NCBI RefSeq assembly: GCF_010183535.1
Contig: NC_071331.1
Coordinates: forward strand, 2,108,001 to 2,172,000
DNA from: Caenorhabditis remanei
Lineage: Eukaryota > Nematoda > Chromadorea > Rhabditida > Rhabditidae
Reading direction: 5' to 3'
DNA length: 64,000 bases
Positions 1 through 64,000 of the stretch are shown in pieces; positions within the stretch are counted from its first letter, which is position 1, and every line of letters begins with the position of its first letter. The translations under genes and the position numbers were made by a program. Below the pieces are notes generated by a model. The model was not told where the DNA came from. It did not search any database and worked only from the letters and a program-made list of their open reading frames with translations.

Positions 1-2940
1 TTTACAAAAAACAGGGAAATGAGCATTAAGAGATTTGTGCATTCAACAACTGATATCTCAAGAATACAGACATTTTTGTGTGTTTTTTCTCTTTGGAACG
101 TGTTTAAAATGCTCAAAAATGTATATAAACAAGCTTTTTCAGAATTTGAGCGGATTTTTTCAAAGAATCGATTTTCGTGTTACCGACGCGCAGCAGTTTT
201 GTTGAATTTTTTAGATATTTTTCATAAAAGCTCAAACACTAAGCCGTAAACACTTATAATTTTTGTTTCAAAACTTAGAGCACTCTTTTTTCTATCTTCC
301 GGTCAAATTTCATTAAGTTTGACAAAAGAGGCACCGAGAAATCATTTTTCAAAATACTTCTACTTTATCGCATATCTTTCTCTGCAGAATTTTTGCCAAA
401 AAACCGAATTTCTCGAAATTAGAGTCGCAAAACGCAATAAATAAGCATAAAACAGTTTTATTAGGTTTACAATATCTCATTCAGCCAGTTTTCATGTCAC
501 GAACGTGATTTTTTTGAGTAAAAACTGTCTTTTACATCATTAAAAAGTTGCACTTCTTGGTCGAGCTCTAGCGCAAAATCGAAGTCGGCAACCGCCATGT
601 ATTTTTATAAATTCAAAATCAGCGTGATTTTATCTTTCATTTAACACCAAAAAATAAAATCTGGACTAATAACTTTTTGAGAAATTCGACATTCAAAACA
701 CCTAATTTTGTTGCGATTTCGAAATTTCGCTGAGAAATTTGAGCCGGATTCGCGAAAACGAAACGCTAAAAATATAGTTTTTTGAAAAATATCGATTTAT
801 TGTGACATAATCAATATATATCTTCATTTCTAGCTTTCGGGAATGTTTACAATTCATTATTTAATACTCTGACTTTTTGCACTGTTTAGTAAAAATCACT
901 GGGAAATAGCTATGATTTCTACGGCCCGATCTCGAAAATGAGATCGGCAGCCTATACAATTTTTTACATTTTTGGATTCAGCATGTTTCAAGCTACAAAT
1001 TTATATGATTTTTAATAATTTTGACAAATAATTTTTCGAGATATCGATGATCAAATCCGAACGCATTTTCCTTTTGGCGATGAAAATCAGCTTTTTTCTC
1101 GAAGCAACAGCGCAAAAACGATGTCGGTAACCCTTGTGAATTTTGACATATTTGGATTACTCGTGTTTTGATCAACATATTTATGCTTGAAAATCTCACT
1201 TTGACTAATTACTTTTTGAGAAATCGCGAGAGAAAAAAGTACGAAATTTCCTGTGCTTAACAGTGGTGGCCGAACTTTTGCAATTTTCGCGGCCACCGTC
1301 GTTGTGGCTACGCCGTGTCACACTGATTAATTTATATTTCAAAATCTGTTGACACAACCTTACCAGAGTTTTTTAAAATTGATTTTTCTATCTGACAAAT
1401 TTTCGAGCCAGCTGTTCTATAATTGGCAATTCAAAAGGAGAAGATTAACTTTAAAAATTGGATCTTTGTAAATGAACGGAAGAGGAAACAGTGATCAATA
1501 CAAAAATACAGAAAGGATACAAATGATGCTGTTTATATTATCAGTGGAGTTCTGCTGGTAACTTTATGTTGATTATTCAAATTTTCGAAATTTAAGGCAA
1601 TTTTTTTGGCTGAAGGTGTGTGGCTGAAGGCGTGGGAGAGGCACATTTTTGTTACTGAGACTGTCTCTTAGGTTTAGGTTTCCTAGAAATATGGAAAATT
1701 GACAAAAACTATTGATTTGTCAATTTTTGTCGTTTTTGTCAAGTTTTTTCCAAATTTAGTCAAATTTCAGTTTCAAACAATCAGGTTATTGGAGCAAAAA
1801 TAATTGCGTAAGTGACCAAATATTCCCCTACTTAATTTAAATAGTAATCGGACAGAAAATGTTTTTCCAAATTTTCAACTACTTTTTGTTTTTAGAGTTT
1901 CTCAAAACTTATAAAAACGTTTGAATGTTTCAGGAATATCTCAAAGTAAGAATAAAAAAGCAGCACTTAATCCTAGATCCAAATTCATGTTTCCATTAAA
2001 ACCGTTCATATTTGATTATTGAAACTATCAAAGTTATTGTAAACAGAAATTAAAAAAGTCTAAGAATTGTCACATTAGTCATCGTTTTTTGAAAGGACAG
2101 AAATCTGTTGTTCTATACAACAATTGATGCAACGCAGTTGTGCATTTTATCAACAACAAAAGCCTATCCAGTGACATTTTTTGTTTGAAAGTTTTGCTAA
2201 CAATAAAACGATTTGGAAACCGTCAAAAAATAAATAGTAAAAGAAGTTGAGAATTTAAAAAAGATTGATCTTTCAACACAAAGGAAATAAGTATCCAAAT
2301 TATTGTTGTGCATTCACACAAATTTTTGAATTTGAGGTTTTTTTGTGAAAAATCGTTGTTTTGTTGTCGGAGTACACTTATGAAATTGCAGGGCTTTCCA
2401 TAAAAGTCAGCAAGGAATCGACAGTTTCAATTGGGTAAAAATTTTAAACTCTGAAACCGAAGAAATATGATGTTCGTAAAATATTGACAAGATTTGAAGT
2501 TGCTGTTTCAATATACTCATTGAACACCGTTTCCATGTCCGGTCGGATTCCACTTCTCTGAGTTTCTCATTTAGATTATCAAAGAGTGTTCATTAGTTCT
2601 CGTGTACATATTTTCAGTAGGACCTTTCACAGCAACATAGTTTAACTGTTTTATATAACTTTTTTATTCAACTTTTTTTGAAAAATTGTAATGAATAGAG
2701 ATGGGCTGTAGACTACCTATGTTTTGTCAAGTATTCAGTGTGGAGTTACACTAAACTTGCGAGAGTTTGAGCTTAAACTATGATGAAGTTATTTTTAAAC
2801 AAAAAGTTTATTGGAAAGCCACCAAAGCAATACGAAAAACAAATGAACCCTATTTTGGCGATCCCGAGAAACCGAAAAATGCGATTTGAACATGTTTTTC
2901 AATGTTGCTGACCAGAACAGAGAAATCACGCAAATTTGAC
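1..2940. other. AT-rich intergenic stretch without a gene
   Basis: No convincing open frame or splice-flanked exon is visible on either strand. Short runs of A and T recur at roughly helical spacing in the first 1.3 kb, which resembles the periodic An/Tn clusters described in C. elegans germline and piRNA regions; I could not compute the periodicity. One exact piRNA-type motif lies at 2503. Confidence 0.4.
2503..2510 (+). promoter_or_regulatory. 21U-RNA (piRNA) upstream motif CTGTTTCA
   Basis: Exact 8-mer core of the type I piRNA promoter motif, in AT-rich flanks. A YRNT start context places a candidate 5' U at 2543, 40 nt from the first base of the core. No small-RNA data are available. Confidence 0.55.
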
Positions 2941-4070
2941 TGTTTCTTCAATATTTCTTAATAATTTCATGATGTTCAGTTATGATGTCACTTGTTTGTA
3001 ACTATTTCAGCTCGAATAATTGTTCTTCGAAACAGAAAGGTTGTAATAACTTCGTAAAGAAATTTCCAGTTTCATCGGCTTATTATTACGAGGAACACAA
3101 AAAAATTGATTGAAATCATAAAAACTACTTCTCTGAAAAATATACTATGATGCAGAACAATTTCTTGTTATTTTTATACGACTATAAAAAGTGGAAATAA
3201 TTATATTTCAGAACTTTTTTAAACTATAAACCCCAGAAACATAATACATTCTTCAGTTATTTTTGGCAACCAAGACTATCTGAACAAACTGTGCAAAAAA
3301 TATAACAGAGAAAACGTTTTAATTCTGCTCTAAAGCTATTGTGATCGTTTAAAAAATTCAAACATTTGTTTAAGACAAGTAGGATGTTGTTTTTCACTAC
3401 TCAAAATTAGTAATTACTCACAATATTTCACAATGCTATTGCTGTAGACTACATAGTAAATGGAATAATTTCATCCAATCGATCTCTACTAGAATATTAA
3501 GTAATGTCTAGAAAACATACATTTTCATTGAATCCGTAAAACCCTTTGAAATCTGTAACTAGTGTCTAAAATTCCAGTTTCATTGTTCTTGTATTTCAAG
3601 TACTCAACCTGAACATTAATGAGCCATCGTTAAAAAAAGAATATTGAAAAAGTGTTAAAAATCCTTGTTCCCGGAAAAAAGTGGATGCAGAAAGGACCCA
3701 TTAAAAATAGTTAAAATGTCTGCAAAAAACATTATCGTTGAAACTGTAAACATCAGTTGTCCAATAAAATCTTTAAAGCTAATAAGGTTCACTGTTGCAA
3801 TGATTTCAATTGACAAAATGAACATTGCAGAGATATTAATAGTAGGAGCATATACTTTTTAGAGTGTCGAACAAATAATTACAGATTCACGAAAGTTTTT
3901 TCAGGTTTCAAACGTGAATTTGATCGCTGATAACTCGGACAACACAAAATTGGAATTTTAGTTTTCCCCGTCAGAAATTAACAATTCCAGGAAATTTCTG
4001 GCATTGCTTTATCACATTAATGGAACATCATAAACATCAAAAATAATTGTCTCAAAATTAGATTTCATTT
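2941..4070. repeat. Low-copy segmental duplication 1, copy a
   Basis: This stretch is collinear with 12365-13665 at high but imperfect identity with small indels. Shared landmarks include the segment after 'ctcgaataattgttcttcg' and the one around 'aaaaaagtggatgca'. A more diverged piece of the same family is seen near 19150-19290. No gene is recognised inside. Confidence 0.7.
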
Positions 4071-4503
4071 TCAATATTCCAATAACTCAAGCTTCCTGAA
4101 GCCAATTATCCTCACTCCACTTTGTACTCTTCCTCTCCATAACGTGTACCGTATAGGCATGACGTGACTTATCCGAAGTGTTGGCTTCACTCTTATGAAC
4201 AACCAATCCATGGATCAGAATCAAGGATCCCTTGGAAATTGGAACATGTTGGAATTTGAATTGATCGTAGGTTTTACGGGTGCCAATGAATTTGAGGAGT
4301 GGGCCCCCGATGGTGTCATGGGTTCGAACGAATCGGTAGTCACAGGTGGATGTGTCTGGAAAACGGATTTCGAAACTTCCCATTCCTTGAACTAATCTCT
4401 TTGGAAGATATAATAATTTGTGCCTTTTTTGAAAATGTAAAAATATAAACATAAAAATGTTGAGACCGCCACGCTCCTCAACACCCCTACTCCTAGTTTC
4501 TAT

Positions 4504-4823
4504 CATCACAGGTAAAGCGCGATGGATCCATTATGGATGAAACGCGGATGCTGTGGGTATGTCAGATGGATCCATTATGAATCCATATGGATCCACGAGC
4601 GGGCGGCATCCATTTAGCACCAGGCGTGGACTGATATGGATCCTATATGGATGCACGCGCGATCCACGGAAATTCGAGGGCGACCGCCATCCTCCCCCAT
4701 CCATATTCCATCCGCGCGCGATCCGCTTTTTAAATGTGGACGCATTAGGGATCCTATGTGGATCCATATTCGATATGGACGCATATGGACCCACAATGGA
4801 TCCATCGCGCTTTACCTGTGATG
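4504..4823. mobile_element. MITE with ~30-bp terminal inverted repeats, rich in ATGGATCC
   Basis: The ends are inverted copies: CATCACAGGTAAAGCGCG at 4504 and its complement ending at 4823, continuing inward through GATGGATCCATT. The interior repeats ATGGATCCAT-type palindromes many times. It lies inside intron 2 of the PHYHD1-like gene and ends at the base before the tRNA-Asp gene. I see no clear target duplication, so the superfamily is open. Confidence 0.75.
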
Positions 4824-4895
4824 TCCTCGGTAGTATAGTGGTGAGTATCCGCGTCTGTCACATGCGAGACCCGGGTTCAATTCCCGGCCGGGGAG
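4824..4895 (+). tRNA. tRNA-Asp (GTC)
   Basis: A full 72-nt cloverleaf. The acceptor stem TCCTCGG pairs with CCGGGGA (one G-U). The D-arm contains the conserved GG, and the anticodon stem CGCGT/ATGCG has one G-U. The anticodon GTC is at 4857-4859, the T-arm is CCGGG-TTCAATT-CCCGG, and G is the discriminator. A T6 run (4900-4906 region) follows directly and would serve as Pol III terminator. The gene lies antisense within intron 2 of the PHYHD1-like gene. Confidence 0.95.
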
Positions 4896-5629
4896 AAATC
4901 TTTTTTATTTTCTTACCTTTATAACTTCCCGGAATGAACGAAAGACATCCATTTTCCACACTCGCCTCGTCTATAGCAATCCACACTCCAGTCAAATGAT
5001 CAATTGGGTCCACTCGAAGGAATGTAGAATCCACGTGGTCAGTGACTGCTCCTCCGATCTTCGGCTGCTTGAAAATATACATACTTCGCACAACTTCAGG
5101 CTCCTGGTATCCGATTTCCTTGAAGACTTTTCGAATCTTGGTGTTGAAAGTTGGGTTAAGGAAATGGAGACCGTGTACTATTTTATTGAGTGTCTTGTCT
5201 TTTGGGACCGTAAGCTCTCCATTCTTGTCAACGGCACCTTCCTCGAAGAAAAATCGGATTTTGTAGGAACTGTTGAGGAAGTACGAGTCGGCGGCGTGCT
5301 GGAAATGAAGAAAAACTAACTCTGTTTCGAAAAATCCATTTCAGCATTAAAGCTTTATCAGTAATAATACAAAGTTGCATACGACGACTGAAATAAAATC
5401 TCACCTTATTCTCATCATACGTAAAAAAACACACTCTTCGGGTGCTCCGCCAGATTCATATCATCCACAATTTCTGCTATCGCCCCCTTTATTTCCTAGA
5501 TTTCCTGATCGCTGAACACATTCTCAATCACCACGAAACCATCTCTCTCGAATTTTTGAGAAAGGTCGGACATTCTGGGAATTTCAATTGGTGGAATTAC
5601 TTCAATAGATTTTTTTAAAAGTAAACTGA

Positions 5630-5637
5630 TGAAACAG
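5630..5637 (-). promoter_or_regulatory. 21U-RNA (piRNA) upstream motif CTGTTTCA
   Basis: Exact core on the minus strand, upstream of the PHYHD1-like start codon. A YRNT context gives a candidate 5' U at 5596, 41 nt from the core start. Confidence 0.5.
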
Positions 5638-5681
5638 TAAAAAGTGAAATATTAAAGAAAATAGACATGGGAGGTAAAAAG

Positions 5682-6005
5682 CAGACTAGTCATGGGCCGG
5701 GCCGGGCCGAAATCAGGAAAAATCTCGGCCCGGCCCGGCCCGGCCCGTCCAGGCTCTTTTGAAACATGTTGAGTTTTTGATTTTTTTTTGAAAATGTTTT
5801 GAAATTTTAGGAAAAATGGGAATATGTATGATAATTTAAGCATGTTTACTCTATTTTTTCGAAACATTTCAAATAAAATTTGGTAAAAACGGGTTCCCAT
5901 TTTTTGAAATCAGGAAAAATTTTGGCCCGGCCCGGCCCGGCCCGGCCCGCCGGGCCAAACTCAAGAAAAATCCCGGCCCGGCCGGCCCGATTTTTGACAA
6001 GTCTG
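5682..6005. mobile_element. hAT-like MITE, CATACTTG/GGCCCGG family
   Basis: Imperfect terminal inverted repeats CAGACTAGTCA and TGACAAGTCTG enclose GGCCCGG tandem repeats at both ends. Flanks GTAAAAAG (5674-5681) and GTAAAAAA (6006-6013) form a near-perfect 8-bp target duplication. The internal AT-rich segment recurs in the truncated relative at 43685. Non-coding. Confidence 0.8.
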
Positions 6006-6349
6006 GTAAAAAAAGGTCACGTAAACTGAACTATATTGGAGATAGCAATGAGAAACGGCTATTACTGTGAAGTTTTCATTAAAATATCTAAAAACAATGA
6101 GCTCAAACTATTAATAAGAAAACATATCTGCGGAAAATGTCACCGAGCAGTAGCGGTAAAATTTTTAGAAATTCGGTCCAAATTCCAGTCTTGAACTGAT
6201 TTATCCATAATTCAGTGGATTATCCATAATTCAGTGGCGACGATTGGTGTCCATGGTGGAGCCAATGATTTGGTGTGAACGGATGGATGTTTTCGTTCTA
6301 ATGATCTATAATTGTAATCTGACTGAACTGCAGAACGATAGAGAGTTCA

Positions 6350-6357
6350 TGAAACAG
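6350..6357 (-). promoter_or_regulatory. 21U-RNA (piRNA) upstream motif CTGTTTCA
   Basis: Exact core on the minus strand. The nearest YRNT would start an RNA at 6311, 46 nt away, slightly longer than the usual spacing. Confidence 0.45.
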
Positions 6358-6852
6358 TTCACATTTAAATCCTAATATTTACTTTGGAAAAACTGGCTAG
6401 TAGACAAGTATGACGGTTTATGGTTGGATCTCAAATGGTTCCTTCGAACTGATCAGAAGTGGATGATTTTACAGTTTCATTATTAGTGTTTTTTGCTACC
6501 CTGTAAACAGTTTGATATTCTAGAATTGATTTCCATACGATATGTCGGTGTTTAATTGCAAACGGTCAACTACAGTAGGTGCTTGAATCTGATAAGAACA
6601 GACAGATAGAAAGTCAGACAGACCTGATGTTTGTCATTAATCAATCAAAAACGCTTCATCGAAAACTTTATCCGTTCTTCTCAGACTCTTAAAAGAATCA
6701 GAAAAAATAATTACCTGCTGTTGATGATGCTGATCAAATAAATTTAGTTTTCGAGTGAACAAAATACCTAATTAATGTCTCCTACTAAAAATAGGACGGT
6801 ACCTTAAAAACGAGTGACACTACTGAAAATTAATTTTCACAAATCTCAGCGT

Positions 6853-6860
6853 CTGTTTCA
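6853..6860 (+). promoter_or_regulatory. 21U-RNA (piRNA) upstream motif CTGTTTCA
   Basis: Exact core. YRNT context gives a candidate 5' U at 6892, 39 nt from the core start. Confidence 0.5.
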
Positions 6861-6993
6861 ACTCTTGCGTTTAGATACTTGTATAGTTTACTATGTACTA
6901 CGTTTTCACTTTATACAATTTAAAATTTGCCGGAAAAAATGTGCATGTTTCAGAATTATTATAATTTTGTGTTCGATTTCTGATTTCCGATAC

Positions 6994-7616
6994 CTTTATA
7001 GCGTACTTCCGCCCACTTCGCTTGGATTCATATTGGCAAATGATTCCATATGTTCCCTTTCCGATGAGACCTTTTTTGTTAAAGTCGGACAACCGTACGC
7101 TTTTCCCCACAACTATCATTTGTGTTTGGGCGTGATCACGTTCTTCTTGCATGTCGTTATGCTTTTGGTTATCCTTCACTCTCCGTTTCAAACGTCTCCT
7201 GTTCCGATCACGTATGGCGACAAAGTGATCGCCAAACTTGTTGACTCTGGAAAATCACTGATTTTTTAAAGAAAGTAATATGATCCGTGAATCACAAATA
7301 AATCATCCGACGTTTTCCCGGAGAGAAATCCGATCGCATGACCTTTCGAAGGAAGCAGTTTTCTGAAAAATGTTTTGAATCTTTCGAAAATAGCCAGAAA
7401 TATTAATATACCTGTGAATAATTTCTCCTGTGGTCACATCAAAGACTGCTAATCCATTTTTCTCCAGAATTGTGTGCATTTTTTCTCCGGTTACACCGAT
7501 TTGTTTTACAGTTCCGCTTTCGTTTTCTGCGGTAAAACTTTCATCTGCCCATTCTGGAGACTTAAAGAGAAGGAGGGGTCTCCAACAAATGAGAGTTGAA
7601 CTCTTGTTCGGTAGAG
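6994..7616 (-). pseudogene. Remnant A of a protein kinase gene with a propeller-like N-terminal region
   Basis: The exon 7246-6994 is bounded by ttttccag and gtatcg and encodes 84 uninterrupted residues. It has a basic stretch (RDRNRRRLKRRVKDN), then the kinase glycine loop GKGTYG and the catalytic lysine in YAIK. Upstream on the minus strand are two further exon-like pieces, about 7550-7412 and 7379-7285. They join in frame across a good donor/acceptor and read like beta-propeller blades (GLAVFDVTTGEIIHR, GHAIGFLSGKTSDDLFVIHG). Compared with copy C (24157-25546), the outermost acceptor has changed from AG to AA, the middle exon is shortened, and everything after the glycine loop exon is missing. 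The kinase identity is secure; the propeller reading is tentative and I do not recognise the subfamily. Confidence 0.75.
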
Positions 7617-7734
7617 AGTTTGAAAAACGAGTTTTTAGAAATTACAATAAAAGTTAGTTCTTGAAAGATTTAGAATTCACCTAAGATGAATTCCAAAAAT
7701 CATGTAATGTTTTTTTTGCAAATTCTATTTACAC

Positions 7735-7778
7735 CATACTTGCAACGGGCCGAGCCAGGCCGTAAATTTGAAAGTATG
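7735..7778. mobile_element. Tiny deletion derivative of the CATACTTG MITE family
   Basis: Only 44 bp. It begins CATACTTGCAACGGGCCG and ends AAGTATG. Flanking 8-mers atttacac and attgtacc match at 6 of 8 positions. Its sequence matches the ends of the larger elements at 14030 and 42553. Confidence 0.55.
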
Positions 7779-8573
7779 ATTGTACCGTTTGAAGTTTCGA
7801 AATGCAATCGTACAAAATCTTGTTCCAGTCAGGTGGTTGCAAAGTAGGAGATTGTTGCTGTCTAATTGACGAGCCCAGCCGTTGATAACTTGTTCGGTAT
7901 TCGCATCCAACATGTGGCAACAGAGATTTTGGCAAGTTTCCTGAACTATTTGGTGAATTCTGGCTTTTGGATGCAGAAGGAATACGGCTGAAATCAGTAG
8001 CTACTCTCTATGATTAATGAACAAGCTTACTTTCTGTTGACGAAAAATTTCCGGTTGCTGGCAAGTCAAATATTTTCAGCCGGAATCCAGTGTCCGATCA
8101 TGAAATTGCAACTTTTGAGTTGTACCATATTGCTACACAATTTCCGTCCACGCTGGTGGTTCTAATTTATAATCTAATTTAAAAACCACGTCCTTTTTTG
8201 AGTTTGGCTCAAGTTAGTTATATTTTTCTTTTAATCTTTCCCGTAATGGAATTTTGAGCCATTATTTTGTTCTGTAAGACATTTTCTCATTGATAGAAGT
8301 CTATTAATGACCATTTTAACATTTTCCATTCGTCTTCCTAAATCCTGAATTTTTTGACAGAATCAGCTCTAATATTAGCGCCTTTCTTGTGCGCGGTGCC
8401 GAGAAACGGGTCAGATCCGTTGAATGCGTATTAGTGGAGGATAGGGCGTGGAGAGTGAGAAAATAAAATTTAAAAGTGAGAAGTTGAAACGAAGATAATT
8501 TGTGAAAATCTTCTGTTTTTTCAACAAGATTTATAGAAAATTTATTTTTGAGAACTAATGACTTCATGGCCTT

Positions 8574-8743
8574 TGTTGCGGCGTGAACTAGCATGGCCTA
8601 GCCTAATGATCGCCTAACCCTGAGGTCATACGTGGCAAGAAGATCTGCCCATATAAGCCGAGAAAACTAGTAGTTTTCGGTTATTCTATATGTAAATAAA
8701 TGGTTATTTATACTCCACTCTCCTGCCACCTAACGACATAACA
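8574..8743 (+). mobile_element. Solo LTR of an LTR retrotransposon, 170 bp
   Basis: The sequence starts TGTTGCGG and ends CATAACA, the TGTT...AACA ends typical of LTRs. It is flanked by a perfect 5-bp duplication GCCTT (8569-8573 and 8744-8748). A TATA-like ATATAAG at 8651 and AATAAA at 8695 fit a promoter and poly(A) signal. The duplicated locus at about 14486 lacks the insert and acts as an empty site. Confidence 0.8.
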
Positions 8744-8839
8744 GCCTTATCTTCAATTTCTCAGTGGGATGTTCCAATTTTGCTACCTATAACGCGAGAA
8801 GATTCCTGCAACATGAAATTTTCAGATATTCTGAGAAAA

Positions 8840-8847
8840 TGAAACAG
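8840..8847 (-). promoter_or_regulatory. 21U-RNA (piRNA) upstream motif CTGTTTCA
   Basis: Exact core on the minus strand inside segmental duplication 2; the paralogous motif at 14585 is conserved. No clean YRNT at 38-46 nt. Confidence 0.4.
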
Positions 8848-9065
8848 GGTATTCTGTTTATCACAAACAAATATATTGACAAAAACGCAATACATTTATA
8901 TTTTGAGCCAGACAATAGTGTTGCCACGATCAGATTAACAATATCTTGAGAGTTATATTGATGGAACTCGGAAACAGTCGAATTTCTGTACATTTTCACA
9001 CCGTAAAGGCTTCATTTCATTTCGTGCAGTTCAGAATATGAAGCACTCAGTTATACCAGACACAA

Positions 9066-10414
9066 TAAAAAGGCTTGAAGAGACACATACAAATCTCTTT
9101 TGTTTAGTAAGTAAAGCAGTAAAAGTTTTTAATAACTTTTGAAACTCTTACTGTTTTGGAACTGGATCTTTTCACTTGATGATTGAGTAACAAAGAAAGT
9201 AAACTTCGGAACCAACGTTACCAAATTTTGAAAGAGACAATTGCATTACATTGAAACTGAAATAGGAATCAGGAATATCTGTAGCTTTCGAATTTCACCC
9301 TCTCACTATTATTTAATCGAAAACGGGATACTAAAAAATATTATATTGCAGTTTCAAACTAGTAAAAAAGTACAGAATAGTAATTCCTGCATAATCTCAC
9401 CTTTTAGTTGTAAAAGTACGTGAAACTCAAGAATAAATATTGAATGAAAGTTTGTCAGAAACAAATGTGATTTAAGAAACGGAGATGATTAATTAATTTC
9501 AAAAGCAACAAAGACAATTATTGGTACAACTTTTTGGTTTTTTACAATATTATTCGCTGTAACACAAACCAGTTGAAACTGAAACATGTTTATTTTTTGA
9601 GAAGATTAAAATATCAAGTATGTTTCAGCAGTTTGTTATTCACGTTTGCATATAGATTACGCAATCGAAATGCCACAAAATAATCTGTTGCTGAACAGCT
9701 TGAATTCATCGTTGCAGAATCTTGTTATCTTTTAGAAAGTTGCTTTTTTGCATTAAAGAGCAATAATTTGTTTTGAGTCAAGTAAGAATTAAAAGCGACG
9801 CTCATCAAAAATTCGAAATCTACACAAGATTATGATAATTCTGAAACATGCACAAATTTTCCGAGAAAATTGAAATTGTCTAATTGATCGGAAAACTTGA
9901 TTTTCCCCTCAAGAAATCTTGTGAAAGAAACTAATTATTGAAAGCTGGGGACAAGAAATACGACCGTTATGAAACCTATTGTGGCAATCATCAGAAAATA
10001 AGTAATGTAGGCGTGAATTTCGAAGCCGATAATAAATATCTAAACGCAAGAGTTCAAACAGGGCTACAGTGCAAGAACAATAACTATTGGTCCGACTTTT
10101 TTGGTTTTTTCTACACCTCATAACGATATTTCGATCACAATATTATGTGATTCGCTGTAAAACAAAACAGCTGAAGCTGAAACAGGTTTATTTTTTGAGA
10201 ACATTAAAATAGTATTTTTCAACAGTTTGTTATTGAAAGTTGCGGTTTGTTATTAAAGAGAAATAATTAGTACTGACACAATAAGTATTGAAAACACTTT
10301 TTCTTATTATCAAAATTTTGAAATTGAGCACAAAGTTATGATATTTCTGAAACATGCACAAATATTCCGACAAAATTAAAATTGTCTAAGTGATAGTATT
10401 TGTACACATGGCAT
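9066..10414. other. Intergenic stretch without a recognised gene
   Basis: AT-rich with several partial internal repeats: the segment around 9530-9610 recurs near 10130-10210, including a CTGTAA-acaaaac stretch. Small open frames on both strands near 9910-10120 show no homology that I recognise. Confidence 0.35.
10178..10185 (-). promoter_or_regulatory. 21U-RNA (piRNA) upstream motif CTGTTTCA
   Basis: Exact core on the minus strand. YRNT context gives a candidate 5' U at 10142, 43 nt from the core start. The repeated segment near 9590 carries the degenerate form TGAAACAT. Confidence 0.5.
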
Positions 10415-10553
10415 ATTAGCACGGCACGCGTCTCACAACTGCGCTCTACTGAAACCGAAGAAAATTGTGTGCGAAATTGAGAGACACAGAGAAAAAGAGA
10501 TTTTTCAAGGGGATTTCGATGGAGCGCAGTTGTAAGAACTGTGCGGAGCTAAT
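10415..10553. mobile_element. Short inverted-repeat element
   Basis: About 32-nt imperfect inverted ends (ATTAGCACGGCACGCG... and its counterpart) share a perfect inner core CACAACTGCGCTC / GAGCGCAGTTGT. No target duplication is clear. MITE-like, family unknown. Confidence 0.5.
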
Positions 10554-10684
10554 ACTTTTGAAACGGTGGGCATTGATTTTTCCATTTTGCACGCGATTCT
10601 TCACGTTTCTTAATTCTCAAGAAAAACTATGTGGTATTGAAATTGCCATAAGCCGATTCTAAAATGCAAAAATGCTGGAAGTGG

Positions 10685-10806
10685 TTACCGTAAAAACTGT
10701 ATTTGAGGTGCATGAAACTCTATTGTTCAAAAGGTCCATCGGAGAGCACCACTATTAGAGGGGCACTTCAAATTGAGGGGCACCTCAAATACAGTTTTTA
10801 CGGTAA
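10685..10806. mobile_element. MITE with 27-bp perfect terminal inverted repeats
   Basis: The ends TTACCGTAAAAACTGTATTT...GAGGTGC (10685-10711) and its exact complement (10780-10806) enclose a 68-bp interior containing a direct repeat of 'gaggggcac'. Non-coding. Confidence 0.75.
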
Positions 10807-10841
10807 ATTTTGTGGAATTTCTGATAAAGTAATGCATTTCA

Positions 10842-10849
10842 CTGTTTCA
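10842..10849 (+). promoter_or_regulatory. 21U-RNA (piRNA) upstream motif CTGTTTCA
   Basis: Exact core in AT-rich flanks; no clean YRNT at 38-46 nt downstream. Confidence 0.4.
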
Positions 10850-11082
10850 ATGAACTCAACCATGATGTAGTAGTTTACAAAAATTAACTTTTCAATTTCG
10901 AAATAAATCAGGATTAAAATTTTTATTTTCTACAATAGCTTTCAACTATTATATCAACACTTTTCGAAGAATTCGCTTTGTTGTGATGTTCTTTCAATGT
11001 GTCAAAATTTCATACCATCCAGTTCAAAAGTCCCAAAAGCCATCACATTTATCCTTCCGACCTTTATGAATATGTTGAACCA

Positions 11083-11090
11083 CTGTTTCA
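11083..11090 (+). promoter_or_regulatory. 21U-RNA (piRNA) upstream motif CTGTTTCA
   Basis: Exact core, 241 bp after the motif at 10842 and on the same strand; no clean YRNT at 38-46 nt. Confidence 0.4.
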
Positions 11091-12364
11091 ACACCTTCTG
11101 AATATATCTCTTCAATGATAAGAATTTCAATTCAATACGATCCGTTCGTTCGAAAGTGTCATATGGTCAACATACGTGCTGAATAAGAATACCCCATGTG
11201 TTTTTGGAATGACAACAGACACACGGATGGACGGAATAGAAGAGGACTTTTACATATGGACTGTGGGGCAGATGCGTTAACACATGGACATGAGATGGAA
11301 AAGAAGGAAATGGAGTTTTGTTGAATTGGCAGAAACATTAATTGGAATCTAAAATCATCATAAAAATGCAGCTACTCACCACGGCGTCGGGAAAACGACG
11401 AGGGACTAGAAAAATCGTGCGATAGATACGCAGCCGAGGTACGCAGCGAAAAGTACAGTAACCCGAAAAAATATTTTTTCGAGTATCGAAAAGCTTGTCG
11501 ATCTCCGAATTCCGAATGAAATTTGATGAAAAATTCCACTAGAAACGTTTATAACACTAATTTTGATTTTTTGAAGAAAAAAATATTTGTGAAAAATTTA
11601 CAAAAAAAACTCTCCAGAGTACTGAGTATCAGATTCAAAAAACCACTTTTTCAGGTTTGAGAACACCCAGAGAGCGCAATTCTCAGTCCACACATTGTAC
11701 TTTCCTCACATCGTTAGAGTAAGAACTCCACTATTTATTGTTTATAAATAAATAGCCCGACCATACGCGTGTTGGGTGAAAAAGTACTAAGAACCAACTT
11801 AGGTCCGTGATGAGCCATCTCATGTTGTTTCAAAACGTGTGGTATGTAACGACGAATTTTCTCATTCCGATATATGGTTTCCATCCATGAACTACAATTA
11901 CATAAGTCACCCTTAATAAAGTTGACAACCTACAAGTGGTTTGACACAGATTCGCTTATACGATTCCCTGCTATAACTCCAAATCTAGATCTGACTGCTG
12001 AAAGAGAAGAACTTCTTAAGTCAGATCCAAGTTTCTTGTTTCGAATCTTTTGAATTAAAATGTATTTGCGTTAAAACAAAAAGACCTTTGTTAACATACA
12101 CCAGCAACTTCTTTTTTAATAGCATAATTTTTAGACCAGAAACGATTGAAAACAAAATAACGTTTCAAAAACGCAAAAAGTTGCTTGTAAATCAAAGCTC
12201 CGCTCTCGGCGGGAAAAAGATCCATAAGTAAAACTTTGAAACTGTAACAAGTACTTGAGTTGTTCTACCAAACACAAAAAAGACCATATCGAAAAACGAC
12301 TCCTGTGCCGAGAAATCAAAACGACAACCGGCAAGCTCGAAAATTGCAGAAAATTATGAATCAA

Positions 12365-13665
12365 CCTAATAATTTCATGATTTTCAGTTACCACAGCACT
12401 TGTTGGTAACTATTTCAGCTCGAATAATTGTTCTTCGAAACAGAAGTGTTGTAGTAACTTCGTAAAGTAATTTCCAGTTTCATCGGCTTATTATTACGAG
12501 GAACACAAAAAAAATGATTGAAATCATAAAAACTACTTTTCTGAAAAACACACTATGATGCAGAAACATTTTTAGCCATTTTTATACTACTATAAAAAGT
12601 TGTCTTTTCATTGAAAAATCTATATTCTTTTCATTATTTTTCACATGTGTCTGAAACATCAATTGAATGCCACCGGAAAATTGAAATACTGAAATCAATG
12701 TTTCAATTAAAAAATAAGATGACTTCATTTTATATCAATTGATTGGTTGTCACGTCTCGGATTAGAAATAATTATATTTCAGAACTTTTTGTAACTATAA
12801 ACCCCAGAAACATACTACAACAAATGTTTGAAAAATTCAAACATTTGTTTAAAACAAGTAGGATGTTGTCTTTCCTGACTCAAAATTAGTTATTACTCAC
12901 AACTTTTCACAATGTTATTGCTGTAGACTACATAGTAAATTGAATAATTCCATCCAATTGATCTCAATTAGAATATTAAGTAATGTCTAGAAAACACACA
13001 TTTTTATTGAATCTGTAAAAGCCTTTGAAAATTGTAACTAGTGCCTAAAATTCCAGTTTCATTGTTCTTGTATTTCAAGTACTCAACCTGAACATTAATA
13101 AGCCATCGTTAAAAAAAGAGTATTGAATAAGTGTTAAAGATCCTTGTTCCCGGAAAAAAGTGGATGCACAAAGGACCCATTAAAAATAGTAAAAATGTCT
13201 GCGAAAAAAACATTTCAAACACAGTTGTCCAATAAAATCTTTTAAGCTAATAAGGTTCACTGTTCCAATGATTTCAATTGACAGAATGAACATTGCTGAG
13301 ATATTAATAGTAGGAATTTTGAGCACATACTTCTTAGAGTGTCAAACAAATAATTGCAGATTCACGTAAGTTTTTTTTCAGGTTTCAATTTGAACCAGAA
13401 GCATTCATAGTCTGGTTCCCTCTTTCAAACTTTCGAAACAAACGGAAACATTTATTTTCAAATATTTCATTTACTGTTTTAGTTGTCACGTTTCCTAACA
13501 CGAATGGTGAACTGATTTGATAGCTGCAAAATTCAAACAATGAACATTTTGAATTTCAATTTTCAGGATCCTTTATGACAATTCCAGGTAACTTACTGAC
13601 ATCGCTTTATCACATCAATGAAACACAACAAATTCAGCAACAATTTTCTCAAAATTAGATTTCAA
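12365..13665. repeat. Low-copy segmental duplication 1, copy b
   Basis: Collinear with 2941-4070. It carries a roughly 130-bp segment after 12600 and a longer segment near 13390-13560 that are missing from, or different in, copy a. Confidence 0.7.
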
Positions 13666-14029
13666 AATCCCCCAGAAACTCAAACTTTATACAAATCAAT
13701 GAAGTCAGTGAGGTTTTTTTCCTGTCTGATGACAAAAAACTGTAAATGAACTATTTGGCGAGCAAAAACCGCAAAACTAATTTGTATTTTTCTCTTAATC
13801 TTCTCCCGTAATGGGGTTATAAGCCATTATTTCGTGTTTTAAGATATTTTATCATTGATAGAATTATATTAATGACCATTTTAACATTTTCCATTCGTCT
13901 TCCTAAATCTTGAATTTTTGACAGAATCAGCTCTAGTATTAGCGCCTTTCTCGTGCGCGGTGCCGAGAAACGCGTCAGATCCGTTGAAGGCGTATTAGTG
14001 GACGGATAAGGCGTGGAGAGTGAAAAAAT

Positions 14030-14375
14030 CATACTTGTCAACGGGCCGGCTCGTAACTCGCGTCAAAATGAAAATTATAAGCTGAAAAATATACCAAAAT
14101 GTAGATCTCGACGAGTTCTATGTCCGTGACCTACTACTGGCCGGATGACTATTTGTTAATATGCCGCGGCCGGCCATTTGGCCATTTTCGCGTTTTTGGC
14201 ACTTTTTCCCGGCCCGATGCACATTAACGAATAGCCATCCGGCCCGTAGTAGGTCACGGGCATAGAACTCGTCGAGATCTACATTTTGGTATATTTTTCA
14301 GCTTATAATTTTCATTTTGACGCGAGTTACGAGAGCCGGCCCGTGTCGGCCTGTTTCGGCCCGTTGACAAGTATG
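14030..14375. mobile_element. Palindromic hAT-like MITE, CATACTTG family
   Basis: Almost the whole 346 bp is one inverted repeat around a GC-rich centre near 14200. The ends are CATACTTGTCAACGGGCC and its complement. A perfect 8-bp duplication GAAAAAAT flanks it (14022-14029, 14376-14383). The paralogous site near 8458 has no insert. As RNA it would form a very long hairpin. Confidence 0.88.
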
Positions 14376-14584
14376 GAAAAAATAAAATTTAAGTGAGAAA
14401 TTGAAACAAAGATAATTTGTGAACATCTTCTGTTTTTTTTAACAAGATTTATAGAAAATTTATTTTTGATAACTAATGACTTCATGGCCGTCTTCAATTT
14501 CTCAGTCAGTGGGAGGTTCCAATTTTGCTACCTATAACGCGAGAAGATTCCTGCAACATGAAATTTTTTGATATTCTGAATAAA

Positions 14585-14592
14585 TGAAACAG
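14585..14592 (-). promoter_or_regulatory. 21U-RNA (piRNA) upstream motif CTGTTTCA
   Basis: Exact core on the minus strand; paralogue of the motif at 8840 in duplication 2. Confidence 0.4.
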
Positions 14593-14855
14593 GGTATTCT
14601 GTTTATCACAAACAGATATATCGACAAAAACGCAATACATTTAAATTTTGAGCCAGATAATAGATCGACATGATCAGATTAACAATATCTTGAGAGTTAT
14701 ATTGATGGAACTCGGAAACAGTCAAATTTCTGTACATTTTCTCACCGTAAAGGCTTCATTTCATTCCGTGCAGTATATGAAGTACTCAGTTATACAAGAC
14801 ACAAAAAAAGGGAGGAATTGTTTTTGTCCAATTTCATTTTGAACTATGAAAACCA

Positions 14856-14863
14856 TGAAACAG
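14856..14863 (-). promoter_or_regulatory. 21U-RNA (piRNA) upstream motif CTGTTTCA
   Basis: Exact core on the minus strand, followed at once by a second GAAACA half-match. Nearest YRNT start is at 14817, 46 nt away. Confidence 0.42.
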
Positions 14864-15259
14864 TGAAACATCTTCCTTGTACCATGATTTAAAAAAAAGG
14901 AGAATATGTTTCAGTAAGTTGTCTTTTCATCGATATTCAGTTTGCACCCAGTGCGAATGATTGTTTTATGACGGTTTTCCCAAAAAGTCGAAAATTTCAA
15001 GACAACTGAAAAACTTCGTTTGTATAATACCTTTAAGAATTTTTTTTGAAATTTATGAAAGCGTGAAAACTGTAAAATAATCATTCAATAAAAATTGAAC
15101 ATGTGAAAAAAAGATTTTTCTACTGTTTAGAAATATACTTATTTCTTCCTACAATATTTTACAAAGATTTGTCTGATATATTTATACCATCAATTTTTAA
15201 AATTGCGAAAAAAATACCCATTAAAAACAATAGAAAGGTCAGCGAGAAGACATTTCCGT

Positions 15260-15267
15260 TGAAACAG
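15260..15267 (-). promoter_or_regulatory. 21U-RNA (piRNA) upstream motif CTGTTTCA
   Basis: Exact core on the minus strand. YRNT context gives a candidate 5' U at 15226, 41 nt from the core start. Confidence 0.5.
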
Positions 15268-15284
15268 TAAACACCTTTCTCAGT

Positions 15285-15540
15285 AATAGAGTGTCTATAG
15301 ATCTAGTTGAAGAAACAGAAGGTTTTCACAAACTTTTCAGTTTCAATTTCTTGCTTAATTTTTATTTTCTCACTCGTATACTGTTTGCCGTGATAATTTG
15401 AACAAACATTAAAATTAGGAAATATTTCAGATTTGATAAGAAAACTTTAGTTACGAACTATTTCGAAGTTGGTCCTTATTTTTCACCATAGTACAAGAAA
15501 GAGGTGGTATAAAACATGGTACAAAATGACCGAGTTGAAA
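15285..15540. repeat. Low-copy repeat associated with the kinase remnants
   Basis: Matches 25570-25815 closely, for example around 'gaggtggtataaaacatgg', and more distantly 19765-19980. It lies just upstream of remnant B but downstream of remnant C, so the two duplicated loci have been rearranged. No gene is recognised in it. Confidence 0.6.
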
Positions 15541-15847
15541 TTTTTCCCAGTTTATTTTTACTGCCATACTATTGCTCGTCGCCGTTTTATCCTTCCATTT
15601 TTGTTCCACCGTATACTTCATTTTCACTTGAAACTGTGTCGTGAGGGTTCAAGTCTTTATGGTATTTTAAGAGTTGCTTTCTTATGAAAGAATAAATTCA
15701 AACTAAAAAGGAAAGGAAGTACCAAACTTCAAATGTTTTTACAGTTTATATATGCAATGACGATTCTTATTGTCAGAAATTTGTTTTTGGTTTGAGAATT
15801 TGATTTGAGATTTGATTGATTTGAAAGTTAATATCTCCGTTTAGAAA

Positions 15848-16975
15848 CATGATTTATTTGTTACGGGTGACTCGTCAGGAAATGTTGTACTGATGGTTGC
15901 TGACATGTCGTAAGTGATCATTTTTCTTTCTATAAAAAATCAGTGATTTTTCAGAGTCAACAACTTTACTTTGTCCGTGATCCGGAATAGGGGACGTTCG
16001 AAACGGAGAGTGAAGGATAACCAAAGGCATTACGACATGCAAGAGCAACGTGATCACGTCCAGCTTTTATCAAAACAAATCTTTTCGAAACAGGAACAAA
16101 TGAAACCGTTCACCAATACGAATCCAAACGAAGTGGTTGGAAGTTTGTTATAAAGGCAGCAGTATAAAACAGCCCAGTTTGAGATTGAAAGAGAGTTGCG
16201 GATTCATTCCACTCTCCACCACGAGAACGTAGTGTATTTGCTAACTTCTTTCAAAACCACTGCAAATGTGTACATGGTGCTGATGCAATTTAGCCTTCGA
16301 GATGTAATCGACAAATACGTGAAAATTGCGGATGAAAAATGTGTACTTGTGATGATTGCAGTCTGGCGAGGACTTCGATATTGTCATTAAAAACAACCTT
16401 AACCGCACCGGGAAAAATACCTTTTCAAAACAGTATAATTTTGATTAATCTAATTGTAAAACCGGAAAACATTCTAATGACTAATTTGAATTGACATGTA
16501 TAGGGCAGTTGAAACGGGCGTTTTACGGCGGCAATCGCCAGTTTTATTCCTTCCGGCAAATGCCGCCCACGCCAGAAATGAAACCGGTGATTGCGGCAAA
16601 TGCAATTTTCAAAACTTCTTCTGACTCCGATTTTTATCATTTTCATTCATTTTCAGTATATTCTCTGCTTATGAAAAGCGGCGATGGAAGCAAGTTTTGG
16701 AAATGAACTTGCTTTTCATGCAATTAACGTGAAAATAAGCGGCGCCGGCTTGCCGGCGATTTCCGCAAGTAACAGCCCTAGGTATGTATATTCATTAACA
16801 TATTTGTGCTTTTCAGGCCAAAAACGTTATGCGGTACTATTGGGTACTTGGCTCCGGAAATATACTCGGACCAATCATTCACCTGCAGTGTCGAAATTTT
16901 TTGCGACCGTGATCATGCTGCACGAGATGGAGATATTGAACAATTCATCAATTGACAAGGTTTTCTCAAGTTTTT
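15848..16975 (+). pseudogene. Remnant B of the protein kinase family
   Basis: Pieces in order: DSSGNVVLMVA near 15868-15900; an exon after ttttcag at 15957 with the basic KRRVKDN stretch; a frameshifted N-lobe in which the glycine loop is lost and the VIK lysine is in another frame (about 16130-16160). Then come the alpha-C and hinge region (ERELRIHSTLHHENVVYLL, YMVLMQFSLRDV; 16164-16387), a TAA at 16388-16390 after YCH, and VKPENILMTNLN (about 16462-16494). A C-lobe exon starts at 16817 with CGTIGYLAPEIYSD, the activation-loop/APE segment. A MITE (16501-16780) separates the catalytic and APE pieces. The KTLCGT..YLAPE wording resembles CAMK/Chk2-like kinases, but the group is uncertain. Multiple frame breaks make this a pseudogene. 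Confidence 0.85.
16501..16780. mobile_element. hAT-like MITE inside kinase remnant B
   Basis: Ends TAGGGCAGTT and AACAGCCCTA are imperfect inverted repeats with TAGGG termini. Flanking 8-mers gacatgta (16493-16500) and ggtatgta (16781-16788) match at 6 of 8 positions. Kinase remnant C has the uninterrupted site (gatatgta, near 25558), supporting insertion after the copies separated. Confidence 0.7.
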
Positions 16976-19900
16976 TAGATGAAACCGAAAGATGTCAGTG
17001 TATTTTCCCGGTGTTTGGATGTCAATACCTGTTGCTTCTAATACTTTACTTATTCCGTCTGAAAAAGCAAATAAGAAAGACAATTCCTTTTGGTGTCGAT
17101 GTGAGCTAGAAAATGGGTGAGCAAAAAAATGGGGCAACTATGTACCCCCAAGAGTAAATGTCCCATTTGTCCCCTTGAGCATTGTACCCCCTGGAGCATA
17201 GACCTAACTTTCTTTTAACACTGTTAGCAATATAGCAACACCGCGCTACAGGACAAACGAATGGAGCTTGGAAATTAATAGATTGCAAGAAATTGCAAAA
17301 AACAATTGTTTCAATATTAGAGGAAAGAAGGGAATGAAGTTTTGAGCTGATCATCTTTGTTCAGTTGTCCGGATGCGAATCACTTCTGTACCAATTCAAT
17401 GTCATCAAAAACAATAAGTGGTAACACAAATGCAAGTTTTTTTTTCAATTCTCTTCTTTCAAACTTAAATCACTTAGTAAGATTTTTTTAAAGTTCGCTG
17501 TAAAAAGACTATTTGAAGCATAAGTTTTCTGTTTCCGACACACTGTATAATTCAAATGTTTTCCGTACGTTGTTAAACTTGCATTTTTTTAGATTTTAAA
17601 TTTTTTTTGTTACGTGTAACGGAAATGTTGAACTTTTTCTTCTTGACGGTTTCATGAACATTTTAAACTGACTAATTATATAAACTGACTAATTATAAAC
17701 AGTTAAAGAGATATCAGCTCAAACTTGTGTAAGGGTTTTCAAGTTTCATAAGGGTATGGCTTCAGAATTGTCAATTTATTGTTGAGGGTTTGTATAACAA
17801 AACTTTTTCTTCAGAACTTGTGCTGTGAAAAACTGGTGTAAGGACGTTTTTCGAAAGTAACCGGTTAATAATCAGACTTCATGGTTTTCAAGTTTGAAAT
17901 GTTCCAATGTTTCAGCAGCATTTTTTCACAGCACACAAACATCAAGAAGTTCTGAAAACAAGATAAATTGTTTTACCGAGTCAATGAAACATGATAAATT
18001 ATTCTTTTCTGACATATAATTTGCACTTGACTGACTTAGTAGATTCAGTAGCAAGATTATTATTTGCCTGTTTCACACAACAGAAATTGTTTGGAAGAAA
18101 GTTTTTAAAAATGTTTTGAAAACAGTTTATTATCTATGTGTAGTTGATGAAACTAGAAAACGTACCACCACTTTTCTGAAATTCAGGTGTTATGCTATTG
18201 TTATGGTGAAAATTATTTCACAGTTTCACCCAGGACGTTAGAAGTCGAACGAGAGTTTTCAAAACATTATTTTTCCTGCCTATACAGAGCATTGTGTCAT
18301 CAAATAATCTAAGCACAAATAAAATTGTCACATCCGTTTTAAGCCGAGAACGGTCAAACCTTAACCGACAAAATTGGATGTGTCTGAACGTTTCAAATTG
18401 TTCCAGGTAAGTTCTGTAATTAATCATAAACAGTCTTTATTATCTTTGTCATGCTCAGTACGCCGAGTTTACATAATTGCAAAAACTCCCGTATCAACTA
18501 CTCGATGTCATTGATGGTTTACCAATTAGAATATTTGAATTTGAGTACAACGAAGTAGAACATTTAAATAATAAAACAAAAAGATAATGGTAACAAGATG
18601 AGCATCTGTTTATTACTACAGTTTCACGATGTTCACAACTGTAGAAGACAGTCTCTAGAAGACAATATCAAAAGTCAACCCCCCTGAGAAGCTGATCAAA
18701 GCTCAAGTGAGTAAGATATGCACACAGAGCATTGAGTGCCAGTCTAGTTCATGTTTTCAAATACTTTTGAAACATTTGGAAATTATTACGCGTTTTCACC
18801 GAAGATAGAGGAATCACTAATTCGAATGAAATAATAGTCGTGAAAATTTTAGCGAATATGATTGTGTAATCTGTAAAGTGCTTAATTGTTGTGCTATACT
18901 CAAAAAGGAATTTTTCAAAAATGGTCTGTGCGCCGCGGTCCTTTTGACCTTTGCTAGGAACAATTCTGAGATATTTCCGATGTTTCAATAATTTTAATAA
19001 CGAAATAGGTTTCAAAATTCATTCAGATAACTTATGACCAAATATATACCCAAAACCCTAAAAATGGCAAAAATGTTTTCAGACTACTGTTACAAAGAGA
19101 TCTCCATTGAGAAATTGCAGTTCAATAACAGTTAGATTTTCAATTGCGTTTGATTTTTGAGCACGAGTAATTGTTATTCAAAACAAAGAAATGGAACAAC
19201 AAGATAGTAATTGTTTCGAAAAAATTTCCAGTTTCATCAGCTTATTATTACTGGGAACATCAAATCCGTTGATTGAAAGTAATTGTAAAACAGTGGGAAT
19301 AGTGAGAACAATGCCTTGCCATTCCTCACTTGAAAATGTATGACATACTATAGAAACAGCTGTTTATTTCATTTTCCAGAAGGAACTCTCTTCTAATATA
19401 AATACCAAAGTAATACCTAACCGAACATTAATTTAATGTTACTGGTAAATTGAAATATTGAAATCTAATATCGTTTTGAAATTATGAAAAATATGAAATG
19501 TTTTACTTGAAACATAAACTCATTATCATTGTGTTAATTCGTTATGACTTCTTTGAATAAAAATAGTTTTGAATTTTGTTTGGAAAGTACTGTGAAGATT
19601 AGTAACAAGGGAACCCCAAGCACTTGTAAATTTGGAATTTGATGAAACTTTGGTGGGAGGTCAAGGACCCCTTCAATAGAGCTCCCACAAAATATTGGAA
19701 CACGCTCGGCACTCTGCTCCGAGTTATGGGCTCTCAAAGTTCGGCTCCCACTGTCATTAGATCTCAGAAATAGAGTTTCTATAAATCTAGTTAAACAAAC
19801 AGAAGATTTTCACAAATTATTTCCGTTTAAATTTTTCCATTTATTCTTCGTTTCTCACTCATATAATCATTGTTTAGATAATCAAACCTAACATATTAAA

Positions 19901-20083
19901 AAAGAAAGTATTTCAGATTGAAAAACTAAACTTTATTTACGAAATATTCCGAATTTGGTTGGTCCTCTTCTTGTATTTGTATTTGTATTTATTTAAACAT
20001 TTGAATATACAGTAAGAATCACTGGAGGTCAGGTAGAGTCCCTCACGAGACTAAACCTGAGAAAGGGAAACCGGGAAAAAGAA
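16976..20083. other. Intergenic stretch without a recognised gene
   Basis: No supported exon beyond the end of remnant B. It contains one exact piRNA-type motif (18068), a diverged fragment of duplication 1 (19150-19290) and a diverged copy of the kinase-associated repeat (19765-19980). Confidence 0.35.
18068..18075 (+). promoter_or_regulatory. 21U-RNA (piRNA) upstream motif CTGTTTCA
   Basis: Exact core; no clean YRNT at 38-46 nt. The only exact motif between 15.3 and 25.0 kb. Confidence 0.4.
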
Positions 20084-20398
20084 TCTTTACTATTAACAAA
20101 CGCAAACGGCTGTATGTTTGTGTGTCTGTCGCCGATTCTACCGCCCTCCCTACTGAACCGATTTTCTTCGAATTTGGACTAAAAGATCAGAAATTTTCTC
20201 TTAATGATGCCCGTCTTTTTCTTTTTTCAAAATTCTCAAAATCACGTCTTCTGGATCAAAAAAACTGAATTTCAAGCCATATTCGAAGAGGGAAAAGTGG
20301 GAGGCGGTCGGCAAAACCCGTGAAACGTCGGCTGCTCGCTTTCCTCTTCACAGAGCGGCGCCTCTTCAGTGGCGCGTGGATAAAAGCGAACGCGTCGA

Positions 20399-20440
20399 CC
20401 GTCCGATCTGGCAAGTTAAGCAACGTTGACTACAGTTAGT
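20399..20440 (+). other. Fragment derived from 5S rRNA
   Basis: About 30 nt starting CGTCCGATCTGGCAAGTTAA and running through AGCAACGTTGA match the middle of nematode 5S rRNA (recalled from C. elegans), followed by CAGTTAGT in the right place. The 5' and 3' thirds of 5S are missing. Just downstream, GGTTCGACTCC (20442-20452) is an exact tRNA B-box-like word. It could be a relic of a 5S-headed SINE or captured 5S DNA inside the Helitron-like element. Confidence 0.7.
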
Positions 20441-20765
20441 TGGTTCGACTCCAGACTCCAAAGAAAATCGGTTAAATGTAACTTTAACTTTTTTCTCTTT
20501 GTGGCTAGTGGCTGCATAAAACCGTTTCTGTTAACAAACACTAGATTCTGTATGTTTGTTTGTCTGTCGCCGATCCTACCGCCCTCCTACTGAATCGATT
20601 TTCTTCAAACGTGGACCAAAATATCAGAAATTTTTTTTGAACCAAAATATCAGAAAAAAAACGTCCTGTGCCAGAAACACTGATAAAGCATAGGGGAATC
20701 GACATCGGAAAAAGGGGGAAAGATGATCGGCAAAGCGACGGCTCTTCTTCCCATGTCCATGTCAG

Positions 20766-22978
20766 GACGTGAAGGATTTTTTGATATCATCAGATTCAGA
20801 AAAAATAGAGGAATCCAAACGTGTCGTCGGTTTCCGAATTGGTCCACGTCATAAAAAGATACAGGCCGTTTTCTAAAAAGTGACGACGTGAAGGATTTTT
20901 TGATACCATCAGATTCAGAAAAAATAGAGGAATCCAAACGTGTCGTCGGTTTCCGAATTGGTCCACGTCATAAAAAGATACAGGCCGTTTTCTAAAAAGT
21001 GACGACGTGAAGGATTTTTTGATACCATCAGATTCAGAAAAAATAGAGGAATCCAAACATGTCGTCGGTTTCCGGATTGGTCCACGTCATAAAAAGATAC
21101 AGGCCGTTTTCTAAAAAGTGACGACGTGAAGGATTTTTTGATACCATCAGATTCAGAAAAAATAGAGGAATCCAAACGTGTCGTCGGTTTCCGAATTGGT
21201 CCACGTCATAAAAAGATACAGGCCGTTTTCTAAAAAGTGACGACGTGAAGGATTTTTGATACCATCAGATTCAGAAAAAATAGAGGAATCCAAACGTGTC
21301 GTCGGTTTCCGGATTGGTCCACGTCATAAAAAGATACAGGCCGTTTTCTAAAAAGTGACGACGTGAAGGATTTTTTGATATAACAGGATTCAGAAAAAAT
21401 AGAGGAATCCAAACGTGTCGTCGGTTTCCGAATTGGTCCACGTCATAAAAAGATACAGGCCGTTTTCTAAAAAGTGACGACGTGAAGGATTTTTTGATAT
21501 AACAGGATTCAGAAAAAATAGAGGAATCCAAACGTGTCGTCGGTTTCCGAATTGGTCCACGTCATAAAAAGATACAGGCCGTTTTCTAAAAAGTGACGAC
21601 GTGAAGGATTTTTGATACCATCAGATTCAGAAAAAATAGAGGAATCCAAACGTGTCGTCGGTTTCCGGATTGGTCCACGTCATAAAAAGATACAGGCCGT
21701 TTTCTAAAAAGTGACGACGTGAAGGATTTTTTGATATAACAGGATTCAGAAAAAATAGAGGAATCCAAACGTGTCGTCGGTTTCCGGATTGGTCCACGTC
21801 ATAAAAAGATACAGGCCGTTTTCTAAAAAGTGACGACGTGAAGGATTTTTTGATATCATCTGATTCAGAAAAAATAGAGGAATCCAAACGTGTCGTCGGT
21901 TTCCGGATTGGTCCACGTCATAAAAAGTTACAGGCCGTTTTCTAAAAAGTGACGACGTGAAGGATTTTTTGATATCATCTGATTCAGAAATAATAGAGGA
22001 ATCCAAACGTGTCGTCGGTTTCCGGATTGGTCCACGTCATAAAAAGATACAGGCCGTTTTCTAAAAAGTGACGACGTGAAGGATTTTTTGATATAACAGG
22101 ATTCAGAAAAAATAGAGGAATCCAAACGTGTCGTCGGTTTCCGAATTGGTCCACGTCATAAAAAGATACAGGCCGTTTTCTAAAAAGTGACGACGTGAAG
22201 GATTTTTTGATATCATCTGATTCAGAAATAATAGAGGAATCCAAACGTGTCGTCGGTTTCCGGATTGGTCCACGTCATAAAAAGATACAGGCCGTTTTCT
22301 AAAAAGTGACGACGTGAAGGATTTTTTGATATCATCTGATTCAGAAAAAATAGAGGAATCCAAACGTGTCGTCGGTTTCCGAATTGGTCCACGTCATAAA
22401 AAGATACAGGCCGTTTTCTAAAAAGTGACGACGTGAAGGATTTTTTGATATAACAGGATTCAGAAAAAATAGAGGAATCCAAACGTGTCGTCGGTTTCCG
22501 AATTGGTCCACGTCATAAAAAGATACAGGCCGTTTTCTAAAAAGTGACGACGTGAAGGATTTTTTGATATCATCTGATTCAGAAATAATAGAGGAATCCA
22601 AACGTGTCGTCGGTTTCCGGATTGGTCCACGTCATAAAAAGATACAGGCCGTTTTCTAAAAAGTGACGACGTGAAGGATTTTTTGATATCATCTGATTCA
22701 GAAATAATAGAGGAATCCAAACGTGTCGTCGGTTTCCGAATTGGTCCACGTCATAAAAAGATACAGGCCGTTTTCTAAAAAGTGACGACGTGAAGGATTT
22801 TTTGATATAACAGGATTCAGAAAAAATAGAGGAATCCAAACGTGTCGTCGGTTTCCGAATTGGTCCACGTCATAAAAAGATACAGGCCGTTTTCTAAAAA
22901 GTGACGACGTGAAGGATTTTTTGATATAACAGGATTCAGAAAAAATAGAGGAATCCAAACGTGTCGTCCGTTTCCGGG
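20766..22978. repeat. 119-bp satellite array A, about 18.6 units
   Basis: The unit begins gacgtgaaggattttttgat and contains a variable spot: 'accatcag', 'ataacagg' or 'atcatctg'. These variants are arranged partly in a three-unit (about 357-bp) higher-order pattern. Two units are 118 bp. On the minus strand the unit can be read as repeated FSES...DVDQ...HVWIP peptides, but 119 is not a multiple of 3, so no continuous protein results. Same family as array B in the opposite orientation. Confidence 0.95.
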
Positions 22979-23059
22979 TAATTACGATCCACTGCAACAC
23001 CCAGAAGGGTGGTGTGGAGAAGGAGGTTTAGTCGCCGTTAGGCGACGTGAACCGACTGG

Positions 23060-24156
23060 TAATTATAAAAGTAGGTGTTGGGCAAGGAGGGGAGGGAATA
23101 TAAAATAATCAGTTATCAGAATCGTACAATATTATTTACAAGAAGAGACTTGAATTCTGAAGGGCAAAGGAAATGAGTTTTCTTCTCCCTGTGAGAGTTG
23201 GTAAAATCTGAATATTAAAAGTAGTGCAAGCAATTTTTGAAGAGAATTTTACTAACTAATTTGAAATGGGGATAACCTGACAGTTTTTTGAGACAATGAA
23301 GCAGCAAAAAATGGTCTTAAGATGATTATTTTACAGTTTCCACGTTTTCACAAATTTCAAACAAATTCTTCAATGTATTAGAACTATAGAAGCTTTTCAG
23401 TTTTTTTTTTGAAATTTTCGACTTTTTTGGAGAAACTGTCATAAAACAATTATTCGCGCTTCCTGCAATCTGAGGATCGATGAGAAGACAACTTACAGAA
23501 GCATAATTTATTTTTTTAAAATTATTGTGCAAGAATGAGGTTTCGCAGTTTCATGGTTGCCATAGTTCAGAATGAAATTGAACAACATTACTTAAGCTTT
23601 CAATTCTATCAAATATAACTGATTGCTTATACTGCACGGAACAAATGTTTTTATAATGAGAAAATGTACAGTAATTTGACTTTTTCACAATTTCATAGAA
23701 TTTCCAAGTTATTGTTAATCTGATAATTGACTTGTATCAACTCAATTAACTGGCTCAGAAACTTTAATATATTGCCTTTTTGTCAGTACCTATTCTCGTG
23801 ATTGACAAACAGAATACATTTCCCTGTTTTATTTACTCGTAATATGTGAATATTTTATGATAAAGGAATGTGCTCACGTTGTAGACATTCTTATCCAAGT
23901 TGGAAAATCTTCTGCAAGAAAAAAATTTTGCATCAATATTGTTTAAAACTGAACACAAAAAAATGAATGACGATTCTTATTGTCAAAAATTTGTTTTTGA
24001 TTTGAAAAATCTATTTTTTGGAATGTTTTGTAATGTTTGGAATGTTTTTTCGAAAATGCCGATTTTTTAACTATACTTCAAAATTCAATGAAAATCTAAT
24101 TATGCATCAAAAAATAGGGTTTTGAAAAAGTTGAATTCAAAAAAAATTCAAAAATT
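23060..24156. other. Intergenic stretch without a recognised gene
   Basis: AT-rich. The segment around 23330-23540 is an inverted, diverged copy of about 14930-15060. No exon or exact piRNA motif is seen. Confidence 0.35.
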
Positions 24157-25546
24157 GTGGTTAACAATATGTGCCTTCGATATTTGATAGATTTGCTAAA
24201 TTCCATTCTTGAACTACCAACCGTAACCACGGGGACAAGAACTTCCCCTATTACCCTGGTTGATAATAGGTGTACTGGAGACGCGCAATGGATTGTCAGC
24301 GTGAGTTTTCTTTGTAAGATTGTATTTCGAAACTTTAAACATTGAGATGTAGATAAAATTTGCAAAAAAAACATTAGATGAGTTTTGGAAATTTTTTATG
24401 GTAAACTCTAAACCTTTCGAGAACTAACTTTTATTGTAATTTCTAAAAACTCGTTTTTCAGACTCTATACCGAACAAAAGTTCAATCATGTCCCCCAAAA
24501 TGGGCAGATGGAAGTGCCCGATTTGAAACTGTAAAACAAATAGGAGTAACCGGAGGTGAGCTGCACACAATTCTGGATAAAAATGAATTAGCAGTCTTCG
24601 ATGGAACCAAAGAGACAAGTACATCAATATTTCTGGCTATTTTCAAAAAAATTTAAACATTTTTCAGAAAACTGCTTCTTTCGAAAGGTCATGCGATCGT
24701 ATTTCTCTAAGGGAAAACGTCGGATGATTTGTTTGTGATTCACGGATCTTCCCAAAAAAATACCACATCCATTACAAAAATCAACACAGACGGAGAGAAA
24801 CTTGACAAACCGTTGCACACCTACCAAACCGCACAAAGTACCACCAACTTCTTTCTTCGTGTACAAATATGATTCATTTGAAACGGGTAACTCGTCTGGA
24901 AAAGTTGTGTTGATGGTCGCTGTAAGTGATAATTTTTCTTTCTATTAAAAACAATGATATTTCAGAGTCAACAACTTCACTTTGTCTCCATTCGTGATCG
25001 GAATAGGGGACGAACGGCAGCCGAAAATAACGACAAACATATGAAAAGGAGAGTACGATATGCAAGAGGAACGTGAAACAGAAATGATAGTTGTGGGGAA
25101 AAGCGTACGGTCGTGTGAAAGGGTCTCATCGGAAAGGGAACATATGGAATCATTTGCCAATTCGAATCCAAGCGAAGTGGGCGGAAGTACGCTATAAAGG
25201 TTCGGGCATTTCCCAATAACTAGCGATAATTGTTCATTTTTAGGTGATCCCTAACTCTCCATTTGTGAAAACAGCCCAGTTTGAGATTGAAAGAGAGTTG
25301 CGGATTCATTACACTCTCCACCACGAGAGCGTTGCTAATTTCTTTCAAAACCACTGCAAACGTGTACATGGTGCTGGAATTGATGCAAGGTAGCCTTCGA
25401 GATGTACTCAACAACTACGTTAAAATTGCGGATGAAAAATGTGTCCTTGTTATGATTGCAGTCTGGCGAGGACTTCAATGTTGTCATTAAAAATAAGTTG
25501 TACACAGAGATGTAAAACCGGAAAACATTCTAATGACTAATCTGAA
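24157..25546 (+). pseudogene. Remnant C of the protein kinase family, the most complete copy
   Basis: Exon-like pieces with good splice signals: up to 24300 (gtgagt), 24462-about 24606, 24668-24921 (gtaagt), 24966-25199 and 25244-25546. The N-terminal part (ITLVDNRCTGDAQWIVS, QIGVTGGELHTILDKNELAVFDGT, DDLFVIHGS) resembles a beta-propeller and matches remnant A. The kinase part shows ERELRIHYTLHHE, VYMVLELMQGSLRDVL and the catalytic loop VVHRDVKPENILMTN at about 25497-25546. Defects: TAA at 24708-24710, a deletion that shifts the glycine loop out of frame, a frameshift near 25340, and TAA at 25488-25490 just before the catalytic loop. The C-lobe after HRD is absent. It is a Ser/Thr-type kinase pseudogene; subfamily unknown. 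Confidence 0.85.
25074..25081 (-). promoter_or_regulatory. 21U-RNA (piRNA) upstream motif CTGTTTCA
   Basis: Exact core on the minus strand, inside an exon of kinase remnant C. The nearest YRNT start is at 25036, 45 nt away. Remnant A lacks the motif here, so it may be chance. Confidence 0.3.
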
Positions 25547-25569
25547 GTGAGTGGATTGATATGTATAGG

Positions 25570-26939
25570 TGTGTCTATAGATCTAGTTGAAGAAACAGAA
25601 GGTTTTCACAAAATTTTTCTTTTTTTTGCTTAATTTTTCTTTTCTCACTCGTATACTCTTTGCCGAGATAATTTGAACAAACATTAAAATTAGGAAATAT
25701 TTCAGATTCGATAAGAAAACTTTAGTTACGAACTATTTCGAAGTTGGTCCTTATTTTTAACCATGGTACAAGAAAGAGGTGGTACAAAACATGGTACAAA
25801 AGGGCCGAGTTGAAATGTTTTCCGTGTCACTATGTCCGCTGACCATGAGAACAAAATTCAAATTCATCATGAAAACGGAAAATTTTTTAAACTTCTCAAA
25901 AACTTTTACGATTACCACTCGTTACCCCCATCAATTGACAGATATAATCCCTGTTTCGTACTTGAGAAAAACGGAGGACATACATCACAAAGACAGTGGA
26001 ACGGGGAAATTTTCATCTCCATTACATAGAGAAGAGAAGTAGACACGGTTAAAATGAACAAAATAATAAATGCACAGCAACAGTGTATTTTGTATAGAAA
26101 TGGGAACAGTTTATATTTGTTTTTTTTGAAGTGAAAATATTTGGCATCGATGGGTTCAATAAGTAATTTGATAATTGAATTGAAAACATTCAAAGATAGT
26201 GTGAAACCGAAGAAAAATCAAACATTGAAAAATGTCTGTCGATGTGTCCGGATAACTGCGTCAACGGTACAACCACTTGAAAATGTTTAATAAAGATTAT
26301 CATATTTCAAAAACACCAATGTTTTCCAAGTATCATCTACTCACATATGTGTCTGTTCATTTTCCTGTTCATTTGGATGTCCAGTCCCGTCATCACTTTC
26401 TGACATGTTCATTTTCAGATGAAATATTCATGGGACACTACGTTTATTGACTTACACTTAAGTGTCTGAGCAACCTGAAAAAAGTATTTTTCCGAATAAT
26501 ATGTTCTTCAAACCCCAAATTTTGATTTTTGGGGTGTTTTCAGTTTCTATGAGTCCAATTTTCGATAAGTTAGTGTAGATTACTGTAAATATGTATAACC
26601 AAGAAGAACTAGTTCTGGCAAAATATTCCTTGGTAACACAACTCCTCGAAACGGTAAACTTCGGTCCGTGCCTCTGTGTTTCCTGATGCCCGTATTTTCA
26701 ATTTCATGATTTTTTGGTTTTGTACATCGGATTTATTCTGGTACATTTGTATGGTTTCATGTTAAAACATTTCTGCAACTGTAATTTCTAATGTTGGAAA
26801 AATTAGTCCCATTTTTCTTGCTTTATTTGTCTAATGTCAATTGTCAAGTTGTCGTTAATAACCGATGAGAACTAGTTCTGGATAAATATCTATTGCTATC
26901 TCAACTCCCCGAAACAGTAAACTTCAGTAGGTTAGTACG
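25570..26939. other. Low-copy repeat and intergenic DNA
   Basis: 25570-25815 matches 15285-15540. A 65-codon open frame at 25832-26029 (+) starting MSADHENK is uninterrupted but matches nothing I recognise and has no clear splice context. Two related ~70-bp segments follow, near 26590-26660 and 26860-26935 ('gaactagttctgg'). Confidence 0.35.
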
Positions 26940-28115
26940 AACCATTTCCATCCATCATTAGATCACCTGTATCTCTACACCCCCTGAATGAAACACCACG
27001 GAGAACGCGATTGCAGTCCGTCCCATGTTCCTCCAATTCCTATCCCTAATTAGTTAATTGAATAATTTTTGATAATTTTAGAAATTTTAAGGAAAAGGCA
27101 TGTGTGGAGGACCGCGAATGCAGTCCGTCCCATGTTCCTCCAATTCCTATCCCTAATTAGTTAATTGAATAATTTTAAGTAATTTGAAGGTGAAGTTTCC
27201 TATACTCACATTATTTTCGTCTCCTGTTCATCCATTGGTGTGTTGTGGCCGTGGATCGTTGTGGTAATTGGTGGTGACTGAAAATTTATCAATTTTTTGA
27301 ATGAGAAATCTAAGGAATCACGAAAGATATCTGAAGAGTTATAAACGGGTCGAACGCAATTAGAAACAGAGAGAGAGAGACCCAAAAAAAAAGGGGGACT
27401 GCTCGGTATGGAAGTGAAAGGGACAACTGACTGTATTCCACCCGTCTCACCATCTAGTCTGGGGGCGTGGCATAGTTGTCATCATCTGTCAGATTTCCCA
27501 TCAAGATAAGTGACAGGTGAGTAAGGTGGATGTAACACAGGCCGTCATTTATCTTCCTGGGAAATCGGATAGATGATGACAATGGGTGAATTCGTTGACG
27601 TGTTCAAAGTAGATTGAGACATCTGCTGTTTGTTTAATCTGGGAATCAATAACAAGGGGACAAGTCCCAGGGAGAAAAAATGAGGGAAAAGGGGAAAAAG
27701 AGTTTGAAAGAGTGAGTTGTAAGAAAATTTAGAATACCGATTAGTTTTAAAATTTGAAGTAAGACGTATAGAAAATGGGATTGTGGTTTGAATTTAAGAC
27801 AGCACAGTCTCCCAGACTCCGAGTAAGAACTGCACGGAAATTTTTGATCTACCCTCATGAAACGAAAAATTTGAGAAATTAGCAGGTCTAAAACGTTATT
27901 ACTTTAATTTTTAGCGTAAAGCTCAAGGTCGGAAGTATGAAAATTTCAGTTTCAGAATTATTCTGAGAGCATTATCCAACCATTCAATCCAAAAAATCCT
28001 GGTTTCAGATACTTTTTCAAGTCGAAAAGGCAATTTTTCATTTTGATTTTGGAAAAATCTACGGGATTTGTTCATTTCTCAACATTATCCAACGAATGAT
28101 AGCTCAAATCGTGCT

Positions 28116-28276
28116 CCGGAGACTTTTACACATTTCTGTAGGACGGTTTTTCAATTTGCTCATTAGTGTTCGAGAAAATAACAAAAAATAGAAAGAAATT
28201 CGGAATTTGATCGATTTTTCGAAAACTAATGAGCAAATTGAAAAACCGTCCTACAGAAATGTGTACAAATCTCCGG
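28116..28276. repeat. Inverted repeat with ~64-bp arms
   Basis: Arms 28116-28179 and 28213-28276, both containing GTAGGACGGTTTTTCAATTT or its complement, flank a 33-bp loop. It is present in duplication 3 copy a only, so it was inserted here or lost from copy b. Confidence 0.75.
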
Positions 28277-28645
28277 CGGACGTTTTGATTCGTATCTCAG
28301 CTAATTCTAGATTTTAAGCAATTAACGCAGATAGGTAGAATGCAATTAAAAAGAGGGACCCCAAAAAGAGAGGACTGCTCGGTATGGAAGTGAAAGAGAC
28401 AACTGACTGTTTTCCACATCTAGTCTGGGGGGCGCGTCATAGTTGTCATCATCTGTCAGATTTCCCATCAAGATAAGTGACAGGTGGGAGCGTTTGTGGT
28501 ACAGAATGACAATGAGCACACAGGCCGATTTCTTCACATACATGCGTGATGATTCATCTTCCGCGCACAAAGACAGTAAGCTGTTCAAAATCATCATTGG
28601 ATATACCAAATCTCTTTTTGACAGAATCTTACGAAATAGGAGTGA

Positions 28646-28653
28646 TGAAACAG
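28646..28653 (-). promoter_or_regulatory. 21U-RNA (piRNA) upstream motif CTGTTTCA
   Basis: Exact core on the minus strand in the recurrent context aggagtgatgaaacag, also seen at 41537 and, slightly changed, at 48295. No clean YRNT. Confidence 0.45.
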
Positions 28654-28844
28654 TGTTTGTTGGAATATTGATCCAAGCTGTAATAACTATGCAATTTTTT
28701 CTCATGAAATCATTTTCATTTACAGCTATTAAATCATATGATAAATGTGAAAAAGTGTTTCAAATTTATGACAAATCAAAGTGGGAAAGGACATCTGTAC
28801 TAAGGACTTGTTGTTCATTCATAAAGACTGGGACAAGTGATGTC

Positions 28845-28990
28845 GGGTGTTCCAGGTGTACACCAGAAGTTCCATCATCTTCTCTTCGCGGAATAAGGAG
28901 ACTCTATGTTCCAGCCGGATTTGGGGCATTAGCTAGCTGGAACTTGGTCGAAGTAGCCGGTACCAACAGCAGAGAAACAATTTTTTCCCC
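28845..28990. repeat. R-unit repeat, partial copy
   Basis: About 145 bp sharing 'ccatcatc..ctcttcg' and 'agccggtaccaacagcagag' with 44150, 48400, 48940, 50140 and 63450. It carries no recognised function. A 259-codon open frame that runs through it (28443-29222, +) seems to be a chance frame across repeats. Confidence 0.65.
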
Positions 28991-29458
28991 TATAATCGAT
29001 ACCTACAATCTAAAAAAAATCGACTTCTATTTTCTTCCCATACCCTTTTTTAATAATAATAATCTGTCGGTACCGGATGACCTTACTGAGTTTCAGCCGG
29101 CTATTGCACCAGACACCCAAAATGGGCTGATTCGTAGGAAGGAAAATTTTTTAACTTGTTCAGTTTGGCTCATTTTTCCAACAAAAACAGTTTCATTATT
29201 CTTATTTGGTAAAAGTATCTGAAAAGGAAATTAGTTTTTGCAATATATGAGCCAAAATCATAAAATATTTCTCTCAAGTTGATAGACGGTTTCAGAAAAC
29301 CTATACCATTCAGGTAAAACCCTCATTCTCGTTGTTAGAACCTTTTCTTTTATCAGTAATTGATAATTTGTTTTCAACAATAAAAAAAGTCATTTGAAAT
29401 CTCTCATTACCAGTTTTGTTAAGAAGGCCCGAGAGAGTCATTACAAGTGCTCAATTTC

Positions 29459-29466
29459 CTGTTTCA
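29459..29466 (+). promoter_or_regulatory. 21U-RNA (piRNA) upstream motif CTGTTTCA
   Basis: Exact core; no clean YRNT at 38-46 nt. Confidence 0.45.
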
Positions 29467-29526
29467 TTAACTTTTTTTGAAAATTCCTTTGGAATAACGA
29501 CTTCAATTGACACACTTTTTAAAATT

Positions 29527-29534
29527 CTGTTTCA
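29527..29534 (+). promoter_or_regulatory. 21U-RNA (piRNA) upstream motif CTGTTTCA
   Basis: Exact core, 68 bp after the previous one. YRNT context gives a candidate 5' U at 29570, 43 nt from the core start. Confidence 0.5.
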
Positions 29535-29885
29535 AGTATTTTTCAATGGGAGAAAGAATGGTTCTCCGATGATCTACACATGATAAAACTTGATTTTCTT
29601 CTTATGAAAACTAAGGTTCCAGAAAAATCAAATACCGGACTCTGTTCAGATTTTAAGCAATTCCAAACTGATTGATTCAGCGATACTTACTGTTTCCATA
29701 GTGTTTCATTCTAGGAGTGTTGAGATACCAGGTAATTTAACTGATATAATTTTGTACTAACATTTGTACTAACATCCATTGTCACATCCAAAATTAAAAA
29801 AGGGAAACTAAATAGTTGAAACTAAGCAATTCACTATTTATGCTCGCAAGACGACACTTTAGAAAAAACAAATGAAAAAAAATTA

Positions 29886-29893
29886 CTGTTTCA
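29886..29893 (+). promoter_or_regulatory. 21U-RNA (piRNA) upstream motif CTGTTTCA
   Basis: Exact core. YRNT context gives a candidate 5' U at 29926, 40 nt from the core start. A related copy of the surrounding sequence occurs, inverted, around 42060-42130. Confidence 0.55.
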
Positions 29894-30034
29894 TGAATCT
29901 GTTGTGGAAATGACTTACTAGCTAGTTACTAGTTTATTGTTTGTAAAGATTCCTATTTTGATTTTTGAGAAATAAACTTATTTTTGTATAAACTGGTTAC
30001 TGTAAAAAGGTCTTACTGGTTCCTCTGTGCAGAT

Positions 30035-30575
30035 TATGGCTTCCATTCGGTCAAGTCGGGTTCGGTCCGACCGCCGACCGACCACCGACCAGACCAACTG
30101 CCGACCGACCGAGCCGACTGAGGTCCGCATTTGTGCGTGAAGTGTTTGCGTATTTATAAGCGGAAGTTTAAATTTAGTTTATTTTTTCACAAAGTTCAGA
30201 TTTTTTTTAAATTCAATTTGTGAAAAGTGCGCTGAAAATGATGTCAAAATATGATTAACTTTGAAAAATTTGACGAATTTCGAGTGATTTTTGAAAATCG
30301 AAATAATAAACCTGTGCTCATTCAAAATTGCACTATGACTGAAAATTGGTATCAAAATTGTTGCAAGTACTAATTCTGTTCAAATTATTCTCAATTTATT
30401 TCATTTTTGTCATTCTCGTCCGGAAAAATGCCAGTTTTCTGCCGGTTTTTCTTTTCAAAATTTGTCGTAGTATATGGCGCATGCAGATAGAAAAAATTGC
30501 GTATGTCGGCGATCGGTCGGTCGGGGGTCGGCGGTCGGTCAGGTCGGTCAAAAATTGGACCGAATGGAAGCCTTA
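30035..30575. mobile_element. hAT-like MITE, GGCTTCCATTCGGTC family, copy 1
   Basis: Terminal inverted repeats GGCTTCCATTCGGTC (30038-30052) and its exact complement (30558-30572), extended to TAtGG / CCTTA ends. A perfect 8-bp duplication GTGCAGAT flanks it (30027-30034, 30576-30583). Subterminal regions are GGTCGG-type minisatellites. Non-coding; same family as 58759-59310. Confidence 0.9.
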
Positions 30576-30583
30576 GTGCAGAT

Positions 30584-31070
30584 TCACAGACAAAGAGATG
30601 AACAGACATCCGGACAAACATGCTTACGCGGATGGCAAAAAAGGTACGAACTGTTCCACGAATCTCATATTAAGGATATTATTTTTACAAGACGATTGAT
30701 CGTCGAATCTAAGACTTGTACCTAGAAGTTACCATACCGGGTTTTCTTGGTTTCCCACTGTTTTTCATTGATGTTTACTGATTCAAGTGCATTTCATACA
30801 ATCACAGTTTTGCTGCTCGACAGTGAACTCAACTTCTGTTTAACTAGAAAAAATCCTGAATTTGGATACACAGACAGACATACAAAACTGGAAAAATTCT
30901 TCTACCTTTCACAACATTAGAGATTACAGTAAACGATTCTAAATTTCAAAAGTACCAAAACAAATCAGATGTACACATAGACAAAAAATCATAAAATTGA
31001 GAATCCAGACATCAAGACCCAAAAAGGCAGGAACCAAAATTTACTGTTTCGCGGAGTTTAGGTACCAAGA
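30584..31070. other. Intergenic stretch without a recognised gene
   Basis: Nothing supported. It ends at the putative Helitron 3' terminus at 31071. Confidence 0.35.
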
Positions 31071-31096
31071 CTAGCGTCCCCCGCCTCCCGGCGGGC
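31071..31096 (-). mobile_element. Helitron-like 3' terminus
   Basis: Read on the minus strand, the hairpin CCCGCC-GGGA-GGCGGG is followed after 5 nt by CTAG (31074-31071) and then a T. The same arrangement recurs at 32470. The matching 5' end for this copy is not located. Confidence 0.5.
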
Positions 31097-31189
31097 TCCG
31101 CAGTACTCGGCTGCGCCTCGTGCGCGGTGCTTAGCAAGTTTTATATTCAAAAATTAGCTTGCTCGATTTGAAGTAAAATGGAAGAACGT

Positions 31190-32465
31190 CCAGCTTTTAA
31201 ATTCAAAACAGCCACACCGACTGATCCTATTTTCCCCGTATTCGATCAGAACATTCGAAACGTTTACAATATTTCCTTTCATATTCATTTAGAAAGTTCA
31301 TACAAAAAACAAAAAAAAACAAAAACGAATAAGAAGGTTTCGAACCCCCACCTCACCGATTATCACCCCCGCCCTCTTCCACTGCGCCACTTGTGCACAG
31401 AAAAACGTGGTTATGGAGAGAATAGAAAAGAGGGGAGCTCCTCGCGGCTGTACAATGGCACATACAATGACAAAATGGTCAGTGTATTCGAAAAAAATGT
31501 CAGTGTAGATTCAGGTTTCTCCACAGAATCGTCCGATATCAATATTTTTTGATCGGACTTTTTGGTTCCATTAGATCTCCAAAAGTTTAGATCGGTGTCA
31601 AAAATTCAGAGCGATTCAGTGGATCCAGTGCCCAGGACAGCGAATGAAAAAAATCCCCACATGACCGAAAAACCACGAAAATCACAAAATCCGGTTTTTT
31701 GAAAGATTTTTCAACTAAAAGTATCTTGAATTTTACATGGATCGATAGAGATTTTTTTTCTTCACATTTCTTTTTTTTCGGATCTTGAAATTTCTCAAAA
31801 CTGAGCGAGTTACAGCCGGTCAAAGTTTTGGGAGGAAAAAGGGGGATCGATCGATAATCGCTCATTTTTTGACTGTTTTTTGAGTATAACTCGAATGCAT
31901 CATTTCCAATTTGAAATCTGTTTTTTTAGTCACCTCCCCCATGCCAAGTTTCATAACTGTACCAAATTTCAAAGCTTTCGGTTCAATACAACGCGAGATA
32001 TCGAGAGGAAAGTAAAAAATTCGGAAAAAAAAGTAGCTCCCTTTCTTTTATGGCCCTAATTCATATTTTTCCATATTTCCAGATAATTTTTACATGTCTC
32101 GATAGCCAGATGTTCAGAGATCTTAAGTCCAGAATATCCCTCCCGAAATGTTCAAAACTGGCGCCGTACGAAGCAGGAAAAGGCAAAAATCGTGAATTTC
32201 TCAAGCCATTTTTTTGAGTGAAAAACGTTGCTCTCACTTTTGTGCTCACAACTTTGGTCTGAATACTTCGAACCCACCCCCTCTGAGTCGCCACATACGT
32301 TTTAAGTTTTGGAACAAAAACAAAAAAGAAGTTTTCGAAAATGTTCATAACGAAAAAAGTTATTCAAAAAACAAAAGCGATACAAAATTGGGGACATTTT
32401 GTTTTGGACAAGCTCCGCCCACTTCAAATCGGCACGCTCATACTTACGCGATTTAAGAAGAGGGG
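31190..32465. repeat. Low-copy repeat, left counterpart of 38010-39340
   Basis: Direct duplicate, diverged, of the sequence right of element B, with shared segments such as 'tttttggttccattagatct' and 'gacaaaatggtcagtg'. It contains a tRNA-like segment and long A/T-run tracts. No protein gene is recognised. Confidence 0.6.
31331..31396 (-). other. tRNA-derived segment (SINE-like or tRNA relic)
   Basis: On the minus strand an exact A-box TGGCGCAGTGG (31389-31379) precedes an exact B-box GGTTCGAAACC (31346-31336) at tRNA-like distance. The region between does not fold into a standard cloverleaf, and no acceptor stem is evident. A paralogue lies at 38059-38125. Confidence 0.65.
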
Positions 32466-32520
32466 CCGACTAGCGTCCCCCGCCTGCCGGCGGGCTCCGC
32501 TATGCTTCCCGGTTGTTCAA

Positions 32521-33020
32521 GAGTTTCAGGGCTTGCGGCCCTGAGCCAGAGTAAAACCGGGCCTCCGGCCCGGTTGCCCTGTCAAAGAGATCCTCAATAT
32601 TCAGCTGACTGTCCGCGTTACACCCTTTTCTCTGTCGAATAGACCATATTTCAAGTTGTTCATTCCTCAAACGTTTCGGTAGAGGACACACATCTCAATA
32701 TATATGTGTGCAGCTTTTGTCAAACTTGACACACTCATTAAACTGATCAAGGTCTTTCGATTGCACAAAAGATATCCTCAATATTCAACCGACTGACCGA
32801 GTTACAGCCTGCCGAAACGTTTGAGGAATGAACAACTTGAAATATGGCCTATTCGACAGAGAAAAGGGGTAACGCGGACAGTCAGTTGAATATTAAGGAT
32901 CTCTTTGACAGGGCAACCGGGCCGAAGGCCGGTTTTACTCTGGTCCCGGGCCGCAGGCCCTGAAACTCTCGGTCAGTCAGTTGAATACTGAGGATCTTTT
33001 TTGTGCAATCGAAAGACCTT
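32521..33020. repeat. Compound interleaved inverted repeats
   Basis: Two inverted pairs overlap in the order A-B-A'-B'. A is 32521-32682 with A' 32809-32968 (containing 'gcggccctga' and 'ccgggcc'). B is about 32749-32801 with B' about 32967-33020 (containing 'gattgcacaaaaga'). The interleaving means both hairpins cannot form at once. Confidence 0.8.
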
Positions 33021-36000
33021 GATTCGGAAAAAATAGAGGATTCCAAACGTGTGGCCCGTTTCTGGATTGAACTTTTTTCCGAATCCGAAGATATCAAAAA
33101 ATCCTTCACGTCTTCACTTTTTAGAAAATGGCCCATAAGTTTTAATGACGTGGATCAATCTGAAAACAGACGACACGTTTGGAATCCTCTATTTTTTCTG
33201 AATCCGATGATATCGGAAAATCCTTCACGTCGTCACATTTTAGAAAACGGCTCATAACTTTTTATGACGTGAATCTATCCAGAAACGGACCACACGTTTG
33301 GAATCCTCTAATTTTTCTGAATCCGAAGATATCAAAAAATCCTTCACGTCTTCACATTTTAGAAAACGGCTCATAACTTTTTATGACGTGAATCTATCCA
33401 GAAACGGACCACACGTTTGGAATCCTCTAATTTTTCTGAATCCGAAGATATCAAAAAATCCTTCACGTCTTCACATTTTAGAAAACGGCTCATAACTTTT
33501 TATGACGTGAATCTATCCAGAAACGGACCACACGTTTGGAATCCTCTAATTTTTCTGAATCCGATGATATCGGAAAATCCTTCACGTCGTCACATTTTAG
33601 AAAACGGCTCATAACTTTTTATGACGTGAATCAATCCAGAAACGGACCACACGTTTGGAATCCTCTAATTTTTCTGAATCCGAAGATATCAAAAAATCCT
33701 TCACGTCTTCACATTTTAGAAAACGGCTCATAACTTTTTATGACGTGAATCTATCCAGAAACGGACCACACGTTTGGAATCCTCTAATTTTTCTGAATCC
33801 GAAGGTATCAAAAAATCCTTCACGTCTTCACTTTTTAGAAAATGGCCCATAAGTTTTAATGACGTGGATAAATTTGAAAACAGACGACACGTTTGGAATC
33901 CTCTATTTTTCCCGAATCCGAAGATATCAAAAAATCCTTCACGTCTTCACTTTTTAGAAAATGGCCCATAAGTTTTAATGACGTGGATAAATTTGAAAAC
34001 AGACGACACGTTTGGAATCCTCTATTTTTTCTGAATCCGATGATATCGGAAAATCCTTCACGTCGTCACATTTTAGAAAACGGCTCATAACTTTTTATGA
34101 CGTGGATCAATCCAGAAACGGACAACACGTTTGGAATCCTCTATTTTTCCCGAATCCAATGATATCAAAAAATCCTTCACGTCTTCACTTTTTAGAAAAC
34201 GGCTCATAACTTTTTATGACGTGGATCAATCCAGAAACGGACAACACGTTTGGAATCCTCTATTTTTCCCGAATCTAATAACATCGAAAAATCCTTCACG
34301 TCTTCACTTTTTAGAAAACGGCTCATAACTTTTTATGACGTGGATCAATCCAGAAACGGACAACACGTTTGGAATCCTCTATTTTTCCCGAATCCAATGA
34401 TATCAAAAAATCCTTCACGTCTTCACTTCTTAGAAAACGGCTCATAACTTTTTATGACGTGAATCAATCCAGAAACGGACAACACGTTTGGAATCCTCTA
34501 TTTTTCCCGAATCCAATGATATCAAAAAATCCTTCACGTCTTCACTTCTTAAAAAACGGCTCATAACTTTTTATGACGTGAATCAATCCAGAAACGGACA
34601 ACACGTTTGGAATCCTCTATTTTTCCCGAATCCAATGATATCAAAAAATCCTTCACGTCTTCACTTCTTAAAAAACGGCTCATAACTTTTTATGACGTGG
34701 ATCAATCCAGAAACGGACAACACGTTTGGAATCCTCTATTTTTCCCGAATCCAATGATATCAAAAAATCCTTCACGTCTTCACTTTTTAGAAAACGGCTC
34801 ATAACTTTTTATGACGTGGATCAATCCAGAAACGGACAACACGTTTGGAATCCTCTATTTTTCCCGAATCTAATAACATCGAAAAATCCTTCACGTCTTC
34901 ACTTTTTAGAAAACGGCTCATAACTTTTTATGACGTGGATCAATCCAGAAACGGACAACACGTTTGGAATCCTCTATTTTTCCCGAATCCAATGATATCA
35001 AAAAATCCTTCACGTCTTCACTTCTTAGAAAACGGCTCATAACTTTTTATGACGTGAATCAATCCAGAAACGGACAACACGTTTGGAATCCTCTATTTTT
35101 CCCGAATCCAATGATATCAAAAAATCCTTCACGTCTTCACTTCTTAGAAAACGGCTCATAACTTTTTATGACGTGAATCAATCCAGAAACGGACAACACG
35201 TTTGGAATCCTCTATTTTTCCCGAATCCAATGATATCAAAAAATCCTTCACGTCTTCACTTCTTAAAAAACGGCTCATAACTTTTTATGACGTGGATCAA
35301 TCCAGAAACGGACAACACGTTTGGAATCCTCTATTTTTCCCGAATCCAATGATATCAAAAAATCCTTCACGTCTTCACTTTTTAGAAAACGGCTCATAAC
35401 TTTTTATGACGTGGATCAATCCAGAAACGGACAACACGTTTGGAATCCTCTATTTTTCCCGAATCTAATAACATCGAAAAATCCTTCACGTCTTCACTTT
35501 TTAGAAAACGGCTCATAACTTTTTATGACGTGGATCAATCCAGAAACGGACAACACGTTTGGAATCCTCTATTTTTCCCGAATCCAATGATATCAAAAAA
35601 TCCTTCACGTCTTCACTTCTTAGAAAACGGCTCATAACTTTTTATGACGTGAATCAATCCAGAAACGGACAACACGTTTGGAATCCTCTATTTTTCCCGA
35701 ATCCAATGATATCAAAAAATCCTTCACGTCTTCACTTTTTAGAAAACGGCTCATAACTTTTTATGACGTGGATCAATCCAGAAACGGACAACACGTTTGG
35801 AATCCTCTATTTTTCCCGAATCCAATGATATCAAAAAATCCTTCACGTCTTCACTTCTTAGAAAACGGCTCATAACTTTTTATGACGTGAATCAATCCAG
35901 AAACGGACAACACGTTTGGAATCCTCTATTTTTCCCGAATCTAATAACATCGAAAAATCCTTCACATCTTCACTTCTTAAAAAACGGCTCATAACTTTTT

Positions 36001-37738
36001 ATGACGTGGATCAATCCAGAAACGGACAACACGTTTGGAATCCTCTATTTTTCCCGAATCTAATAACATCGAAAAATCCTTCACGTCTTCACTTTTTAGA
36101 AAACGGCTCATAACTTTTTATGACGTGAATCAATCCAGAAACGGACAACACGTTTGGAATCCTCTATTTTTCCCGAATCCAATGATATCAAAAAATCCTT
36201 CACGTCTTCACTTCTTAGAAAACGGCTCATAACTTTTTATGACGTGAATCAATCCAGAAACGGACAACACGTTTGGAATCCTCTATTTTTCCCGAATCTA
36301 ATAACATCGAAAAATCCTTCACGTCTTCACTTCTTAAAAAACGGCTCATAACTTTTTATGACGTGAATCAATCCAGAAACGGACAACACGTTTGGAATCC
36401 TCTATTTTTCCCGAATCTAATAACATCGAAAAATCCTTCACGTCTTCACTTTTTAGAAAACGGCTCATAACTTTTTATGACGTGAATCAATCCAGAAACG
36501 GACAACACGTTTGGAATCCTCTATTTTTCCCGAATCCAATGATATCAAAAAATCCTTCACGTCTTCACATTTTAGAAAATGGCCCATAAGTTTTAATGAC
36601 GTGGATAAATTTGAAAACAGACGACACGTTTGGAATCCTCTATTTTTTCTGAATCCGATGATATCGGAAAATCCTTCACGTCGTCACATTTTAGAAAACG
36701 GCTCATAACTTTTTATGACGTGAATCAATCCAGAAACGGACAACACGTTTGGAATCCTCTATTTTTCCCGAATCCAATGATATCAAAAAATCCTTCACGT
36801 CTTCACTTTTTAGAAAACGGCTCATAACTTTTTATGACGTGAATCAATCCAGAAACGGACAACACGTTTGGAATCCTCTATTTTTCCCGAATCCAATGAT
36901 ATCAAAAAATCCTTCACGTCTTCACTTTTTAGAAAACGGCTCATAACTTTTTATGACGTGGATCAATCCAGAAACGGACAACACGTTTGGAATCCTCTAT
37001 TTTTCCCGAATCCAATGATATCAAAAAATCCTTCACGTCTTCACATTTTAGAAAACGGCTCATAACTTTTTATGACGTGGATCAATCCAGAAACGGACAA
37101 CACGTTTGGAATCCTCTATTTTTCCCGAATCCAATGATATCAAAAAATCCTTCACGTCTTCACTTTTTAGAAAACGGCTCATAACTTTTTATGACGTGGA
37201 TCAATCCAGAAACGGACAACACGTTTGGAATCCTCTATTTTTCCCGAATCTAATAACATCGAAAAATCCTTCACGTCTTCACATTTTAGAAAACGGCTCA
37301 TAACTTTTTATGACGTGAATCAATCCAGAAACGGACAACACGTTTGGAATCCTCTATTTTTCCCGAATCTAATAACATCGAAAAATCCTTCACGTCTTCA
37401 CATTTTAGAAAACGGCTCATAACTTTTTATGACGTGGATCAATCCAGAAACGGACAACACGTTTGGAATCCTCTATTTTTCCCGAATCTAATAACATCGA
37501 AAAATCCTTCACGTCTTCACTTTTTAGAAAACGGCTCATAACTTTTTATGACGTGAATCAATCCAGAAACGGACAACACGTTTGGAATTCTCTATTTTTC
37601 CCGAATCTAACAACATCAAAAAATCCTTCACGTCTTCACTTCTTAAAAAACGGCTCATAACTTTTTATGACGTGAATCAATCCAGAAACGGACAACACGT
37701 TTGGAATCCTCTATTTTTCCCGAATCCAATGATATCGA
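33021..37738. repeat. 119-bp satellite array B, about 39 units
   Basis: Same satellite family as array A, inverted. It begins with a short stretch in the opposite orientation (to about 33075), making a head-to-head junction. Outer units (to about 34100 and again near 36590-36710) are a diverged subfamily with 'gacgacacg'; inner units have 'gacaacacg'. In the interior a five-unit, 595-bp higher-order repeat is clear: the variant order starting at 34131 recurs at 34726 and largely at 35321. The unit length is not divisible by 3, so the short open frames it creates are not genes. Confidence 0.95.
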
Positions 37739-37739
37739 A

Positions 37740-39340
37740 AAGGGGCGAGGAAAGAAGAGACGACGCTTTGCCAACCGTCTCTCCCCCTTTTTGCTGTCGA
37801 TTCCCATGTGCTTTATCAGTGTTTGTGTCTGAGAAGACGCTATTTTAAGAATTTCGGAAAAAGAAAAAGACGTGCATTATTAAGAGAAAATTTCTGTTAT
37901 TCTGGTCCAAGTTTGAAGAAAAACGGTTCAGTAGGAAGGGCGGTAGGATCGGCGGCAGACAAACAAACATACAGCCGTTTGCGTTTGTTAATAGTAAAGA
38001 AATTTTTTCACAATCTTTTAGAAAGTTCATACAAAAAAAACAAAAACAAAATATAAATCAGTTGGATTCGAACCACCACCCTGCTGATGCTCACCCCCGC
38101 CCTCAACCACTGCGCCATCGATGCACGAAAAGGTGGTCTCATGGTGAGCGTAGAAAAGAGGGGCACTTCTCGCAGCAGTACAATGACACATACAATGACA
38201 AAATGGTCAGTGTATTCGAAAAAAATGTCAGTGGAGATTCAGGTTTCTCCACAGAATCGTCCGGCTTGAATATTTTTTGATCGGACTTTTTGGTTCCATT
38301 AGATCTCCAAAAGTTTAGATCGGTGTCAAAAATTCAGAGCGATTCAGTGAATCCTGTTCAAAGGACAGCGAATGGAAAAAATCCACCCCATGACCGAAAT
38401 CTAAGAAAATCACAAAATCCGGTTTCCTGATAGTTTTACCAGCTAAAAGTATATTGAATTTCACATGGTTCGATAGAGATTTTTTTTCTACACATTTTTT
38501 TTTTTTGGATCTTGAAATTTCTCAAAACTGAGCGAGTTACAACCGGTGAAAGAAATGAGCGGGAATTTCGGGGTTTTGTAGTTTTTTCGATTTTTTCGGC
38601 AAATCATCGGCCATAGCGGGCAGGGGGTGTCTTAAATCACAATTCTGACGCAATAATATGATTCCCCGTCTCATTTTGCACCTATATACCAAAATTCAAG
38701 AAAATCTGTTTAATAGAACTCGAGATTTAAGAAGGAAAGTAAAAAAAATCAGAAATTTTCAGAAATTTCAAAATTTTCACTGTTCTCTCTGTAAAATTTT
38801 TTTGAAAAGAGGTATCAAAATAATTCTTTTTTCTCCGCTCAGCCCTGTTTTTTCTCTACGTAGTCATATAAAAATCTTATTTTTACACCCAAAACTAAGC
38901 CCACAACAAAAATCAAAAGTCTAAAAAACATTAAAAAACCAAAACTTTTCAAGCCAAAATGAAATGACTTTCATTCTACGGCTCATAGCTCGGCCGCAAA
39001 TGATGGAATCACCACCAAATTTTCCAGGAATGACGGGACGGCGATTTCCCAATGGCCACAAAAAGAATTTTGTGAAAAGCTCAAAAACGGGCAAAGTTAT
39101 TAGCGATGCAAAAAGGGGGACAATTTGGTCCCTCTGCGGCAAAATTTATTGGACAATGCGCCTTTAAGATTTGCCACCCTCATACCTAGTGGGGTTAGAA
39201 GAAGAGGTGTGCAGATATATTTTTCCAGAATCTGTATGATAGCCCGCTCAATTTCATCCAAAATTGGACTCATAGAAATCTGGATATCACGCACGACAAG
39301 GATCAAAATTTGCGGATGGGAGTATATGATACTCTGAACA
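37740..39340. repeat. Element B 5' domain and right-hand low-copy repeat
   Basis: 37740-38000 is the inverse of 20084-20760. 38010-39340 resembles 31190-32465. The tract 38540-39100 has many A4-6/T4-6 runs. No protein gene is recognised. Confidence 0.6.
38059..38125 (-). other. tRNA-derived segment (SINE-like or tRNA relic)
   Basis: On the minus strand an exact A-box TGGCGCAGTGG (38117-38107) and an exact B-box GGTTCGAATCC (38074-38064). It is the better preserved relative of 31331-31396. No acceptor stem pairing or convincing anticodon arm is visible. Confidence 0.65.
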
Positions 39341-40480
39341 CTTGTCTGTTTTAGAAATCTGATAATCTTTATTAAAAACTAGTGAAGTGATTGTACCATT
39401 GACAAATTCGGATATCCGGACACATCGACAGACACTTTTCAAAAGATGAGAAATTCATGAGAAATTCCATTTCAGTGAACTTTTCTCCGGTTCTCCGGTT
39501 TCATTCTATCTTTAAATGTATTCAATTCAATAATCATACTAATTTTTCTAACTAGACGATCTCGAATACTCATTCTGTTTTTTGAGAACTTTCAAAAATT
39601 TCCCGCATTCATGATGAACTTGAATCTTGTTCGATGACAAGTAGCAACAATTAAGATATGAAAACTGTAAAAAAAAACAGAAGGAGTCTAATAGATAGCT
39701 AAAAACGTAATATCATTTTCAGGAACATAATGAGTTTTCAAAACAACTTTAATCGGTTTCGGGATAGTAAGAAATTGTGATGGAGCAAACCAACACAATT
39801 CAGTAGTCTTAGAATGATCAGTGAAAAACTTACTACAAAAGTTGCTTTTTCAGTCTACCAGTCGTATACAAAAACAGACCACCGAACCTCAGATATCATC
39901 AAGCTCTGAAAAATTTCCCTGTTAAAAATTTAATTGGAAATTGGTTTTTAGGATATACGAACGAAACCTTTTTTGACTATGATGTAAAATAACTTAGAAA
40001 ATGAGTTCATCAGATTCATTCTCTATTTTTTCAGAATTTAATGTTTTCTGCTCCGAATCATTGATTTTTCTGTGTGTTTATGCGACATTTGAACCATCTA
40101 TATGAATTTCATATTTGAAAAATCTTTTTTTAAAGTCTGTTATATATCCCAACGTCCGGATGTCCAATTATCTACGTTTTCAGCAACATTTTTTTTCTGT
40201 TTTTCCGAATGTATGAATTTTTGATTATTCGTGAGTTTGTGATTACATTTGTTTTCTTCTAGCTTGACTGAAGTTGAGGGAATGTTGTTTGCCGAGCAGC
40301 GAAACTGTATGAAATGCAGTTGAATCAGTAAACTTTTATGACAAACGTTTAATGAAAAATACTTGAAACAGAATTTTGTGTGTCTGTATGTCCGGACTTC
40401 CTTCCACCGGCTTCTATACCTGTATACCCTAAAGGCTGCAGACTGAAACGAAATAACATTTTTCATTCAGAAAATATGTG
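39341..40480. other. Intergenic stretch without a recognised gene
   Basis: No supported exon. Its right end (40370-40470) has a relative at 42420-42540 sharing 'gtgtctgtatgtccggactt'. Confidence 0.35.
40364..40371 (-). promoter_or_regulatory. 21U-RNA (piRNA) upstream motif CTGTTTCA
   Basis: Exact core on the minus strand; paralogue at 42425. YRNT context gives a candidate 5' U at 40327, 44 nt from the core start. Confidence 0.5.
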
Positions 40481-40834
40481 CCTGGATCGAAAGACAAAAC
40501 AATAGCAACTCCAGCCTGAACTGTAACTGGATAGCAAACTTCTAAAACAGTAGTCTTCAGTTTTCATAGTGAGAAATGTCAGAAAAAGAGGTAAAGCTGA
40601 TGAGTGATGAAATGGGTGAGAATTCCAAAAACGTTCGGTCTGAGCCAAATTTTAGAAGCTCACATCTCTCGGAGCAAATGGTCTTGTGTGTTCCAGTATG
40701 GTGTGTCATGCTTATTGAGTCGTTATGCAGATCCAATTTAAAAAAAAAGTTAAAGAAACAGGAAATTCACCATTTGTGATTACTCTCTCTCTTAAGAATT
40801 CTTGACAAAACTAGTAATGACAGATTCAAAATGA

Positions 40835-40842
40835 CTGTTTCA
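40835..40842 (+). promoter_or_regulatory. 21U-RNA (piRNA) upstream motif CTGTTTCA
   Basis: Exact core in the context atgactgtttcaataaaac. YRNT (TGTT) gives a candidate 5' U at 40877, 42 nt from the core start. The core, the spacing and the TGTT are all preserved in the paralogue at 61939. Confidence 0.6.
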
Positions 40843-41536
40843 ATAAAACAAGAAATTGAACCAAACTTCTCTTTGTTGTTATAATCTTCATTTTGTCGAA
40901 TCAGCAAAAAAAAAGAATCACATAAAAATTCAGTTGAGAACCAAACTTCCAATTTGTAACAGAAGACAAACCAACGTCTACATATTAGATCAAATTTTAA
41001 AGTTTGTGGAACCTGGCTGGAGAATTTTGTTAAAAAATTTGAGGCACTCATTTGAACAAAGTTTATTTTTCTGGATCATGAATGGTTTGGAATTAGTTTC
41101 TTGTCAATCATACCACATTCACATTTTTTGAATCAAACAAGTATCGAAAAGTTGAAGGTAACACAGACAAGTAACCCTAAAAGTTAAAAATTCCATTTTC
41201 CAACGATAATGCGATATTCCGTTTCGCATGTTTATTATAAATCGAGACGAAATATTTTTTCAGTACGTTTGAGTTTTGGGCTTATTTCCCGAGTTTTCAT
41301 CAATTTTCCAATAGTTTTTGTTGAAAATAAAATTAGGTTTGCTTAACAAATAGTATGGATAACGAACAGATATATTCTACCTGGATGGTTATAGATTTTC
41401 TGAAACCGTTAATCAACTTGGGAGAATAGTTTTTATTCTGGTTGTTATAGACTTATACGTATTAGATGACTAATTTTTCTAACCAAAATAATCAAAGAAC
41501 CAATCCTTTTCAGATAATCTCACCAAGTAGGAGTGA

Positions 41537-41544
41537 TGAAACAG
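41537..41544 (-). promoter_or_regulatory. 21U-RNA (piRNA) upstream motif CTGTTTCA
   Basis: Exact core on the minus strand in the recurrent aggagtgatgaaacag context. The paralogous spot near 62635 has lost the motif. Confidence 0.45.
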
Positions 41545-42105
41545 AGTTCGTTGGAAAATTGATCCAAACTGTAATAACTATGCAATTTTTTCCCTTGCAT
41601 CGAAAACAGAATATTCCGAATTTCCAGATTAGATGATTTACAAGTGAAAATTAATTGTCATTATCAGTGAGTCTCTCTGATTTTTCAGAATGTTTTCTGC
41701 TCCGAATCATTCATTTTTCTGTGTTTTTTGTCTTGCATTTTAATAGTTGTTTGGACTGAGCAGCTGTAACAGTCTCGAAACGTAAGTATATCAAAGACAT
41801 TTTGTTCCGAAATGTCCTGTAGCCCAGTTTTCAGTCTTGAGAATCGTCTTATGAAAATAATATCCTTGATATGAGATTCATGGAACAGTTCATAACTTCT
41901 CTGTCATTTTTAGTCATCCGTGTAAGTATGTTTGTAAGGATGTCTGTCCGTCTTTCTGTCGAAACTTCCGCACAGAGGAAGCAGTAAGACTTTCTTGCAG
42001 AATCCGGTTGATACAAAAAGTTTTTTTTCTCGAAAACTAAAAAAGGAGTATTTTTTCCATCGCAAACTAGTACCCAACTAGTAAGTCAATTTCATAACAG
42101 ATTCA

Positions 42106-42113
42106 TGAAACAG
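42106..42113 (-). promoter_or_regulatory. 21U-RNA (piRNA) upstream motif CTGTTTCA
   Basis: Exact core on the minus strand. YRNT context gives a candidate 5' U at 42069, 44 nt from the core start. Confidence 0.5.
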
Positions 42114-42424
42114 TAATTTTTGTTTTCATATTTCCTGTGTGATCTCGCAAGCATAGAAGTTAGTTTCGTAGTTTCAACTATCTAGTTTCCCGCTTTTCTA
42201 TATTACAGATGTGACAATGGTACAGTTCAGTCCATCGACAGACTATTCGTCGATTATTGGATTTTCAAAACACTACAGAAACAGTGAGTACCGGTTTCTT
42301 AATAGTTGCTGCTGTTTACATACTGGTCAATCAATAATCAATCTGCTTGAAATGTGAACAAAGCCCAGTAGGAAACTTTTCTCGAACTTTTGAAAAACCC
42401 TTCTCCATCTCAATGAAAAGTACT

Positions 42425-42432
42425 TGAAACAG
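42425..42432 (-). promoter_or_regulatory. 21U-RNA (piRNA) upstream motif CTGTTTCA
   Basis: Exact core on the minus strand; paralogue of 40364. No clean YRNT. Confidence 0.4.
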
Positions 42433-42552
42433 ATTTTTGTGTGTCTGTATGTCCGGACTTCCTTCCACCGGTTTCTATGTATATCCAGATGACGGCGGAA
42501 AGAGCCAACAAATAATTTTTATTCAGAAAAGGAGTGGCTGGAGAGAAAATCC

Positions 42553-43189
42553 CAGAGTTGCAACGGGCCGGGCCGGGCCGAAATCAGAAGTTCTCCGAGC
42601 CCGGCCCGTTTCGGCCCGGATTTTCAGTACTAAAAAATTTCAAATTTTTTTTTCGAATTTTTTCCGATTTTTTCGGAAAAAAATTCTAAAGGGAGAAACA
42701 ACTACTCTTAAACTTAGGATTTTTGACATGAATCAATTCAGAAAGCCAGAAAAAGGATAAATTTATTTTGATTTCATGTCTGAAAATGCGTTTCAAGCGA
42801 GTTATGAGACATCAAAATGGCAAAAATCGATGCTAGTCATGCAGTTTTTCAAAAAATTTTAATAGGAACTCTCTTCGTCGTGCACGAGAAAGCGGTATTT
42901 TCAAAAATTTTCAATAAAATATTCGAAAAATGAACAATTATGAATGCATTTCATGCAGAGATGACGAGAATTTCTGTTGAAATGTACTGAAAAAATGCAT
43001 GAAAAGTAAAAAAGTGAGCGATTTTTGGAATTTTGGGGTCTCATATCTCAATTTAAACGCATTTTTTAGATATACTTGGGAAAAAATTTGGAAAATTTGT
43101 GAAAAAAAAAAAAATTCTAGTGAAAAAAATTCAAAAATTCAAATCCGGGCCGGCACTTTCTCGGCCCGGCCCGGAATTTTGCAAGTATG
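42553..43189. mobile_element. hAT-like MITE, CATACTTG family, longest copy
   Basis: Ends CAGAGTTGCAACGGGCC and CCGGAATTTTGCAAGTATG, with a perfect 8-bp duplication GAAAATCC (42545-42552, 43190-43197). 637 bp with an AT-rich interior. It is absent from the paralogous locus 61.6-64 kb. Non-coding. Confidence 0.85.
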
Positions 43190-43684
43190 GAAAATCCAAA
43201 AAACAATTCTAGCTTAAACTGTATCTGGATAACAAACTTCTAAAACAGTAGTCCTCAGTGTTTTTAATGTGAAAATGAACCAAATTTTGGAAACGTCGTT
43301 ATGCAAATGTAATTTACAAAAAGAGTTAATAAAACAGGAAATTGACTGCTTTTAGTGACTCTCTTGGGACTTCTTAACAAAACTGGTAATGACAGATTAC
43401 AGATTCCAATTGGCAGTTTCAATAAAACAATAAATTTGGGCAAAGATTTCTTTGTTGATAAATGTTTCACTTCGGAGAACAGAACTTGCAAAAAAAGAAA
43501 AGATTCACTTCACAAGTCAGTTGAGCGCCTAACTTCTAACTTTGTAACAGAAAACAAACCAACGCCTTTGAAAAATTTGAGAAACTCACGATGACCAAAG
43601 TTTTATTTTCTTCTTTAAGGTTTTCTGAAGCTGTTAATCAATTTTGGAGAAATGTTGAATGATGTCGACTGTTATAGATTTATT

Positions 43685-43960
43685 CATACTTGTCACAGGC
43701 CGGGCTGGGCCGGACCGGGCCAAAATCCGGAAAAATCTCGGCCCGTTTTGAAACATTTTTTGAAACATTTTTGAAATTATGATGTTTTTTTGGAAATTAT
43801 GATGTTTTTTTTAGAAATTTTGATGTTTTTTTTTTAGAAATTTTGAAAATTTTTTTTAGAAATTCAATAAAAAAGTAAATATGTATGATAATTTAAGCAT
43901 TTTTACTCTAAATCTTCGAAAATTTTCAGAAAATTGTGTTACAAAATGAGTAAACATTTT
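43685..43960. mobile_element. Truncated CATACTTG-family MITE
   Basis: Starts CATACTTGTCACAGGCCGGGC. The interior includes 'atatgtatgataatttaagc', shared with the element at 5682. The other terminal repeat is missing. Confidence 0.65.
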
Positions 43961-44149
43961 TGAATCCGGAAACTGTGTTGGTTGGAAGACTGATTCCAAC
44001 TGTAAGACTAGCTTGAAAATTTATTTTTCGAAGTTTTTTCATGAAATCAGTACCTTCAGATGATAACAAATGTTTCCCAATTATGTAAAAGCTAACTAGG
44101 AAAAAACATTTGCACTAACTACCTTTTTGTCTGAGCTAGGACGGTTAGG

Positions 44150-44700
44150 AATCCAGGTACACACAAAAAGATCCATCATCTGCTCTTTGTAGAATAAAGT
44201 AACTCTAAGGATCAGCCGGCTTTGGAGCTATTGACAGAATCTGGATCTCAGTCGAAGCAGCCGGTACCAATAGTAGAGCAACAACTAATACTTTGAGAAA
44301 TTAAATATTCAACACTGAGCTTTCAAAGTAAACTGAATTTTTCTGTAAAACCGGAGGAGGTAAAATACATAAACTGATCGGAGAACTATATTTGTATTGA
44401 AATTGAAAATTTCCGGTTTCTCAGTAGTTGTTTCAGTTTTTATAAACTCGTGGTTCTGATTTCATTTGTCACCAAATTATTTCCAGAAATAAAAATAGAT
44501 TCCTTATATTCAAAATCTGACAGTTCTCAATAATTGCGGTGATTACTATTTATATTATTATACTGTTTAATACCGAATAAAAATCGAAGAGAAAAACGAC
44601 GATATTCGTGTTGCTCTACTTTTTGCCTTGCATCTATAGCAGTAAATTTTACCGATTTCATGAGAACAGCTCTGCTAATCTCTTTCATCTGCTTTCGAAG
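44150..44700. repeat. R-unit repeat, copy
   Basis: About 550-600 bp unit. The first part has 'ccatcatctgctctt' and 'gcagccggtaccaa'. The second part has 'attgcggtgat..acta' and 'ttctaccgatttcatgaaaaca'-like text. Other copies: 48400-48920, 50140-50720, 63450-64000. Confidence 0.7.
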
Positions 44701-44940
44701 ACTGGGAAATGCATCATCAACCCCAGCTGACTGTCAGCCGCCACCTTCCGATGACGTCACCTATCAGACTACTCATGATCTCACCCACTCTCTCCACTCT
44801 ATATGCTCTCTTCTCTCGTGTGCTCTTCTGGCTCCGCCCTACACATTCTATAGAGGATTATAAGTACTGTCTTTTCTCTCCCTCGTGGCTTTTTTGCTTT
44901 TCTCACTTTAATTTCGACTATTTCGTTTTATAGCAACACT
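44701..44940. promoter_or_regulatory. Pyrimidine-rich, promoter-like segment with a CRE
   Basis: The palindromic cAMP-response element TGACGTCA is at 44752-44759. It is followed by a long CT-rich stretch (44780-44890) with TATATG near 44807. It stands out from its AT-rich surroundings, but no convincing gene starts on either side, so its role is open. Confidence 0.3.
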
Positions 44941-45190
44941 AAAATTAATGCAATTTAGAATTATAGAACACAAAGTTATACGGTGGAAATGGTAGAAAAT
45001 GGAAGAGTTATCTGGTCCGGAAAATTGTGGAGCACAAAGACCAACCGTGTAATAGAAGAATTGGCGAGGAAGACCAATTTCACCTCTGCTCATTTTGTAG
45101 AAGAATTCTGTAAAATAAGAATTTCGACTAGATCGTTATTTGCTGGAATTCATCCACTCGATACTATTAAAAAAAAATGTTCCAACTCAC

Positions 45191-45499
45191 CAAGTTCTCG
45201 TCGATCGTTCTCGAACCATATCTTTTTGGTGTTACTCAGTATTGGGCAGTTCCAGAGTCGGAAGATATGAGTATTTGTCTCCTGAGTTATCTTCTCTTCA
45301 AATTTAATGGCAATGATTGTTTCCATGAAACGTAGGTTGAAAACCGGAAGTGCGGCCTATGATGACTGCAAAGAAGACAATTTAAAAATTTGAAATGATT
45401 ATAAAACTTACAGTATAAAAGAAACAACTGGATCCTCGGTCAGAAACTTGTATGGTAAATTTCGTGTTCCTCTGTTGACGGCAATCCGCTACCAATGCG
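45191..45499 (-). pseudogene. Two exon-like pieces of an unrecognised gene
   Basis: Piece 1 (45499-45412) is bounded by tttttcag and gtaagt; piece 2 (45365-45191) by tctttgcag and gtgag. Joined they stay in one frame (FTIQVSDRGSSCFFYT..., then NLRFMETIIAIKFEEKITQE and FRLWNCPILSNTKKIWFEND). A TAG sits three codons into piece 2. The texture faintly resembles nematode F-box-associated proteins, but I do not recognise it firmly. No start or further exons were found. Confidence 0.35.
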
Positions 45500-46404
45500 C
45501 TGAAAAATAAGATTTTTAAATGGGCAGAAACGTATGATTCAAAATTTCTAAATACTTGGGGATATTGTAAATTTAATTTTTATGTAAAATTAGCAAGTAT
45601 TCAGTGTGTGTCTTCGAGGGCATCTCGAGAGATCTCTCGAGAAATCTCTCGAAAGATCTCTCGAAAATATCTCGAGAGATTTTCGAGAGATTTCTCTCGA
45701 GATTTTCTCGAGAGATTCTCGAGAGATCTTTCGAGAGATTTCTCGAGAGATTTCTCTCGAGAGATCTCTCGAGAATCTCTCGAGAGATCTCTCGAGAAAA
45801 TCTCGAGAGAAATCAATCTTTTAACAGATTATTTCCCAGTTTTCGAAACCTGACATTTTGAAACCGGTGAAAAATGAATAGACTTTTCATTTTCCGCAGT
45901 GGGGATCAAACTATGGTCTTCAGATTGGTACCAAAAAGCTGAAAACGAAAAAAAAACAAAAATATTTTTTTACCATTGGCAGTCGAACCCGTTGGTTGTC
46001 AGATTTGTACCAAAAAGCCAAAAACAGAATGGAAAAATGTTATACTATGGCCGGTGTCGAATCCCGGACCCATGGAACCACATTAATACATTTTTTTCAA
46101 AAATAAGAGGTATTCGTGTTTCACCGGTTTCGAAATGTCCGGTTTCGAACTGTCTGGTATCGAAATGTCCGTTTGTAATGTCCCAGAGTCGAAATTCGCA
46201 CTGTGCTTTTTTTGGAGCAGTCTTTGAGTTATCTCTCGAAATCTCTCGAAATCTCTCGAAAATCTCTCGAAAATCTCTCGAGAGATCTCTCGAAATCTCT
46301 CGAAAATCTCTCGAGAGATCTCTCGAGAAATCTCTCGAGAGATTTCGAGAGACTCAAAAATCTCTCGAGAATCTCTCGAGAGATTTGATGAAAGATTTGA
46401 ATCA

Positions 46405-47724
46405 ATGATGATGAAAGGAGAAGTGCCCCATTCATGGAAAGTCTCCATTGTCATCCCCATCCAAAAAGTACCCAAACCCTCCAAACCAGTCGACTACCGA
46501 CCAATTAGTCTAACCTCGCATCTGTGTAGACTTTACGAGCGCTGTGTTCTTGCCAAATTGATCCCCTATCTGGATGAAATAGAGTTTTGGAGTCCGAATC
46601 AACATGGATTCAGACCAAAACGGTCCACAGTGAGCAATATGCTCGAGACCTTAAATGACTGGACCTCAACGTTGGATGGTAAATCACAAGTGGATGTATT
46701 ATACCTCGACTTCTCTAAGGCATTCGACAAAATCCCCCACGACCTCCTCCTAGAGAAACTTATTGCGCTTCGGCTAAATGAGCACCTGATCAAATGGATA
46801 AATAACTTCTTAAGCGACAGAACTTTTAGAGTCAAAGTGGGGGACAAGCTCTCCTCTTCTCACGCCGCCCCCTGCGGGGTTCCACAAGGGTCCGTACTTT
46901 CTCCTATTCTATTTGGCATCTATGTGAACGAAATATCCTCGCTTCTCCCTAAAGGAGTACAATGCAAACAGTTTGCGGATGACACAAAACTATATGCGCC
47001 TGTCTCAAATATGAACACAAATAATACCCTCCAACAGGCGTTAGATATTATCTCCACCTGGTCCCAGGAGGCCAAGCTCCCTCTAAACAACGCAAAAACG
47101 GTAGCAATGACAATAGGAAAGTGTAGACACAACGTCACCTACTCCATAGGGGGACTCCAAATCAAAAAAGAGAATATAAATAGGGACTTAGGATTTCTTG
47201 TCTCAACCAAACTAGACTTTACGGAACATTGGAGGAAAGCCACAAACACAGCCAAACATCTCACACACCAAATTTTTCATCAGTACAGCAGCAAAAAGAC
47301 ACGCCTAATGTCGCTTCTCTATAAAACATTTATCAGACCAGTTCTTGAATACGGTACATCAATTAGCGCTCCCATGAAAAAGTCAGACATAAAAATGATA
47401 GAATCCATCCAAAACTCCTTCACACGAAAACTCTACAGTAGGCAAAAAGGGAGATATATACCCATAAATGACCCAGACTATAAAACAGCAGAGCAACGCA
47501 ACCACCTATACGGGCTCCATTCGCTCCACGACCGAAGACTGGGAATAGACAAAACACTTATAAGCAAGATGATCCTTGGTAAAATAGATTTAAAGCTTAC
47601 TGACTTTTTCACACTATCCACTAATAGCAGAACCCGTGCGAGTCCACGATTTATCTGGAAGGCTCCTAAAACCAAACTTCGAAAACACTTCTTTGTAAAC
47701 CGCGCCTTGAGCAAAATCGGTTAG
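46405..47724 (+). CDS. Non-LTR retrotransposon reverse transcriptase, 5'-truncated
   Basis: 439 codons with no stop, the longest frame in the window. Family motifs in order: DYRPISLTS (residues 30-38), the catalytic YLDFSKAFD (100-108), GVPQGSVLSP (158-167) and FADD (190-193) with the two catalytic aspartates, followed by the thumb and a C-terminal region. The upstream endonuclease and ORF1 are absent. The first ATG at 46405 is probably internal to the original ORF2, because upstream codons (FDERFES) also read like ORF2. After a ~190-bp 3' UTR comes a (TAAA)n tail at about 47909-47931. The type is CR1/jockey-like, common in nematodes; the exact clade is uncertain. The catalytic residues are intact, so the insertion is probably young. 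It sits inside the TCTCGAGA element. Confidence 0.95.
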   Translation: MMMKGEVPHSWKVSIVIPIQKVPKPSKPVDYRPISLTSHLCRLYERCVLAKLIPYLDEIEFWSPNQHGFRPKRSTVSNMLETLNDWTSTLDGKSQVDVLYLDFSKAFDKIPHDLLLEKLIALRLNEHLIKWINNFLSDRTFRVKVGDKLSSSHAAPCGVPQGSVLSPILFGIYVNEISSLLPKGVQCKQFADDTKLYAPVSNMNTNNTLQQALDIISTWSQEAKLPLNNAKTVAMTIGKCRHNVTYSIGGLQIKKENINRDLGFLVSTKLDFTEHWRKATNTAKHLTHQIFHQYSSKKTRLMSLLYKTFIRPVLEYGTSISAPMKKSDIKMIESIQNSFTRKLYSRQKGRYIPINDPDYKTAEQRNHLYGLHSLHDRRLGIDKTLISKMILGKIDLKLTDFFTLSTNSRTRASPRFIWKAPKTKLRKHFFVNRALSKIG

Positions 47725-47904
47725 CAACAGCTGGGCCCTATCAACTCACACCTTCCCGGTCTCTGAATTGTCGCTTAATTGTATCATCATAGTCTCCCAT
47801 CGTCCTATTATGTGTAACACCAGCCCGGTCATATCATAACTTTTGTGTATGTGTCTCACCTTCCGATTCACTTGTACTGCTTTTTCTCCTCACGATTCAC
47901 GAAA

Positions 47905-47932
47905 TCGTAAATAAATAAATAAATAAATAAAA
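47905..47932 (+). other. (TAAA)n 3' tail of the LINE
   Basis: Tandem AAATAAATAAAT ending directly against TCTCGAG repeat sequence marks the 3' junction. The flanks aaaaatctctcgag occur on both sides (46356 and about 47927), which could be the target duplication, but the repetitive target makes this uncertain. Confidence 0.7.
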
Positions 47933-48294
47933 ATCTCTCGAGGAATCTCTCGAGAGATCTCTCAAAATCCTGATCTCTCGAGAAAAAAATATCGAGAGCA
48001 CACACTGCAAGTATTAACATTTATTATTTAAATTTTTATATTTTTTCCAACTTACCATTTAGAATTTAATAAAAATAAGTAGTTTTCATAAGGAAAACTT
48101 TTAAAAATAGGAGGTAGAACAGCAATCGGCCGTTCAAAGGGGGGAATAAATGATGAAATAGTATTCGAATGAGGCAATGTCTTCCTCTTCATTGGTATAT
48201 GTTCAGTGAGGCGCCCTTGCTGAGTAAACAAAGGAGAAGGGAGCGGTAGAAGAACAAATACTCTTGTTCAGGCAATCTTACCAAATAGGAGAAG

Positions 48295-48302
48295 TGAAAC
48301 AG
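48295..48302 (-). promoter_or_regulatory. 21U-RNA (piRNA) upstream motif CTGTTTCA
   Basis: Exact core on the minus strand in the recurrent 'taccaaataggag' neighbourhood; no clean YRNT. Confidence 0.42.
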
Positions 48303-48399
48303 TGTTCAGATGATAAATGTAAAACCAAATTCCAATTATGTGGAATCTAACTTGGAAAGAGCATCTGCATTAAATACTCAGTACTTGATAATATTTCTC

Positions 48400-48920
48400 C
48401 AGATGTACACTAGAAGGTCCATCATCTGCTCTTCGTAGAATATCTAGGGTCCAGCCGGCTTTGGTGCAGAGCCGGTACCAACAGAAGATAAACAACTGAC
48501 ACTTCAAGAACCTAAACATAGTGATTAATCATAGGAGTAAACTTTACAGTTAACAATAATTTTCTGAAAAACCGGAAACGGTAAAAAATAGACTTACTTT
48601 TTAAAACAATTGTTTCTGTTCTCAGAAATTGTTTTAGTTCACAGAAATTTGTGGTTATGGTACATCGACTCATTGTCCCCAAATTATTTCCACAAACTAA
48701 AAGGGATTCCTCATAGCAAAATCTAACTGTTCTCGCTAATTGCGGTGATCACAATCTATTTTATTACCGTTTAGTACCGATTATAACTCGATGAGTTTAT
48801 GTGAAGATATTAGTTCTTCTCTCAATGTTTCGCTTACATCTAAAACTGAAAATTCTACCGATTTCATGAAAACAGCTGCACTAATCTCTTTCATTGTTTC
48901 ATCTGGCCCAGGAGACTGGT
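48400..48920. repeat. R-unit repeat, copy
   Basis: Closely related to 50140-50720; the shared second half includes 'attgcggtgatcacaatcta' and the text after it. A further partial start of the unit follows at 48940-49010. Confidence 0.7.
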
Positions 48921-49010
48921 GAATCAGCTGGCTGTGTGTGTATGTATACCAGAAGGTCCATCATCTGCTCTTCGTGGAATAAGGAGGTTCTATAGACCAG
49001 CCGGCCTACA

Positions 49011-50139
49011 TTTTGATAACACGAAACTAAAACGGTCGATCAATTTAAGTAAAAATTGTCTAATAATAAATAAAACATTCTCGAAACAGAGATATCAAAA
49101 AAATTGTGTGAGTTTTACTGATTTCCAGATTTATTGAAACACTCGTTTGCTTAGCAAAAAATCAAACACCACTAATTTTTCCAGACATTTAGAAGCTTTG
49201 AATTTTTGGATTTTGCAAATGCATAATCCAAGTTTCATTAATTTCTAAATATGAGTTGTCTGAAACAGTGAAATTTTGGAAAGTGGTATTTATAAAAACT
49301 TCACTTATCCGTATCTTCACGATTCCAGTTACTTTGCTTTCTTCTCCATTGCTTCGTTGGTTCAATTTTATGTCTACTGAATGGCACCATCTCAATATTG
49401 CTAGATTTGAACTTATGCTAATGAAATGCTTCTGGAACAGTAATTTTTACTCTTTCATCCACACGATTTAATGCTTTGGATCGGTGGAAGATGATAACTT
49501 TTATAATTATGTTTTCATGTGTCTACATCACAAAAACAGCAGATTCTGATTATTTAAACTTGATATGAAATGAAGATTGCCAAAAATAAAACCATTTCTA
49601 AACGAAAATCCACTCACACAGTTATCAATGTCTTTCTCTTTTTCTGAAGGCTGTAACAGAGGGATATTCAAAAACTTGAACTATTTTAGGTGAAACTTTT
49701 AAATGTTTACTCTCCATTTCCTGTTAAAACGAAGTGTAATCAATAAAGTTTTCAAATTAAATGTTCTTGTTGCAGTAAAATTATTTTTTTGAGAGAAGTT
49801 TTGGTGGTACCATTCTAATTGAATGGCTTATTGGCATTCAAATCACAATCATAGACGGATAACGAGTTTTCGAAAAAGTTGTCTCCCAGGTCAGTCCAGA
49901 TATCATCATGAATGAATGTGCGAAACTTCACATCAAGAGAATCTATATCAATCTTCCAAAAATTAACACTAAAACCGTTTTTTTAATTTCTAGTACAAAA
50001 CGTTGGTCGGTTTTTCTTGAAATCATTTTCTTTTGAATCTATTGAAAATATGAGAACGTGCTTTCCGATAACGTGAAATTTCACTTGGAAAGAACATCAG
50101 GACGAAGGACATCAATTTTTCATCTGATCCAAGACGCGT
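49011..50139. other. Intergenic stretch without a recognised gene
   Basis: No supported exon. One exact piRNA-type motif at 49261. Confidence 0.35.
49261..49268 (-). promoter_or_regulatory. 21U-RNA (piRNA) upstream motif CTGTTTCA
   Basis: Exact core on the minus strand; no clean YRNT. Confidence 0.4.
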
Positions 50140-50720
50140 AGGGTTCCAAGTGTACACCAAAAGATCCATCATCTGCTCTCCGTGAAATAAAAAGACCTAT
50201 AGATCAGCCGGCTTTGGTTCAATTGACAGCTGGAACTCGGTCGAGGCAGCCGGTACCAACAGCAGAGCAACAACTGACAGTTTGATAAACTACATAAATA
50301 TGGTGATTCACCACTAACCGTTCAAAGTTTTACAATATTTTTCTGAAAAACCGGAAACGGTAAAATAAAAAGACTAAGCGGAAAACTTTAGTTTTGATGA
50401 AAGAATTGAAATTGAAAATTTCCGTTTTCTCAGAAATTGTTTTAGTTTATAGAAATTTGTGGTTATGGTTATGAATTATTTCCAGAAGTAGGAAGGGATT
50501 CCTCAAATCAAAATCTAACTGTTCTCGCTAATTGCGGTGATCACAATCTATTTTATTACCGTTTAGTACCGATTAGAACTCGATGAGTTTATGTGACCAT
50601 ATTAGTGCTTCTCTCAATTTTTCCCTTACAGCTAAAACAGAAAATTCTACCGAATTCATGAGAACAGTTGCACAAATCTCTTTCATTGTTGCATCTGGTC
50701 CCGGAGACTGGGTGAAGCTC
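50140..50720. repeat. R-unit repeat, copy
   Basis: In this copy the first ~130 bp are open in two plus-strand frames, but other copies have stops there, so coding is not supported. Confidence 0.7.
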
Positions 50721-51201
50721 TGAAAATGATCCTTGCTCGATTATTTGATATGTTCACCAGCTGTGTGGTTAACAACTTTTTTATATGAAAGCTCTGGAAC
50801 ACGATAATAATTATTTTTAATTTTAAATCTACATTAGTCCATCAGATTTCTATTGTGTATCTGAAATTTAGTTAGTTTTCATTCAATTAGACCTTTGGAT
50901 CGCTTCGGACGGCCATCAATCAAAGATAATATGTCCACGAAACATTGAATTTGTATTTCTCTGTTGTCTTTGTTTGTTAATTTTGTCTCGGCGTCTATTC
51001 ATCGGTTTTGATGACGGCTGCCAATCAATAAATAGTTCCGAATTTGATGCATTTTCTGGTAACGCCAGCAAGTGAAGAAAACTATAAAACTGGTCATAGG
51101 ATTGCTGAAACTGTCAAAAAATTCTGGAAAAGTTTAAAACTATAGTTCTCCGTATAGACTATCTCAGTAACAAGTACTCAAAGCAGATTCCAAATGGATT
51201 A

Positions 51202-51209
51202 CTGTTTCA
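51202..51209 (+). promoter_or_regulatory. 21U-RNA (piRNA) upstream motif CTGTTTCA
   Basis: Exact core; nearest YRNT start is 51247, 45 nt away. Confidence 0.45.
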
Positions 51210-52011
51210 CCATGACCATTTTCTGCTTGACATTTTTCAGAATTGCTGATATCGTTCCATTCCATTTGGTCGAACGTGTTCATTGTCTCAATTATGGATC
51301 CAAAATTTGAATCTGTTCAAAACTTTCAGAGTTCTGATAGAAAGCCGGCCAAGCTTTGAGAAAGAGAATTTGTTCTCTGTTTGAAGATTTAATGGAAATC
51401 GTATGCAACGAGTTGTGTAGTAGACGACTTTTTTTATATGAAAGTTCTGGAACACGATAATTATTTTTAAAGTTTCAAGCATCGTGGCTAGTTCAGATAG
51501 TTTTACAGTTTCTGATTTTTGTTATATTGAACTTCATAGTGTCTACAAAGTTTCCTCCCTATCATTCTCGATTTCCAAACTTCCAATTCGCTACTGCCCT
51601 CATCATTTCATCCCTTTTCGCCCGTCTGTTCAAAATTTCTGGAGTGCTTCTTCTTCTTCTTCTTCAACTACATCATCTGCCTTTCGGCTAGCTTCTGCTC
51701 TCGGAGCCATACGTGGCAGGCAGCTGGAGAGAGGGGAGAACGACGAATCGAGAATCTAATTGCAACGAGGAACGGAAGAAAAAGGGAAAGGAGGAAGGGA
51801 AAATGCGGGAAAAAGATGAGAAGAAAGGGAAAATGAGGAGGAGGAAGGGGGATGGTAATGATGGGTGTGAAATGTGTTGAATGAGGTCTTTAGAAAACTG
51901 GAAAGGCGTTATGTCATGTAAACCCGTCTGAAATGTCAAAAAATGAGCTCTAACCAAAGTTCAGACTATTATTTAGAAAGTGAGCAAATACACTCTCAGA
52001 AAAAAAGTGAT

Positions 52012-52019
52012 CTGTTTCA
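52012..52019 (+). promoter_or_regulatory. 21U-RNA (piRNA) upstream motif CTGTTTCA
   Basis: Exact core. YRNT context gives a candidate 5' U at 52053, 41 nt from the core start. Confidence 0.52.
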
Positions 52020-52164
52020 GATCTAAAATATTAAGCTTGTCGCTTTTTTTGATAAGTTCCTTCTCTCTCACTACGTAGCAATACCAGAATCTAGAACAAT
52101 CAAAATATTATAGTTTAATTCTATGAATGTGGCCACCTATAGTATTGAAGGAACACATTTTTTT

Positions 52165-52172
52165 CTGTTTCA
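52165..52172 (+). promoter_or_regulatory. 21U-RNA (piRNA) upstream motif CTGTTTCA
   Basis: Exact core preceded by a T-run; no clean YRNT. Confidence 0.42.
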
Positions 52173-52787
52173 TGCTGATAAAGTAAGATATTTAAGTTCG
52201 GAAAATCGTATTGAGTCTTTCAAACTGTGTAGCTTCAAAACGCTTTTTTTTTCGGCATGCGATGTTCTCAAAGTGGGTTTCTTTTTTCAAAATTCACTTG
52301 AACCAAAGTTTGGCAGTGTGCCACGGTGTCAATAGTTGTCTCTTCGTCAACAGCTTTTCTTTTATAATTGACAACTTTTTTGTACGAGCTCTTTTTTACT
52401 GAGTTATAGCCTGTTAAACTGAGAGCACTCTGAAAATTATTTTTATTGTATAGCTGTCCAATGAGATGTCCTGCCAAAAAATGGTCAACTAAAGAAATGA
52501 AGTTTTAAAGTTGTTTTGGGTTCTTTAAAAAAAGCGGGATCATTTGCAAGATCATGCCCGCCTCTCGAAATGTATTAATCTTGTAAAGTTTACTGTTGCA
52601 ATGAGATCTGAAAAAATAACAGACACTGAAAAAACTGATACGCGTTTAGCAAAAGTACTATTCTATTAATTATCGTTTATTGCCAGTTTTTGAAAAAAAG
52701 GTTTGTTTTCGGTTTCACTTTTCCTTTTCAATTATTTGAAATTTTGCTGCACTAGTCAACATCTCAGAAAATATTTGTCACAGTGCC

Positions 52788-52795
52788 CTGTTTCA
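52788..52795 (+). promoter_or_regulatory. 21U-RNA (piRNA) upstream motif CTGTTTCA
   Basis: Exact core; nearest YRNT start is 52834, 46 nt away. Confidence 0.42.
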
Positions 52796-53108
52796 AAATC
52801 TAGATATCTTCCGTCTCTTTTTCTTGTGAGTAGTTCTATGCTTCCTCTTAAAATTATTCAACAAAATCCCCCACCTGCAATAATCTATGGGCCCCCAAGT
52901 GTTTTTCCAATCTCCATCCCAATCACCTGTGCCCCACCTGGAATCCTAAAAATAAAGCCACAGCAGGTGTCAATTCATACACACACCTGTGTTGTACGCC
53001 CGATGACAATAAGTATTCTATTTCGTGGAGACCGCCCGTTTTCCGGGGGCAGGTGGTGGCGAAGGATGGGGTGCCGCTCTTTTGGCACATGCCGAAGATT
53101 CTTTTCGG

Positions 53109-53430
53109 CATACTTGTCATTTGACGGGCCGGGCCAGGGCCGGGCCGAGGAAAAATTTTGCCGGCCCGGGTGAAAAATTTTCAAAATTTTTGCACCCCGA
53201 AAATAATTTTCAAGTACTTTTTTATCACTAAATCCACTGTAGAACTAATAAAAATCATCAATTCAGTAGAATTTTTGCAGAAAATACCCCAAAAACCACT
53301 TTTTCAAAAATAACTGCTGAAAAAAACATGTTTTTCGAAAAAAAGTCGCTTCACCCGGGCCGACCGGGCCGGGCCGGTGAAAATTTGGAAATCGGCCCGG
53401 CCCGGCCCGGCCCGGCCCATGACAAGTATG
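53109..53430. mobile_element. hAT-like MITE, CATACTTG family
   Basis: Ends CATACTTGTCAT and ATGACAAGTATG, subterminal GGCCCGG repeats, and a perfect 8-bp duplication CTTTTCGG (53101-53108, 53431-53438). 322 bp, non-coding. Confidence 0.9.
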
Positions 53431-53438
53431 CTTTTCGG

Positions 53439-55229
53439 TGAAGAAAAGGGTGGGGGGGGGGGTCTTTCGCTATCCAGATGTCATCGGATACACAGGTGGT
53501 GTGTTCTGTTTCTTTTTCAGGGGGAAGCGGTTAGGACAATTTTTAATTTCAGTGGAGTGATCATGAGGTAATGGTCATGATCGGTATGAAACGGCGAAAA
53601 CTGGAAAATATCTTGGTGAAACGGATTTTTGAGTTTAAAATCAAGTAGACATGTTTTTCTGATGAGGCGAATCTGCTTTAGAGATGTACAACGGCTTTTC
53701 CTTGTAAAAGTGGAGTATCGTTATACAAATCAGACTCGACGTCGATTAAATTAAACGTATCCAACCGTTTTTAAAGACCATTGGAAACAAGAATAAATAT
53801 TAAAATCGATGCCGAAAAATACTCATCTGAAATATGTGTCTCTGTTTCTGGCAGTTAGTAAAACAAGACTAATTCAATTTCAGTCAATTAGAACTTTTAA
53901 AATATCAAGATTCGGTTAAAAACTTCTTCTGTTTTCAATTCAATATAAAAAGTGCAATTAATTAAGAAAACCAATCACTTAACTCGAAGGATTGAACAGA
54001 TGGATTTAAATTGGCTACTAATTAAAAACAAAAAACGCAATTTTTGAGCATACAACCAAACTGTCATGTTTTTTATCAGATAAGGTGAATCTGGTTTTTA
54101 TAAAAATTCGGGAAATGAAGTTGAATTTTTACTTGAATCAGGGAATCAAACTAACCTGAAACCTATACATAGCTGCTGCAACTGAAAATTCTTTTTCAAA
54201 TTAAAAAAACGATCACGAATAAACGAATAAATTAGACATTTCCTACTGTTTTTACAAATTGTTAGAAACATGAATGAATATGAAATTCGATGCTGAAAAA
54301 TAGCCGTAAAACTTTTTTGTGTCACTGTTTCTGGTAGTAGAGACTAACCAGTAAGTTTAAACATTGATATATTTCTAGGACTAGTTTTCAGACGTTTTTC
54401 AATTTTTATGAAAACTGAAATGGTCACATTTTTGTTTATTAGAAAAACCAATCATAACCAACCATAAAAAATCATTAAATCCTTTAAAAAATCATTAAAA
54501 AATCATAAATATCATAAAGTCATAAAAATCATAAAAAACCAACTTATCTCAAGTTTTTGAAGCAGAAATTTTTATTTTTCTTTGTTTTCCTACTGGATTA
54601 CCACAGGAATTGGATCTGTAGAACATTCTTCACTGATTCTGAGGTAACAATGTTTCCATAGTCACCAAGAAGTTTTGAAGTATCATCTACTCGATTTGAC
54701 GGCCTATGGAATAACATTTGCTTGAAGAATGCAGCGAAATGTGAATTTAATAACCATTGCATAAAAATTAAAAACTTGGAATGGTAATTTTCACTTTTCT
54801 TACTGTTCCTTATGATTAGTAAATTACTTGCCAAATCTTACAATTAGTTCATCTGATCATCACAACCAGGTCTTACCAATCCAAATTACGTAACTTAGAG
54901 TGGCATACTGTCTCTCTCGCATCATAAACCTTGCTTGAATGATATTTGATATTTATGGTGGGGAAAAGGTCAATTCCTATACTCCCAGATTTATTGAGTA
55001 CTTGGGCAGACACCTGTGGAGAGATAGACAATGGGGGACTGGATTAGGAGGACAATAGCCACAAAATTTTTAATTGTTTCATTAAACTCATTTAGTCACT
55101 CAAAATCATCACTATCCAGTTCAAATCTAGGCTTAATTCTAAACACGTCTGTTTTCAATAAGCGAAAAATTTTTAACAGCTGTTCTCTCCTCAAGCCTAT
55201 CGATATGTTAGCTTGCACCTGTTCCAGAT
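53439..55229. other. Intergenic stretch without a recognised gene
   Basis: AT-rich; near 54470-54540 there is a short degenerate tandem of 'aaatcataaa'. No exon or exact piRNA motif is seen, though CTGTTTCT variants occur at about 53843 and 54327. Confidence 0.35.
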
Positions 55230-55237
55230 GTCCGCAC

Positions 55238-55457
55238 TAGCGCTCGAAATGGGACGTCCCACTTTTTTCCGGGAATTTTGAAAAACTGTCAGTTTTTGTC
55301 GGAGAATTGTAAAACTTTCACAGAATCGGAAGACATAGCTGGGGACGCGATTTCCAAAGTTTCAAAAATATACGTTTATTTTTAACCGTTTAATGACAAT
55401 CCGGGACGCGCGGGACGGGGACGCGGGACGTCCCAACTCGTCCCATTTCGAGCGTTA
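55238..55457. mobile_element. hAT-like MITE, CGCTCGAAATGGGACG family
   Basis: Inverted ends TAgCGCTCGAAATGGGACG and complement of TAaCGCTCGAAATGGGACG, with a perfect 8-bp duplication GTCCGCAC (55230-55237, 55458-55465). The right half is rich in GGGACG repeats. 220 bp. Confidence 0.9.
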
Positions 55458-55478
55458 GTCCGCACAATCTGTCTGTTG

Positions 55479-55486
55479 TGACGTCA
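55479..55486. promoter_or_regulatory. CRE-like palindrome TGACGTCA
   Basis: Perfect cAMP-response element core, about 130 bp beyond the 3' end of the HLH-like gene. Function unknown. Confidence 0.25.
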
Positions 55487-55606
55487 GTGTGTCCAGATGT
55501 CCAAATTACACGGGGGATACTTATCTTATGCTAATTTATTTATTTACAAAAACAATTACCCGGAATTTGTTGGCATCAAAAAAGTTAAAATAACTAACAA
55601 TTCCCA

Positions 55607-56077
55607 TTAGAAAGATGACGTCGGCGAGGATTCTGGAGACGAGGCAGGGGTGTCAGGTCGCGACGTAAACGGGCTGACAGATGCGGAGCTGGTGAATAAG
55701 TGCTCGAATCCGGCGGGCAGCGAGTTTTCTTTTCCGGATAACTGGGCTTGGAGCTCTCGGATATGGGCGATGGTGGCCAGGACGAGCTCATATTGGTCGG
55801 CGTCTTCCTCGGCGGCGACTAGTTGACGGAGACGGTTGGTGACCTGGTAAATAAAAAAAGGTTAAAAAATTTTTTCTGTTTCAAAAAAGGTGAAATTCTT
55901 TGTTTCAAACTTTATTCTCAAAATTTACTGTTTCAAAATTTCCAATTATTTTAAAAACTCCAAAATTACCTTTACCTTTTCCACTCTCTCTGCCGACGTG
56001 GATTTCAGTATCTTTTTGGATTTCAGGGAGACATGACTGATGACGTCGCGTGGTGGTCGGGCAGTGGAATTTTTCAT
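55607..56077 (-). CDS. Small helix-loop-helix-like protein, two exons
   Basis: Exon 1 is 56077-55976 (ATG in a good AAAATG context; donor gtaaag, with an alternative gtaatt six bases on). Exon 2 is 55843-55607 (acceptor atttaccag, stop TAA). Both are in phase 0 and give 112 residues. Residues 28-45 (SAERVEKVTNRLRQLV) and about 53-71 (YELVLATIAHIRELQAQL) read as two amphipathic helices split by a short acidic loop, like helix 1 and helix 2 of HES/REF-1-type bHLH proteins. The preceding basic stretch (SKKILKS) is weak, so DNA binding is doubtful. The tail (80-112) is rich in Ser, Pro and Thr. GC content is clearly above the surroundings, which supports a real exon. The intron holds two opposite-strand piRNA-type motifs. 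HLH identity is an inference; it could be another two-helix protein. Confidence 0.55.
55876..55883 (+). promoter_or_regulatory. 21U-RNA (piRNA) upstream motif CTGTTTCA
   Basis: Exact core in the intron of the HLH-like gene, antisense to it. YRNT (TATT) gives a candidate 5' U at 55916, 40 nt from the core start. A TTGTTTCA variant lies between this and the next motif. Confidence 0.52.
55928..55935 (+). promoter_or_regulatory. 21U-RNA (piRNA) upstream motif CTGTTTCA
   Basis: Exact core, 52 bp after the previous one in the same intron; no clean YRNT. Confidence 0.42.
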
Positions 56078-56229
56078 TTTAGCAAGCAGAAAATAGGGAT
56101 ATAGATGTCTGAATGGAGTGTGAATGAGGGTCCGTTTGGCGGACAAGAGGGGTGGAGCCTCGGGCACGCAGCTGCTAAGGCCACGCCGCCTCAGGGTGTT
56201 TATACACAGGTGCGCTAAAGCAAAAAGGG

Positions 56230-56299
56230 TGATCTCGGGCGGGATCGAACCGCCGACCTTCTATGTGTTAGACAGATGTGATAACTACACCACGAGACC
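56230..56299 (-). tRNA. tRNA-Val (AAC) with a shortened D-loop
   Basis: Acceptor GGTCTCG/CGAGATC plus A, anticodon arm TCTGT-CTAACAC-ATAGA with anticodon AAC (plus-strand 56267-56269), T-arm GGCGG-TTCGATC-CCGCC. The D-arm reads GTGTAGTTATCAC, three bases shorter than the usual tRNA-Val D-arm, and lacks the conserved G18-G19. Total 70 nt. No T-run of four or more follows immediately on the minus strand. It may be a pseudogene or a poorly folded isodecoder. It lies about 150 bp upstream of the HLH-like gene on the same strand. Confidence 0.85.
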
Positions 56300-56304
56300 G
56301 CATG

Positions 56305-57565
56305 TAAGAATGAGGTCGGCAGGGTGTGGAAGAGCACGGTAAAAAAAGGGGGAGGCTTGGGAGAGAAAAATAGAAGAGTGGGTAGGTTCCGGGTGGCTCC
56401 AATCCATTGGCTCAAGGGTATTATGGGTTGTACTTTCTCCGATAATAAGAATATCAGATGACCAAACCACACACTGCCCTAACTCAAAGATTCCCCAAAT
56501 CCGCAGTTTCTGAAACAGAAGATTTTTGCAGAGTTCTGACTTTTACTAGTTCTTCTCGCATTTTCTAACAAAAGTTAAAGTTGCCTTCAAGCAATCTGAA
56601 ACCAAAAGCTTGAAGTTTAGAGTAAATGAATACAATTGAAATCCTTCGAGTGTCCAATTTTACGGTTTTTCATAAAAATTCGATAACTTCTACCGTACGC
56701 CACGGCGTCACCAACAGTCCTATAGGCACAGTTTTCAGTAATAATGTAGATTAGCCCTAGGAGTTTATTTTGTAGTTTTATAGTTTTTGTAGTTTTTTGT
56801 ACTCTTTTGAAAAATCAATTATTGGAATGTTAAACTTATTTCTAAAGCTGCGACACTGTGTGAGCGCACATGAATAGGTCTTGTTGAGGCATACCTCGAG
56901 GTGTATTAGGGATACCAAAAACTAAAGTTTCGCATTATTTTATCTGTTTAAGCTGACAGTGAAAATGCAATCTTTTTTCTGAAAGTATTATGTTTCGAAA
57001 AAGTTATTAAATTTGTCCAAAGTGAGCATTAACTAATATTTCCATCAAATTGGTTTCTTTAAGTTAAAAATCTAGTTCCCATAATTTATTGATTAATTTA
57101 ATTATAGAATTTCCGGATAACTGGTACTTCACAGAAGGAAAGCATTGGAATAGTTTAATTAATTATAAAGTAAACTTTTTACTGATAAGTGAAAACAGAA
57201 GATAAAACAAAAATCTCTATAAACAAATAAAGCTCACTGTTTTGGATTTAGGATACATGTTGGTTTCACTGGTTAATTTATGATTAATTTATCTTCCTTC
57301 CATAATTGTCACCTGTTTGTTTCATTTCTAAATTGTTATATGTATGTACACAGAGAAGAAACACAAACCACAGTTGGTTCCCACTGAATTTCTGTTTCTG
57401 AAACATGTGAAATAAGTTTGGTGACGAAGTTTAAACGATGAGAATCCCACTGACGTGTTTTATGACACCGAACAGAAAAAAACTTGTATCCTCCGTTTCA
57501 AAGTACCGTCAAGACATTGTTGAATAGTTCTGAGTCTCTGGTGGTTGTTCGTTATCTTCTACTTA
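56305..57565. other. Intergenic stretch without a recognised gene
   Basis: No supported exon. One exact piRNA-type motif at 56511. Confidence 0.35.
56511..56518 (-). promoter_or_regulatory. 21U-RNA (piRNA) upstream motif CTGTTTCA
   Basis: Exact core on the minus strand; the sequence gtttctgaaac makes it part of a small palindrome. Nearest YRNT start is 56473, 45 nt away. Confidence 0.4.
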
Positions 57566-57786
57566 TTGTCGAAACAAACTTTCTTGACATTCGGTGTTTG
57601 CGGACCTAAACTCCCGCGCTTAAATTAAGCCACGCCCTCTTTCCGTTGTATCGACTATGATGTTAGTCAAACTCCCCGATATTTCCTGAATATATAGCCA
57701 AGACAACGGAAAGAGGGCGTGGCTTAATTTAAGCACGGGAATTTAGGTCCGCAAACACCGAATGTCAAGAAAGTTTGTTTCGACAA
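57566..57786. mobile_element. Tc1/mariner-type MITE candidate, long inverted repeats
   Basis: Arms of about 85 bp starting TTGTCGAAACAAACTTTCTT and ending with its complement ...CGACAA flank a ~45-bp centre. TA dinucleotides bound both ends (57564-57565, 57787-57788). 221 bp, non-coding. Confidence 0.8.
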
Positions 57787-57788
57787 TA

Positions 57789-58758
57789 TAATTTTCATTT
57801 TAGTGCTAATCAGTACTGTTTCAGGTCTTTATCAAAATCGGTAAAGTACGATTTGACTTAATTATACTGAACTCCCAAGTAATTCAAAGTTCTTCTTCCC
57901 ATCCAGACAGATGTATCATTTCTCTCCCTAAAGACCTCTTTTCCTGATGAAGAATAAGAAGTTGAGCCCCCCCGTCTCCTTCCCGAACAGCTGCCCATTT
58001 TCATTTCTGTGAGTCAGTTGGCTCAGAGCTTGCGCAAGTGAAAAAGGAACGACGGACCAGCTAGTACGAATTTGAAAGAAGTGGGAAAAAGGTGGCATTT
58101 GAAATGAAATATGGAGACGGAAAACCCTTTAAAAAAGGATGTTTAGGAAATGTAACATTTGTTCTTTCAAATTGTGGAATATATTTATGAAACCAGAAAC
58201 AGGAATAATATCAGAAAAATAATGTTTCAAATTGTGTTGAGATGAGAAAACAAGTTATCACAGTAATAAATCAGTAAAATTCAGCTTAAACGCAGTTTCT
58301 GAAATTTTTCTGAAATTCTGAATTTTCCAAACCACGTTCTTTTATTCTGGACTGTTAAACACTACTGCTTCATTCTCAACACACTAGTTTTGCTGATTTT
58401 AGAAAAATCTATCTTTTTGTGCCACGACTCTACAAAAAAAGTTAAAAACCTTCTAGTTTCAAACTATTCAACTTTTAAACTGAAGATTTGGTTGTGAACA
58501 AAACGAGTCGAGTCAAAATAACTACGATTAGATTTTGGTTACTCGGTTCCACAGGTGCAGACTTGTTCGTTCGAGATTTTTCCGGGGGATAAACAACACT
58601 CGTAGATTAAAAAAAACAGTTTTCGTGTCAGTTGTTTTAGAAAACAATACATTTTGTAGATAACATGTGTCCGTGGCTCCGCATGTACATGGTGATGATC
58701 AAATGACAATTTTATAAATTCTTCTCATCATCTGCTTAAGATTATGCGACATCTGAAC
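57789..58758. other. Intergenic stretch without a recognised gene
   Basis: No supported exon. One exact piRNA-type motif at 57816 directly after the MITE. Confidence 0.35.
57816..57823 (+). promoter_or_regulatory. 21U-RNA (piRNA) upstream motif CTGTTTCA
   Basis: Exact core. The nearest YRNT start (57852) is 36 nt away, slightly short. Confidence 0.42.
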
Positions 58759-59310
58759 TAAGGATTCCATTCGGTCCAGTCGGGTTCGGTCCGACCGCCG
58801 ACCGACCGCCGACCCGACCGACTGCCGACCGACCGAGCCGACCGAGGTGCGCATTTGTGCGTGAAGTGTTTGCGTATTTATCGGCGGAAGTTTAAATTTA
58901 GTTTATTTTTTTTCATAAATTTCAGAATTTTTAAAATTCAATTTGTGAAAAGTGCGCTGAAAATTATGTCAAAACATGATTCACTTTGAAAAATTTGACG
59001 AATATCGAGTGATTTTTGAAAATCGGAATAATAAACCTGTGGTCATTAAAAATTGCAATATGACCGAAAATTGGTATTAAAAATTGTTGGAAGTACTAAT
59101 TTTGTCCAAATTATTCCAAATTAATTTCATTTTTTGTCATCCTTGCCCGGAAAAATGTCAGTTTTCAGCCGGATTTCTTTTCAAAAATTGTCGTCGATTA
59201 TGGCGCATACAGACAGAAAAAATTGCGTAGGTCGGCGATCGGTCGGTCGGGGGTCGGTCGGGTCGGCGGTCGGTCAGGTCGGTCAAAAATTGGACCGAAT
59301 GGAAGCCTTA
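58759..59310. mobile_element. hAT-like MITE, GGCTTCCATTCGGTC family, copy 2
   Basis: Ends TAAGGaTTCCATTCGGTCC and GGACCGAATGGAAGCCTTA, with a perfect 8-bp duplication ATCTGAAC (58751-58758, 59311-59318). GGTCGG-type minisatellites lie inside both ends. 552 bp; same family and orientation as 30035-30575. Confidence 0.92.
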
Positions 59311-59394
59311 ATCTGAACCATCTATATAAATTGCATATTTGAAACATCTAATTCTAAAAATTCTGCCAATATATCTTAACGTCCGGATGTCCAT

Positions 59395-60570
59395 TTTGAT
59401 AATTTTAAGGAAAAGGCATGCGTGGAAGACCGCGAGTGCAGTCCGTCCCATGTTCCTCCAATTCCTATCCCTAATTAATTAATTGAATAATTGTTAATAA
59501 TTTTAAGAAAAAGGCATGCGTGGAGGACCGCGAATACAGTCCGTCCCATGTTCCTCCAATTCCTATCCCTAATTAATTAATTGAATAATTTTTAATAATT
59601 TTAAGGAAAAGGCATGCGTGGAAGACCGCGAATGCAGTCCGTCCCATGTTCCTCCAATTCCTATCCCTAATTAATTAATTGAATAATTTTTAATAATTTT
59701 AAGGAAAAGGCATGCGTGGAAGACCGCGAATACAGTCCGTCCCATGTTCCTCCAATTCCTATCCCTAATTAATTAATTGAATAATTTTTAATAATTTTAA
59801 GGAATAGGCATGCGTGGAGGACCGCGAATACAGTCCGTCCCATGTTCCTCCAATTCCTATCCCTAATTAATTAATTGAATAATTTTTAATAATTTTAAGG
59901 AAAAGGCATGCGTGGAAGACCGCGAATGCAGTCCGTCCCATGTTCCTCCAATTCCTATCCCTAATTAATTAATTGAATAATTTTTAATAATTTTAAGGAA
60001 AAGGCATGCGTGGAAGACCGCGAATGCAGTCCGTCCCATGTTCCTCCAATTCCTATCCCTAATTAATTAATTGAATAATTGTTAATAATTTTAAGGAAAA
60101 GGCATGCGTGGAAGACCGCGAATGCAGTCCGTCCCATGTTCCTCCAATTCCTATCCCTAATTAATTAATTGAATAATTTTTAATAATTTTAAGGAAAAGG
60201 CATGCGTGGAAGACCGCGAGTGCAGTCCGTCCCATGTTCCTCCAATTCCTATCCCTAATTAATTAATTGAATAATTGTTAATAATTTTAAGGAAAAGGCA
60301 TGCGTGGAAGACCGCGAATGCAGTCCGTCCCATGTTCCTCCAATTCCTATCCCTAATTAATTAATTGAATAATTGTTAATAATTTTAAGGAAAAGGCATG
60401 CGTGGAAGACCGCGAGTGCAGTCCGTCCCATGTTCCTCCAATTCCTATCCCTAATTAGTTAATTGAATAATTTTTGATAATTTTAAGGAAAAGGCATGCG
60501 TGGAAGACCGCGAATGCAGTCCGTCCCATGTTCCTCCAATTCCTATCCCTAATTAGTTAATTGAATATTT
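59395..60570. repeat. 98-bp tandem repeat, 12 copies
   Basis: GGCATG[C]GTGGA recurs at 59415 and then every 98 bp exactly to 60493. Units are nearly identical ('gcagtccgtcccatgttcct', 'ccctaattaattaattga'); the last ones have 'aattagtt' instead of 'aattaatt', matching the two units in the paralogous block near 27.1 kb. Confidence 0.95.
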
Positions 60571-61600
60571 TTAAGTAGTTTAAAGGTGAAGTTTCCTTTA
60601 CTCACCTTATTTTCGTCTCCATCCCTTTTGTTCATCCATTGATGTGTTGTGGCCGTGGATCGTTGTGGTAGTTGGTGTTGACTTGACTGAAAATTTATCA
60701 ATTTTTTGAATGAGAAATCTATGGAATCTCGAAAGATATCTGAAGAGTTATAAATGGGTCGAACGCAATTAGAAACAGAAAGAGAGCCCAAAAAAGAGGG
60801 CTGCTCGGTATGGAAGTGAAAGGGATAACTGACTGTATTCCACCCGTCTCACCATCTAGTCTGGGGGCGTGGCATAATTGTCCTCATCTGTCAGATTTCC
60901 CATCAAGATAAGTGACAGGTGCGAGTTTTTGTGGCAGAGTAACATAGGCCGTCATTTATCTTCCTGGGAAATCGGATAGATGATGACAATGTGTGAATTC
61001 GTTGACGTGTTCAATGTAGATTGAGACATCTACTGTTTACTTAATCTACCGCAGTGGGAATCAATAACAAGGGGACAAGTCCCAGGGAAGAAAAAATAGG
61101 GAAAAAGAGTTTGAAAGAGTGAGTTGAAAGAAAATTTAAAATACCGATTAGTTTTAAAATTTGAAGAAAGACGTGTAGAAAATGGGATTGTGGCTTGAAC
61201 ATAAAACAGGTCTAACTTGAAAATTTAATTTTTTTCAAAGTGATACTTTGATATCTGAAATGTGATTTTTGATGCTCTCAATTAAAGAAAGGAAAGTTTT
61301 GGAAAAATTCGTATCTCAGCTAATTCTAGTTTTTGAGAAATCTAAAGAATTAAGAATGAAATGTAGAGAGTTGGAAACGCAGATAGGTAGAACGCAATTA
61401 GAAACAGAGAGAGCCCAAAAAGAGAGGTCTGCTCGTGAAAGGGACAACTGACTGTTTTCCACATCTAGTCTGGGGGCGTGGCATAGTTTCCATCATCTAT
61501 CTAATTTCCTAGGAAGATTAGTGACAGATGCGAGCGTTTGTGGCAGAGAATAACAAAAAAGACACAGCCCGACATCTTCACATACATGATTGATAACCAA
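60571..61600. repeat. Segmental duplication 3, copy b, unique-sequence part
   Basis: Collinear with 27180-28720 except that the 28116-28276 inverted repeat is absent. It contains two copies of a segment ending 'gcgtggcata' (about 60860 and 61480). Confidence 0.7.
61269..61451 (+). CDS. Putative terminal exon encoding a charged coiled-coil segment
   Basis: An uninterrupted frame ending at TGA with strongly helical, heptad-like sequence (KERKVLEKFVSQLILVF, then KELRMKCRELETQIGRTQLE and AQKERSARERDN). Related but degraded stretches occur at about 27345-27440, 28290-28420 and 60750-60840. An upstream partner exon was not found, so this may be a gene fragment carried by duplication 3. Function unknown. 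Confidence 0.35.
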   Translation: MMLSIKERKVLEKFVSQLILVFEKSKELRMKCRELETQIGRTQLETERAQKERSARERDN

Positions 61601-61858
61601 AAAGCAATTCCAACCTGAACTATGTCTGGGTAGCAAACTTCTAAAACGGTATTCCGCACTTTTTTAGTGTGAAAATATAATGCTTGTCAGAAAAGGAGGT
61701 AAAGCTGATGAGGGATGAAATGGGTGAGAATTCCAAAAACGTTCGGTCTGAGCCAAAATCTGGAAGCTCATATCTCTGATCGAATGGTCGAGTGTGTTCC
61801 AGTATGGTGTGTCATGCTTATTGAGTCGTTATGCAAATGTAATTTTCAAAAAAGTAAA

Positions 61859-61866
61859 TGAAACAG
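61859..61866 (-). promoter_or_regulatory. 21U-RNA (piRNA) upstream motif CTGTTTCA
   Basis: Exact core on the minus strand; the paralogous place in copy a reads AGAAACAG (about 40755), so the motif differs between copies. Nearest YRNT start is 61820, 46 nt away. Confidence 0.4.
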
Positions 61867-61938
61867 GAAATTCACCACTTCTGATGACTCTCTCTCTCGG
61901 GACTACTTGACAAACTGGTGATGACAGATTCAAAATGA

Positions 61939-61946
61939 CTGTTTCA
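61939..61946 (+). promoter_or_regulatory. 21U-RNA (piRNA) upstream motif CTGTTTCA
   Basis: Exact core with YRNT (TGTT) giving a candidate 5' U at 61981, 42 nt from the core start; identical architecture to the paralogue at 40835. Confidence 0.6.
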
Positions 61947-64000
61947 ATAAAACAAGAAATTGAACCAACGCTTTCTTTGTTAATGACATTTCCTTGGGGA
62001 ACAGAACTTGCGTAAAAGAAAAGACTAACTTAAAAAAATCGATTGAGCACATAACTTCCAATTTAGTAACAGAAAACAAACCTACGCCTATAAATGAGAT
62101 CAACTTTTAAAGTTTGTGGAACCTGGCTGGAGGATTTTATTAAAAAATTTGAGACACTCATTTGAACCAAAGTTTATTTTTCTGGAATGGTTTGGAATTA
62201 GTTTCTTGTCTATCATACCACATTTACATTTTTCGAATGAAACAAGTATCGAAAAAGTTGAAGGTAACACAAACAAGTAACTGTAAAAGTTCAAACTTCC
62301 ATTTTCCAACGATAATCCGATATTCTGTTTCGCATGTTTATTATAAATCGGGACGAAATATTTTTTCAGTACGTCTGAGTTTTTGTTCTTTTCCCGAGTT
62401 CTCATCAATTTTCGAATCGTTTGTGTTGAAAATAAAATTAAGTTTGCTGAATGGATAACGAACAGAAATATTCTACCTGGGTGGTTATAGATTTTATGAA
62501 ACCGCTAATCAATTTGAGAGAATTTTTTATGATGATGACTGTTACAGATTTATTCGTGTTTGATGACTGATTGACAGAACAATCCATGAATACAACAAAC
62601 CTCTTCTTGAGAGAATCTTACCAAATAGAAGTGATGAAGCTATTAAATCAGATGATAAATGTGATGGCAAATAACGTGGGCTAAAAAGCAATTCCAGCTT
62701 AAACTATATCTGGATAACAAACTTCTAAAACAGTAGTGCTAGGTTTTTTTTATGTGAAAATAAGTCAAATTTTGGAAACGTTGTTATGCAAATGTAATTT
62801 ACAAAAAGAGTTAATAAAACAGGAAATTGACTGCTTGCAGTGACTCTCTTGGGATAACGACAGATTACAGATTCCAAATGACAGTTTCAATAAAACAATA
62901 AATTTGACCAAAGCTTTCTTTGTTGATAAATGTTGCACTTTGGAGAACTGGCGAAAAAAGAAAAGAATCACTTAAAAATACGATTGAGCACCTAACTTCT
63001 AATTTAGTAACAACATACAAATGAACGCTTACATATTTCAAAGTTTGTGGAATCTGAAGGATGTTGTTGAAGAATTAGACACACTCACGATGACCAAAGT
63101 TATATTTCTTCCCGAATGCTTATAGGTTTTCTGAAGCTGTTAAACAATTTTGGAAAAATGTTGAATGATGCCGACTGTTCTAGATTTATTCGTGTTAGGT
63201 TAAGAATTGTCAGATTAAAAGCCATATGAAAAGTAATCTGTTTTTTCAGATTCAGACCAAATAGGAGTATTGAAACTGTGTTCGTTTGAAGACTGATCCG
63301 AACTGTAAGACTAGCTTGAAAATTTCTTTTTCGAAATTTTTTCATGAAACCAGTACCTCCAGATGATAACAAATGTTTCCCAATTATGTGAAAGCTAACT
63401 AGGAAAAAACATTTGCACTAACTAGTTTTTCGTATGAGCCAAGACGGTTAGGGATCCAGGTATACACCAAAAGATCCATCATCTGCTCTTTGTACAATAA
63501 AGTGACTCTACGGATCAGCCGGCTTTGGAGCTATTGACAGAATCTGGATCTCAGTCAAAGCAGCCGGTACCAACAGTAGAGCAACAACTGATACTTCAAT
63601 CGATTCAAAACGAGATTACGCTTACAAAGTTAACAGTATTTTTCTGAAAAACCGGAAGTGGTAAAATACAAAGACTAATCGAAGAACTATATTTGTATTG
63701 AAATTGAAAACTCCCGGTTTCTCAGCAGTTGTTTCAGTTTTTATAAATTCGTGGTTCTGTTTTGATTTGTCACCAAATTAATTCCAGAAACAGAAAGAGG
63801 TTTCTCATATTCAAAATCTGACAGTTCTCGATAATTGCGGTGATCACAATTTATATTATTATACTGTTTAATACCGAATAAAAATCGATGAGATTATAAA
63901 CGACGAAATTCGTCTTGCTCTTACGCCTTGCATTTATAACAGTAAACTTTACAGATTTCATGAGAACAGCTGCACTAATATCATTTATCTGGTCCTGGAG

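Follow-up and report, generated by a model that had tools for sequence, protein, structure and literature searches.

Predicted type I 21U-RNA promoters on chromosome IV of Caenorhabditis remanei, and the divergence of guides between their duplicated copies

Introduction

What does the crowding of a single 8-mer, CTGTTTCA, in a 64-kb stretch of the C. remanei genome (the whole of the DNA analyzed, called the window here) represent, and are the sites that carry it promoters of small-RNA genes? Type I 21U-RNAs (piRNAs) are 21 nt long, have a 5' U and are bound by PRG-1, and their capped precursors begin 2 nt upstream. Their loci occupy an H3K27me3 domain with SNPC-4/PRDE-1/TOFU occupancy, and A/T-rich sequence, associated with pausing and termination, follows the 21-mer.

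As described in PMC6436959 and PMC9683057, the C. elegans genes of this type have a core motif and a YRNT start, lie on both strands and are found on chromosome IV; the CTGTTTCA core, the YRNT start, the use of both strands and the chromosome are all shared by the window. That C. remanei makes 21U-RNAs is already known from small-RNA sequencing (review PMC6468775), though the passage of that review on this species comes without a chromosome map or a comparison of duplicated genes.

Results

An earlier note on this DNA had tallied 34 exact cores, 17 on each strand, and our recount gave the same, with the first core at 2503 and the last at 61939-61946 (Table 1). One-mismatch variants numbered 10 for CTGTTTCG, 15 for CTGTTTCT, 5 for CTGTTTCC and 11 for TTGTTTCA. 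The note's expectation of about 2-3 cores is right for base composition (2.5), but too low by the window's own oligomer counts, which predict 6.0 (trimer), 8.8 (tetramer) or 11.4 (pentamer). The genome as a whole holds 19,000 occurrences in 130.47 Mb, or 9.3 per window, giving a 3.6-fold excess here (Poisson p=4e-10), and 300 permuted 8-mers averaged 2.47 occurrences in the window with a maximum of 19. Together with the permuted-core pattern given below, the oligomer expectations and permuted 8-mers rule out chance or composition as the origin of these 8-mers. Because of satellites, CTGTTTCA ranks only 168th by p value among frequent 8-mers of the unmasked window (at least 10 occurrences and at least three different letters), the top of the list being satellite arrays.

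Table 1. The 34 exact cores of the window with their predicted 21U positions (offset, from the first C of the core to the predicted U)
Span	Strand	Core	Predicted U or 21U	Offset	Remarks
2503..2574	+	2503-2510	U 2554 (weak)	51	core CTGTTTCA
5567..5637	-	5630-5637	U 5587	50	
6291..6357	-	6350-6357	6311-6291	46	
6853..6919	+	6853-6860	6899-6919	46	changed-core copies in L042, L038
8840..8847	-	8840-8847			core alone, YRNT absent at 43-51; copy of 14585
10119..10185	-	10178-10185	10139-10119	46	
10842..10849	+	10842-10849			core alone, YRNT absent at 43-51
11083..11151	+	11083-11090	11131-11151	48	
14585..14592	-	14585-14592			core alone, YRNT absent at 43-51; copy of 8840
14797..14863	-	14856-14863	14817-14797	46	copies: L038, L039, L040, 23546
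15200..15267	-	15260-15267	15220-15200	47	
18068..18135	+	18068-18075	18115-18135	47	
25016..25081	-	25074-25081	25036-25016	45	
28585..28653	-	28646-28653	28605-28585	48	
29459..29527	+	29459-29466	29507-29527	48	segment resembles that of 61859
29527..29593	+	29527-29534	29573-29593	46	
29886..29953	+	29886-29893	29933-29953	47	42106 paralogue; promoter kept, guide changed
40304..40371	-	40364-40371	40324-40304	47	segment resembles that of 42425
40835..40900	+	40835-40842	40880-40900	45	paralogues 61939, L030: -4..+19 identical, guide changed
41479..41544	-	41537-41544	41499-41479	45	
42046..42113	-	42106-42113	42066-42046	47	window's top flank score
42425..42432	-	42425-42432			core alone, YRNT absent at 43-51; segment resembles that of 40364
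48237..48302	-	48295-48302	48257-48237	45	window's lowest flank score
49198..49268	-	49261-49268	U 49218	50	extended motif
51202..51267	+	51202-51209	51247-51267	45	
52012..52019	+	52012-52019			core alone, YRNT absent at 43-51
52165..52232	+	52165-52172	52212-52232	47	
52788..52854	+	52788-52795	52834-52854	46	
55876..55883	+	55876-55883			core alone, YRNT absent at 43-51
55928..55935	+	55928-55935			core alone, YRNT absent at 43-51
56453..56518	-	56511-56518	56473-56453	45	
57816..57882	+	57816-57823	57862-57882	46	
61800..61866	-	61859-61866	61820-61800	46	
61939..62004	+	61939-61946	61984-62004	45	paralogue of 40835

Around the cores, positioned flanks were evident at 128 independent sites (offsets counted from the first C of the core): a T-rich lead with T at -3/-2, T at +14, and TAT at +17..+19, which we call the second element. 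A model of the flanks alone, trained on sequence beyond the window, gave the 28 independent window sites a mean score of +1.37 against a background of -3.36 (p=8e-12), and all 28 exceeded the background median. The one-mismatch forms to which the earlier note had drawn attention have promoter-like flanks in the case of CTGTTTCG/T/C, CCGTTTCA and CAGTTTCA, but hardly so for TTGTTTCA (mean -2.16). Moreover, the note's caveat that YRNT occurs at about chance level does not hold, as 21 of the 34 window sites have YRNT with T at +45..+47 where the background is 20.2% (p=1.5e-7), and 27 have it somewhere in +43..+51 (background 48.7%). Among the 128 independent sites, T of YRNT falls at exactly +46 in 41 (9 expected, p=7e-17), and YRNT lies within +44..+50 in 102 (42% expected). 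Some window sites may nevertheless be dead, given the seven without YRNT at +43..+51 and the 13 of 34 with flank scores below 0. Past the 21-mer, A/T enrichment is limited to small bumps (0.77 at +71 and 0.78 at +74, 128 sites). An iterated full weight matrix (1,132 training sites) drifted into a loose T-rich model; its hits scoring above 12, which number 109 in the window and 23 in the reversed sequence, suggest that the window could hold more promoters than 34.

As to their setting, the sites had been described as mostly in AT-rich non-coding DNA. Mean GC is 33.5% within 100 bases of the cores, against 36.0%. The PhyH region, the reverse-transcriptase ORF, both tRNAs and all three large satellite arrays are free of cores; the non-coding setting is weakly tested, and long ORFs are not avoided, since six of the 34 cores fall within stop-to-stop ORFs of at least 100 aa, which make up 19% of the window. 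A Pfam scan of 20 of the 37 long ORFs gave two with PhyH, one with a reverse transcriptase and one with a kinase match below threshold, the remaining 16 having no Pfam match, while an Rfam search of the window returned two tRNAs and nothing else. The window contains large satellites and one reverse-transcriptase ORF.

Genome-wide, four patterns that make up the extended motif were found at 172 places, 164 of them on chromosome IV (C4, 19.8% of the assembly; p about 1e-103), in blocks at about 0.6-13.0, 18.9-20.4 and 23.1-24.0 Mb. Only eight lay elsewhere, none on C1, so the even density across the genome that would have spoken against the earlier reading is not what we see. The four patterns read backwards gave four places, and one permuted-core pattern gave none. 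Here, 20 samples of 10 kb from C4 0.2-14 Mb yielded 115 cores (5.75 per 10 kb), close to the 5.3 per 10 kb of the window. Thus, the "21U-RNA gene cluster" of the earlier note is supported by flanks, start site and C4 bias, but not as a discrete cluster: by its motif content, the window is a typical piece of a putative multi-megabase type I 21U-RNA domain.

From this sequence evidence we consider it highly probable (roughly 93%) that the 34 sites are the promoters of as many small type I 21U-RNA genes, within a domain that extends over much of C4. Production of numerous tiny guide RNAs for the germline from this stretch is therefore likely.

Comparison of duplicated copies brought out a feature that is new here: the core is kept, while mismatches in the guide (the 20 bases that follow the predicted U, guide positions 2-21) exceed those in the flanks. 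Core identity between copies was 0.906 in 20 families, as against 0.793 in 86 permuted-core families. By global alignment, the guide/flank mismatch ratio was 2.04 in exact-core families (n=19; 16 higher, 3 lower) and 1.77 in variant-core families (n=34; 27 higher, 7 lower), as against 0.99 in control families (n=110). BLAST alignment gave 1.76, 1.53 and 1.16, respectively, the permuted control's excess (p=0.02) being absent under global alignment. In the exact- and variant-core families, mismatch was 0.148 and 0.174 in the flanks and 0.302 and 0.309 in the guide; in permuted-core controls, it was 0.184 in the flanks and 0.182 at guide-equivalent positions. With a 20-base frame slid in steps of five, divergence peaks at U+1. 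The profile between copies dips a second time, less strongly, at +90..+99, which weighs against the guide effect. The duplicates lend support, by sequence only, to the piRNA starts predicted here, because the step in divergence comes after the predicted U. One alignment set comprised 29 families with an exact core (26 of these with YRNT) and 44 with a variant core (34 with YRNT), and the global-alignment set 24 and 34 with YRNT, of which 19 and 34 were used; those dropped had no YRNT, too few aligned bases or zero differences. Taken by themselves, the window families (n=10; 7 higher) do not reach significance for the guide excess (p=0.053).

The effect was first noticed in 20 families, which the later exact-core sets include, and the independent tests are therefore the 34 variant-core families, which have no places in common with the exact-core families, and 10 pairs chosen by motif letters, which the exact-core families pool with the discovery families. 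Three pairs were dropped, two without a nearby difference and one unlike outside the motif (guide 0.45, neighbours 0.57 and 0.42). In all seven others, the guide (+47..+66, gaps scored as mismatches) had a lower identity than +20..+42 and +67..+90 averaged, although in two of them the guide was still more alike than the downstream stretch taken by itself; pooled by hand count, mismatches were 27/140 in the guide and 24/329 in the neighbours (Fisher p=2e-4). The start site was retained in 22 of 24 exact-core, 23 of 34 variant-core and 87 of 121 control families, hence no better in variant-core families than in the control, and the second element mismatched at 0.208 in variant-core families versus 0.152 in the control.

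The duplicates are local. All listed matches of three searched units (at least 6, 8 and 4) fall within C4:2.01-2.17 Mb, so the units look like local duplications, and a motif-bearing transposon is disfavoured by this placement among the matches listed.

Discussion

By analogy with C. elegans, the CTGTTTCA element would recruit a SNPC-4/PRDE-1/TOFU complex, and RNA polymerase II would start at the YRNT purine. The resulting capped transcript, about 28 nt long, would be cut back to 21 nt with a 5' U, loaded on PRG-1 and set to trigger silencing by 22G-RNAs. New copies would arise by local duplication together with their promoter, after which selection would favour a change of guide. Selection and raised mutation are both possible sources of the guide excess. 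Our tentative suggestion, given less than even odds, is that diversifying selection makes the guide change at 1.5-2x the local neutral rate, the domain being a guide-making engine. If so, worm piRNA guides would be positively selected for novelty rather than merely free to drift, the repertoire would act like a diversified recognition repertoire, and the origin of new worm piRNA genes would have a concrete answer.

We give the same guarded credence to a purely mutational account, in which the 28-nt transcribed stretch mutates more often because RNA polymerase II, when paused, opens it, with no selection needed. It fits the mismatch at +21..+25, a part of the precursor lying past the mature 21-mer, which is still intermediate (0.171 and 0.176) before a drop to 0.126 and 0.123 at +26..+30, and equally the guide excess that persists in eight families in which a copy lost GTTTC. 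However, YRN and U show no such increase (0.118 and 0.138) although they too lie within or next to the transcribed stretch, which constraint from promoter function could explain. Nor is the guide richer in transitions than the flanks (ts/tv 0.77 and 0.59 versus 0.96 and 1.10, compared without a significance test), a pattern that does not favour simple deamination.

Relaxed constraint, with the guide free to drift between constrained flanks, seems unlikely to us. It agrees with PMC9683057, which concludes that selection acts only weakly on piRNA sequences, yet the flanks at the sites diverge nearly as much as control loci and the guide diverges more than these, whereas relaxation cannot outrun the neutral rate, if control DNA is assumed to be near neutral. 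Weakest by far, and very improbable, is that local duplications, satellites or T-rich composition produced the 8-mer excess as a side effect, without any piRNA genes: flank similarity does collapse the 34 sites to 28, several being duplicated copies, and the satellites and reverse-transcriptase ORF would suit it, but the large satellite arrays hold no core, independent sites have positioned flanks and a start site 46 bases off, extended motifs are rare off C4, and permuted controls are rare as well.

The reading of the sites as type I 21U-RNA promoters extends a known system to the C. remanei chromosome map. A published C. elegans locus (core atgtttca) resembles the C. remanei sites, with U at +47, taa at +17..+19 and YRN before the U. 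Poor guide conservation, a trait of type I 21U-RNAs, is seen here as well, in that duplicates diverge most in the guide. As given in PMC6436959, the C. elegans clusters form two regions of 2.5 and 3.7 Mb, in contrast to the three blocks of extended motifs on C4. In C. briggsae, where PMC9683057 places clusters on chromosome I (9.8-12.0 Mb) and IV (0.02-7.1 and 13.0-15.0 Mb), the Ruby motif, the multi-megabase chromosome IV domains and the unconserved guides are alike, while the chromosome I block has no counterpart among the 172 extended-motif places. Loci of the Pristionchus type also have the Ruby motif in common with C. remanei, but are described in PMC6436959 as spread over autosomes in active genes, whereas the C. 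remanei motifs lie nearly all on one chromosome. One form of the motif, identical over 23 letters at C4:23713145, C2:1146267 and C79:17217, looks dispersed.

Density and chromosomal distribution of the core

A recount of the core CTGTTTCA, the 8-mer upstream motif of type I 21U-RNA (piRNA) genes, gave 34 exact copies in the window, 17 per strand, just as the earlier note had counted by hand. Genome-wide, the core totals 19,000 (9,483 forward and 9,517 reverse), while the control pattern, the core read backwards, totals 6,781. The genome mean is 9.3 cores per 64 kb; the density that the note ascribed to a cluster is therefore not that of the whole genome, the window being enriched 3.6-fold. Cores show no avoidance of the long ORFs in the window.

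Chromosome IV (contig C4) spans 25,790,997 bp, which is the size reported for that chromosome of C. remanei PX506 in PMC10461856, and the window occupies C4:2,108,001-2,172,000. Twenty 10-kb samples of this chromosome (0.2-14 Mb) contain 115 cores, ranging from 1 to 12 per sample, among which the 5.3 per 10 kb of the window is average. Even sampling covers only 0.2-14 Mb, and the picture for C4 past 14 Mb and for the other chromosomes is drawn from pattern searches. Here, four mutually exclusive extended motif patterns searched genome-wide were found at 32, 37, 80, and 23 places (172 in total), with 30, 36, 77, and 21 of these on C4 (164/172), and when reversed, at 0, 2, 0, and 2 places. Another pattern, with 39/39 places on C4, is a subset of one of the four. 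The eight places elsewhere are on contigs C2 (four), C6 (two), C3 (one), and C79 (one). On C4, the extended motifs are confined to three blocks (0.60-13.01, 18.86-20.37, and 23.10-23.97 Mb), with 0/164 places outside them. If the remaining genome has the reversed-pattern rate, about 13,600 of the 19,000 cores would lie on C4.

As separate observations, the published map in PMC10461856 gives 1.447 cM/Mb for the left arm of chromosome IV (to 8.64 Mb), versus 2.5-5.2 for the other autosomal arms; by length, roughly two thirds of the large block falls in this left arm. One 23-letter extended motif recurs unchanged at C4:23713145, C2:1146267, and C79:17217, perhaps from a dispersed repeat with a piRNA-like promoter, and seven identical copies of a 23-letter extended motif within 46 kb (C4:5414191-5460199) may have arisen by recent local amplification of a single such promoter.

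Flanks of the core and predicted start site

The window and samples together provided 149 cores, 145 with full flanks and 128 independent. With offsets counted from the first C of the core, these 128 sites share T at -3 and -2, A/T at -1, T at +14, and a second element, TAT, at +17 to +19. A matrix built from the flanks alone, with 100 training sites all outside the window, scored 1.37 at the 28 independent window sites, versus -3.36 over all window positions and -3.31 at 740 permuted-core places. Among core variants, flank scores were highest for CTGTTTCG (1.02), CCGTTTCA (0.90), and CTGTTTCT (0.86), followed by CTGTTTCC (0.79) and CAGTTTCA (0.56), with TTGTTTCA far below the others at -2.16.

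The start-site motif YRNT, whose T is the predicted 5' U, peaks with its T at +46 (41/128 sites versus 9 expected), with 25 sites at +45 and 19 at +47. Over a broad range, the earlier note had judged this context to be at chance, a view that does not hold at +45 to +47, where 21/34 window cores have YRNT versus 20.2% expected (p=1.5e-7). Anywhere in +43 to +51, the figure is 27/34 versus 48.7%, and 7/34 window cores lack a predicted start site in that range. The core-to-U geometry is as in a published C. elegans construct derived from 21UR-3922 (core atgtttca; PMC6436959), in which taa occupies +17 to +19 and tga precedes the U, itself at +47.

Divergence of the predicted guide between duplicated copies

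The window is rich in local duplications, and a genome search with three core-bearing units returned at least 6, 8, and 4 matches, those listed all lying at C4 2.01-2.17 Mb. Between the copies at 40835 and 61939 (window coordinates), the promoter is letter-perfect and the guide (the predicted 21-mer) is altered, while between 8840 and 14585 the guide region is identical. Across 20 families of duplicated core-bearing loci, identity was 0.906 in the core (0.793 for permuted-core controls) and 0.712 at +47 to +66 (control, 0.796), the latter falling to 0.586 in pairs below 85% identity (control, 0.730). By position, the main trough lies at about +45 to +67, and a second, shallower one spans +90 to +99 (0.717 versus 0.819 for control; substitutions only, pairs below 85%).

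Ten additional pairs were picked by motif letters, three being excluded (two without differences near the site, one unlike outside the motif). In 7/7 retained pairs, guide identity was below the mean of the two adjacent stretches, with pooled mismatches of 27/140 versus 24/329 (p=2e-4). With positions counted from the predicted U, 26 exact-core families had a mismatch of 0.118 at -3 to 0, then 0.277, 0.216, 0.289, and 0.153 in the four five-base blocks of the guide, and 0.171 and 0.126 in the next two blocks (+21 to +25 and +26 to +30). A separate set of 34 variant-core families gave 0.138, then 0.275, 0.210, 0.203, and 0.199, and 0.176 and 0.123, whereas 143 permuted-control families were flat (0.13 to 0.16). 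A 20-base window sliding in five-base steps peaked at U+1 (0.228, n=60).

By BLAST, the guide/flank mismatch ratio was 1.76 in the 26 exact-core families (19 higher, 6 lower) and 1.53 in the 34 variant-core families (27 higher, 7 lower). The 136 control families also showed an excess, at 1.16 (p=0.02), and control resampling reached the combined difference in 0/100,000. Global alignment with one pair per family gave 2.04 for exact cores (16 of 19 families higher, p=2e-4) and 1.77 for variant cores (27 of 34 families higher, p=6e-5); for 110 control families the ratio was 0.99. With YRNT and at least 4/5 letters of GTTTC in both copies, ratios were 2.15 (17 families) and 1.68 (23 families).

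Set against the guide effect, families within the window alone gave 7/10 higher (p=0.053), the second element in variant-core families is more changed, not less, and the guide excess is present too in copies without GTTTC (8 families).

Possible selection or local mutation

This cluster adds a newly mapped region to a known type of system, with its 21U-RNA genes predicted from sequence; C. remanei is already described as a 21U-RNA producer in PMC6468775. The guide excess over control DNA suggests either selection for change or a locally raised mutation rate. We lean slightly toward selection, at a probability of roughly 0.37, because mismatch is not raised at YRN and the U, and transitions are not raised. 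YRNT is retained in 22/24 exact-core, 23/34 variant-core, and 87/121 control families, and a recheck of this retention in the variant families lowered our grading of selection and raised that of mutation, which we hold as a similarly tentative explanation. According to PMC9683057, there is little selective pressure on piRNA sequences; that paper also poses the origin of new piRNA genes as a question. Among the titles and abstracts listed in searches of open-licence full-text literature, none contains the guide-divergence result.

Other elements in the window

The tRNA-Asp gene probably sits inside an intron of the PhyH-family gene, since it lies between two PhyH-matching stretches. The two 119-bp satellite arrays, 83% identical over 2.5 kb, contain no exact piRNA cores. 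The four self-complementary stretches (185-450 bp) are possibly short palindromic DNA elements, and the second palindromic repeat overlaps the start of the reverse-transcriptase frame.

Repeats and genes in the window
Feature	Position	Strand	Remark
PhyH-family gene	4087-5340	minus	two PhyH-matching stretches
tRNA-Asp gene	4824-4895	plus	
Satellite array	20525-22977		119-bp unit
Satellite array	33073-37741		related 119-bp unit, opposite orientation to the other
Self-complementary stretch	14041-14344		
Self-complementary stretch	28104-28288		
Self-complementary stretch	32520-32969		
Self-complementary stretch	57564-57788		
Palindromic short tandem repeat	45623-45810		TCTCGAGAGATC type
Palindromic short tandem repeat	46231-46384		TCTCGAGAGATC type
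Open frame	46228-47724		498 aa, reverse-transcriptase domain
Tandem array	59394-60586		98-bp unit, 12 copies, 97% matches
Stretch related to 98-bp array	27002-27802		32 kb away from it
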